64,000 nt of DNA, from NCBI RefSeq assembly GCF_018320785.1, contig NC_054886.1, positions 33,215,732-33,279,731 on the forward strand, given 5' to 3'. The stretch is from Cheilinus undulatus. Taxonomy: Eukaryota > Chordata > Actinopteri > Labriformes > Labridae. The notes beneath the pieces were generated by a model that did not search any database, was not told the DNA's origin, and saw only the letters and a program-made list of their open reading frames with translations. How positions within the stretch are numbered: the stretch's first letter is position 1; each line of letters begins with the position of its first letter. Positions 1-64,000 of this stretch are shown in pieces. Both the position numbers and the translations under genes were made by a program.

Positions 1-99
1 AAAAAAAACCCCACAACAACACACAAAAGAAACTGTTTGCATGTGGTGTAGAGCAGTGATACTCTACATGTGGCTCTTTGATGTTTTAATCTGAAATAT

Positions 100-1330
100 T
101 TTCCTCCCAGAAAACCTTCAAAAATAACTTTTTTGCCATTTTTTACAATTTTTGCCACTTTCCACCCGTTTCAGCTATCTTTTGCCATTGAATACCTCTT
201 TTTCTTTTTTGGGGCAAATTTGCAACTTTTTCCCAATTTATTCAACTCTTATCCAATTTTTGCCCTTTTTCACTATTTTTTTTTGCCACTTTTATCCATT
301 TAAGTGACTGTTTGCCATTAAATATCACTAGTTTCATTTCCCCCCCAAATTTTGGCTCTTCTTTTTGCCACTTTTTTCCCATTTTTGCCCTTTTTCACCA
401 TTATTTTGGCCACTTTTTGCCCATTTAAGCTTCCATTTACCATTAAATATCACTTGTTTCCTATTTTTTGCCCATTTTTGCTACTTGTGACTGCTTTTTG
501 CCCGTTCTAGTCACTTTTCACTCATTTCTTTTTTTTTTTGCCACTTTTAGACCATATTTGCTACTTTCTGATTGTTTTCTCCTAATTTTTGCCCCTTTTC
601 ACATATTTTTGCTGCTTTTGACCATTTTTGCCATTTTGTACTTATTTTTATTGCTACTTTTTGCCATTCCTGCCACTTTTCACCCCTTGAATTGTGGCTC
701 TTGAAAAGTTTTTTTGTTTTTTTTATTTTTTATTTTTTTTAAACTGTTTAGCTCTTTGGTTGAGTAGTGTTGTAGAGCATAAAACATCTACTGCAAAAAA
801 CTGTATCTGGTATTCTGACACATTTCAGGTTAAAGAAATATTGTACTGCCTGCGATTAGAATATTGCAGCAGGCCATATTGCGATCTAATCTAATTTGCA
901 ATTAATTGCCCAGCCCTAGTTAATTGTTGTAAAAAGATGGTAAAATGGGTTATAAGTGACTTTAAAAAATGGGGAAAATTGGCCAAAAATTTGCCAAACA
1001 AAGGCAAAGTGAGAGAAAATACGCAAGAAGGAGGCAAAATAGATTACAAGTGGCAGAAAATGCCAAAAACGGGTTGAAGTTGCTAAAAGTTGGTAAAATG
1101 GGTTCAAAGTGATGGAAAAAAAATGGCCAAAAAAATGTCTAAATAATCGCATAAGTAGGCAAAACCCAATAAAAAAATTGTGAGCAAAAATGCAGCTAAA
1201 AGTTGCCAAAAATGTGCAAAAGTGGGTTAATTTTTTTTTCAAAGTTGCAAAATTTACAAAAAGCAGCAAAAATGGTTTTAGTTGTCAAAATAAGTGGCAA
1301 AACACGGGATAAATTGTTAAAAGTAGCATG
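100..1330. repeat. Degenerate T-rich then A-rich short-unit repeat, inverted arrangement
   Basis: From about 100 to 700 the + strand repeats variants of ttttgccactttt every 11-20 bases. From about 930 to 1330 the same motif appears as its reverse complement (aaaagtggcaaaaa). The two arms flank 740-925, which ends in a cagccctagtt terminus of hAT type. A hAT-like end (gagaaccactg) also occurs at about 1548-1558. I read this as the decayed interior of one or more nonautonomous hAT elements. The open frames in it are low-complexity and are not genes. Confidence 0.6.
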
Positions 1331-1643
1331 AATTGATCATTTTAACAGCAATTTCAACTTCATAAAAGCTTGCCAAATGAGGTAACTGTTAGCCATGAGG
1401 CCAGCACCAATACTACTGATCCAACACACATTCACTGATATCATCAATAAATCACAACTGGGGAGGGTCCATTCTTGGGTTTTTCAGGGGCCCAGCCAGA
1501 TCCCCAAGGCACACCTAGACTTGCCTTAAGGCACACCAGTGCCATTTGAGAACCACTGCACTAAAATAATATTAACAGTGTTTCAGTCATATTTAATGTG
1601 ATGTCAGTGATGCGGTCTCTAACTGCAGTGTTAAACTTTCCAG

Positions 1644-4600
1644 CTGCTGTGGAGCCAGAACCCCAGGAAGCAGAGAAAGATCAGTTCTTCAGAGATTTCA
1701 TATTCTTTTCTTTCGTTTTTCTCAACTCATGTTTTTTGAAATTTGATTTGTCTTTCTATGAATTATTTCGAATGTGTTGTTCTGAGCTCTGCTCTGTTTT
1801 AAATGATGTCTTTACCTCTGTCATGTATTCTGTTACTCATGCAGTCTAACCAGCATCTTTTGTTGATCTCTTTTAAGATGTCAGTGTCGCCAAGAGGACA
1901 TGCCCCTGGCATCGGATTGGTCATCGCTATTTCTACTATGTTCACCAACATCTGACCTGGAAGCAAGCTGAGGTACAGGGAGATTTTCTCTTCTTAGTGA
2001 TGTTATTTTTGTTTCATGACTTGGCGTATCAGTCATTTTTCTATGATGTGCTAGGATTTATTTATCCTCGTATTTATCGTCTCTAAAGGCACACTGCTGC
2101 AGCCTGGGTGGACACCTGGCATCTGTGCACTCGTTGTGGGAGTATAAGCAAATTCAAGCCTTCGTGAAAAAACGGAACTGTAGAAATCCGGAAGTTTGGC
2201 TTGGAGGCAATGACATCCAAAAGGTAAATCCTCACAGCAACGTCATTTAAGAGGAAATCAGGAGGTGTGTGTGACAGTCTGCAGTTTACTGGGCAAAGGG
2301 TGGCATTAGATAGGAGCAAGACTTCTTACTTTTGAAAAATGTGGTCGGCACAAGTAAAGGAAAAAAAAAAATAGAATAAATTTAAGAAATGCTTCTTGTC
2401 CACATGCACTCTATGGACACATATGAGCATTTGAATTTGAATATGTAGTTATTTATGCATTTTTTAAAATTTTACATTTATTTAATCAGGAAATCCTCAA
2501 TACTGACTTTGTCCTAAGTCTGTGAAATTCTGTGTGATGACGTGGCTTGGAGAGGGCAACAAAAAAGTGCATGGCTTCCTCCTCTATCTCCCACAGGAAA
2601 TCTGCTAGTTTTTAATCAATCAATGAAAAATGGGGGGATTTTTGGCCCATTCCAGGAATCGCACATTATCAAACTCCTCCTTGTGATTTCATCGTTTTGA
2701 ATTCACCTTTGGATCTCCACTGGAGGAAACCTTGATGATGAAAAGTTATCAAATGTTTAAAAAAAACTGAAAGGGAAAGTCTTTCTGAACACTCAAAATT
2801 CGTACATTTCTTATATATTTATTTTTATCGAGGAACACTTCATTAACATGAATGACTTTATCTAAAATCTTTGAAGTTTTGTGTGACAATGCAGCTTGGA
2901 GAGATCTACAAAAAGGGTCTCTGGGTAAATAAGCAAAAAACTGGATATCTTAGGCTTGCTCCGCTATCATACTAGATGGAACTCCACCCAGGAGTTTAAT
3001 TTTGTTAACTCAAACTTTGGTTTACTACTAGAAGAGACCTTTATCATGAAAACTTATGAAAATGTTCTACAAGACTTAAAGGGCATGGCTTCTCTGAGCA
3101 CTCAGATTTGCAGATTTTTGTATCTATTCAAATACATCTAACCAGGAAGACCTCATCGAGATTTAGGATTTTTTCCAAGAACTGTTAAATTTTGTGTGCT
3201 GATGCAGATTGAGGAGACATACAAAAATAAATAAATAAATACTTGGGTCCCTCCCCCTGTGTCCAAAAAGAAATCTGCCAATTTGAACAAATCATTAAAA
3301 CTGCTGTATTTTTGGCCTTTTTCCAGGGGTTCATACTAGACCCAACTCCTCCTTGGGATTTCACTGTGTTGACTAGTACTTTGGTTTGCTGCAGGAGGAG
3401 ACCTTGATGATGAAATTTTATGAAAATGTTGTGCAAGACTTAAAGGGCGTGGCTTTTCTGAGCACTCCAAGTTTTTTAATTTCTTGAAATTTATTTTACC
3501 AGGAAACCCTTATTGAGAGGGGTTGTGGCTGAGTCACTTTTCACTTTAATATATAACTAGAAAAGCACTCAAAGAGTGCAGACCTCTGCCACTAGCCCTA
3601 TCTCCCAATAGTGAAGAATCCTTTACAAAATTCCTGGATCCATCCCCATGTGCCCCCCACCATGGCATTCACTGATTACTCCCTCCCCGGTGGGGTGGAA
3701 ACACATGGAGGCGAAGCATTGGCTTCACTACGGGTGCCAACAGATGCACTGACAGTCTCACCCATGGTCTCACTGGACGACTGAAAGTCATGGCAGAGGG
3801 TGAATATTCCTCTATTCCTCCCAGCATTGTGAGTATTCTCACTACAATTTGCTGTCTTTGTCTCTGTTACGCTCTGACTCGTCTCCTCGACCAGGTGTGA
3901 GTCTTTCAAACTCTATAAACTCCAAAACTTTGAATCGAAACGAACCCAAAAACACTGCTTGGATTGAAGTTACTCATGTCCGCCATCTCCTGGTGTGAAG
4001 TGGTAACAGCGCAGACCTCGGCCATTAGCCCTATCTCCCAATAGTACAAAATCCTTTAAAAAAATCCTGGATCCAGACAGTGAACTGGATCACTTCCAAA
4101 ATCAAATCAGTTCTTCCTTATGTCATTTCTGACATTTCCTCAAAATGTCATGAAAATCCATCCACAACTTTTTGAGTTATGTTGCTAACAAACTAACAAC
4201 AAACGGACCCGATCACATAACCTCCTTGGCAGAGGTAATAACTGAGAGTACTCTGGTGGCAGAATTCAAGTTCCTCATGCTTAAAAAAGTTGTGTGTTTT
4301 TATTTTTTTTTGTGATTGAATTGTATGCTCTAGGGACCTTTCAGTGATTGAGTCGGATGATGTTCTGCTTAAATGTCCTCAGCATCATCTTTTCCGTTTT
4401 CCAGGAGGGTGTTTGGCGCTGGAGCGATGGTTCCTGTTTCAACTTCCGCAAGTGGTGCTGTGGGGAGCCCAACAACGGGGCAGGGTCCAATCAGGATTGT
4501 CTGCAAATGAATTACAGCGGTAAATATTGGTTTGAATTGTTTGTTTGCAAATTAACAATCAAAAAAGTGTATATAAGGGAAACAGGGCAAACCTTTCATA

Positions 4601-4833
4601 CATGTTTTCATTATTTGTAGGAAATTTCTCTAGACTGAACTTCTATTAAGTTTAAGTCACAAAAACATTCAGCTTTGCCTATTATGTGTTTGTTTAATGT
4701 AAACATATTTTTGATGAATTTGCGAAATGTTCCATGACTATCTCTTATTTCATGTTTGACATTTACAGGTCACAAATGCTGGGACGACTTATGGTGTCAC
4801 CACCGTATTCCCTCTGTCTGTGTCAGAGGATAG
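1644..4833 (+). CDS. C-type lectin, ladderlectin/nattectin-like (5' end missing)
   Basis: This is a C-type lectin domain spread over four exons: 1878-1972, 2089-2223, 4405-4519 and 4769-4833 (stop TAG). The phases join cleanly and give about 136 residues from exon 1878 onward. Visible landmarks are CPW...YFYYV, LTWKQAE, LGGHLASVHS, WLGG, EGVWRWSDG, GEPNN, CLQMNY and CWDDLWC...PSVCV. The EPN triplet is the mannose-type calcium/sugar site of the family, and WDD stands in the usual WND position. A short acidic exon (1644-1679, AAVEPEPQEAEK) fits the propeptide exon of this secreted fish lectin family, but its expected GT donor reads AT. I could not find the signal-peptide exon. The likely role is a secreted calcium-dependent lectin of innate defence. 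The family call is firm; intactness of the gene is uncertain. Confidence 0.75.
3540..4235 (+). repeat. Dispersed teleost repeat, inverted copy at 7440-7720
   Basis: The stretch around 3985-4230 (ccctatctcccaatag, then gttgctaacaaactaac) is the reverse complement of 7470-7720 (gttagttagtttgtttctta ... attgggagatagggcc). This is a common fish interspersed repeat. It lies in the second intron of the lectin gene, and a second partial copy starts at about 3545. Confidence 0.6.
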
Positions 4834-5107
4834 TAATCCCAGCTGAAGAACCTGTTAGAGCACCAACACTGGTGGATGTGTGTTTATCCACCACTGGTTG
4901 TGCCATCATGTTCATCTGGACCCTGAGCGCTTCTTAATTCTCTCTTTTCTAACGCCGTAACGCTACACAAGGAACGATGCGACAAGTGAACCAACAGGAG
5001 CTGGATGGTCTCTGAGGCCTTGTGCCTGTAAGATCAGACTGAAAGTGAAGGATGCTTCATGCAAAATGTACTCTCTCGATTAAACTGTTCTCTTTCCTGT
5101 GCAAAAC

Positions 5108-5113
5108 AATAAA
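5108..5113 (+). terminator. Polyadenylation signal of the lectin gene
   Basis: AATAAA lies 275 bases after the lectin stop codon, in a 3' UTR that is repeated almost exactly at 12106-12453 downstream of gene A. The conservation supports this as the true 3' end. Confidence 0.6.
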
Positions 5114-5239
5114 GCTGCAAGCATTGACAAAGTTTCATTCTCAGTTTCTTTCTTATCATTTTTAAACTGTTTAAAGTGGTCATTTACATGTTTATGAATA
5201 AAGTTAGCAAACACTTTGAATGTAAACTGAAAATTAAGT

Positions 5240-6870
5240 CACAGAAATAAAATCTGCTTGACAGGCAGACGTTAGCAGACTAGCTTTGGTTCAAGCTAAG
5301 CTGACAGGAAGTCAAGCTCATGGGGCGGGCTCTTGTCTGCCGTTAGGTTGATCTGAAGGTCAGCTGAGACAGCGATTTTATTATGGAGGCCACCCCGGAT
5401 TGGCTTCAAAAGCTGTTTGAGTCCGCCCACTATAATCAAACATCTGAGGTCATACAGGCTTTGTCCGCTTCTTTCTACAGTTTATGATTCAAATCAACAC
5501 TTAAACTTCATGTCGTGTAAAGTCCAGGAGTGTAAGGCGTTACAGGAACTCTGTTACCTTTTATGGGAATTCAAAGTGTCAAGCGTTTCTGAAGTCCGCT
5601 AACCCCAGTACAGCTCACGTTAGCATAAATAAAGTGTATTGGATCAGTTCTTGTCTGTTTCCTCTATTACAGTCGGAGAAGTCACGCCTAAAAGGCATGC
5701 ATGCTGTCGTAATGATAATTCAAGATGCTGTCCAATACTTATAGGAAGGAAAAAATGCCCCAAAGTTGAGGATTCTGCACTTATATAGGAGTTTGTGCAG
5801 TCACATGACCACATTATCAAATGCATCAGAAATCTATCCAATCAGTCGAGAGCAGCTGGTCAAACTGTGGTCAGCTGTCGCATCCTCGTGTTCATTGTGA
5901 GACAGATGTTGCTGAGTCATACCCAACTCTCATGCATCAAAATTTGCGTCTGAATCGGTTGAAACTTGCACAGTGTAGTTTGGGGTCAGCCTGCTCCTCA
6001 TCTGGTCCAGAATGCTGCCACCACTGTCAGGGTCCAGACTTCATAGAGGCGGTCTCCTATTCTGCTGTTGGCTTCACAGCTTCTACAGGTACATGAAGAC
6101 ATCACGACAGAGTCTAGAGCGGGGCACACACATAGGGATTTTCTTAATCTTAAGAGATTTTTTATCTGTTAGAGACCCCACACACGAAGATAAAAAAATC
6201 AGGCACTGAACAGTTTTGATCGTACTGTGTGAAGTGTGCTCCGATAATCTCAGCACAGCACACACATCATGACTCTGTCCCACCATTGATTTAGAATCTC
6301 GTCCTCCAAGACAGAAATCCCGCGTGATCACACGTGATCTAACAAAACACGACGAAGAAGAAACATAGGAACAACCGGAAAACACAACACGCAACATGGA
6401 AGACGACATACAAGAAGAGGGAATGATGGAGTTCTTGGGACTATTTATAACGGAAAAATCCCGAACTAAAAAAAAAAAAGAAGTCCACCAAACTTTATAA
6501 TGCTTCAGCAGGTCAGCCATGCTTGTTTTTATTTATGCCTGCTTCTTTGTTCCTCGGTCAGCTCGCTTCTTGATTGGCTACATTCTGTACCACGTCACCA
6601 TTCACGGAGTCATGACTCAAGAGTCTTCGGCTTCCCCCACACACAAAGATTTTTGGTCGTAAATATTGAACAAGTTTAATATTTACAATTGCCGGGCCCG
6701 ACTGTTTTTTTGAGCCGATTATCAGGACAAACACACCTCAGATCACAGGATAATCTTATAGGATAATCTCATAAGACATAAGATAATCGGGCGTTTGCCG
6801 TCCTTGGTCGGGAAGGGGGAAAATCAGGACAAAAACAGCCCGATTATCTTAATGTGTGGACCCCGCTTAA
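5240..6870. mobile_element. Nonautonomous DNA-transposon-like intergenic block
   Basis: No host gene is visible between the lectin 3' end and the gene A promoter. The sequence looks like two or three old interspersed repeats: one starting near 5240-5600 with a ggaggccaccccggattgg core, and one at about 6100-6870 with TIR-like matching motifs (gaccccacac near 6174, gtgtggaccccgc near 6854). The open frames here (6083-6520 on the minus strand is the longest) show no recognisable domain. Confidence 0.4.
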
Positions 6871-6996
6871 GCATCGTACATTGTATGTATTTTAAAAAAT
6901 GACCAATAAATAACTTTTCACTCATATCTGAGCTTCTCCTGATTGAACTGAAAGTTCAACTCTGCCCTCCACAGCTCTTCTCCAGTCATGAAATAA

Positions 6997-7003
6997 TATA
7001 TAA
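6997..7003 (+). promoter_or_regulatory. TATA box of gene A within a block shared by genes A, C and D
   Basis: TATATAA sits in a conserved stretch (cagtcatga...aacaggactatcattacagctgaag) that recurs at 22870-22910 (gene C, TATA weakened to taaataa) and 29989-30030 (gene D, TATATAA at 29999-30005). The same spacing to a noncoding first exon (ending at 7274, 23053 and 30184, each followed by gtgagc) suggests a shared core promoter. Confidence 0.5.
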
Positions 7004-7769
7004 CAGGACTATCATTACAGCTGAAGATCAACCTTCACACAGCTGCTCCTCCTGACCTCAATCATTTCGGTAAAGAGAGTTACTAACACACAAACACTTA
7101 AATCACACTGTGGGATTAAAACAGCCTGATGAAAATCAGTGATGTATCTTATTCTAGCTATTAAACAGGTTGACATTCTGTTTTTCTGTTTACTGTTTTT
7201 CTGCTTTACATTTATCTGAAAAACCCTTATCTTTATTGTTGGACTTTGGCCCTGAAACTGTTCCACAAACGAAGGTGAGCTGACAGGAAAGCAGGTAAAC
7301 TAGAATTTAACTTATAATGAACCATCTAAAAGTTTAACAAACAATTATTTTCTACGTTGGATTAGAAATCTGGTCTCTGAACATGGAATAGTTTACAGTT
7401 ATGACCGTTATTTTATTTGTTTCATGAAGAACAGAGTACTTCTGTAATCTCTGCCTTATTACATCTGCCAAATACATTATGTGATCGGCAGGGTTTGTTA
7501 GTTAGTTTGTTTCTTAGCAACACAACTCAAAAAGTTGTGGACGGATTTTGATGTAATTTTCAGGAAATGTCAGAAATGGCATAAAGAAGAACTGATTAGA
7601 TTTTGGGAGTGATCCAGATCACCGTCTGGATCCAGGAATTTTTTTAAAAGAGTCTTTACAATTGGGAGATAGGGCCAATGATGCAGGTCTGCGCTCTCAG
7701 AGGGCTTTTCTAGTTTTGAATAATTTTTTTGTTTTCATTCAACAGAACTACATTCTCCTCAACTCCATC

Positions 7770-10438
7770 ATGTCTCTACAGAAACAAGTGCCACTAAACG
7801 GTGAGTACTTTGGCTGATAGCTTTTCTCCGTTAATTCTTGGTTCTAGATGCTGTTAGATTGTTCTGTCTCACTGACTGGTATGTTTAAGTCAGCACAGTC
7901 CGAGGATCTGAACCCTATTGAGCTGTTGTGGGACCAGCTAATGTCAGCTTCACACCAGAGGACTTTGCTAAAACTCTGAGGTCATGTTCAACCTTATAGT
8001 CGGGGGACTTGGTCCGTTTTGGAACAGAAATGGCAACATTGTTGCACTTTCCTTTGGTCTGGTTCGCATTCACACCGCTCTCTTGATCAAGCCGACCAAA
8101 CCGTCTGAACACCTACAACCTTTGCCCGCTAGGGGCTCTGTCGCCACAAACAAATGGCTACCAAGTAGAAAAGAAGGCGTAAAAGAAGATGAAACTCCTT
8201 CCGCCGGTATTTTCTTCCACGTAAAAACAATGAAAACACAGAATTTACGCTGTCTTGGGGTTTCTGCTCTTGCATTTCGGCATTATGAGCAGCCGGCAAG
8301 GTGGTGAGCTGTCCAGCATGTCGTTCTTTACATGAGACAAAGAAATCAGCACTGACTACGACATGTTGCCATGGCTACACAGACGCGAAGCGAGGTACCA
8401 ACATGTATTTGAGCGGATTAAATCACATATAAATCCTTATATCATTACAGTTTATGCCTCATCCTGCTTTTGGTTCACAAGTTGGTCTACTTTGCATTCA
8501 CACCTCCAACGAACCACACCAAGGATCGTTTGGAAGTGGATCGAGACCCCCTGTTTACAAGCGGACCAGAGTCCGCTATTTTGGTCAGGACCAGAGTTCA
8601 AGTGAGCATTCACACCACTCGAAAAGAACCGGACTATCCGGAGAAACTGACCAGAGTTCGGTTAAAGCGGACCAAACAGCTCTGGTGTGAATGCGCCCTT
8701 AAAGACTCTCATATCTAGAGACAATTTGTCAGCAAGCTGTTGAGTTTTTAGTCTCAGACTAAGATTTTTCAAAGACTGGTGATCACTACCAACAAGACTA
8801 GAATATGACTCCTCTTGAGATTATTTCCCATTATGCATCTGGTGGAAATTCGCAACATTTTTTGAGCAGAGAGGAAAATGTAGAATGAGATGGAGATAGC
8901 ATATTATCATTATTATCCAGTCTTTTTAAATCATTTACATCAAGTAGAAATGAAAGGAAAGTTAAACAGCGAAGCAACTTTGTATGTTACTGTAACAACT
9001 GAGGAACTATCCTGGAAACACTTCAGAATAAAAGCACCATATGAAAACATGAGTACTCTCAACATATAAACTGATCAGGCTTCTACTTTGAAAATCCTCA
9101 GCAACGTTTCACTGTTCCTGTCATATCCACCTGGAATGACTTGACAGACAAAGAAGACAAACACAGGAGCAGAGATCTGCCTGCAGCTCTGAGCGGCTCT
9201 AGAACGATCTACGCTTACGTTCATATTTTGAAGCCTGAAGAGAATTTATGTGCTCACCCAAAACACCGGCTCCCATTGGTCATGGATGATGGTCACGTCA
9301 CTGAGAAACACAATTAGCATCCGACCAGACTTAAGACTTTATGGAAGAGTATTAGGGCCACTGAAAAAAAAAAAATTTTGAGACAAAATTTTTTTTTTCA
9401 ATTGTGAGAAAAAAGTCAGAATTCTGAGATTAAAGTCAGAATTCTGAGTTTAAAGTCAGAATTCTGAGATTAAAGTCAGAATCCTGAGAAAAAAGTCAGA
9501 ATTCTGAGAAAAAAATCAGAATCCTGAGAAAAAAGTCAGAATTCTGAGATTAAAGTCAGAATCCTGAGAAAAAAGTCAGAATTCTGAGAAAAAAGTCAGA
9601 ATTCTGAGAAAAAAGTCAGAATCCTGAGAAAAAAGTCAGAATTCTGAGATTAAAGTCAGAATCCTGAGAATAAAGTCAGAATCCTGAGAAAAAAGTCAGA
9701 ATTCTGAGTTTAAAGTCAGAATCCTAAGATAAAAGTCAGAATTCTGAGAAAAAAAAATCAGAATTCTGAGTTTAAAGTCAGAATTCTGAGATTAAAGTGA
9801 GAATTCTGAGTTTAAAGTCAGAATTCTGAGATTAAAGTGAGAATTCTGAGTTTAAAGTCAGAATTCTGAGAAAAAAATCAGAATTCTGAGAAAAAAACAT
9901 TTTTTTTTTCATTTGAAGAATAAAGTAAGAATTCTGCTTTTTTTTTCTCAGAATTCTGACTTTAAACTCAGAATTCTGACTTTAATCTCAGAATTCTGAC
10001 TTTTTTCTCACAATTGAAAAAAGAAAAAATTTGTCTCAAATTTTTTTTTTTCAGTGGCCCTAATACTCTTCAGTAAAACTTACAGAACAGCAAGGCTGAA
10101 AAAAAGACCACCTTAAAACGGCTAAAACTGAGTCTTATGACCACCTTAAAACTAACGACAGAGACAACAGGAGAGAGCTGCGACTTTAGCAAAACTGCAT
10201 GATTTTACTCCAACATTGGAATTTAGTCTGCAGCTATGAAATCAAAGGAAACGCTATTAGGTCTAAGGCCACCTTTATGTGCAGTTTGGTACATTTTGCA
10301 TAGATTTACTTTTGTGCATCAGACTCTGCCTTTCTTGCCATTTGCAAAGCTACAGGATGGGTAAAAAGCAGTACTACTGTTCTGTGGATCTGGCTCTGTT
10401 TCTTTGGTACGTTTAACCTTTTTCCACTAAAACCAAGA

Positions 10439-10480
<42 letters not shown>

Positions 10481-11973
10481 TTCATAGGTGATGCCTCACA
10501 GAGTGACATGGCACCTGACTCTGACTGGGATGTGTCCATGATATCGATCGGTGTCATCTCCTTGGCTGCTGTTATTCTGACAGTGGTTGTATACCGTTAT
10601 ATAGGTAAGTCACAAATTACTCTGAATAAAGTAATAATATTAGTGGCTTGGAAAAAAAAAAAAAAAAACCTTCAACTTTTCTTTTCACTAACAGTTATCA
10701 GTAGGTGTGTGTCATTTCTTTCAATAAAAAAAATGCCTTTTTTTCCCCAAACACTCTAGTGCAGCAGTGTTGTTTAAAATGAAAAATATCACAATAGAAA
10801 AGTTGTGATTGAAGTTCATCAGTGGTTTTTAGGTTGAAACTTATTCATAGACATAATCTCCAAAAAGCTGGGATGTTGTGTGGAACAAAAACTGAGGTTA
10901 TGTACAAATGCTTTTCAGCTAAATACAGCACATGTTGTAACACGCATCACAAAATAATGTTGGTTTATACTGCAGCACTGACCTAGGGGTCAAAGTCACA
11001 ATTTAAGCTGGTGTTCAGCCTTGCCCTTACTTAGGTAGATGTCTCCAGAATCTCTGCATACTTTATGGTGTTATTGACAGGGGAAATCTCTAAATTCCCC
11101 CCACACTGAGGAATATTGCTGATAAATTGTTGAACTACTTGTCAATACAATCTTTCACAAAGTGGATAACCTCAAGCCAAAGATTTTTTTTGTGACACAC
11201 AGTAAACAATAATAACAAAGACTTTCTGGCACAGACCTGTTCTCCCATCTCTTGGGAGACAGTTCCTGTCTGCAGAGACACTGAGGGCCACAGCACAGCC
11301 TCTCTGTCTCCCTTCATCCACATCCACTGTTTGTCAAACCATGATGTGACGACGGAACAGCCTGCCATTGGTTGTCACAGCCCATGTGACATCTGCTTTG
11401 GGAACATGATATGGTGGCTAATGCTAAGTTAGAGGAAGAGTGAACATATATTAAAAAAAGGAAAAGACATTCATTATCAGAGTGATTTATTTTTAAATGT
11501 CACGGAAAGACTGCAGTAGCAGGCTCGCTAGAAAAGGGCTACAAAAGCAAGGGAAGCAGCGTTAGAACTGCAACACAGAGGATAAAATGTAAGCATCTAT
11601 AGTGTGGTTCAAAGGTTGTTAAACTTTTTGTAACTTGTGCTTCTTCTTGGCTTATATGACGTTGGCCTCAGAGGGTTAAAAGGAGATTAAAAACTGTACT
11701 TTAGTCTAATTTATTTTGCACACAATGCCCTTTTCGGAATTTGTATTGGTGATTTTTTTAATGTTACATGTTTACTTCCCCAAAGAAAAGAAGAACACTA
11801 AACTTCGTAGAGAGGCCTCTCAACTGAGAGAGGAGGCAGCTGAACTGAGGAGGCAGAAAAATCAACTGGAAAAGGAGCTGGAGAAGGCCAGGGCTTGGAG
11901 TTTGCAGCGCTTTTTCCAGATCTTCATTAACGTTTCCATCAACATCAAGGCAGACTCAGTCTTTGGGAAGTAG
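7770..11973 (+). CDS. Gene A: small single-pass membrane protein with coiled coil, 111 aa
   Basis: Exons are 7770-7800 (plus 5' UTR from 7746), 10488-10604 and 11786-11973; all junctions are phase 1 and the frame closes at TAG. The noncoding first exon probably ends at 7274. The protein has a short acidic N-terminus (MSLQKQ..., then DASQSD, DSDWD), one hydrophobic segment at about residues 27-48, a basic flank (EKKNTKLRRE), and a heptad-rich helix (LREEAAELRRQKNQLEKELE) at about residues 55-85. It ends in a short hydrophobic tail. There is no signal peptide and no extracellular domain. Negative charge before and positive charge after the TM suggests N-out/C-in. Exon 2 follows an (AT)n-T tract at 10442-10482. 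The large introns hold transposons (8001-8705, 9342-10073). I recognise no named family. It is a member of the A/B/C/D series here. Confidence 0.65.
8001..8705. mobile_element. Nonautonomous TIR element (Harbinger/hAT-like) in intron of gene A
   Basis: The left side carries ttggtccgttttggaac and ggtctggttcgcattcacac. The right end carries gtccggttctttt-type sequence and gctctggtgtgaatgcgccc. The gcgcattcacaccagagc-type motif is a familiar terminus of fish nonautonomous DNA transposons. No transposase is present. The open frames within (8363-8718 in three frames) are repeat-derived. Confidence 0.5.
9342..10073. mobile_element. TIR element with internal 20-bp tandem array, TA target site
   Basis: A perfect 20-bp inverted repeat (gaagagtattagggccactg at 9344-9363, its complement at 10052-10071) bounds the element, and TA flanks both ends (9340-9341, 10074-10075). 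Inside, about 24 tandem units of roughly 20 bp (gtcagaattctgagaaaaaa and variants) run from about 9415 to 9895, followed by inverted units (ctcagaattctgacttt). Each unit contains the palindrome cagaattctg. A shorter relative with the same right end is at 16921-17181. Confidence 0.75.
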
Positions 11974-12105
11974 AATTCTTTCTCTCAATCAGTTAACCGC
12001 TGTATCACATCTTTGATCAGCCTGTTGTGGCATCCATGATTGTATAACAACCTCGTCTAAAAGCTGCTCAGTAGAGGGGAACATTATAGCCACTGAAACC
12101 TACAG

Positions 12106-12173
12106 CTCACAAATGCTGGGACGACTTATGGTGCCACCACCGCTGTCCTGTGGTCTGTGTCAGAAGATGGTAA
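12106..12173 (+). pseudogene. Orphan last exon of a C-type lectin downstream of gene A
   Basis: After an acceptor-like tacag, the sequence reads HKCWDDLWCHH...VCVRRW followed by TAA. It closely matches the last exon of the lectin gene (4769-4833), and the match continues through the 3' UTR to an AATAAA at 12448-12453. No other lectin exons are visible between gene A and this point. It is best read as a relic of a duplicated lectin gene, or as part of the 3' UTR of gene A. Confidence 0.65.
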
Positions 12174-12447
12174 TGCCTGCTGAAGAACTGTTAGAGCACC
12201 AACACTGGTGGATGTGTGTTTATACATCACTGGTTGTGCCATCATGTTCATCTGGACCCTGAGTGCTTCTTAATTCTCTCTTTATTTTCTAACGCTGTAA
12301 CGCTACACAAGGAACGATGTGACAAGTGAACCAACAGGAGCTGGATGGTCTCTGAGGCCTTGTGCCTGTAAGATCAGACTGAAAGTGAAGGATGATTCAT
12401 GCAAAATGTACTCTCTAGATTAAACTGTTCTCTTTCCTGTGAAAAAT

Positions 12448-12453
12448 AATAAA
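12448..12453 (+). terminator. Polyadenylation signal, probably used by gene A
   Basis: AATAAA in the duplicated lectin 3' UTR. It lies about 480 bases after the gene A stop codon on the same strand, so gene A transcripts may end here. Confidence 0.45.
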
Positions 12454-12666
12454 GCTGCAAGCATTGACAAAGTTTCATTCTCAGTTTTTAAATAAAGATA
12501 GCAAACAATCTGATTATCAAATGATTGTCTCATAGAGACAGAATAATGTTGCATTGTATGGACAAAAGTATTCAGACGCCTGACCATTCCACCAACTGTA
12601 AACACATTGTATTCAAATCCATGTACTTTAACATTGAGTTGGTCCCAGCGTTAATGTTGGCAGCTA

Positions 12667-13080
12667 TTTTGAATTTTAGTCTTAGTTTTAGTCTTTAAAT
12701 GAAACGTCTTTTAGTTTTAGTCACATTTTTACCCTTTTTGGGTTTTTAGTCTAGTTTAAGTCGACAACTCAAAATATTTTAGTCCATGAAAAGTCCTCGT
12801 ATTTTAGTTTTTACTTTTAGTCCAAGCATGTATGTTCTTGCCTAAATCCGGTACCAAATCATGGTAGTGTGTTCTCTGCCAAACCTGGGGTCCCTGCTTT
12901 CTACAGCTGAGAGGCAGAATAGATACAGATGTGTTGTACTTTGACAGATTTACCCACAGTGGAGAAATATCATAGATTTTGAATGTCTGACATAAAACTG
13001 CATTACATTGTAGTCTAGGTTTAGTCATCTTGACAAAAACTGACTTAGTTTTAGTCATCTTGACGCAAACTAACTTTAGC
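12667..13080. repeat. Low-complexity ttttagtc repeat
   Basis: Short irregular repeats of tttagtctta / gttttagtc occur at 12667-12830 and again at 13015-13078. They flank a unique-looking segment with no recognisable gene. This is probably the inside of an old transposon. Confidence 0.5.
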
Positions 13081-13685
13081 CGTGTTTCCATCAGGGGGTC
13101 CGGTTTGGTTCAGTTCGGTTTGGTATGGTTTGGTACGCTAAACCCCAAAATAGTTTGCGTTTCCACAGACACCCGTGCTCTCACTTGGGTGGGCGGGGCT
13201 GTGAAAGCATGCATGTGGAGTCACAGACAGCGCGAGTCAGCTGTTCCAGCTGCAGTTATAGAGAGGATGAGGGACAGAAATCAGTCGGGAATAAGCAGTA
13301 AACAGCTTTAATTCAGCTGCAAGTGCTTTTTAAAAAAATAACTACATCTTAATGATGTTAACCGCCATCAGTAAAGATCCTCAGCTGATGGAATACGTGT
13401 ACAGAGACGGTTTGAGTCGTAACGCTACGTTAATATGTGAATATATTTAGTCTATAACGGTGTATAAGACAAAATATGAAAGTTTAGAGCTGTACTGTGA
13501 GAATTTGCTGCATTGAAAATAAAGTAAAAGTTCAGCTGGTGTTAAAATCAAGCTAGATTAAGTCAGAAATCCGGGGTGCACTGATCTGGTTTTAAAATAG
13601 TCTGCAGCCTGAAGATTTACGAGCCCGTTCAACAACCACAGAGCGATGTTTTCAGGTTATCTAACGTAAGATGTAGATTAAGTAA
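13081..13685. mobile_element. Nonautonomous Harbinger-like element, related copy at 31830-32345
   Basis: The start is gtgtttccatcagggggtcc with a pyrimidine-rich ggtttggt series. The segment 13555-13670 (aagtcagaaatccggggtgc, cagcctgaag, cacagagcgatg) is the reverse complement of 32215-32345. The second copy opens with a similar tccaccaaacggtcc motif. No transposase frame is present. Confidence 0.45.
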
Positions 13686-13687
13686 GG

Positions 13688-13781
13688 GTTAATGCCCGAC
13701 GAGGTGTCCAATTATCAGGGATTAATGGACGACGCGGAGTCCATTAATCCCTGATAATTGGACACCTCGAAGGGCATTAAC
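13688..13781. mobile_element. 94-bp near-perfect palindrome with TTAA ends (piggyBac-like MITE)
   Basis: Two 43-base arms (13688-13730 and 13739-13781) are complementary with two mismatches around an 8-base loop. Each arm begins or ends with TTAA followed by TGCCC (or its complement), which resembles a piggyBac-type target site and terminus. It would fold into a long hairpin. Confidence 0.6.
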
Positions 13782-14089
13782 CGGCTTATACCATGGTCAC
13801 TTGCCAACAAAAATAATTTAAAAAACTACTAATGTATGATTTATACGTTTTGTGATCAAAATAGAAAGTTTTACAAAAAAACAATTTCTTTTCCCTAGCA
13901 ACGCCTGAGGGCTTGACTAATAACTGGGATAGCCATTCCAATCCCATAACGTTCTTAGGGAATTTAAATGTTATTCACTATTCCAGTAAATAAGCGGGCC
14001 ATTGATACGAAGTCACAATGGAACAAAAATATAGTCCGCTCAGCACACTTTCTGAACGGATTTATCAATGAAGTGACATGAATAGGTCG

Positions 14090-14345
14090 AAAGTTGCAGG
14101 AATTGGGTTAGAAGTAGCAAAACAGGCAGAAAAAGTGGTTGAAATGTTTTTAAATTGATTCAAAAATGGCTTTAGTGTGCTTAAAATGTGTTTTATTTGG
14201 CAAAATTGGTGGGAAAAGTGATCAAAATGGGGTAAAGTATAGCAATATTAGTGTAAAGTGGCAAAAGTTGGTCAAAAAAAGAGGCAAAAATTGGTTCAAA
14301 TTGTGCAGAAGTGGCAAATAATAGTAGCAAAATTGGCTGGGAAAA
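14090..14345. repeat. Degenerate A-rich (aaaagtggcaaaaat) repeat
   Basis: This is the same short-unit low-complexity family as 930-1330 and 15760-16360, in the A-rich orientation. No gene is seen. Confidence 0.5.
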
Positions 14346-14834
14346 TTGTTTAGAAATATTCATTACACTTTAAAGCCTGATAACTGAAATAACAACCAGA
14401 AAATGATCTTTTTTTGGAACTAGGACATGTATTTGACCTGCTACCAAAATCCAAAAAAAAAAAACAAAAACAAAAACGTGTCATTCATGTATATTTTTTG
14501 TCTCACATTTAATCCATTAAGAATTTTTTGGTGACTGATAATCCACTGGAGGGCATTTTTATCATTTATTTGATTTTATTCAAAAGGTTTTTAAGTCATT
14601 TATTGACCATGATGATTAGATAGAAGTCTTAAAAAGTGTGTATCTATTATGATACAATAGGCTTTAAGGGGAATTTTTTTTTAAGGCATCTGGCGACCCC
14701 CTGTAAGTGTCTCCACGTTGAGAACCACTGCTCTACAGAAACCTCAATCATTTTGGTAAAGAGACTTACTAACACAAACATTTCCATCAAAACGGCCTCA
14801 TGGAAATCTGTGATTTCATGACTGTGATCTACGT

Positions 14835-16437
14835 CAGGGGTTCTCAACCTTTTCAGCCTGGGACCCCCAAAATAAAGGCGCCAGAGACCGGGGACCCCCA
14901 AAATAAAGGCACCAGAGACCAGGGACCCCTAAAATAAAGGCGCCAGAGACCGGGGACCCCCAAAATAAAGGCACCAGAGACCAGGGACCCCCAAAATAAA
15001 GGCGCCAGAGACCGGGGACCCCCAAAATAAAGGCACCAGAGACCGGGGACCCCCAAAATAAAGGCGCCAGAGACCGGGGACCCCCAAAATAAAGGCACCA
15101 GAGACCGGGGACCCCCAAAATAAAGGCGCCAGAGACCGGGGACCCCCAAAATAAAGGCGCCAGAGACCGGGGACCCCCAAAATAAAGGCGCCAGAGACCA
15201 GGGACCCCCAAAATAAAGGCACCAGAGACCGGAGACCCCCCAAATAAAGGCACCAGAGACCAGGGACCCCCAAAATAAAGGCACCAGAGACCGGAGACCC
15301 CCAAAATAAAGGCACCAGAGACCGGGGACCCCCAAAATAAAGGCACCAGAGACCGGGGACCCCCAAAATAAAGGCGCCAGAGACCAGGGACCCCTAAAAT
15401 AAAGGCGCCAGAGACCGGGGACCCCCACTGTACCTGAAGGTGGTTTAACAGCCATGAACATTCGAGAATAGTCATATGGAGACAAGGCCGTCCATGGGGG
15501 GGTAAAGGTGAGAACTTTCTGGGGCCCGGCCAAACTGGGGGACTGTGGAGGTCAGCAAAATTATGGTCCATTGTAAAGTTAAACTGTGATATGAATATTT
15601 TATATTTAACCTGAAAAATAACCACTCTTATCAAAGAAACATATGTGTTTTTAAAATCATTTGTGTATAGACTTCTTAAAAATCTAAATCTATTTTGTTA
15701 AAAAAAAATGAAATTAAAAAAAAAAAAAGATTTAAAATGGGTTCAAAATTGAAAAAAAAAAAAAGGTTAATAATGGCAAAAAAAAGGTGGTGAAGTTGGA
15801 TCTTAAAAGTAGCAGAGATGGGTTAGAAGTGGCATAAATTACAAAAGAATGGAAAAAAATGACCAAAAAAGAGGCAAAAATGAGTTACAGCAGCAAAAAT
15901 GGGCATAAATAGTGGTGAAAGGGAATGAAAACATGGCTGAAAAGGCTTTAAATTGGCAAAAGTGGGTGGAAATCTGGTGAGATGGGAAGAAAAATTGATA
16001 TAAACTGGCAAAATAGTGCTGACTGAGAAAGAAAAATAAGCAGATATTGGCAGAAATTGGTCAAACTGGAAAAAATGGGCATCTCAGATAGTGAAATGTG
16101 GTTAAAATTGGAAAAATTGGGCATAAAAAATGGTAAAAATGGGTTAATAGTGGCAAGAATGGGTCAAGAGAGACAACATTAGGCTTAAGTGCCATGAATG
16201 GGTTTAGAAGTGGCAAAAACAGGCGGAAAAAAGTGGTGGAAAGGATTTAAAATGGCAAAAATAAGTGTTCAATGGCAAAAATGTGTTAAAATTTGTGAAA
16301 AAAAAAAATTAAACTGACTAAAATTTGGCAAAAATGGTGTAAAGTGACAGCAGTGGAATTTAAGATATATTCCTAGTTTTTTTTTTTTTTTTTTTTTTTG
16401 TCTTAGTGTCTCACGACCTCCAGCTTGAGAACCACTG
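14835..16437. mobile_element. Nonautonomous hAT-like element hosting a minisatellite
   Basis: The left end is caggggttctcaaccttttc, and the right end (16420-16437) is cttgagaaccactg, its imperfect complement. The 8-base flanks atctacgt and acctgggt match at 5 of 8 positions, so a decayed target duplication is only suggestive. The interior is a 31-bp minisatellite followed by an A-rich degenerate array and a long T-run at 16378-16399. It sits between the promoter-like region and first coding exon of gene B. Confidence 0.55.
14863..15428. repeat. 31-bp minisatellite, about 18 copies
   Basis: The unit is ggcgccagagaccgggg + acccccaaaataaa. Eighteen copies of ccagagacc are spaced 31 bases apart, and copies alternate between ggcgcc and ggcacc variants. 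Because 31 is not a multiple of 3, all three minus-strand frames stay open across the array (up to 266 codons). These frames are artefacts. Confidence 0.9.
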
Positions 16438-16752
16438 ACCTGGGTTACACACTTCTGTTAATGATTTAAATATCAAACAGGTGCATCCCTTCCTGCTTCA
16501 TATAATTTATTGTCAGACTTTGGCCTCTAAAGTGAGCTGACTGGATGAACGACAGGTAAGCTCCTAGAATATAAACGCTACTGAATCTTTTTAAAGTTTA
16601 CCTATAAAGCATTCATCATTTCCTACTTTAAATCTGAACTCTCAGCTCTTTGTAGATGTAATGTGATTTTTATGTTCAGTGGAAAGCAGAAATCCTCTGT
16701 AGCTTAAAAAATCTTGTTTGTTCAACAGAATAATATTCTCCAGGACTCCATC

Positions 16753-19700
16753 ATGTCTCTACAGCGCGATGATTCACTGAGCTGTGAGTACTTCTGTTTC
16801 TGTTAAATCTCAGTTCTAGATGATTGTTCTGTCTCACTGACTGCCATGTTTAAGTCTTACACACTTAGTTACTGACTGTGGGACGGATCCAGAAGAATGA
16901 TTATACCACACTAAAAGCACTAAGAGTCAGAATTCTGAAAAAAAAGTCAGAATTCTGAGATTAAAGTCAGAATTCTGAGATTAAAGTCAGAATTCTGACT
17001 TTATTCTTTAAATGAAAAAAAAGTCTCAATTTTTTTTTCAGAATTCTGAGATTAAACTCAAAATTCTGACTTTAAACTCAGAATTCTGACTTTAATCACA
17101 GAATTCTGACTTTTTTCTTACAAGTGAAAAAAAAAAATTCGTCTCAAATTTTTTTTTTTCAGTGGCCCTTATACTCTTCCGTAGTTCAGAGACATGCAGA
17201 GAACATGAAATGATTTTAACATGACTGTTTGCTCAGAGACAGGATAACGATCAAAAACACAGGAACTACTGTATCACATAAAACATTATGAATATAAAAC
17301 TGATACGTAGGCTTGAGACCCAGTCCTTGGTCAAGAAAAGTCATTCTGTGTGGCAAAGGTCAAAGGTGGCAGAGGTCCTAAACAGGCACTTATTTAAAAA
17401 ATGCTCTTATTAAGATATTTTTGTTTAACCCTCCTGCCCTCCTCGGGCATTTTTGGTCATTTTCTCAACTTTTTTTTTTTTTTAATTTGTGATAATTTTG
17501 TCAGTTTTACAGCTTGTGGCATGAATTTTTACAGGAATTTTTCTTTCTAGTTAAATTTTTGAAATCCAACATGTTTGACTCTTCAATATCATTCAGACTC
17601 TCTCAATGAATTTTGTACCCTCTGGACACCTTCGAGGCAAAAATGTACATGTACAATGTTTTTTTCCCCCATAACATTAAACGTGGAAAGATGGGACTTT
17701 AGTGCTGATAAGAGTCTTGGATGGGTCAAAGATTACCAACAAAATTGATTTCATTGCATTTGTATTTTTTTTGTAGTGCCAGCTTTAACATTAGGGCACC
17801 CTCTGGACACCTTCGAGGCAAAAATGTAAAATCCAAGAATCTGGTGCATGGTCCTACAATGAGTAAATGGTTGAATCTGGTGGAATACGGTAAAAATGTC
17901 AAATTTCACTAGACTTCTTCACATTGAAATGCTGACATAAAGAATGCATGATTTTATACTGCAATGAGAGTGAGATTAAAAAACCTGGTTTTAATGGAAG
18001 TCAGTGGGGGCATTTTGCCTCGAAGATGTCAGGAGGGTATTTCTGACATTATGTAAAAAATATTAATGCAATCAAATCAATTTAGTTGCTAATCTTTGAC
18101 CCATCCAAGACTCTTGACACCCCCAAAGCCCCGTCTTTCTGCTATTTATCATATGAAAAATAATTCATTTTTTGTGTTTTTTAGTAAAAAACAAAATATT
18201 TCAAATTATCAAACTGGCATTAAAAGGGTTAAAATCTTGAAAATTATTGAATGTTTGGTAGTTTTGAGCAGGTCTGAAGTTGTTAAAGAGATTTTTTTTC
18301 TTTTAAAGAGTAGAAAAAAAATATTAATGCATGATGATTTAATGGCAATTTTTCTGTGAGTATACATTTTTGCCCCGAAGGTGTCCAGAGGGTTGTAAAT
18401 GTGAGGAGGGCACAAGGGTTAATATTTTAATTTAATTCAAATGTATGTGAAGTTTTAGGCTCAGTGAGATCAGCCTTATTTATCACAACCAGCCACAAAG
18501 CGGGCTATTGAGAGATTTTTGCTGAATATTCACAAAAACATGATGTAGAAAATGTGCGTTTTATCAGGAATGGACTGATAAATTCATGTTTAGCGTGAAC
18601 CATGTTCTTTAATAATGGCTGACAGGTGGTTTTCTGAAAAAATGGGTGGACTATAAAGTCATCTTGATGAAGCTGTTTTAGTCCCCATTGTTTTAGAGTT
18701 ATTGAAATAGCTGTTGGAAGATTATTTTAAAAAATAATTAAATACCACAACATAGCTTTTCCTCTGCACATGTTCTGAATTTGGTGATGCTCTGGGGGCC
18801 GAATGGAAGGATGTGGGGGGCCTGATGTGGCCCCTGGGCCACCAGTTGATGATCACTGCTGTGTGGTACTATAGTTTGTGTTGTAAAAATCAAAACTTCA
18901 TCAATTATTTGGAATGAAGGAGAGGGAGAGAAAGAAATAGCACTGAGTTAATCACCAGATTCATCTTGTTGCATCACTTTTCCTGACTGTAGCAAACAGT
19001 GCCGATCTTTAGGCATCAGTTCTTTTTGTATCGAGGATTATTTGCATGTAAAGGGAGCAACTCCGCACCAAATATTTAATATTCCCTCATTCACACGCGT
19101 GCAAACGGGACAGGGACACCCAGGGCACTGTTTGCTTGGCTGTTTGTGTAGATTTCACCCTTGTGCATGCTCTTTGCATCAGACAAGGCCTTTTTCACCA
19201 TTTGCAGAGCTACAGGATGTTCTTTTGTGGGCAGTTTTTGTCAGATTTGACTCTTTCCACTTAAAATAAGATTATTTATGTCTTTTTCTTCATAGATGAT
19301 GATGCCTTACCCAGTGAAATGCCACCTGATTCAGGTCAATTCAATTTTCCTATGTGTAAAAATTCCATGATGTTGATCGGTGGCATCGGCCTGTTCCTTG
19401 TTATTCTGGCAGTGGGTGTGGCATGCTTTTTGAGAAGTAAGTCCCAAATTATTTTGAAAACAGTCATTAAAATAGTGACTGAAAAAAATCAATACTATGA
19501 ATCAATAACATTACAACTATTTTAATTTCAACACTGCATGTGTCAAAGTTGAATCAACAGATTTTTGGAAACATTCTCTTTATTGTAGCAGAGTACTAAT
19601 GTTTCAGGTTAGAAATGTTAGAATGGAAAAGATGTGATTAAAATTAATTGCATGGTTAACAATTTCATGCAAAACTTAACTTTAAGGGCCTCATACATCC

Positions 19701-20305
19701 CCAGCCTTTTCTTGCCCCGTTCCAGCTTTTTTGGAATGTTAAAGGATTGAAATTTACAATATGTGTACTTTCAAAAAAAAGTTTAAAAAATCAGTTTGAA
19801 CCTCACTTTTCTTGTATTCCTGCTGTTTTCAGTTGAATATCATTTAAAAGAGATTTGTCAATAACTTTATTCTGTTTTCTTCACATTTTACACTATGCCC
19901 CAACGTTTTTGGAACTGAAGTATGAATTTTGCCTTAACGTTACATTTTCGCTCCCCCACAGGAAAGAAGAAAAAACAATTTCGTGGTGTTGTTACCACAC
20001 TTAGGGATGAACTGGAGAATCAGAAAATCCAGCTGAGCGGAGACCTGGAGAGAGTGACAGTGGAGAGAGAGGAGAACAAGAGGAGGCTGCAGACCGTGGA
20101 GACAGAAATAACGGAGAGAGAACAGATGTTTGAGAAGCCAGAGGAACTGCTGAGAGAGAAGGAACAACTTTTACGCTCTCAGTGGAACTTTGACAAGGAG
20201 AAAGAAATGTGTGAGAGGGAGATGCTTAAGAGAGAGAAACTGCTGGAGCCAATAGAAAACCAGCTTCGTAATTCTAGGAAAAAGAAAAATAACCAAGAGG
20301 AATAA
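16753..20305 (+). CDS. Gene B: single-pass membrane coiled-coil protein, 171 aa
   Basis: Exons are 16753-16783 (UTR part from 16729), 19296-19436 and 19962-20305, all joined in phase 1, closing at TAA. The N-terminus is short and acidic (MSLQRDDSLS...), with one TM at about residues 36-56 (SMMLIGGIGLFLVILAV...), then a strongly basic stretch (LRRKKKKQFR). A highly charged helix of about 105 residues follows, containing EENKRRLQTVE, PEELLREKE and EREMLKREKLLEPIENQL. The same coil occurs in gene D and, more divergent, in gene H. It has no signal peptide, Ig domain or B30.2. Charge balance predicts N-out/C-in with a cytoplasmic coil. A possible role is oligomerising adaptor or decoy for butyrophilin-like receptors; this is inference only. 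Confidence 0.7.
16921..17181. mobile_element. Partial copy of the cagaattctg TIR element in intron of gene B
   Basis: Units of gtcagaattctgag and inverted ctcagaattctgac lead to a right end (cagtggcccttatactcttc) nearly identical to that of the element at 9342-10073, followed by TA. The matching left terminus is not visible, so the copy is truncated. Confidence 0.6.
17425..18422. mobile_element. Nonautonomous piggyBac-like element
   Basis: TTAA is present at both boundaries (17425-17428 and 18419-18422). The ends are ccctcctgccctcctc and its imperfect complement gaggagggcacaaggg, matching at 14 of 16 positions. The motif ccctctggacaccttcgagg recurs inside (about 17619 and 17799), with its complement near 18376. 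No transposase is present. It sits in the large intron of gene B. Confidence 0.7.
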
Positions 20306-20740
20306 TGTTGGTACTTAAATCAGTTAACACAATGACAAAAATGTTCCTTTTTTTGGATAAGGCATATTTAAGGCCCTATTTTTACAGTGTAAAGCGTACT
20401 GATAAGGTGTGTAAAGGTGTGTTTTCTTTATTCAGTATCAGAGAATTCCCCAAGCCAGTCTCTTGCTCTGAATGCACATTAAGGTAGCACAGACTGGAAA
20501 GGTTTGTGTTGGAAAGACAATTTATCTTAGGAAACCATCGGGAAGTGTTTTAGTATCAGCCATGATAAAGGCTGTTAAAATTCCTTAACTTATAAGGAAA
20601 GGAGCTTCATTGCTTCCTTTATTCTCTCCTTTAGCCGAGGAAACACTGGACAACCCTTTACCAAACGAGAGATGAAAAGACGACCCACAATTCTTTGCAT
20701 CAACTTCATTAAAGTGATGTGCCTGTTGACAGCTCATCAA

Positions 20741-20757
20741 AATAAATGATGAATAAA
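20741..20757 (+). terminator. Candidate polyadenylation signals of gene B
   Basis: Two AATAAA hexamers (20741-20746 and 20752-20757) lie about 440 bases after the gene B stop codon, with no intervening exon seen. Confidence 0.45.
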
Positions 20758-21059
20758 CTTTAAAAGTAAAAATTATCACAGTTTTTCCCGTTGTCTGCTT
20801 TAATCATTTGTTTCTCTCATTATTATTATCATTTTTTTTTATTTCTTCCACTTCAACTATTCCTTTCCTTATATGCATCCTACATCTATATGTACAGCAT
20901 TTGTACAGTCTCTCTCTCTCCCTGTCTTTAATGTTTTTATACATTTTAATCCTAGTTTGAATTCACAACTCATATTCCTCATCTTTCAGTTATGTTCCCC
21001 CAAAACAAATAAACGCACACACATACACACTCATATATCTATATTTCATTTAATTTCAT

Positions 21060-21480
21060 TTATTTGTTCTAGTCATGGCAAAATCCACATTCCCTCACAA
21101 AGAGACGTTCAACCTCACTCCACTTCATGGCTAGAAAGGAGCAGGGAGAAGAAGATTCTTATTTCCTACCCCACACTCAAAACACAAATGTTCAACAGTT
21201 GGTCTGCCAAGTTTACAATAACTGGGAGAATAATATTACAGCAACATTCAAAAAAAATACAGTAACATTTTCAAGACTCTGACAACGCCTGCCCTCAGCA
21301 GTGAAATAGGAAAACACCCTATTCTCCATGTTCATAATGTCTTATGAGTCTCTCTTTAAACATTTTCTTGAACTCAAATATATTCAGGCAGCTCTTCATA
21401 TCGCTCTGTAAGGAATTCCACATTTTAACTCCAACCACAGAAAAACACATCTGTTATAAAGTCGTGATGTGATGTATAAA
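21060..21480 (-). mobile_element. LINE-like 3' fragment
   Basis: On the minus strand, 21340-21460 resembles the C-terminal end of a fish LINE ORF2 (a stretch beginning aatgtggaattccttacaga, then a basic tail region). It is short and interrupted by stops. The family is not certain. Confidence 0.35.
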
Positions 21481-21508
21481 TATGTAACACATATTTATAC
21501 ATATAATA

Positions 21509-22038
21509 CAGGGCTTAACAAATGTATTAGACCAGCTGTCATATCTGTCTCAGAGACCATCCAGCATCATGAAGTGCTTCAATGCAGACTCTTTCATTTT
21601 CAGTCAGCTCTCCACGTTTTACCATTTTGAACAGGAATGAGGAATTTCAAACTGAATTCACCCAAATTTGAGCCGGCTCACTGGGCTTCTCTGAGAAGTC
21701 AGAAATGAATCAAGCATAACATTCAACCACTAAAACTCATTTTTCTCTTCAGGAATGCAAGTAAATAACTATAATTTGACACATTAATCAAGAAATATTA
21801 ATGTGCGTTACTATTTTTTCAGTTTTTTGTAAATCAGTAAATTTGAAAATTCATGGATAACAACAATAATTCTATTTTAGCATTAAAAATATCATTTGGG
21901 TTAAAGAGCTTCTACATATTGGTGTATTAACCATTGCAGGAACATAAAAATGATTTTGGTAATTACCAATGCTGTTAATTTAGGGCAGCTGTGGCAGAAA
22001 CCTTACTTTGGGTGGTCTAATACATTTGTTAAGCACTG
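21509..22038. mobile_element. Mariner/Tc1-type MITE, 530 bp, TA target site
   Basis: The terminal repeats are cagggcttaacaaatgtatt and, at the right, aatacatttgttaagcactg, with TA on both sides. No transposase is present. The same family is found at 32854-33397 and as a right-end fragment at about 24270-24443. Confidence 0.75.
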
Positions 22039-23279
22039 TATATATATGTATATATTCAAGTATTTCAAGTGTGTCGTCCTCCACTTGTCATGTTCTGTCT
22101 TGCACCACTAAATGATTAAAAAAAGGATCAATATGACCACAATATTACTAGCAGTGATTAAAATTCATTTTCAAACTAATAATTTATGTGATAAATAGAA
22201 GGACATGGAGATGACCAGAGAACAATACAGACATGACACCTAGATCACCCCACTGATGATTACAAGCTTATTTTTCTTTTTTTGTCCAAACAGTAAATCA
22301 GTCGATGAGTCGGTATTTTGAACTGAATTTGTTTTGCTATTTTGAAATGTTAAAGTAATGTGAAAAAAGTTTATAAATCAAAACTGTTTTGATTAATAGA
22401 CTTGGCATGTTATCATATTGTGACTATTATATTAATCATCATAGTTATGAAAGTAAGACAAGGAAAAAGTGTAACCACTGAAAGCACACCCTCTCTGGTT
22501 GTTATGGCAGACAGCAGGTAAGACACACGACTGTGCAGGCTTACTATCCAGGACAACACCAAGGCGCTCCTAAGTTGGGACACACATGTCTAAACTGGCT
22601 GAAAATGTCACGACTTGGTCTGCTCATCTCATCCTGCATCCCCCATAACCACCAACACCAGAGTCTAGACTCCATAAAAGGGGGTCTAGACCAGGGTCTG
22701 TTGGCCTCACTGCCCTTCCAAGAACAGGAAGACATTTTGATACAGTCTAATCACTGAAGACAATGCAGATTTAATTTTAATAAAAATTGGCAGAATAAAT
22801 ATCTGTTCACTTATTTAAGCCTCTGACTGAACTGAAGGTTCAGCTCTGCCCTCAGCAGTCCTTCTGTAGTCATGAAGAACTAAATAACAGGACTATCATT
22901 ACAGCTGAAGTTTAAACTTTAGCTGACTGGCCTCATGATCATCCGTGATATGGCTGCTTATTCCATCTATAACAGGTAAACACCTTCCTGCCTTGTTAAA
23001 CACTGATCATTTTATTGTCAGACTTTGGTTGCTAAAGTTTTTCACAAACTGAGGTGAGCTGACTGGACGGCACGACAGGTGAGCTGTGAGAAAAAAATAT
23101 ATTTACTAGTAATAATTAAAGTTTAATGATAAATCATTCATCATTTCCTACTGTGGATTTAAAATCTGAACACCTTCATAAATAGAAAAGTTTGTCTTTA
23201 TTTAAAGGAGAGCAGAATCCTTCTGTCCTACTCTTAAAAATCTTCTTTTTTATAGAATTATATTTGCCAGCGATCCAGC

Positions 23280-25147
23280 ATGTCTCAGCATTCAGATGAC
23301 CAGCTGAACCGTGAGTACTTTGTTGTTTCTTCCAGTTAAATCATTTTCTGGATGTGTTTTTGAGTCTGTTCCTCACTAACTGTATACTTCAGTCTTCTGT
23401 ACTTAGTAAATGACTGCTAATCTTGCAGTTTTAGAATTTTCCACTAAATCTAACATCATATATTTGTATTTTTTCCTCAGGTGATGCCTCACAAAGTGGC
23501 ACATTTTCTGACTGGAAGGTTTATGTGATTGTGATCAGTGTGGCTGCTGCTCTTCTGGCGGTGGCTCTTCTGTTTTGTTGTAGAAGTAAGTCACGAATCA
23601 TTCTTTATACCACATAAATGAGCGCAAACATATTCAAGATTAACTACCAATAATGATCAAATATATTGATCTTCAGTTTTAAATCATCTTTCAATCACAG
23701 CCCAACATGTCGTTCACTATTAAAAATACTGGTTCTCAAACAGTGCAGTGTCGTAACCTTGTTTATACTTAAATAAATGTACTGAAGATCTTTAAATTAT
23801 TTTTTTATATTTGATTAAACTAACTCTGAAATGCCAATTCCAAAAATGTTTGAACATCTGAAATATCACTCAGAAAACAGTGAATATGACACAAGGAGAA
23901 GATATTTGAAGTTTAAACTCATTAAAACAATTATTGGATCAGAAACGTACACACATTTAGTATTTGGTACCTCCAACCCGCTCCATAAATGTCTTCTACT
24001 GCATCACATCCTTTCTCTTCTGTATCTGGAAGCACCTGGAGAGACTAACTGTTGGAGAGCTGAATGTGGAATTCTTCCTGTTCTTACTTGATGTACAGCT
24101 TCAGTTGCTCAGCAGTGCAGGATGTTTATTGTTGCAATTTGTGCTTCAGAACGTGCAATTCATTTTTAGTAGGAGACAGTCTAGCCCTCCCCTTTTCCGT
24201 GAAGCCATGCTGTTGTAACTTGTGCAGAATATGGCTTTTTTTCAAATTGGCCTACTGCATACTCCTGCCAAACGCAGTATGCAGTATGACTGCCAGTTTG
24301 AAATTCCTCATTCCTGTCCAAAATGGTAAAACGTGGAGAGCTGACTGACAATGAAAGAGTCCGCATTAAAGCACTTCATGATGCTGGATGGTCTCTGAGA
24401 CAGATATGACAGGTGGTCTAATACATTTGTTAAGCGCTGTATATAAAAAAGATTGTGAAACATTAACCCTGTGGCTCTAAGCATCCTTTTTATCAGGACA
24501 ACCTGGGCTTTAGGAATATGTAAGCTGCAAGAACTTATGGGACTATAAAGGCAAAAGAAAAAGAAATGAATCAGAAATTTATACTCAAAGATTTTTATGT
24601 TTTAAACACAGTAAACATGTCAAACTAAGGTTCTTTCCCACAAACTTCTTCTACCATTTATTCAAGACCAAAAAGTGAAAAAAAAGAATCATTTTAAAAA
24701 GTCCTTTTGCTTTTTCAAAAATTGTTAAACTTTGAATAAGAAATATCTGTCTTTGTTGTATCCGACAACGCTGTCCTCAGGGGGCTAATTTTGACCCCCA
24801 GTTGTCCCACCTTTGTTGAACCATGTTAGAGTTTGTATTTCCAATTAAAAAAAAAAAAAAAAAAAGATGATCAGTCTGAACCTTCCTTGTCTTTGTGGTA
24901 TATTTATTGAATAATGGTTGAAAAGGATGTTCTAGTCCCTTTATTGTGTATTTATTCATATTTTACATTTTTGAACTGGAATTTTCAGATGATTTTTATG
25001 CTACTAATCTCTCTTTTTATTTTAGGACACAGGAACATGAAAACTCTTCTTAAAGACACAGCGATCACACTCAAACAAACCAGAAGAGCATTCATACAGT
25101 TGAGACAATCTAGAGACATTCTGATTTTATGTTTATGTCATGGTTAA
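23280..25147 (+). CDS. Gene C: truncated paralogue of gene D, 85 aa membrane protein
   Basis: Exons are 23280-23310, 23481-23585 and 25026-25147, joined in phase 1 and closing at TAA. The first two exons are almost identical to those of gene D: MSQHSDDQLN, then DASQSGTFSDWK and a TM at about residues 24-44. One visible amino-acid change is Phe in place of Cys in the TM. The third exon starts like gene D (RHRNMKTLL) but diverges after about 10 codons and stops early, so the coiled coil is gone. It could encode a short membrane peptide or be a decaying pseudogene. Intron 2 contains mariner-type fragments. A possible AATAAA is at 25983. Confidence 0.55.
24270..24443. mobile_element. Right-end fragment of a mariner-type element in intron of gene C
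   Basis: The fragment ends ggtggtctaatacatttgtt then aagcgctg, matching the terminus of the elements at 21509-22038 and 32854-33397. Its inner part (ggtaaaacgtggagagctga) looks like the 5' coding end of a Tc1/mariner transposase, heavily truncated. Confidence 0.55.
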
Positions 25148-26544
25148 TTTATTTGGCAGTCATTTACGTCTTTCCTGCTAAAGAGTGGCTGCAGGATCAA
25201 ACCAGACTCCTCAGTGCAGGTATAGAGGGGGAGGGTAGAGCTGAGGTGATAAGAAGGATCAGACACAGAGTGTGGTGGAATCACTGCATGGAGACCTCAG
25301 AGACGCCAGTGGTGAGGAAAACTTTAATTTAATCACACTAAACAATATAATAACTTTAATTTAGTGACTGAAAGGCTAAAATGATTTGTGTGCTGGTAAT
25401 TTAAGCCCTGCTATTTCAAATGTTAAACACTGGCATAGTGACACTGGTGATTTGAGGTCTGATTTATCTTAGGATTTATCTTTAATTCTATTTTGTTGTT
25501 TAAACTTAAAAAGGCAATCTGATTGAGATTGAGATCATTTGATCTGATTTGATTTAAATATTGCCCATTTATTTATTGATTGATTTGAAAATAGACCATT
25601 AAAACATTAACATTAAGTCAATGTATTTTAATCATTAAAGTGGTTACAATAGTTCACATGTATAATTTTGAGTTAAATTTATGAAGTAGTTTAAATATTT
25701 AAGCATAAAGAATGAACTTGAATGTACTGGTCAAATAATTTAAGTTTAAAAACTGTTCAAGACTTATCAGGGCAAGGTTAAAGTGATTGAAATAATTTAA
25801 AGAGTTAAGAAAGTCAACTGATAAATTTGCAGTTGATCCTTTGTTTAAAATGTATTTAAAATGGACATTAATAAGGCAATTGATTTGAATCCTTTTAATG
25901 ACAGCCTGATTCTTTATCTTTTTTTTTTTTTTTTTGAGATTATCAACCTGCTACTGCCACTGCTACTTCAACTGTTGTGACCAATAAATGGAGTAACGTG
26001 AAGCCAGCTGAGTTGTGTCCAGCGTTCTCTGTTGATCTCCAGGCCTCAAGCGAGTAGGGGCAGGCAATGATACCAGGAAAAAGGGAAAATTAACTCGACA
26101 CATACGGTGTTTATCTTTCCTGTGACATATTCTACTGGTGTGGAGACAGAAAGTTTCACTAAAAGTAGATCTCTAGAGAACAGCTTTATCAAACAAGCAC
26201 ATTTAAGCTTGTGGCCTTCCTCAGGGTTATCAAGAAACACACTGTAAACATACTTTATATGCATATTTGCCACAACGATGTACATATGGCTCTCCATTTA
26301 TCATTTTCCTGTCTAATATGGTCCACAGGCATACGCAGTGCACAGAAAAAATAGGCAAGACTTCGAATCTCTACAAACTCTGCTCCTGAGCTGGGTGTAT
26401 CCGCCACGCAAGACGTGATGCACATGCAGGCAGTCTGAAAGCCCTGACTTGTTAACATGCAATCAAACTGAAAATCCACGCACCCGTTACACTCCCAGTC
26501 TAAAATGGGCTTTATTCTAACAGTGCAAGGTGGATTGTCTAGGG

Positions 26545-27051
26545 CAGGGCTGTCCAATTTAGGGCCCACAGGCCAACTTTGGCCCACTAGTGATTATTTT
26601 TGGCCCGTCACCCATGTTAAAAGTTTTGATTTTTTAAAAATTATTATTATTTTCTGTCTGCCAGCATTCTAAATATTTCTTTGAATATTTATTTATTATT
26701 GCACTTCCTCTCCTGACCACAAATTAACATTGTGCTGCATGGAGGGTAGGGTGGCGATAAGAGAAAGTTTAAAAATAGTTGGGAACATGAGAACTTTTTT
26801 ACTGAAATTGATTTCAAGGCGGTATGCCTAATTAGTATTTGAACCATATGGATGTTCAGTTATTTTATGCTGTGTAACACAATAAAGAATAGTGTTATTC
26901 AAAATTACTTTGTATGAGTTATTATTTTGCACAGTTATGCTATAGGCATATTTAATTTCATGCACTGTAACATGGATGTTTAGTTTTGGTCCACGACCCT
27001 CCACCCCGATTCATTTTTTGCCCTTCACTGAAAAGAATTTGGGCGCCCCTG
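26545..27051. mobile_element. hAT element, 507 bp, with 8-bp target duplication
   Basis: The ends are cagggctgtccaattt and tttgggcgcccctg. It is flanked by gtctaggg (26537-26544) and gtccaggc (27052-27059). The duplicated block 2 has the empty site gattgtccagggcgttcatt at about 31678-31697, which confirms the boundaries. Confidence 0.8.
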
Positions 27052-28767
27052 GTCCAGGCCATTGATTCCCAACCTGTTTTTCCTGAGGGATCTCCCAACT
27101 TATATCTAAAAAAAGTTAAGCCTCCCCAGACCCATCAGTAAACATCCATTGTATTGTTTTCATTGATAGAATCCCAACATAATAGGTCCACTTATTTCTT
27201 AGGTTCTCACCAAAAGATCTTTGTATAAACTATCCGTTATTATGATGGCATACAAGGACCACCTTTGAAAAAATGAAGATAATCTTAACTTTTGAGGAAA
27301 ATCTCAACATTTTCAAATTTTGAATACTTCTAAACTTGTGGAAAAAAGGACATTTTCATTGTTAATGTATATGGACCAAAATTTGGCATATTTTAGGCCA
27401 TAACGTCCAGAATATCTGATTACATAGAGGAAAATCAGACCACATGAAGCTGTTTTCCTAGAGTTGAGAGCCTATTTCATTTTGGTTTTAACTCAAAATC
27501 TTCACATGATTGATATCATCTGTGCCTATAACAGGCATATCTTTAAACTGGGGTTATGTAAGCATTGTTTGGTTGGTCCTGTTAGGTTTCTCGTGATTTT
27601 TTGACTTTTCAATGCTGTAAATTTGTGATTTTAAAATCTTCACATTTTTGTGTATATAATGTCAAAATTTACAACTCATTAAACTTGGAAATATCTTTTT
27701 TTTCCCTTGTAATTATACAACTTTATAACCTTAATAAACTCAGAAGTTGTTTAACCGCACTTGAGAAATACTCGAGAAAAACTGAAATTGTCATGGGGGG
27801 CTAATAATTGTGTCCTCACATACATACACATATATAAGATCTTTACAAACCTATTGGTTTTACTTTTGTATTGTCCCTTTCCAGCTACATATTTTTGGCC
27901 CTGAAAATGAAAAAAAAAAAAAATTATGGGATGGTTTAAGTCTGAGGCTGACATGCTAGACTAGATAACTTCAAACACACTTTTAGATTTGTCCACTCAG
28001 TGATCTGAGGGTGTGCTCTGGTTCAAGTCTTCTCAGAGTTCATTTTTTTTTTCACAGTCACAGCTGTGGTGTCAGTGGGATTATTTTATTGCTATATATC
28101 CTGTCACAGCCTTATTGACCTTCAGAACCATTAAACAGGTTTTATAGTACAGTTCAGGATGGAATAGCCTCCTATAAAAAAAACAAAATACCCAGTGAGC
28201 AGAGAGGGTGTCAGCTAGACTGTGAGGTCTATAGTTTCTGTTCTCTGACCCAGAAGCAGACAAACGAGGAGAACAGTTCTAGGGTGGTTTATTGTTGGGA
28301 CTGAGGAGTAGCAATGAATGAATGAATTCTGGTGCTGTTGGCTTTCCATAGGATGAGTTGTGTTGCTTGGGGAGTCATCTTGATATTAGAAGTTACAGGA
28401 TGTGAACACAGTAAAAGGCTATTAAAGTCTCTGAAAGAAATACAAAGCAGAAAAATCTCTGAACTTAAAGTGAGCATTGCGGCCGACCAACAACAGCACA
28501 GAGTGGACGTAATGATGTGGTGATGAGGGGATGTGGGATGCAGGTGTGTGATCCAGGTGACCCAGTTAGGTCTCTGATCGCTGATTGTCAGGTGTGGCTC
28601 ACAAACACTCACAAGGACTGGGAGAGAGGACACAAGGGAAACATAGTTCGTCTGCTCTTTATGAGGCAGATTTAATCTTAACTTCTCAGTGTCGTTTAGC
28701 CGACTGCAGATCCTGACATCCAGTCTGATAAGACTGATTCAGAGAAGTTTCCTTTGCAGAGTAAGGT

Positions 28768-29051
28768 AGGCTACGTTCACACTGCAGTTAAAAGTGACCT
28801 GAGTCTGATTGTTGTGCTGACATGTGACCTGTATCTGATTTTGTTCAGACAGTGTGAACAGCACAAGTCACAATGAATCTGACCTTTTTGAATCAGATTC
28901 AGGCCACTTTCATATGTGGCTCTGAATCAGATACGTATCTGATCTTTTGGAAGCTAACTGCTGTGTGAACACACACACACAAAAAAAAAAAAAATCAGAT
29001 CTGAGAAAAGACCTGAATTGAGCATTAAGGCCTGCAGTGTGAACGTAGCCC
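28768..29051. mobile_element. Short MITE with ctacgttcacactgcag inverted ends
   Basis: The left end ggctacgttcacactgcag and the right end ctgcagtgtgaacgtagcc are exact complements about 284 bases apart. The interior is rich in gaatctgac/cagattc inverted motifs. It lies exactly at the junction between the two duplicated blocks. No target duplication is clear. Confidence 0.7.
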
Positions 29052-29411
29052 AAGTGTTGCAGAGAGACTGGTACTCACAAGCTCAATCTAAACAAAACTG
29101 ACAATGACCCACTTCTGTTTCATTTCCAAAAAGGGGCTTACTATCCAGGACACCAAGAAACTCCTATATTGGGAAGCACATGTCTAAACTGGCTAAAAAT
29201 GTCACGACTTAGTCTACTCGTCTGATCCTGATTCCCCATAACAACTAACACCAGAGTCTAGACTCCATAAAAGGGGGTCTAGACCAGGGTCTGTTGGCCT
29301 CACTGCCCTTCCCAGAACAGGAAAACATTTTGATACAGTCCAATCACTGAAGACACTGTAGATTTAATTTTAATAAAAATTAGCATAATAAATAGCTGTT
29401 CACTTATTTTA

Positions 29412-29934
29412 TGCCCCATTTACACGACAACGTTTTTGGGTGAAAACGCAAAAGTTTTGTAGTGTTTTGTCCATTTACACGGCTGCAGCATTTTGGTGTC
29501 TGAAAGTGGAACGCCTCCGTCTCCATGTAAACAGGGAAAACGGCACTTTCTGAAAACAAACATACGCACTGCGGCTGCAGTAAATATCCACCAGCGAGTA
29601 GGCTTATGATGCATGTTTTGGGACAGGAAACCCAAAACAAAGATGGCCGACACCAGTGTATTGTTCGTGCTCCTCACTCTTTTGAATTTAACTGCACTTC
29701 TCCAACAAAGCGTTGATTTACTTCACCATCACTTGGATCAGCGGAGACGTATTCCATGTCTGCACCAGAATTACACCACCGTCTATTGGCCTGGCATGTA
29801 CACCACATTGATTTTGGTGTTTCCCGCAGTCTCATGTGAACGGAGATAGATTTTAACACATTGCCGTCTGAATGGGGAGTTTTTTGGAAATGAAAACAGA
29901 AAACGAAGCCAAACATTGTCGTATAAACGGGGCA
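29412..29934. mobile_element. MITE with tgccccatttacacgacaac ends
   Basis: The left end tgccccatttacacgacaac and the right end (complement tgccccgtttatacgacaat) match at 21 of 24 positions over the full terminus. TA flanks both sides. Block 1 has the uninterrupted site cacttatttaagcctctgac at about 22810. The frames 29404-29849 on either strand come from this element. Confidence 0.7.
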
Positions 29935-30405
29935 TAAGCCTCTGACTGAACTGAAGGTTCAACTCTGCCTCAGCAGTCCTTCTGCAGTCATGATAAACTA
30001 TATAACAGGACCATCATTACAGCTGAAGTTTAAACTTTAGCTGACTCAACATCAACACAGCTGCTGCCTCATGATCATCCGTGATATGGCTGCTTATTAT
30101 AACAGGTGAACACCTTCCTGCCTTGTTTAAACACTGATCATTTTATTGTCAGACTTTGGTCGCTGAAATTTTTCACAAACTGAGGTGAGCTGACTGGACG
30201 GCACGACAGGTGAGCTGTTAGACTGAAATATATTTAATTGTTAAAGTTTAATGATAAATCATTCATCATTTCCTATTGTGGATTTAAAATCTGAACACCT
30301 TCATAAATAGAAAAGTTTGTCTTTATTTAAAGGAGAGCAGAATTCTTCTGTGCTTTCTCTTAAAAATCTTCTTTTTTATAGAATTATATTTGCCAGCGAT
30401 CCAGC

Positions 30406-31563
30406 ATGTCTCAGCATTCAGATGACCAGCTGAACCGTGAGTACTTTGTTGTTTCTTCCAGTTAAATAATTTTCTGGGTGTGTTTTTGTGTCTGTTCCTC
30501 ACTAACTGTATACTTCAGTCTTCTGTACTTAGTAAATGACTGCTAATCTTGCAGTTTTAGAATTTTCCACTAAATCTAACATCATATATTTGTATTTTTT
30601 CCTCAGGTGATGCCTCACAAAGTGGCACATTTTCTGACTGGAAGGTTTATGTGATTGTGATCAGTGTGGCTGCTGCTCTTCTGGCGGTGGCTCTTCTGTG
30701 TTGTTGTAGAAGTAAGTCACGAATCATTCTTTATACCACATAAATGAGCGCAAACATATTCAAGATTAACTACCAATAATGAGCCTTGCTCCTTATGTTT
30801 AGAGAGTCCTCCTGATTCTCTGATTTTTCTGATAATATGATGGACTGTAGATGATCAGATCTCTAAATTCCTTCAGCTACACTTTAAAAACACTGTTCAT
30901 GAACCGATGGACTATTCCCATCATAACTGAGCGTGTTTTTGATAACCAGTCATGATACGATCACCTGTTACAAATAAACTTACCTGCAGAATGTTCCAGG
31001 TGTTTTAGAGAATTCCACAATTTTCCCTCTCTTTTGGTGTCCCACCTTTTTTGAAACATGTTAGAGTTTGTATTTCCAATAAAACAAAGATGATCAGTCT
31101 GAACCTTCCATATCTTTGTGGTATATTTCATTGAATCGTGGTTGAAAAGGATGTTCTAGTTCTTTTATTGTGTATTTATTCATATTTTACATTTTTGAAC
31201 TGGAATTTTCAGATGATTTTTATGCTACTAATCTCTCTTTTTATTTTAGGACACAGGAACATGAAAACTCTTCTTAATGGCACAGCTGCCACACTCAATG
31301 CTGAAATAAGGCAGCTCAGTCAGAAGCTGGAGATCATGGAAGATGGGAGAGCAGAGAACAAGAGGAGGCTTCAGTCTGTGGAGATGGAGATAACAGAGAA
31401 AGAACGGATGTTTGAGAAGCCAGAGGAACTTCTTAGAGAAAAGGAAAACTTGTTAAAAGCTGAGTGGAGCTTTGACCGGGAGAAGGAAATTTGGGAACGG
31501 GAGATCCTGAACAGAGAGAAACTGCTGGAGCCAATAGAAAATCAGCTTTCTAGACAATGTTGA
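30406..31563 (+). CDS. Gene D: single-pass membrane coiled-coil protein, 149 aa
   Basis: Exons are 30406-30436 (UTR part from 30382), 30607-30711 and 31250-31563; phase 1 throughout, stop TGA. The noncoding first exon ends at 30184, with a TATA box at 29999-30005. The N-terminus is MSQHSDDQLN + DASQSGTFSDW; the TM is at about residues 24-44 and ends in a CCC cluster that could be palmitoylated. A coiled coil from about residue 60 to 145 follows, with AENKRRLQSVEMEITEKE, PEELLREKE and EREILNREKLLEPIENQL. It is the intact partner of gene C in the tandem duplication and is close to gene B over the coil. It has no signal peptide or ectodomain. The predicted topology is N-out/C-in. The function is unknown. 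Confidence 0.7.
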
Positions 31564-32853
31564 AGAATGATGAGAATGATGCCTGTACTTTCATGGATTA
31601 GAGTAACAAACACTGAAAAAGCAGGTCCTTGGATTTGTTGAGGCCTATTAGGAGCTTTATTCTAACAGTGCGAGGTGGATTGTCCAGGGCGTTCATTCCC
31701 AACCTTTTATTCCTGAGGGATCTCCAAACTTGTATCTTAGAAAAGCTAAGCCTCCCCAGACCCATCAGTAAACATCAATTTTAACTGTTTTCACTGATAG
31801 AATCCCAACATAATAGGTCTAATTATTTCATATAAGTCTTTTCCACCAAACGGTCCTGCTCAGTTCAGTGTGGAACTGCATGCAATTTTTTTCCATAGAG
31901 CAAAAGTTGGAATGGGTCCCAAAAAACCAACTCGTACCGTCCCACTTTTCATAAGGGTACCAACCTTACCAATCCGTACCAAAAAGGCGGAGCTACACAC
32001 AACAATAGGGGGTTGTACTGACGCCACGTCAGCGCGCAACTCAACTGCTCAGGGCTGCAAAACACGGAAGTCTAATATCTGCTTAAATCAGAATATTCAG
32101 ACTCAACAGAGATCCGGACTGTTTCCTAGTCTGTGGATATTGATCTGGCCATAAATCAAGTTTCCTGTTGATCTGGACCTGATTTTAAGAACACAAAGCA
32201 GAGCCTGAATTCTCTGTACTGTAACTAGTTATTAATCTACTTTAGGTAACCTGTGAACATCGCTCTGTGGTTGTTGGACATGTTTGTAAAACTTCAGGCT
32301 GCAGAGATCAGCGTACCCAGGATTTCTGATTTAATGTATGTGAACCAAAGTTTGGAATATTTCAGACCATGACGTCCAAAATATCTGATTGCATGGAAGA
32401 AAATCAGACCATATGAAGCTGTTTTCTTAGAGTTGAGAGCCTAATCCAAAGATAATTGTTACAATAAGGAAGTACTCTTGTTTTAGCTCAGAATCATCAC
32501 ATGATTGATATCATCTGTGCCTATAACAGGCATATCTTTAAACTGGGGTTATGTAAGCATTGTTTGGTTAGTCCAGTTTGGTTTCTTGTGAATTTTTGAC
32601 TTTTCAATGCTGTAAATTTGTGATTTTAAGATCTTCACATTCTTGTGTTTATAATCTCAAATATTTCATAACTTTTTAAACTCCGATATATCTTTTTTTT
32701 CTTGAAAATATACAACTTTATAACCTCAATAAACTTGGAAGTTTAGAAAAGCTGTGTGAAAAACTCTCCACTCTTTTTAACAGCACTTGGGAAATACTTG
32801 AGAAGAACTGAAATTTTCATAGGGGGTATTCATTGTGTCCTCATATATATACA

Positions 32854-33397
32854 CAGTGCTTAACAAATGTATTAGACCACCCTAACCCTAACCAAAGTAA
32901 GGTTTATGCCACAGCTGCCCAAATTAACAGCATTGGTAATTACCAAAATCATTTTTTATGTTTCTGCAATGGTTAATACACCAATATGTAGAAGCTCTTT
33001 AACCCAAATGATATTTTTAATGCTAAAATAGAATTATTATTGTTATCCATGAATTTTCAAATTTACCGATATACAAAAAAACCTGAAAAAAATAGTAAAG
33101 CACATTATTATTTCTTGATTAAAATGTCAAATTATAGTTATTTACTGTCATTCCTGAACAGAAAAATGAGTTTTAGTGGTTGAATGTTATGCTTGATTCA
33201 TTTCTGACTTCTCAGAGAAGCCCAGTGAGCCGGCTCAAATTTGGGTGAATTCAGTTTGAAATTCCTCATTCCTATTCAAAATGGTAAAACGTTCTCAGTT
33301 TTAGTGTTTAGTTTTAAACAGGTTTTTGAAAGGTTTCTAAAATATTTATGTTTTCTTGTTTTTATGACTGCTGGTCTAATAAATTTGTTAAGCACTG
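32854..33397. mobile_element. Mariner-type MITE present only in block 2
   Basis: The ends are cagtgcttaacaaatgtatt and aataaatttgttaagcactg. The matching position in block 1 (tcacatacatacacatatat at about 27816) has no insertion, so this copy arrived after the duplication or was lost cleanly from block 1. Confidence 0.75.
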
Positions 33398-34437
33398 TAG
33401 ATATATATGAGATCTTTACAAAGCTATTTGTTTTACTTTTTTATTGCCTTTTTCCAGTTATATATTTTTGGTCTTCGCAAATGAAACAGTATGGGATAAT
33501 TTCAGTCTGAGGCTGACCATGCTAGACTAGACTTCAAACACACTTTTAGATTTGTCCACTCAGTGATCTGAGGGTGTCAGAGTTGATTATTTTCACAGCT
33601 GTGGTGTCAGTGGGATTATTTTATTGCTATGTATCCTGTCACAGCCTCTCTGACCTTCAGAACCATTAAACAGGTTTTATATTACACTTCTAGATGGAAC
33701 CGCCTCTTCTAGAAAACACACAATACCCAGTGAGCCGAGAGGGTGTCAACTGTGAGGTCTGACGTTTCTGTTCTCAGACCCAGAAGTTCTAGTCTGTTTT
33801 TTTGTTGAGACTGGGGAGTAGTGATGAATGAATGAATTCTGATGCTGCTGGCTTTCCGTAGGATGAGTTGTGTTGGTTGAGGAGTCGTCTTGATGTTAGA
33901 AGTTACAGAATTGAACACAGTAAAAGGCTATTAAAATCTCTGAAAGAAATACAAAAGCATAAACAATCTCTGAACTTAAAGTGAGCATAGTGGCCGACCA
34001 ACAGCAGCACAGAGTGGACGTAATGATGTGGTGATGAGGGGAGCTGGAACCGGACTTCCTGCACTAAGGCAGATTAGCTGATGGGATGCAGGTGTGTGAT
34101 CCAGGTGACCCACTTAGGTCCCTGATCGCTGATTGTCAGGTGTGGCACACAAACACTCACAAGGACTGGGAGAGAGAGCACAAGGGAAACATCGTTCATC
34201 TGCTCTTTATGAGGCAGATTTAATCTTAACTTCTCAGTGTCGTTTAGCCGACTGCAGATCCTGACATCCAGTCTGATAAGACTGATTCAGAGAAGTTTCC
34301 TTTGCAGAGTAAGTTAGCAAACAAAACCTTTCCTTGGTGCTTCCTGCAAAAAAATACACATCTGTTAAATAATACATTTAACTTTTTTAATGGCTAAATG
34401 TCATTTTCTGATCATTTCTGAAGGCTTTCTCACAGAG

Positions 34438-35317
34438 CAGAGGTTCCCCACCTTTGTAACTAAAGAAAGCTAAGCCCCTCCCCCAAGGACCCACTTAGAA
34501 ACAGCACACATCAATTATATTGGTTTTCACTGATAAAATCCCAACATAATAGGTCTCACTGTGCTTATTCTTGACAAAAAAGATGTTTAAACTATCCATT
34601 ATTATGATGGTGTTTGAGGGCCTCTCTAGACAAGAAAATAATACTGGTAATTTTCAAGACAAAACTGAAACTCTCATGTTTAAAAAGTCACACATCTAAA
34701 AAAATAACTATATATATTATTTTAATTTAGAAGATGAAAATGTATGTGGACCAAAACTGCTAATTTCTGAGATTATAGGGTGAACAAAAGTTGGATTTTT
34801 TTTTTCCATTTTTCTGGTCAGATACTGCTGGAGATGGTAAAAAACAACATTACTTGACTTTATCATGATTTGTTTTAAATGTGATTTATTTCTTTTAAAT
34901 AATGTAAATCTTTCAAAGTAATTTAACCTCTCAGTTTCTGGTGATAAAGGAGTCCTGTGACTGACAGCAGCACGGCCACAAGTCAGAAATCCAACCACTA
35001 CATCAGCTTGGTTTCTTAAAAAAATCTCTGATTTTACACTGTTGTAAATTTACAATTCTAAAAACCTGAAATTTTGGAATTTCTAATGTCAAAATTTATG
35101 AACTTTTAAAGTTGGAATTTTTGAGATTGCTTCTTATAAACATACAACTTAATAATCTCAGAGGAACAGATTTTTTCATCACCATAAAGTATATTTCTAA
35201 TAATGATTTAAAAAAATATACATGCACATCTCTTTTTTAGCATCGAAGCAGAGGAGATCTGTCTGAGATCTCTGGCGCCCCCTGAGGTGTGCCTGAACCC
35301 CAGGTTGGGAACCGCTG
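34438..35317. mobile_element. hAT-like element with 8-bp target duplication and captured gene fragment
   Basis: The ends are cagaggttccccacc and ggttgggaaccgctg. The flanks tcacagag (34430-34437) and tcatagag (35318-35325) match at 7 of 8. The sides of the element match related sequence at 27060-27780 and 31690-32800 in the duplicated blocks. Its middle (about 34790-34985) instead matches gene E intron plus exon 5. Confidence 0.7.
34790..34985 (-). pseudogene. Captured fragment of an Fc-receptor-like TM exon and intron
   Basis: About 195 bases align with 40293-40490 at roughly 80 percent by eye. Shared stretches include agatactgctggagat, the tacttgactttat/tgatttgtt run and ctgtcagcagcacggccac (here ctgacagcagcacggccac). 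The match covers the 3' half of the TM exon of gene E and the following intron, on the same strand. The reading frame is not preserved as an exon. It lies entirely within the hAT element at 34438-35317. Confidence 0.7.
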
Positions 35318-35329
35318 TCATAGAGTATA

Positions 35330-37250
35330 CTAAGGCAAGGGAACGTACAAAACAGACAAGTGATAATATCAAATTTGATGTATTTTTATTACACTCAGTG
35401 AAGTTTATAAAACAGACGAATGTCCAGAGTGTTTACTGAAATTATATTAAATACAAATCTATCAGTAAATATAAAGAAATGAACATATTTAGCCTCTGAA
35501 ACAGAAGAAACAAAGATATTTTAAAAAGGAATTCACAGCAGATTAAAAAGCTGGAAGAGAAAAAGGCAGAAAATATTTCAAACCTTTACAGGTTGTTAAA
35601 TGTATTTTTTTTAATTGTTTGTGTTGCTTTTGAGTGAAAAACTGAAATATTTTAATGTTTGTCCAGTAGATGGCTGCTCTGAGCTCTGTCATCCTCACAC
35701 CTGTCACATCAGTCTGCAGTGGTGTTTGTGTGCTCATGCTTTTTTCTTGCAGGTTAATATAAATAGTTAGAATTTTGTGGTATTTTTCTATTGCATGTCA
35801 ATATTTAACCACTGCTGTTGTGTCCGTCTAAAGTCAAACTTCAGTTAATGCTGGTCACCATAAATAATCTCCCAGAGTTCTCAGCAGCTCTGTTCTCATC
35901 ATCAGACGTGTGAACAGACACAGCAGAGGTAGAAGTTGGTCTAACCGCTGCATCATTTTTAAATCTGCTGCTCTCATATGTGGGGAGTCACGTTTAGTTT
36001 AAAACGACAGACGAGCAGAAAGAACACGGCGGTTTAACTGCTACAGCTTTTTTAATCCACTCCTAGTACATGTGGTGAGTCACCTCCAGTTTTAAACATT
36101 TAGAAATGCTTAACACAACATCACCACTGGCACTATTTAAGTTCTGAGTGTAAAACTTTTGTTACTTCAGTGTTTGGGTCTTTGGTGTTTTGCCTTTAAG
36201 AAATCACTGCACATAAAAAACTGGAAAAAATACACAATATAACAATACACTAAAGCAGGACATGACTGTGGATCAGTGGGTATAGTCAGTCGTCTCACAA
36301 CTGGAAGGTCAAACACAAATGTAAAATAACTGTGGTTGATCAAATCTGCAGAGCACTAGTGATGATAATAATGCTAACACATGCTATTGAATCAGTGACA
36401 TTGCGGTCAACTTCCTGGCAAACATCTGCCTCCTCCGCCTTTGTGAAGGGCTCAAATGCACCAGCCTCCTTTATTTTGAGGTGGCGTTGAAGGGATGCAG
36501 GATGGCACGAAGGAGCAGGACCTGAAACCAGATGAGATGTCATGGAGGTGGCTGGAAGAGAAGAGAGGAGAGCAGGTTTTAAAATCTGACAGCAGCAGGA
36601 TGATTGGATCACGAGAGGTTGTGGCAGAATATGATTGGCTCAGAGTTTAAGAGAGTAGACGGCCATACCAGCTGATTACCACAGCAGTGAAAGAGAGACA
36701 TCAGAGAGTGATTATTAACAAATGAAAGGATGAATGGAAACAGACAAGTTCAGGGAAAAAGACGGCAACATTATAGATAAGAGGCTCCTAACTCGCTATG
36801 AAGGGTGGGTGTACGGTTTAAATTGATGTGTTAAAAAGTACTGGTGAATATCCCCAACCATAATGGCCTCTCCATGCAGATAAGCCCCAGAATGCTTTGA
36901 AATATCAATGAATTCTCAGTTGTTCAGGACCTGAAAATAGTCATTATGATTCTCATTAACATCTCCATAATACAGGTAAACAGCTAATATTGGAATTTGG
37001 AAAGAAAATCCTCTCCCTATACTTCTTTTCCATGTTAGTTGAATTTTTTCCAGACACTAAAACAAAGAAATCACTGTTAACTAATATTAAAAACTTTCTA
37101 CACTGAAATGAAAGCTGTTTAACATCTTTCTTACCAGAAAAATGCTACTATAACTAGTAGTATTAGGTTCTCACTCCACTGTCAGACATCTGTCCTAAAA
37201 GCTGTAGAGTTAGAGAACAATGGCCGTACTGTACCTGTACATCAACCGTC
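35330..37250. other. Gene-poor stretch with a possible SINE head
   Basis: I see no convincing exon here. At 36265-36310 the sequence gtggatcagtgggtatagtc followed by agtcgtctcacaactggaag resembles the tRNA-derived head of a fish SINE, without a full body. The minus-strand frame at 36340-36612 has no recognisable domain. Part of this may be 3' UTR of gene E. Confidence 0.35.
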
Positions 37251-37261
37251 CTTCTTCATGA

Positions 37262-40200
37262 TCATCTGTGTGACCTGTGACAGAAAAAAAACATGGTTTC
37301 CTTTTATTTTTACTGGTCATGACACACTGGACAACATTATGAGACTTACTTTCTATATACATAGAATGAATTTTTAAAAAGTTGAGAGGGGTTAAAGCCC
37401 ATTTGCACCATAAAAAATATGTTATTTTGAAATTGCGATGAAGTTTGGGGACTTCCTGTTGGGTTTTGGGCATGTGTCCAAGAAGCTTTTTTATAGGTCT
37501 GATGATGACCTATATGTACACCAAGATTCATAAGCCTGGGTCAAACAGTGTGCCGGGGCTGATTTTGTTATGGCAACACATAAAAAAACACAGCAGAAAT
37601 CAGCAGAGCAAATATATGACTGGCAGAAGGGGGCGCTGTGACAAAGTTATGATATTGTTGCATGAATGTATTCAGGACCGATGTGTGATTATCCTTGTGA
37701 AGTCTGGTGATGATTGAAATAAACACGTAAAAGTTATAAAGCAATATTGGTGTGATTTCACTGTAAAAAAAAATAGACAAAAATGGCCGCTCTGATAACG
37801 GCCGTATGGTGAAAACTCACAGTTCACACAACTTTGGGTCTCAAGGTTGTCTAGTTTGAGTGAAAAAATTCTGGAGTTGATCAATTTAAATCCCTCAGAT
37901 AAGTTTGTTAAAATGTGAAAAGTGTCCGTCAGTGGAGAGGGCCAAAAAAACACCAAATTTTGACCATTCCTTGTTTGTTGTGTGTTTCTTGTTAGTTTTA
38001 AAGGATGGTCATAATGTTTTTTTTTTTTTTTTTTGTCTAATCATGATATACATCGCTTTCCACATTATTATGCAAATTTGCAAATGGAACTTTGCCTGTT
38101 AAGATGTTTTTGATTGAAATAGCTTTGATTTCAGTAAATATGACCTCCCAATGCTGCAAATTCAATGAATGACCATTTTCAGTTCTTTACAACCTATAAA
38201 ATCTTTTAAAAATCTGTTTTGCATAATACTGTGGAACAGTGCATTTTGAGGTTTTTATAAAAAAAAAAAAGAGGTTATCATTATGAAGTTTGTTCAAAAA
38301 CATTTGAGTTATGCTCTAATGGCTGATGACTTGAAAAAATACTCTGACTGTCATTTGCATTAATTTTTAGGAAAATAAGAGAAAAATAACATTTGCATAA
38401 TAATGTGGAAGGCGTAGTATATGTGTTCTGATTTTCATTTCTCACTTTTGGTGCCCCCCTCCTCCCCCTCCCCCGAGGCCATCACCACCAGATGGCTATT
38501 TCCACAGGGGGACAGTTTTTGAGAAAAAAATAGACTTTTTAAACTATATTAGGGGCCCAAAACAGGCCTCGGATTGCCTGAAAGATTTTGAGAGACAAAA
38601 TACAATTGGGTCCTCGCCGACCCAAGGTTGGTGCTTAGGCCTTAATAATAGAGAAATGAGACAATCGGAATATAATCTCATGAACAGAATAAATCACACA
38701 CAGCTTAAGTGTAAAGAGGGAAAATAGATTTTTATGACACTTACCTCTTTTCATTCTCCTCCCTCGGGACATTCACATAGAGCATCATGCTGGGATCAGC
38801 ACTCGTGTTTTCATAGACTGGGAATTACAATAATAAAAAAATAAATAGAGATGATACAGAGTGATATATATATATTACTTAAACACAAAATAAAGGTGCT
38901 AATGTTTCTCCAGTGCTCACCTGTTTCTTCTCTGGGTATCTTACAGAGTAAACATTGACCTACAGAGTCAAACAGAGAAGGCAGAGAATTTTATCAGTGT
39001 CTTTCCCAGGTTACTGACTTTTGACAGTTTATTACAATGAATCAGATTTTTAAATAGATGGAATGGTTTCAATAAATATGCACATTTTTAGAGTCCATAA
39101 TAACAATACAAAACATTTCTGAACAATCTCCAAAAGATGCTTTATGATGCTATCTTTAAGACTGAATATTTTAATAATGCTGCAGTGCTACACCAGTGTG
39201 GTCTGACTCCATGACTGATGATAGGAGAAAACTTCACAGTGTTCATTCTGTCAAAAAACAACAACAACAACAACAAAAAAAAAAACAGTTCAACACAGTT
39301 TTACATTAAGGAATATATAGGAGTGCATGTACAAAATGACTAAAAGGAATGATCATTGATTAGTTCAATGACTTCTCAGTTAAAACTAACATTAAACTCA
39401 TTTAAAGTTAAAGGTCATGCTAAGAGATGTCTCAAGGAAACTGTTGTCAGGCTTTATTTTGGAATTAGTGCCACCGTTGGTTACCTTACTTCCTGTCTGG
39501 ATAAAAACCTGTTTTAAATTTGAATGAATTTAAGGAACCTCTGAACAATATCATCAGTTTGCATAAATATAAATTATAAATTTGAACTTTTTTGATACAA
39601 AAGCATAAAAAAATACCTACATGTAATGGTAAATGTAAAATATTAAACTATGAAGTGCTTTAGGCTTCTTAGACAATTTATTTTTAAAGTTCTTTGACTT
39701 CTCTGCTGAGCAGCCTGAGAGCCATATCATGTGGTTAATACATGTAAATACCACATTTATTTTAGTCCATTATTACACAGAGAAAAGCATGATGACACTG
39801 AATGCACTGACAATGACATTTTTTAAACTCCAGTATTTTTACCTACATATATAATATTGCCTCTTATTGCCAGGTAAATATTTCAAAACTTAAAAAACTC
39901 ACTCCTTCACAAGGTCTTGATTTTCAGAGTATCTCCTAATATCTTAGATTAGTTATACTTGAAAATCATTTGAACAGCCTGTCAAACCAAAACCATTTAA
40001 TCAGAAAAGGTGTGTTTAAAGTTTGTCATCTAGTAAACATCGTCGGTATTTTTGTTTCCACATGTATAATTTTCTCCTTTTTAAAATAACTTAATATTCT
40101 ATTTTTTATCCGCTGATATATAACAGTTCATGATAAGACAAAAATAATTTCTTGGAAACTGATATTTGAGCAGATCTTCTTAAAGTTGTTCTAAATTTTC

Positions 40201-42922
40201 ATCCAGGTACGGTGAATAAGTTTGAATTAATGGACATGTTGATGACTGAAAATGCCCCGTGCATTTTGAACATTTTCATTTAAAAGCAAAATAAAAAGTT
40301 GGATTTTTTTTTTTCATTTGCCGTGCAGATACTGCTGGAGATTGTGAAAAAAAAAGTAACTTGACTTTATTATGATTTGTTGGAAATGTGATTTTATTTC
40401 ATTTAAAAAACGTAAACCTTTTAAAGTACTTTTACCTCTCTGTTTCTGATGATAAAGAAGTCCAGTGGCTGTCAGCAGCACGGCCACAAACAGTAGAGGG
40501 ATGGAAATTGATAATATTATGATGAGCTGAGATCCAGGGTTGGAAGCAGGAAGATGAGGGTGGGCTGTCTGTTGAACATTTTCAGTCATGTTTTGAGGTG
40601 TTGGAGCTCTATATGCTGGAAACATGATTAAAAACAGGTTTTAAGGTCTTTGAGTTAATGCATCATATATTCAATAGGAATTTAACTGCCTCTTTAAAGA
40701 CCGACACTACTACATTACAATATTTGTGAAGATACAGAATATTATGGAGCTAATCAAAGCAGAAGTCCTGTTACACTGCTGACAATGAAACTTGTGATTA
40801 CATTAATATATTTTGCAAAAAATGCCATTTTCTACAGAATTTTGGGATAATATAAACGCTCTGAAATGTTTGCCTTATCTTTGTGTTACCGTACTGATAA
40901 AAACATCTAAAAGATAAAGACAAGACATGCATGCTGGTCTCTAATTTAACTTTCTTTAAGCACTGTCAAAATCAACTAGATCAAAATTGCAATTTCAGCT
41001 AAATTGTGTGGGGATGCTGAGAGCTGAATTGTGGAGGAACTGCTGAAAATAGCCAAAAGCACAAAAATAGTTGAAAATAGCATAAAATAGCATAAAAGTG
41101 GCTGAAAATAGCATTCAATAGCTAAAAAGGATAAAAAATAGCTGAAAGTAGCCTTTAAATAGCTGAAAATAGCATTAAAAAAGCTGAAAATAGCTGAAAA
41201 TAGCATGAAAATAGCTATATTTTAAAAATCAAAAAAGTTAGAAACGAGAAGTCATAGCAGTCGAATGACGGAGAAACTGAATTTTTTAAAGATTAAACGG
41301 TGTTGATATGACAAAGTATGAAGGAGGAGATAGCCGGCACCGAAGAATAATAATAAACAAAATGGCAGACGCTAATATCAATGGTGTAGATGCTCAGCAT
41401 CCCCACTAATGAGAATATTTTTGAACACTAACATGCAACATCAGGCAGAGCTACATTTCTGCAGTCCTTTCCAATCTTACCAGAGTATGGACCCAACAAC
41501 TTTTAAAAACTCAACAGTTTCACAGACTACTGAGCGGTTCTTTATTTTGATAAATGATTGGTAGCTGCTATGTCTCACCTGTGACAGCCAGCCGGCTCTC
41601 TGGTGATTCACCAGCTCCAGACCTGCACATGTAGAGTCCTTCATCAGAGGAAGACACATTGTGAATGGTCATCGTGCCTTTATATCCAGTTTCTTTGAAA
41701 TGTCCATCTTTGTAAAAATCAGCCACAAAGTTTTTGGGTGATTGTCGTTTTTTACACCGCAGAGTAACGGTCTGTTGTTCCATCACAGGAAGAGTCGGAC
41801 TCTCCAGGATCACATCACCAGCTGAAAAACAGAAAAGCACAGCTGTCAGCCATGCTGAAAGTCTGTTATCATTGAGTATAGTTCCAGCAGGTTAAACCTA
41901 GAGAGCCTACAGTCAGGTCCTCCTGCTGGCTTGGAATCCCCACCATTTATTCATCCACTGGGTGAGAGGTAGGATACTCAATGGATTCACTGATTTTATA
42001 CTCATTGGCATACACTGTGGCTAATGTGGCAAACAAACTTTTCAGCCCTGCCAACAAGACAAAGTAATCATATTCTGAGCAAAAGACAATTCAGAGTCAC
42101 CAGTTAACCTAACAAGCATGTTTGAAGGCTGAAGAATCAGAGAAACATGAAACTTCCCACATCAGGCCCCTAGCCAGCGATCTAAACCAGGAACCGTCTT
42201 CATGTGAGATGACAGTGCCAACCACATACAGACCCTTTACTCCTGATTCTTTTCTAGTAAAACAAATGTTTGACAAAAAAGACAATAAATTCAGCACAGA
42301 TTTCTAAATAATCTGAGTAATGTGAGGAACGTACCAGTGATGTTGATGCTAAGTGTGTTGCTTTTCTCTCCTTCTTCATTTTCACACCAGTATTCTCCAC
42401 TGTGTGATGCAAAGGCAGGATAAATGTTCAAGGATCTTTTTGAATGTTCCCACTGAGTAGTCCTGGATGAGCTGGCCTGCATCACTCTCCAGTCATTTGA
42501 GGCAGGAAAACCCTCACAGTTTAACTGTATGGATTCATACTCAAAGAATTGCAGTCTGTTTGGGTCAATCTGAGGAAAAGCTGCAACTGTGGAGAGAGAA
42601 AAAGACATAAATATTTAATTTAACATGAAAAAGAGAGTTTTTATTTAAATTGTAAAATAAATAACCAAGCCTCGACTCACCGACTTCTGCAGTGTGGTTA
42701 AAGCTGTGACAGTGATCAGTCAACAGCAGCAGCACATACAGCACTAGAAAGACAACAAAATAACTCAGTCCATTAGAAAAATACACATAAATTCACCATC
42801 TAAGCATCTAAATACTCTGTCATGTTATCAGCTGATGTAATCTTTAGTGTTTCTGAGTTGGATCAGAAAAGAGGACAGTCTCAGTACTCACAGAGTTTTG
42901 GGTGAAGTCCAGAGACCTCCAT
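37262..42922 (-). CDS. Gene E: Fc-receptor-like protein, two Ig domains, YxN tail, about 297 aa
   Basis: Exons in order of transcription: 42892-42922, 42681-42743 (together the signal peptide MEVSGLHPKLLLYVLLLLTD and hinge), 42335-42586 (Ig1), 41579-41821 (Ig2), 40436-40615 (stalk and TM), 38921-38959, 38745-38817, and a tentative last piece 37262-37274. All but the last junction are phase 1. Ig1 carries RLQFFEYESIQLNC, WRVM and SGEYWC, the pattern of fish Fc-receptor-like domain 1. Ig2 has VTLRC...DFYKDG...DEGLYMC. The TM is at about residues 227-250. The tail has Tyr271 in YENT and Tyr283 in YVNV, both YxN, a Grb2-SH2 type motif; no canonical ITIM is seen. It is probably a surface receptor of leukocytes. 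The C-terminal exon is the weakest part of the model. Confidence 0.8.
37420..37960 (+). repeat. Dispersed repeat in intron of gene E, inverted copy at 58240-58760
   Basis: The sequence tatggtgaaaactcacagtt followed by cacaactttgggtctcaagg at 37806-37848 is the complement of 58560-58610, and aaatagacaaaaatggccgc is shared. The family continues to about 38640 (cgccgacccaaggttggtgc). Related sequence with cttcctgttggg is at 54430-54900. No coding capacity is apparent. Confidence 0.55.
38050..38418. mobile_element. MITE with ccacattattatgcaaat inverted ends
   Basis: The left end gctttccacattattatgca and the right end atttgcataataatgtggaa mirror each other about 360 bases apart, next to TA-rich flanks. 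It lies inside the larger dispersed repeat in the last intron of gene E. Confidence 0.65.
41008..41406. mobile_element. MITE with gtggggatgctgag ends and agctgaaaatagc repeats
   Basis: The left end gtggggatgctgag (41008-41021) and the right end ctcagcatccccac (41393-41406) are exact complements. The inside has about a dozen degenerate copies of agctgaaaatagcat. It sits in the intron between Ig2 and the TM exon of gene E. Confidence 0.7.
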
Positions 42923-42991
42923 GCTGTCTTGTTGCTGACTGACTGAATGTAAGACTGAATAAAAGATAATAAACTGATGTGAAGTTTTAGT

Positions 42992-43004
42992 ACTTCCTTT
43001 TCCT
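42992..43004 (-). promoter_or_regulatory. Purine-rich Ets/PU.1-like site upstream of gene E
   Basis: On the minus strand the sequence reads aggaaaaggaagt, 70-82 bases upstream of the start codon of gene E. A similar aggaagaggaag lies 64-75 bases upstream of the start of gene F. GGAA-core purine-rich sites are the known myeloid/lymphoid PU.1 type. Confidence 0.4.
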
Positions 43005-43244
43005 GTGCAGTCGATGTGCAGCAGGTTTCAGTTGCTCAGTCTGGGGGATTAAAATAGCGTCCACTTTGTGAACTTTCAGACACTGCATGTCTAAAAACAA
43101 ACACACCTGACCATCAAAGAAGGACACTTGAAAAAGAAAGTTTTCACTGAGCCTTATTTAACCAGTGGTATCAGAAAGGTGAGTAGTTCTCACATTCTTG
43201 AGACAAAATCGGACACATTCACAGTAAATGTTGACCTTTGCCAA

Positions 43245-43460
43245 GGCTGCCCCGTACATCTGATTCTGACAGGCAGATTGGTGAAGCGTCAGTACCGCAG
43301 TCATTGTTCCGGTTCTTTGTGTTGAAGGGGGAGATGAGCCAGAAGGCAAAGCTCAGAGTTTACCGGTTGATCTACCTCCCAGCCCTCACCTTTGGTCATG
43401 AACTCTGGGTAATGACAGACAGAATGAGATCATGGATACAAGCGTCAGAAATGCCAAACA
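43245..43460 (+). mobile_element. LINE ORF2 C-terminal fragment
   Basis: The frame contains AKLRVYRLIYLPALTFGHEL and WVMTDRMRSWIQASEM, a hallmark of the C-terminal part of fish RTE/Rex3-like reverse-transcriptase proteins. It is short, begins abruptly and stops after EM. It is a remnant upstream of gene E. Confidence 0.65.
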
Positions 43461-43469
43461 AAAGCACCT

Positions 43470-45580
43470 AAATACTGATGAACTTAAACCACAAATATCT
43501 GGTTCTGGATGAAGTTCAACAGGGTTTTTGTTCACTAAATACATTTTGTATTAAATATTTCCCCACACAAACACATATTTACACTGTCAAATTCTGCCCT
43601 CTGCTGCATGTAAATTGCCTGTTACACAACTAAATGGTTTAAATTTCTTTAGATCACAGAGGCATTAGTCTGGCGGTAAAAAACCCCCGACACAAATTCA
43701 AAAATTACTGCGAGCTTCATTGGAAGCATCATGAAGGTAGAATAGATTTGCGGCTTCCCATACTTCTTTTTTTAATTCAGCCCCTGACACCGTTTGCTCC
43801 CAGAAACTGAAATTTAGTCATATCTGACTGAGATCTACAAAAGAAACTCTCGAATGCCTTCAACAAACTCTACAGTACATCTACAAAGTTTAAAGCTTTG
43901 AGGGGCCCTTATTGCCATGCCCAGTATTTCTGCTCTCACATTTAAAGATGCCAAATAAATCTCCCGCTGGTAGATCTGTTACTGGGACAGGTGTAAGTTT
44001 ACTGTCTGTCAGCAGGGGTCGTCCCTGTATCATATTTAAATGTGGGGTTTGACTTCCTGGTGGGCAGTTTTCTTTCACTGTTTGAATTTCAAACAGAAAG
44101 AAACAATGAATTGTTTTATGAGCTTTATTGTCTTTTATTGCAGCTTTTATAGTTATCAGGGGACTTTGCCCTAACTGTTGTTTTATTCCATACCTAGATT
44201 AATCATTTATGGTCAGTAGTTTAATCAGTGTTTTGTTACTGACTGAATCAAAGAACTTTGAGCAGTGGTTTAACCAGACACAACAGTCAGGATGTTTCAT
44301 AGTTTTGGGTTTTCTTTTCCAACAGTGACTGTATTTAGTTCAGCACAGTTTTGTTCCAAAGGTAAATCATTAATTTCACTCACATAAAGCTTCAATGTTT
44401 TCACGGTTTTATTGTTTTAACAAAACAATCATTACATTGTGATAAAAGAGAAAAAGAAGTTTTATATATAAAATAAACTACAACTTTTGAAAGGAAAGAA
44501 TCAGGAAGCACCATGTCATCAAGTTCAACCTTAGACTCATCATTTAATGATTTTATAACTATACTACACAGTGGTTCAGACTCTGTTAGTCTCACAATCA
44601 GAGACAAACATGCTGTTTCTGTTTGTGCTTCCTGCTCCTGCTAGAAAATTCTCAGGTCTTGTGGGTAACTTTGTGTTAAAATTAAAACAACAACATCAAC
44701 GACCTAAACTTCAAACTCACAGTACAGTAGAACTTAAAACCCCTTTCAGGATCACACACCTGACCCTGACATAAACCACACCAACAGAGTCATTTAAAAT
44801 GGTCTATTCTATCAAAATGAAATGTATAAAAAAATATTTTCTTACAGGAATGTTTATTTTCACTCAGAATTCTCAAGATGAGTAAATATCCATCAGATCA
44901 TATTTATTTATTTTTATATTTATTTATTCATTAAACCAAAAAAAAAAAAAATTACATAAAAACTAAATTTAAGACATGGCCAGTGTTCACTGTCTGAAAT
45001 ATAATTATTTTTCCTGATAAAATACAGACTGAATGTAAAGTTGAAACTTTGTAACGAATAGCTGAAAAAAAACAAACTCTACACACAAACGTGTTTATAA
45101 TGTAAATGTTCTGGTTTACTTAATTTTCTTTTGAATGAATGTTTGAATTTTTTTTTCTTTTTTTGTCTTCATGTTTCACCTATAAAATGATTCAGGTCAT
45201 GTTGTTAAGGTCAGATCAGCTTATAGTAGAAAAGCACTGGGTGAATGAATATTTCTAATTTTACACTTTTAGAATTCAGAAGTCACTTTAAAGTAAAGAT
45301 AAATTCTATATTTTCAGTAACTGATCCATTTTTTTGTAAAATGTTATTTTTAACAGAAAGACTTGCTGTTTTGTTGTTTCTAGCTTTCTTTCCAATACAT
45401 ATTTAAAATCTTCTCCTGATTCTCCACCTCCTCTTAGTTTCTGTATTTATCCAACGTGCTTCTCTACATTGTTTAGCATCTCTTAGATTTTTTTTTTTGT
45501 TTTGCCATCATCCAATGAGATATTGGTTATTCTTAATAATATGCACTTTAAAAAAGTCAAGAGTCCGCTCTCGTCTCTTT
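43470..45580. other. Intergenic region between genes E and G, no gene seen
   Basis: The sequence is AT-rich with short simple repeats (44916-44950) and no exon-like open frame with splice signals. It is likely 3' flank or 3' UTR of gene G at the right (a minus-strand AATAAA occurs at about 45608-45603, overlapping the coding end). Confidence 0.4.
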
Positions 45581-45585
45581 AGAAT

Positions 45586-48500
45586 CTAAGACAAAATACA
45601 ATCTTTATTTTTCTTTCCTTTCTGATGTTTATGTTGAACCCCTGGGTTATTATGATATTCTGGTTCATGTTGAGTCCCTGGTTCATGTTGAGTCCCTGGT
45701 TCATGTTGAGTCCCTGGTTCATGTTGAGTCCCTGGTTCATGTTGAGTCCCTGGTTCATGTTGAGTCCCTGGTTCATGTTGAGTCCCTGGTTCATGTTGAG
45801 TCCCTGGTTCATGTTGAGTCCCTGGTTCATGTTGAGTTCCTGGTTCATGTTGAGTCCCTGGTTCATGTTGAGTCCCTGGTTCATGTTGAGTCCCTGGTTC
45901 ATGTTGAGTCCCTGGTTCATGTTGAGTCCCTGGTTCATGTTGAGTCCCTGGTTCATGTTGAGTCCCTGGTTCATGTTGAGTCCCTGGTTCATGTTGAGTC
46001 CCTGGTTCATGTTGAGTCCCTGGTTTAGGTTGCATCTTTGTTTTCTGGTCCATCTTCTCTGATGTGTGTTTCATAGATGGCTTCTCGTTGTCCTTCTCTT
46101 TGTTGTTCATCTCTTTGATTTTCTTCACAGCATCCATCGTCATCTTCATCAGTTTGTCTGTGATCATCTGCATATGTTGAATTTCTTTCTTTCTGAAGTT
46201 CTCATGGTTCCAGCCGGCCTCCTTACAGATCTCTCTGATTTTTAAATACCCCTGTGCTTTCTTTTCTTTTGAATCTCCCTTCTTCTCAGAAACTTCTTCC
46301 TCCACTGATTTAACCTTTCTCTCATGTTCCTTAACCAGACTCTCAGCCTCCTTCCACTTATAGGTGAGATAATCTCTTTGTTTCTCCAGCTCTCTTGTCA
46401 GTCCCATCAGTGTTTCTTTCAACTCTTCTATCTCTTTCCTCTGTGAATCCTCTGAAAGTTTTAACTTTTCTAATTCCTCCACTTTCTTGCTCTCCATCAT
46501 GAGCGACTCTCTGAGTGCTTCTCTGTCTTCATTTCTTTTCTTCTTCTCTGTGGAGAAACAGAAATGGTTGAAAAAAGTTTTTTATGTGATTCAAGCAATG
46601 ATCTCATAAACCTAACTGTGCCTCTCTTATAGAGACACGTTGAACTGTGGGAAACTTTTATCCATCTGATTGAGGAAGCCTTAGAAACTGGTAGATAATT
46701 CTAAACATGGGATATTTTTATTCTACTTTAGTGTTAAAACACTGAATATTAAAAATGATGAGTGAAAAACAGTTGGACATACGTATTTGTTGGTGTTTGT
46801 TCATGTATGCTTCACATTATCATGAGACAAATCATAAAATATTTTACCTGTTATTAATTGTATTTTTTTCATCTCACCTTTTTTGTTGTTTCTTAGTTTC
46901 CAGGCCATGAAGGCAAAAATGGAAATAATTATGAGGACAAACACCACACTGATGGCTATAGAAGAGGAACAACTACGGGGAACCAGGAAGAAATCATCTG
47001 GAAAGAGAAGAAAGTAAATACCCAGATGATACTGGAGTTTATGTTTGAGAGAAATATTAGTGTTTAATGTTTCTGAAGCTGAATCCTGTTATTTTTCTAC
47101 CTGGAACATGGAAGCTTCTCTCTCTGGTCTGGTTGATGTTCCTCTGTTGGAGTTTACAGGTGAAGTTGTTGCTGGCTGTCTTCTTCACAGTCACTCTGCT
47201 GCTGATAGTATAGAGATCATCAGGACCTTTGACTGATCCTGGAGCTCCAGCAGAAAGGAGATGTCCCTCAGCATCCAGCCACATCAGCTCAGGCTGTGGG
47301 TACCAGCCTTTAGACTCACAGTCCAACATCACTCCATGGTTGGCCTTATCCATGCCTGCTAAGCTAACGCTAGGTGGAGAGGCAGCACCTGAGGATGGAG
47401 AGATACCAAGAAAGTTATTATTCTAGTTCTGGAGTTCTGTCCAGCTGAACTTTGACCCCATATTTTATCATTATGTATTTTTTTTTTCCCCAAATGTGAC
47501 CAATGTTGGTGGTTGGACATATTCAATCATCCTAACAGAGAAGCAAATCAGTGTAGCTCAGTGTCATAATGGATAAATTTGTAAAACAACCAGAATGTCA
47601 TGTGCTAATGAGACGGTGTCTACTGTTACATACCAGTGTTGTCCAGAAATGTTTAATTTTGATACTGATGCCAAATTTAGTATCACAATACCCAAAATGA
47701 AAGGACACATGAAACTGAAAAAATGAAGCTCAGCAAAAGTTCAAGCAGGAAGACTATCTTTCCCTTTCATTCATTATGTCATTTTCACTCCCACCTGGTG
47801 ATCCGCTGTTAATGGGCGTCTGCTCACTTAATCAATTGTCCAATCAGACTCAGCTAAAAATCGTGTGTCCACTCATCATGTCGCTGTCTCTTTTTAAAAA
47901 TTGTTCTCCTCCCTCTGCAGTCGTTCGTCTCAGCTGAACACTGCATTCAGCGGCATCCAAGTCCTCTTTGACTTTAAGTCAGTTCACATCCTCAGAAGAT
48001 TCGGATCCCTCTCCTAATCACTCACCACCACCAGTGTCAAGACTTCGGGGGTATCCTATCCTGATCTGACGGCCTGTACCCCTTTTTGACTGACAGGTTT
48101 CACAATGGAGTCTTATGCCAAAGACACTCGATTCGTCATAAAAATTTTATGATAAAAGTTTTCTTCTCAAATAAAAGAATGATCACGCTTCTATTGTCTC
48201 TTCTGATTGAAATACTGGTTCAGTTCTAAATGGTTCAGAAACAGGATGCCAACAAAAGATGGCACATTTAGGAAATGACAGTTTACGGTATTAATAACCA
48301 ACAGAGTTAAAGAAATGTAATTCACAATAAAACTGTAGTTATTGAACTGTAATTCTTTCTGTCTCTATAAGTGTTTAATATTCATTATTTCTTTGGCCCA
48401 GTGTGCTAATGTACTGTGTAAAAAAACACTTAAGAAGTACCTTTCCAGAGAAATCTTAACATCATATTTCATGTCTATTTGGGAAAGTTCCTAATCTGCT

Positions 48501-51475
48501 CTGATGCTTTATTATTTGGATCAGTATTGTTCAATATAAACGTTTCATTTGGTAACATTAAAGAGACTGTAAAGTGAAATTCAGAGTTTTTGTCTTAACA
48601 CTAAAAATGTTGGAATCTGGTTGCTCTAAACATGTGAAAACACTGAGATCTACATGTGACTGGATTCTGGATTTGGACTGTTAGAAAGTTTTTCACCTCT
48701 TTCCTGGCTGGCTTTCATGTGGGCGGGGCTAATATGTGAGCTGGGAATGATCCCGCCCCTCTAACACTACAATAAAATATCACAGAGCAGTTCATCTCAG
48801 TCCAGTCTGCTGTTAGCTGATGTCAATGTCTTTATTGAAAGTTAAGTCAGTTAAATTTGTTCATTGTGAGGTAAATTTACCAAATCTGTCAGCCACAGTG
48901 GTCTATGGATCAATGAAAGCATCAGAACAGAGATCTGAGACAGAAAACAGATTTTGCTTCTGTCTCTAGCACAGAGCTAGGCTGCTGTACGCTGTTCATA
49001 AAGTCAAGAGGCAGGATAATGCCATGAGAGCTTTCCTCCATTCAGAATAGATGTTTTTTCTTTATTTGAGAGGATCATATTTCTCCTGAGTGGGCGTGGC
49101 TTCAGCTCATTCAACAGACGCCACCATCCTGGAGCAGATTTTACTGCCTCATTTTTCATAATTTTGAAGCTTAATTTTATAAACTTAGAGATGTTTTTTT
49201 TTATTAGACTGAAATTTGATTAAGGGGTTTGTAACACAGTGACCTGCCATACAACAAACCTAAATACAGATTTATTTCACTTTACAGGGTCTTTAAGAAA
49301 ATTAAATATTGCTCTGCACAATGCTCATAAGAGATGCCGTCATGCTTGGCCTTGACTTTGGCTGCTGAGCAACACAAATGTGTGTTGACATTTGTCAGGC
49401 TTGACTCTGCCCCCCCAGCCCCAGGTCATGGCCTAGTGGTGACTCCTTGGTGGCCTACATCCCTAAACCTGTGCACAGTAGGTCATTAAACAGCTCAGCA
49501 GTGTGCTAGCCAGTTGTATTTTTCACTGAGGTACTTGGTGATCTAGTAAATGTTATGACACTGCGTTGTAGCATCTTTAGCATGAACACTTAGTTTATCT
49601 GTCTGGAACCCATTCTGTTCACCTGTGTAGGATGTAGAGGTACTGCAGTGGGCAACTCAATGACCTTTCAGTTGGTAGTGAATGTTTTTTGTGGTGGCTA
49701 AAGCTCACTCTTTTCTCAGGGTCTTCCTATTATTCCACCAGTCTTCTGCATAACAGTTAAATTTGACCAACAAATAGGACTGAAGGTCAGGAAATTGCCC
49801 TATGGTGCTTTTTTGATTAAAAACCGGTGAACTTTTGGTTTCTCAGACACTACTATACAGCATAAAGGCAAGCTTTCTTTGTTCTAATTGAATGAAAATT
49901 AAGGCTTCACCTCTGACACATCTCTTTTTTGCAGACCCTTCAGCTCCACATATAAAGTAAAGCAGATTTTTTAACTTACCAATGATTAGATCGACAAACA
50001 TTTCTTTCTTCATCTTTGGAATGTAGCATCTGTAGGTCCCGTTATCAGAGATCTTGACTTCAGTTAGGGTCAGTTGGAGGTCTCCACGCTTCAGTTTGTC
50101 CACAGACAAAGATGCTCTGCCTTTGTAGGCCTTGTTTTGGTCTTCTGGAAGTTCCTTGCCATCGTGCCAAACAAGGACAAATCTGGGTTTCAGATCCGGC
50201 CTCCCCCACTCAAAAATCATGGAGACAGCATCTACAGGAGGATCCAGCTGACAGGGCAGAACCACATCTTTACCCAACATTACTGTGACCGACTGATGGG
50301 GAGATTTATCTGTTTTCTGACCTGAGACAAAGACACCAACATCCAGGGGACAGCATGTAAGACAAACTAACATATAAGTAAAATGAATCACTAAAACCAT
50401 CCAAAAGTGTCACGATAATAAAATGTAAATGTAAATGTACTTTATCTATAGAGCCCTTTACAACACGCCACAGGTGACCAAAGTGCTTTACAAAAAAAAA
50501 AATCAATAGCATTAAAAGGACAGCAAAAGACAAATCCATAAAACAAAAGTAAAAATAAAATTAAAAAATTTAAAAAAAAATCACTCACAGCACTATTAGG
50601 TATAAAAAGCCATCCTGACTAAATAAGTCTTTAGTTTTGATTTGAAGATGCTCAAATCAGAGATAACACGCGTATCAGGGGGGAGATTGTTCCAGAGCCT
50701 GGGTGCAGCAACTGAAAAAGCTCGGCCACCCCAGTGTTTGTATTTAGACCTGGGCACTTCCAGCAAAAGTTGGATCCCGAAGTGTTAAAATCTCAGATAA
50801 ATAGGATGGAGCAAGGCCATTCAGAGCTTTAAAAACAAACATTATAAGTTTAAAATCAATTCTAAAATGGACTGGAAGCCAGTGAAGGGAAAAGAGAATG
50901 GGAGTTATGTGCTCTCGTCTGGATGTGTTGGTTAAAAGACGTGCAGCTGCATTTTGCACAAGCTGGAGGCGTCTTACTGAGGATTGGGGGATTCCGACAT
51001 AAAGTGCATTGCAGTAGTCTAGTCTGGAACTTATTGAGGTATGGATAGCTTTCTCAAGATCATGACGGCTTAAAAATGGTTTATATTTGGCAAGAAGACG
51101 TAATTGATAAAAGCTTGTCCTCACTACATTGTCAATTTGTTTGTCAAATCTGAGATTACTGTCATAATCATGATTAAGGCCTCGTGTGCAACATGACTAA
51201 ACATTAAAACCACCAGCAATGTGCAAAATAACTCAAATCAACAAAATGTTGGAGGTTTTATTGCCAAGAAGCACACTGGTCAACCAGTTATTTGAAAAGC
51301 TAAATCACGAACTCTTGTTCTCTATGCAGATGTTAATATGTGAGTTCAGTTTAAAGAAAGGAAAACAGAAGTCAAGGTAACATGAGCATTATGATGGGTT
51401 TGACTTACCTCCACAAGAGGGCGCTATGAGAAGGACAACAGCAACGTGTAAGAAAACGTCCATGAGGTGAGCCAT
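45586..51475 (-). CDS. Gene G: butyrophilin-like protein with coiled coil and hexapeptide-repeat tail, 592 aa
   Basis: Exons in transcription order: 51409-51475 (signal peptide MAHLMDVFLHVAVVLLIAP), 49980-50321 (IgV), 47101-47388 (IgC), 46878-46997 (TM) and 45586-46547 (cytoplasmic). All junctions are phase 1 and the frame closes exactly at TAG. IgV has VMLGKDVVLPC, WGRPDLKPRFVLVW and DNGTYRCYIP; IgC has GVMLDCESKGWYPQPELMW and NNFTC, both typical of butyrophilins. The TM is at about residues 246-266. The tail is a charged coil (about residues 273-440), then about 20 GTQHEP repeats (448-568) and a basic end (HQKGKKNK). There is no B30.2/SPRY domain. It is likely a T-cell-regulating surface molecule of the B7/BTN group. 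A LINE fragment lies in its first coding intron and a MITE between IgV and IgC. Another noncoding 5' exon is likely, because an acceptor precedes 51484. Confidence 0.85.
45662..46021 (-). repeat. 18-bp coding minisatellite, 20 copies
   Basis: The + strand unit is ggttcatgttgagtccct. It encodes GTQHEP on the minus strand in the gene G frame. The copies are nearly identical; one has a silent change (gagttcct at about 45835). The two other minus frames and the plus frames are also open because the unit is a multiple of three. Those are not genes. Confidence 0.92.
47780..48240. other. Unexplained 450-bp intronic insert-like segment
   Basis: Within the IgV-IgC intron of gene G this segment is more GC-rich than its surroundings (for example catccaagtcctctttgact and ctgacggcctgtaccccttt) and ends near AATAAA at about 48171. 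It looks like a retro-copy or LTR fragment. I cannot assign a family, and no long open frame is present. Confidence 0.25.
48560..49294. mobile_element. Nonautonomous DNA transposon, aaagaccctgtaaagtgaaa-type ends
   Basis: The left end aaagagactgtaaagtgaaa and the right end tttcactttacagggtcttt are complementary with one or two differences, about 735 bases apart. The interior carries no transposase. It lies in the intron between the IgV and IgC exons of gene G. Confidence 0.65.
50425..51170 (-). mobile_element. LINE (L2/Maui-like) 3' end in intron of gene G
   Basis: The minus-strand frame at 50744-51124 contains SSRLDYCNALYVGIP, RLQLVQNAAARLLT and HWLPVHFRIDFK, the conserved C-terminal part of fish L2-clade reverse transcriptases. 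The 3' UTR ends in the tttatctatagagcccttta / aaagtgctttacaaaaaa motif near 50430-50500. The 5' part is truncated. Confidence 0.8.
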
Positions 51476-51489
51476 CCTCAGGCACTAGA

Positions 51490-52490
51490 AACATAAAAAA
51501 TATAATATTGATTGTGCTATTTATTTATATAAATCATATTGAGTTTTCACTTATTTTCCTTTTGATAGTAGGGGTAATGCAAAACAAGTCTGTTGAAAAT
51601 TTTGAAGCAACAAACTGGCATGATAAAGACAACGAACAAGGAAAAGCAGTTCTTAATGGACGTTAAGTAGGTCAGTGGACAGAAGCCACTACTTACGACC
51701 TCTTGCACAACGGAGATAAAAGTATTTCTCAGGTCTCTTTCACAAAATGATTCTTCCTAACATGAAGGTCCTGTGCTCTAAAATGCCGTCCTCAAAAGAA
51801 ACAAGTTCGTCCAAACTTTAAGGTTAAGTCACGAGGCAGTGTTAGCGTAACGGTCTGATGTAAGTGAAGGCCTGCTGACATACCTTTTCAATTAACATAA
51901 CAATGCTAAGTGTTCTAAAAATAGCCTTACAGAAAATGTTTAACATTTAAATCATTAGAATTAGATCGTCTTACAAACCTTTTATTGTAGTCTCCTCGTC
52001 TCTCAGCGTTCAGAATAAATCAAACGATGTGAACTTTGCACACGACTATAAACCATAAAATAAGGCGTGTCTATAAAACGTTTATATGCAGAACTTCTAC
52101 TACTATGCTACACAACAGCCAGTGATGATGTTAACAGACAAAAATGACATGCTTTTGTCATTTCTGTGTGAATAATTAGTTAAGGTTTAAACTCTTCGAT
52201 GTTAAAAGGAGACTTAGATTCCTCTCTGCAGCTTGAATATCTGACAGAACTGTTCAATGTGGGGGAACTTATTCTCATTAAGACTTTCAAATTTTGGTAA
52301 GACGTATTGATAATAAACCTGTATGCACACAGCTATTAATCTGCACTCACTGTATGTACACGGCCCAAATAAAAACTTAAATGTTAGTGTTGATAAATTG
52401 ATTGCAAAGATGAAAATTAATAAACACAAAGTAACATAACATTTAATATAGCAAACTGGTTTCAGAACCTTACCAATGTGTAATATTGTT
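51490..52490. other. 5' flank of gene G, no coding exon seen
   Basis: A plausible noncoding first exon with donor gtttgt sits near 51980-52030 on the minus strand. Otherwise I see no open frame with a recognisable domain and no clear transposon ends. Confidence 0.3.
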
Positions 52491-52589
52491 GTGATTTATT
52501 GGATGTTTGGTTTGCAGGTAAATCTTTCTTAAAGCACATCACAGTTATCAATCATTCATCAATCAGATCACCACCTATACATGTGCATA

Positions 52590-52830
52590 TTTACCTCTAT
52601 CAAAGGGTCCCTCAAGGTTCGGTCTTGGGCCCTGTAGTCTTCACACTTTCTGTCAACAGCATTTCATCTGTATTAACACATTATATCCACCTTTACGCTG
52701 ATGACACAGTTATGTACTGCTTTGCCAACACTGCACAACTAGCCACTGACATACTTCAAAAAAATGCACTCTTCAATCTGAAATCAATTTTGAATGCAGA
52801 TAAAACTAAATGCCAGAGACCCTGCTGACA
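52590..52830 (+). mobile_element. LINE reverse-transcriptase fragment
   Basis: The frame contains RVPQGSVLGPVVFTL, then HLYADDTVMYCFA and LNADKTKC, which are RT palm motifs including the catalytic YADD. It is isolated and truncated on both sides and belongs to the same L2/Rex-like group as 50425-51170, on the other strand. Confidence 0.8.
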
Positions 52831-52839
52831 GCACTTCAC

Positions 52840-53700
52840 ACACTACAACTCTGGAAGGTCACAGTATAGAAAGAGTCACTGAGTATATCTCAGTATCAAC
52901 AATTTACATTCTAATTTCACTTTTATTCACTTGTTACAAAATTAAGACAGACAATAGGATATTTAGAAGCAGAACTTGTTTTGGCAAATCAGCACTAAAT
53001 CTGTGCTGAAAGGAACAGGTCTAGAGTCTGTGGTTAAGAAAAGAACCACAGAGGTTCTGCCATATTTAGCCATACCTGACACAGGTAGAGCAGAACGACA
53101 CAGATGTGCAGGTACGTAGGTGATTAGGTAATAGTGCATAGTGTGTGAACATATGTAGGGGTATTGTTCAAGATATGTGTCTTTGGTCAAATTGGATTAT
53201 AATCCCAGAAAAAGTCTCAGAAAAGCTGCATGGCAAAAGTGTTCAATAGTAAAACAGAAAACCTCCTAATAAGACAGGATGGGTCCTAAGCTCTTCTTCC
53301 CTCTAAGAACATGCTTAAGCTTTTTTTTTTCCACAGGCTCTTAGCATGAAAAGAAACAGTATTTAATGAGAATACAGCCTCTGATTTATATCAGTGAAGG
53401 CTAAGTTTAAGTCAGCAGTGATTCACGTTTTTTAAAGTAGAATCCAAACATTAAACACACCCACAGCAGGCAAGAAGACAGTCTTCAAAACATTTTAATG
53501 TCAGGTGTTAATGGATTTCCTGAAATATGTTAGGGTGCAATGACTGAATATAGCAGACATGAATGACAGAAAAACACAAGAATAGAGGTCAAATCAGATA
53601 TATTTATTCACAAATTAATCATGTTATCCTCTAGATTATCTGCTTTGAGTAAGACTTATTGTCCACTACACCATGTGCATTTATCTGCCTTATAAAAATG
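52840..53700. other. Intergenic, no gene recognised
   Basis: AT-rich sequence downstream of gene H with short frames lacking known motifs. A minus-strand 3' UTR of gene H may occupy its right end (a tttatt, AATAAA on the minus strand, occurs near 53602). Confidence 0.3.
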
Positions 53701-53716
53701 GACACATCCTCAGAAT

Positions 53717-55402
53717 TCATCCTACGTATTCAAGCAGTTTCATTTCTAAGGGCTTCAGCAGTTTCTCTTTCTTCAGCATCTCTCGCTCATAACTGATTTT
53801 CATCTGCTCAAACTTCTGCTGATCCTGTAATAGATTTTCCTTTTCTCTCAACAGTTCCTCTGGATTGTCAGACTCCTGCTCTCTCTCTGTTATCTCTCTC
53901 TCTACTGACTGAAGCGTCCTCTTGTTCTCCTCTCTGTCTGCCTCCAGCTCCTGAAGCTTTGTTCTGAGTTGATCTCTCTGTGTCTCCAGTTCAGTCTTCA
54001 CCTCTGTCAGTAGAGAGACCATGTCATCATGGTCATCTGGACGTGGTCTTCTTCTTCTGAAATCTTCAAGAGAAGACATGAACAAGAAAGACGTGTCAAT
54101 AAAACTCTTATGAAACAGCAACATTACCCAGGTATACGTCAGGGCCATTTCTACCCTCACTGCTATCTGACACTATAAGGCATTCATGACATGTAAACTA
54201 CACGTATGTGCTCAACTTGCAACAGTGCTGCACCAACATCTTAATGCCCTCCTGACACTAATTTGAGGTGAATGCCTTAAATCATGTAAGAACAGCAGTT
54301 TCTAAAGTAGAACATGGTTTTTACTGTTGCCACAAGAGGGCGCTATTATCTTTACAAAATATGACCATGTGAATGTGTGAAAGGCGGCCCTTCATTATAC
54401 ACAGGAAGTCTGAGTCAGATTGGACTATGCACGGCTGAGTTATTAACAACTTCCTGTTTCTTGAAAAATATTCAAATTTGAGGGCTCGCCATGGCCACAC
54501 CTTAAGACTTATCAGAAAGTTACGAATAACTTTAATTGTGGATGTCTGTTCTAGCTGTATACCAAAATTCAGCTTGGTTGGATGAATGCTGTCGGATGAG
54601 TTTATCTTTAAAGGACCCCTTGCAATGACCAAAAGAATATGTAATTTTTTCTAATTCCTTCAAAATGATGGGTTTCCTGTTGGAGATAGGGGAGGGGCCC
54701 AAGAGGCTTTTTTAGTAGATCTCCCCAAACCGCATCAGCACACAAAGCTTCAAAGACATTGGACAAAGTCAAAGGAGAAGGCTTTAACTTTGAAAACTGT
54801 TAGGTGGTGCTATTGAGGGAATTCCAAGCATTTTTAGTCACATAAAATATCACATTTTTCATCAGACCTGTGGCAAATGCCAAAATTCAGGACTTTTTAC
54901 ATGTTTAGATACTTAAATCTACAAATATATACTCATTTTTCAAATTACAGATAGGTCCTCAATGGGTCAGTTCTTTATGATAATAATAATAACAAACTAT
55001 GACTTACATGACTACAAGCTATAAGCAGAAACACCGACGACAGCCAACAAGGCCAATCTCTTAGACCTAGACCTGGGAACACAGAGGCCAAAAACAGCAG
55101 GGACCTCAGAGACACTCTGACCTGATGAAAGGATGACACCTATGAGGAAGTGAGAATAAAAACATGAAGTTATGGTCTCGTCTTAAGAAACAGAATTGAA
55201 TCTGTGAAATCATTCAGTTTTTCCTGTAAAGAGTAGAAAAATACATTAGTAGGTTAGTGTTCAACAGCCAAGAAGGAACAAACCAATATTTAGATAACTT
55301 TAATTCTTTCTAGAGAACTTTAAACCATCCTATTTGTTTTTAAATTCAATTAAGCAACAATCTAGTTCAATTTTAAGAATAGAACATACCTTCTGTCTGC
55401 AT
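53717..55402 (-). CDS. Gene H: coiled-coil protein related to genes B and D, N-terminus uncertain
   Basis: The solid part is the last exon 53717-54063, about 115 codons. It has RRRRPRPDDHDD, LETQRDQLRTKLQELEADRE, REENKRTLQSVEREITERE, PEELLREKE and YEREMLKKEKLLKPLE, ending at TGA. The REENKR, PEELLREKE and EKLL.P.E motifs match genes B and D on the other strand. Tentative upstream exons are 55390-55402 (MQTE, phase 1) and 55008-55121, which would give a TM-like segment (LALLAVVGVSAYSL). With the strong donor gtaagt at 55007, however, an in-frame TAG precedes the junction. A weaker upstream donor, or loss of function, would resolve this. It is either a member of the same small membrane-coil family or a degenerating copy. 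Confidence 0.5.
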
Positions 55403-56040
55403 TTTATGTTCCTTAACTTTGAGTTGCGTTGAGACCTACTGATCTGGTTCCTCAGATAGGATAACCTGAACTCTGATCCTTTTTATGAGATGAAGTGTGG
55501 TTATCCTACAATCGTGTCACTTGTCTACTGCAGCTTTTTAAAAAACTTTTACTAGGATTGTCATAACACAAAGCCTTCCTCCTTTGCAATGTCCTTGAAA
55601 TGGACTGTGGCTTAATATTTTTTCTTATAGCACCAGTGTGTACAAGGTTGTTAGTCTGGTAGAGAAAAACCACAACTCAGAAGAAGTTGAAAGAAAGTTG
55701 AAAGATGGAAATAAAAACTGTGAAAAAACTGAATCTAAAAATTGTGTAAAAGTTTCATATAAATGTTCCTCAATATAAAATTGCAATGACTTACAATATC
55801 CTCTAATCTACAGTCCATAATGTCATTTAAAAAAATATATATATATATACAGATATACAGATATACAGATATTCTGGAAAAATCTCTGTGAGCAAGTCAC
55901 AAGGCTGAAGGGCCCTCAGGGGCCACTAAATTAAAAACAGGCATTATTCTGCACTGGGAGTCACAGCATGGGCTCAGGAACATTTTCAGAAATTATTGTC
56001 TGTCAACACAAATGAGCGTTAAAGCTGGATCATGAAAAGA

Positions 56041-56285
56041 AGAATAATAAGTTTATTTATTTATACAGCACCTTTCAAGAACAGCAAAGTCACAAAGTGA
56101 TTTACAAAGAGATAAAAGAAACAAAGGCAAAGATGCAAAGGTATAATGAGAGAATACACAGTACGCAAAAACAGATTAAGTAAAGGCCAGACCAAACAAG
56201 TCGGTCTTAAGCTGCTTTTTAAAGGAATCAACTGTTTCTACTGATCTTAAAGCCAATGGAAGAGAGTTCTGAAGAGTTGAAGCCA
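56041..56285 (-). mobile_element. LINE 3' tail
   Basis: On the minus strand the frame contains NSLPLALRSVETVDSFKKQL and then the 3' UTR motif tttatacagcacctttcaag (+ strand, 56061-56080). This is the terminal coding end of an L2-like LINE. It abuts a Tc1 fragment. Confidence 0.7.
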
Positions 56286-56299
56286 TATGTGAACAAGAT

Positions 56300-56880
56300 T
56301 CATAAATGTTACCATCAACTCTGGGCCAGAGCTCATTTAAAAAATGGACTGAGGCAACATGGAAAACTGTTCTGTGGTCAGATGAATCCAAATTGGATTC
56401 TTTCTGGAAACCACAGACACCATGTCCTGTGGACTAAAGAGGAGAGGGAGCATCCAGCTTGTTCTCCTGGCTCAGCTCTAAAGCCTGCATCTCTGATGGT
56501 ATGGGGTTGCATTAGTGCCTATGGCGTGGGCAGCTCTAACATCTGGAAAGGAACTATCAATGCTGGAAAGTGGAGAGAGCTTTTAGAGCAACATATGCTC
56601 CCATCCAGACAACGTCTCTGTCAGGGAAGGCCTTGACTATTTCAGCAAGACGATGCTAAACCACATACCACATCCATCACAACAGCATGGCTTCACGGGA
56701 GAAGAGTCCGGGTCCTGAACTGGTCTGCCTGCAGTCCAGACCTTTCCCCAAAAGAGCATCATAGAAGAAAAATCTAGCAAAGAAGACCCAGGACTGTTGA
56801 TCAGCTAGAATCCTACAACAGACAAGAACGGGACAACATTCCTCTCCCAAAACTCCAGAGACTGGTCTTCTCACTTCTCA
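56300..56880 (+). pseudogene. Tc1-like transposase fragment
   Basis: The frame shows ASLMVWGCISAYGVGS, WKGTINAGKW and LEQHMLPSRQRL. It continues after a frame change with sequence typical of the second and third DDE blocks (cagcaagacgatgctaaacc and cagtccagacctttcccc). Both ends and the first DDE block are disrupted, so it is dead. Confidence 0.7.
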
Positions 56881-57246
56881 TATTTCATTTTTTGCCCATA
56901 AGACAGGGCACCCATCAAAATTTAGCAAAGTCATCATAAAAGGAAACCCTCTGTCTTCATAATTCCACCTCAGACAGTGCCACTAGGTTTGTTTAATAAA
57001 GACATGGTTCCTTAGCTTTCACTGCTCAGAACTCATCAGCCATCAATACTTTAACAACATTAATTTAACCCAATATCTTTACCTGTTACTCTCTTCATGG
57101 CTCTCAGGTTATTATAGCATGTTGTCACTGAGCTGAGTGATCACATCTGTGTTGTTTTTGGTCACGCTACTATTTTAGACCATAAGTGTTCCAGCCTATA
57201 CTATGTAGATATTTAAAGATATAGAGCACAAACCTGCTGTATTATG

Positions 57247-57276
57247 TATAAAAATAGTTCAGACAGGAAGAGGAAG
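57247..57276 (+). promoter_or_regulatory. TATA box and Ets/PU.1-like site of gene F
   Basis: TATAAAAA at 57247-57254 is followed by the purine-rich aggaagaggaag at 57265-57276, about 64-93 bases before the start codon of gene F. The purine-rich element has a counterpart at a similar distance from the start of gene E. Confidence 0.45.
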
Positions 57277-57339
57277 CTCTCACTGACGGGTGTCTTTGTT
57301 AGATTTCATTGTGACTGCAGCAGTCAGCAGTGAGGCATC

Positions 57340-63943
<6,604 letters not shown>

Positions 63944-64000
63944 GTAAGACTGTAATAATATCATTCTTTGATATTGTATTCTAGATTCTGAAAATTATTA

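What the first reader, a model, noticed from the sequence alone, without database searches (positions are those of the whole stretch)
7770..31563. Tandem family of ectodomain-less membrane coiled-coil proteins inside an immune-receptor cluster
Genes A, B, D (and truncated C) share an exon plan: 31 coding bases in the first exon, one TM exon, one coil exon, all phase 1. They encode 85-171 aa proteins with no signal peptide, Ig, lectin or B30.2 domain. The coil of B and D (EENKRRLQ..VE, PEELLREKE, EKLLEPIENQL) recurs in gene H on the other strand. It also vaguely resembles the coil of the butyrophilin-like gene G (LEKQRD, VEEEV). This suggests receptor genes that lost their ectodomains, or a separate family of partners/decoys that dimerise with butyrophilin-like tails.
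Basis: partly seen in the sequence, partly recalled or inferred. Interest (0 to 1): 0.85.

Follow-up and report, generated by a model that had tools for sequence, protein, structure and literature searches.

The report
Tail-only relatives of butyrophilin immune receptors
Beside a row of butyrophilin-type immune receptor genes, what looks like a fish chromosome carries a family of small genes encoding only a membrane anchor and an inner coil that resembles the receptors' own tails, which might pair with those receptors from inside the cell; no transcript or protein has been seen yet.

Summary
A, B, C and D are spliced genes of 111, 171, 85 and 149 aa with the reported plan: 31-base start exon, TM exon, coil exon, all phase 1. 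Gene H has a similar plan, but its window copy carries an in-frame TAG at the end of the TM exon. In the held genome, recognisable coil exons number 10 (a lower bound), all within 241 kb of one contig. A shared 5'UTR exon ties A-D to two of the eight opposite-strand H copies. No Ig, lectin or B30.2 domain was found. Resemblance to the butyrophilin-like gene G is probably homology: profile-profile, part of the DNA comparisons and predicted helix-break-helix agree, though some members score no better than shuffles. A G-type coil lies 6-12.4 kb 3' of 7 of 8 H. The B/D coil shows purifying selection (dN/dS 0.41). Best reading: N-out, tail-only butyrophilin paralogues. Inferred, untested: their coils pair with each other and with G tails, tuning receptor dimerisation or trafficking. 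Gene A shares its 3'UTR with three neighbouring lectin loci. Ligand-binding decoys are unlikely, as there is no ectodomain. No RNA evidence was available.

The parts
7235..7294 (+). gene A, 5'UTR exon (start at the shared motif; true start unknown)
   Evidence: motif and exon shared with B, C, D, H6, H8; donor GT read
7746..7800 (+). gene A, start exon (ATG at 7770; 31 coding bases)
   Evidence: 74% DNA match to gene B
10488..10604 (+). gene A, TM exon
   Evidence: matches D and B
11786..11973 (+). gene A, short coil exon with stop
   Evidence: 5' part matches B coil exon, E 9.9e-12
12094..12487 (+). gene A 3'UTR shared with lectin loci, with AATAAA
   Evidence: 88-93% identical to stretches 0.2-2.4 kb downstream of the third CTLD exon of 3 upstream lectin genes; AATAAA 474 and 517 bases after the stop
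16509..16555 (+). gene B, 5'UTR exon (from motif)
16753..16783 (+). gene B, start exon, 31 coding bases
19296..19436 (+). gene B, TM exon
19962..20305 (+). gene B, coil exon
   Evidence: 83.7% to D, 77.6% to H1 over about 200 bases
23014..23078 (+). gene C, 5'UTR exon (from motif)
23280..23310 (+). gene C, start exon, 31 coding bases
   Evidence: part of 93% tandem duplicate of D
23481..23585 (+). gene C, TM exon
25026..25147 (+). gene C, coil exon cut off where the duplication with D ends (about 25074)
30145..30209 (+). gene D, 5'UTR exon (from motif)
30406..30436 (+). gene D, start exon, 31 coding bases
30607..30711 (+). gene D, TM exon (TM ends in CCC)
31250..31563 (+). gene D, coil exon
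55390..55402 (-). gene H (H1), putative start exon, 13 bases
   Evidence: equivalent stretch in H2 and H3
55008..55139 (-). gene H (H1), TM exon with in-frame TAG near its end (shared with H2, absent in H3)
53717..54063 (-). gene H (H1), coil exon
45586..50322 (-). gene G (G1): butyrophilin-like V exon 50322-49978, C exon 47389-47102, TM exon 46998-46876, coil/tail exon about 46548-45586; first exon not identified
   Evidence: nearest solved chains BTN2A1 and BTN3A

Best explanation
A, B, C, D and H belong to one tandem family of tail-only butyrophilin paralogues: single-pass membrane proteins with an N-terminal outside part of about 15-40 residues (about 70 in H5), one TM helix and a cytosolic helix-break-helix coil probably homologous to the juxtamembrane tail of the neighbouring butyrophilin-like gene G. 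Shown: exon plan, shared exons across the family, a 5'UTR exon shared by A-D, H6 and H8, no ectodomain exon found, single-cluster distribution, purifying selection on the B/D coil. Supported but not for every member: coil homology to G. Inferred from charges: N-out/C-in topology. Inferred mechanism: the coils form dimers with each other and with the coils of G proteins at the inner membrane face, setting which G dimers form or reach the surface, much as the juxtamembrane regions of mammalian BTN3A chains control homo- versus heteromers. C is a truncated copy; A ends in a 3'UTR shared with lectin loci; H1 and H2 may be decaying copies.
For: Architecture and splice sites. 5'UTR exon in A, B, C, D, H6, H8. 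Exon matches across the family. Coil H-G: hhalign 90.6%, E 1.3e-6. H-family HMM gives G6, G2, G3 19.8, 19.6, 19.3 bits (E 0.006-0.008 for a PDB-sized search), against 18.6 for the best of 177,635 PDB sequences. G-family HMM gives H3 25.5 bits against a PDB best of 16.4. Coil-exon DNA matches at E<=0.01 in 11 of 30 family-G gene pairs, best H3-G5 E 4.4e-8 and H6-G3 E 5.8e-7. AlphaFold2 break after helix 1 at 9 (H) and 8 (G) residues past the shared SVE. A G-type coil on the same strand 6-12.4 kb 3' of 7 of 8 H. Both coil types were found only in this cluster. dN/dS B-D 0.41. Positive-inside rule for A, B, D, H5, H6. BTN3A juxtamembrane regions control homo- and heteromers, which differ in trafficking (PMC10665462, abstract and passages).
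Against: No transcript, protein or binding data; no dimer modelled. G1 (9.2) and G5 (5.9) score weakly with the H-family HMM; 1 of 2000 heptad shuffles of G5 beat G5; in the reverse search at least 5 shuffles of D and 2 of H5 beat the real sequence, and H6 and B exceed their best shuffle by under 1 bit. A and D coils gave no DNA match to any of 5 G genes, B only to G5; H3-G5 and H6-G5 also match in a second register; TM exons do not match G. H7 has no G-type coil or Ig-C exon detected beside it, and A-D lie 14 kb or more from G1. The H-G pairing may be mere co-duplication. G coils drift fast (dN/dS 0.72-0.85 in 5 of 6 pairs among G1-G4, G3-G4 having no usable dS) while the H1-H3 coil is homogenised, which does not look like tight co-evolution. 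H1 and H2 have a TAG before the coil. H1-H5 lack the shared 5'UTR motif. H6-H8 0.74 (0.38-1.35) and H1-H3 1.51 (0.25-2.58) do not exclude neutrality.
Confidence: 0.42

Rival explanations
1. Tail-only scaffold independent of G: the coils homo-oligomerise at the membrane and bind cytoskeleton or cytosolic partners, like the chicken 'zipper protein', a BG tail that controls actin-myosin interaction.
For: Precedent for a tail acting on its own in the butyrophilin/BG family (PMC4046983 and PMC8813856, passages). The H1-H4 coils stay alike while G coils diverge. A-D have no G gene beside them.
Against: Coil likeness to G and the repeated H-G neighbourhood are unexplained by it. No actin-binding signature was tested.
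Confidence: 0.29
2. Non-functional by-products of tandem duplication: fragments of receptor genes kept open by recent duplication and gene conversion.
For: C truncated, H1/H2 with TAG, H2 coil duplicated inside and split into two frames, G5 with a V exon in two frames and no C or TM found. The homogenised H1-H3 coil looks like gene conversion.
Against: B-D coil dN/dS 0.41 with upper bound 0.70; A, B, D, H3, H6 intact with splice sites; 5'UTR exon kept in 6 genes.
Confidence: 0.18
3. Incomplete models: unseen exons add Ig or lectin ectodomains.
For: No cDNA was available; the H5 start is unresolved and it has an extra acidic exon; exons under 60 codons outside ORF list limits were not scanned with Pfam.
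Against: No other exon-like segment shared between A, B, D and H6. No Pfam domain in 20 ORFs from introns or upstream DNA. Start exons shared by A-D with ATG in frame.
Confidence: 0.06
4. Signalling adaptors of the LAT/TRAP kind beside the FcR-like genes.
For: Short outside part, one TM, juxtamembrane cysteines in D.
Against: No tyrosine in the tails of B and D; no ITIM-like motif in any member scanned; only lone YxxL/I tetrads in A, H6 (two) and H8.
Confidence: 0.05

Closest known systems
Butyrophilins (BTN2A1/BTN3A), via neighbouring gene G
   Same: G aligns with BTN2A1 and BTN3A from Ig-V through TM into the start of the juxtamembrane coil; the family's coil is probably homologous to G's coil.
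   Different: The family has no Ig V or C exon, no B30.2 and no evident signal peptide.
BTN3A2-type partner chains without B30.2 (recalled, no call)
   Same: A shorter paralogue that could act through juxtamembrane heteromers (role of the juxtamembrane region: PMC10665462, abstract and passages).
   Different: BTN3A2 keeps its Ig ectodomain; these proteins do not.
Chicken BG proteins and the 'zipper protein'
   Same: Tandem family of butyrophilin kin with a cytosolic coil tail; the tail can act alone (PMC4046983, passages).
   Different: BG keeps a V domain and its tail is built from many 21-base exons (PMC4046983, passages); here one exon codes the coil.
Transmembrane adaptor proteins (LAT, NTAL, LIME; PMC2803307, passages)
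   Same: Short outside part, one TM, long cytosolic tail.
   Different: No tyrosine signalling motifs in B and D; the tail is a coil.

Membership tests
butyrophilin family | IgV and IgC ectodomain | tested here: not met
   No Pfam Ig hit in A, B, D, H3, H5, H6 or in 20 ORFs from introns or upstream DNA. Gene G meets it.
butyrophilin family | juxtamembrane coil of the family after the TM | tested here: inconclusive
   Profile-profile E 1.3e-6, 11 of 30 DNA pairs and matching helix break for; D, H5 and G5 not above shuffles, A and D without DNA match to G. Same exon order, TM then coil.
butyrophilin family | B30.2 domain (absent in some members) | tested here: not met
   No hit in the family; none in the G1 coil/tail ORF.
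chicken BG | coil encoded by many 21-base exons | tested here: not met
   One coil exon of 188-350 bases in A, B, D, H1, H3; definition from PMC4046983 (passages).
transmembrane adaptor proteins (TRAP) | cytosolic tyrosine signalling motifs | tested here: not met
   0 Tyr in B and D tails; no ITIM-like motif; lone YxxL/I tetrads in A, H6, H8.
transmembrane adaptor proteins (TRAP) | short ectodomain, single TM, juxtamembrane palmitoylation cysteines (CXXC in some) | tested here: inconclusive
   Architecture fits; D has CCC, B one Cys, A none; palmitoylation not testable.
type II C-type lectin receptors | CTLD exons after TM and stalk, N-in topology | tested here: not met
   No CTLD exon inside the genes; positive charges on the C side of the TM in A, B, D.

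The most novel reading that the evidence does not exclude
A dedicated family of ectodomain-less butyrophilin partners, amplified with the receptors at about one H-type gene per receptor, whose conserved coils plug into the variable tails of butyrophilin-like receptors and decide from inside the cell which receptor pairs form. It would be an internal counterpart to ligand-binding diversity that I did not find described for butyrophilins in the searches.
Probability: 0.24. Interest if true: 0.8.

Novelty: new variant of a known kind. Interest (0 to 1): 0.57.

Why it matters
How butyrophilins choose partners is an active question in gamma-delta T cell biology, and the juxtamembrane region is a known control point for human BTN3A (PMC10665462). 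If these genes are translated, the genome provides free-standing coil tails at the membrane next to coil-tailed butyrophilin-like receptors, which makes tail-driven pairing testable apart from the ectodomains. It also points to a class of small genes without recognisable domains that automatic annotation would easily miss or misname.

Tried and rejected
Lectin origin: A's 3'UTR matches stretches downstream of three upstream lectin genes, which raised the idea that A is a lectin gene that lost its CTLD. Rejected: start exon, TM exon and coil start match B, charges point N-out, and no TM or coil exon of the family was found at the lectin loci.

Adaptor idea (DAP12/LAT-like): rejected for lack of tyrosine motifs.

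Pfam hits below cut-off (Lectin_N for B, E 7.6e-4; DUF1664 for H6, E 5.3e-6, 26.9 bits against a cut-off of 34.6; others weaker) were taken as coil noise. Foldseek on the H coil model gave generic helical hairpins, 0 of 699 matches at E<=0.001 (50 shown). Viral contigs: 93 pattern matches, none confirmed as a relative. Rfam on the window: 0 matches. A seven-row coil tree groups B, D, H6 and H8 with moderate support (84/91), one of four inner branches starred; too weak to use. PMC5043582 (passages) reports no sign of selection for variation in the chicken BG1 tail; not used.

Papers: searches (0 papers; 20 of 20 listed; 15 of 23; 8 of 8; 3 of 3) returned no listing whose title or start of abstract describes such a family in fish; (15 of 28) was on mammalian coils. 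I saw passages of six papers; the rest were listings only. Subscription papers are not held.
Full report
WHERE. That it is a ray-finned fish is my inference; no call names it. I fetched 200 kb around it, giving a continuous 264 kb with 100 unknown bases. Coordinates below are window coordinates; values above 64,000 or negative lie outside.

THE GENES. A 5'UTR exon precedes them. A 17-base motif from it, with up to 3 mismatches, occurs 6 times on both strands of the 264 kb: at A, B, C, D and H6, plus one place (16,046) at no family gene. A further site is in the separate locus L006, at H8. It was not found at H1-H5 or at G1-G6. About 0.05 hits per 60 kb per strand were seen in 20 shuffles. H6's 5'UTR exon would need a GC donor. 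C and D are a 93% tandem duplicate; C's coil exon leaves the duplication at about 25,074 and ends early.

FAMILY EXTENT. Searching the genome with the D coil gives 10 coil exons (E<=0.001) and with the H6 coil 11 matches (E<=0.01; the extra is a second piece of H2), all on contig 22 between 33.235 and 33.477 Mb; the tool calls such counts lower bounds. They are B and D on the plus strand and H1-H8 on the minus strand. A and C are recognised by their other exons. H3 has an intact plan (13-base start exon, TM exon, coil exon; 164 aa). H6 starts within its TM exon (165 aa). H5 has an extra acidic exon and an unresolved start. H1, the window's gene H, and H2 carry TAG near the end of the TM exon; H2 also has an internally duplicated coil split into two frames; H4's TM exon was not found, a run of unknown bases lying upstream of its coil. 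H7 was seen only as a match position.

NO ECTODOMAIN. Six family proteins have no Pfam match above cut-off. Twenty ORFs of 60 aa or more, from introns of A, B, C and H1 and upstream DNA of H1, have none at E<=0.01. In pairwise comparison of B-D, A-B, A-D and H6 with A, B, D, similar stretches fall on the named exons and flanking intron or 3' sequence, apart from one repeat and one 45-base match shared by A and B, and promoter-side DNA shared by A and D.

LINK TO BUTYROPHILIN-LIKE GENE G. G has V-set and BTN3A2-like Ig-C domains and its nearest solved relatives are BTN2A1 and BTN3A, aligned through TM into the start of the tail. Family and G coils align over 80 columns (hhalign probability 90.6%, E 1.3e-6 for this one comparison). 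With an HMM of 5 family coils, G6, G2, G3, G1 and G5 score 19.8, 19.6, 19.3, 9.2 and 5.9 bits. The best of 177,635 PDB sequences scored 18.6, so the margin is about 1 bit (my run had filters off). The best of 2000 heptad-register shuffles of each G coil scored 8.8, 4.3, 3.9, 4.3 and 15.6 in that order, so G5 is not above its shuffles. In reverse, H3, H6, B, H5 and D score 25.5, 19.9, 13.1, 11.5 and 9.2, against shuffle maxima of 14.3, 19.7, 12.3, 13.2 and 14.0; H5 and D are not above theirs, H6 and B barely; the best PDB sequence scored 16.4. DNA comparison of 6 family genes with 5 G genes finds coil-exon matches at E<=0.01 in 11 of 30 pairs: H6 with G1, G2, G3, G5 and G6, H3 with G1 and G5, H5 with G1, G3 and G5, B with G5 (E 0.008 to 4e-8). 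A and D have none. H3-G5 and H6-G5 match in a second register too, and coil codon bias can inflate such E-values. Matches of B, D and H5 to G6 outside the coil are not at family exons. No TM exon matched a G TM exon. AlphaFold2, on alignments of 5 sequences, predicts two helices in each: H coil 2-54 and 60-107, pLDDT 92, pTM 0.77; G coil 13-85 and 90-151, pLDDT 78, pTM 0.47. The break lies 9 and 8 residues past the start of the shared SVE. I take homology as probable, best supported through H3 and H6, with B, D and A linked to them by their own exons.

NEIGHBOURHOOD. H and G recur as neighbours on the minus strand, with seven FcR-like exon pairs in both orientations among them. The G-type coil was found 7 times, only in this cluster, each 6-12.4 kb 3' of an H coil: H1-H6 and H8, 7 of 8. 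No G-type coil or Ig-C exon was detected beside H7. G5 has a V exon in two frames and no C or TM exon found. Of 13 Ig-C matches, 6 are in the cluster, 4 at 33.51-33.57 Mb and 3 at 32.3-32.8 Mb of the same contig; the last seven have no G-type or family coil match nearby. The family is thus found only where coil-tailed G genes are.

EVOLUTION. Coil dN/dS (pairwise counting, own script; pairs not independent) for B-D is 0.41 (0.22-0.70), B-H3 0.52 (0.29-0.95), D-H3 0.47 (0.24-0.85), H6-B 0.50 (0.27-0.81), H6-D 0.34 (0.19-0.65), H8-H3 0.57 (0.31-0.95). H6-H8 0.74 (0.38-1.35), H6-H3 0.74 (0.44-1.13), H1-H3 1.51 (0.25-2.58) and H1-H4 1.26 (0.15-2.45) do not exclude 1. H5-H3 0.2 rests on saturated sites; H3-H4 and H5-H6 gave no value. 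The H1 and H3 coil exons are 98% identical, with mostly lower identity around them, as gene conversion would leave. The Ig-C exon of G1 and G3 is identical with a tract running into the introns. Among G1-G4 the Ig-C exon differs by at most 1 base, while the coil has dN/dS of 0.72-0.85 and the V exon 0.25-0.43 in the 5 of 6 pairs with usable dS.

TOPOLOGY AND MOTIFS. Positive charges within 15 residues before and after the TM: A 0/6, B 1/7, D 2/4, H5 0/7, H6 0/2, so N-out. H3 is ambiguous (4/4). B and D tails have no tyrosine; no ITIM-like motif in any member; lone YxxL/I tetrads in A, H6 (two) and H8; D has three cysteines at the inner membrane edge.

MECHANISM. Most likely: membrane-anchored coils that dimerise among themselves and with G tails. 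In humans, interactions between juxtamembrane regions control BTN3A homo- or heteromer formation, and these differ in trafficking (PMC10665462, abstract and passages). Anatomy is shown; homology to G is probable; topology is inferred from charges; dimerisation and effect on G are not tested. The main rival is a free-standing scaffold, for which the chicken zipper protein is a precedent (PMC4046983, passages).

GENE A. Its 3'UTR from 12,094 is 93, 90 and 88% identical to stretches 0.2-2.4 kb downstream of the third CTLD exon of three of the four plus-strand lectin genes upstream. That these are the lectins' 3'UTRs, and that A took its end from them, is inferred from position; the lectins' last exon was not located.

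LITERATURE. Full-text searches listed no paper whose title or start of abstract describes such a family. A 2026 survey of butyrophilins across jawed vertebrates (PMC12841164, passages only) mentions teleost butyrophilins but no tail-only genes in the passages I saw.

Noticed in passing
window 47086-47445 (-) and copies at 76692, 118707, 154157: The Ig-C exon of four butyrophilin-like genes is identical or one base apart, for G1-G3 with the tract reaching into introns, while V and coil exons differ: recent gene conversion centred on one exon.
   Followed up: partly
window 45586-46030 (-): The G1 tail ends in 20 GTQHEP hexapeptides (count) before its stop; the G2-G6 tails read lack this array.
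   Followed up: no
window 12094-12487 and 4764-5147: Gene A and three lectin loci share a 3' stretch at 88-93% identity, suggesting a swapped gene end.
   Followed up: yes
88525-89039 (-) in window numbering, outside the window: H2 coil exon has an internal duplication and its two parts lie in different frames; H2 shares the TM-exon TAG with H1.
   Followed up: partly
window 52484-52825 (+): Reverse-transcriptase fragment (Pfam RVT_1, E 5.9e-10), a transposable-element remnant between H1 and G1.
   Followed up: no
window 14860-15430 and 9400-10010: Long tandem arrays seen by eye between genes A and B and in A's first intron (GGGGACCCCCAAAATAAAGGC-like units; AAAGTCAGAATTCTGAG-like units).
   Followed up: no
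window 41583-42578 (-) and 57872-59884 (+): Two FcR-like genes with two Ig exons each in opposite orientation flank the G1-H1 pair; seven such exon pairs lie in the 264 kb examined.
   Followed up: partly
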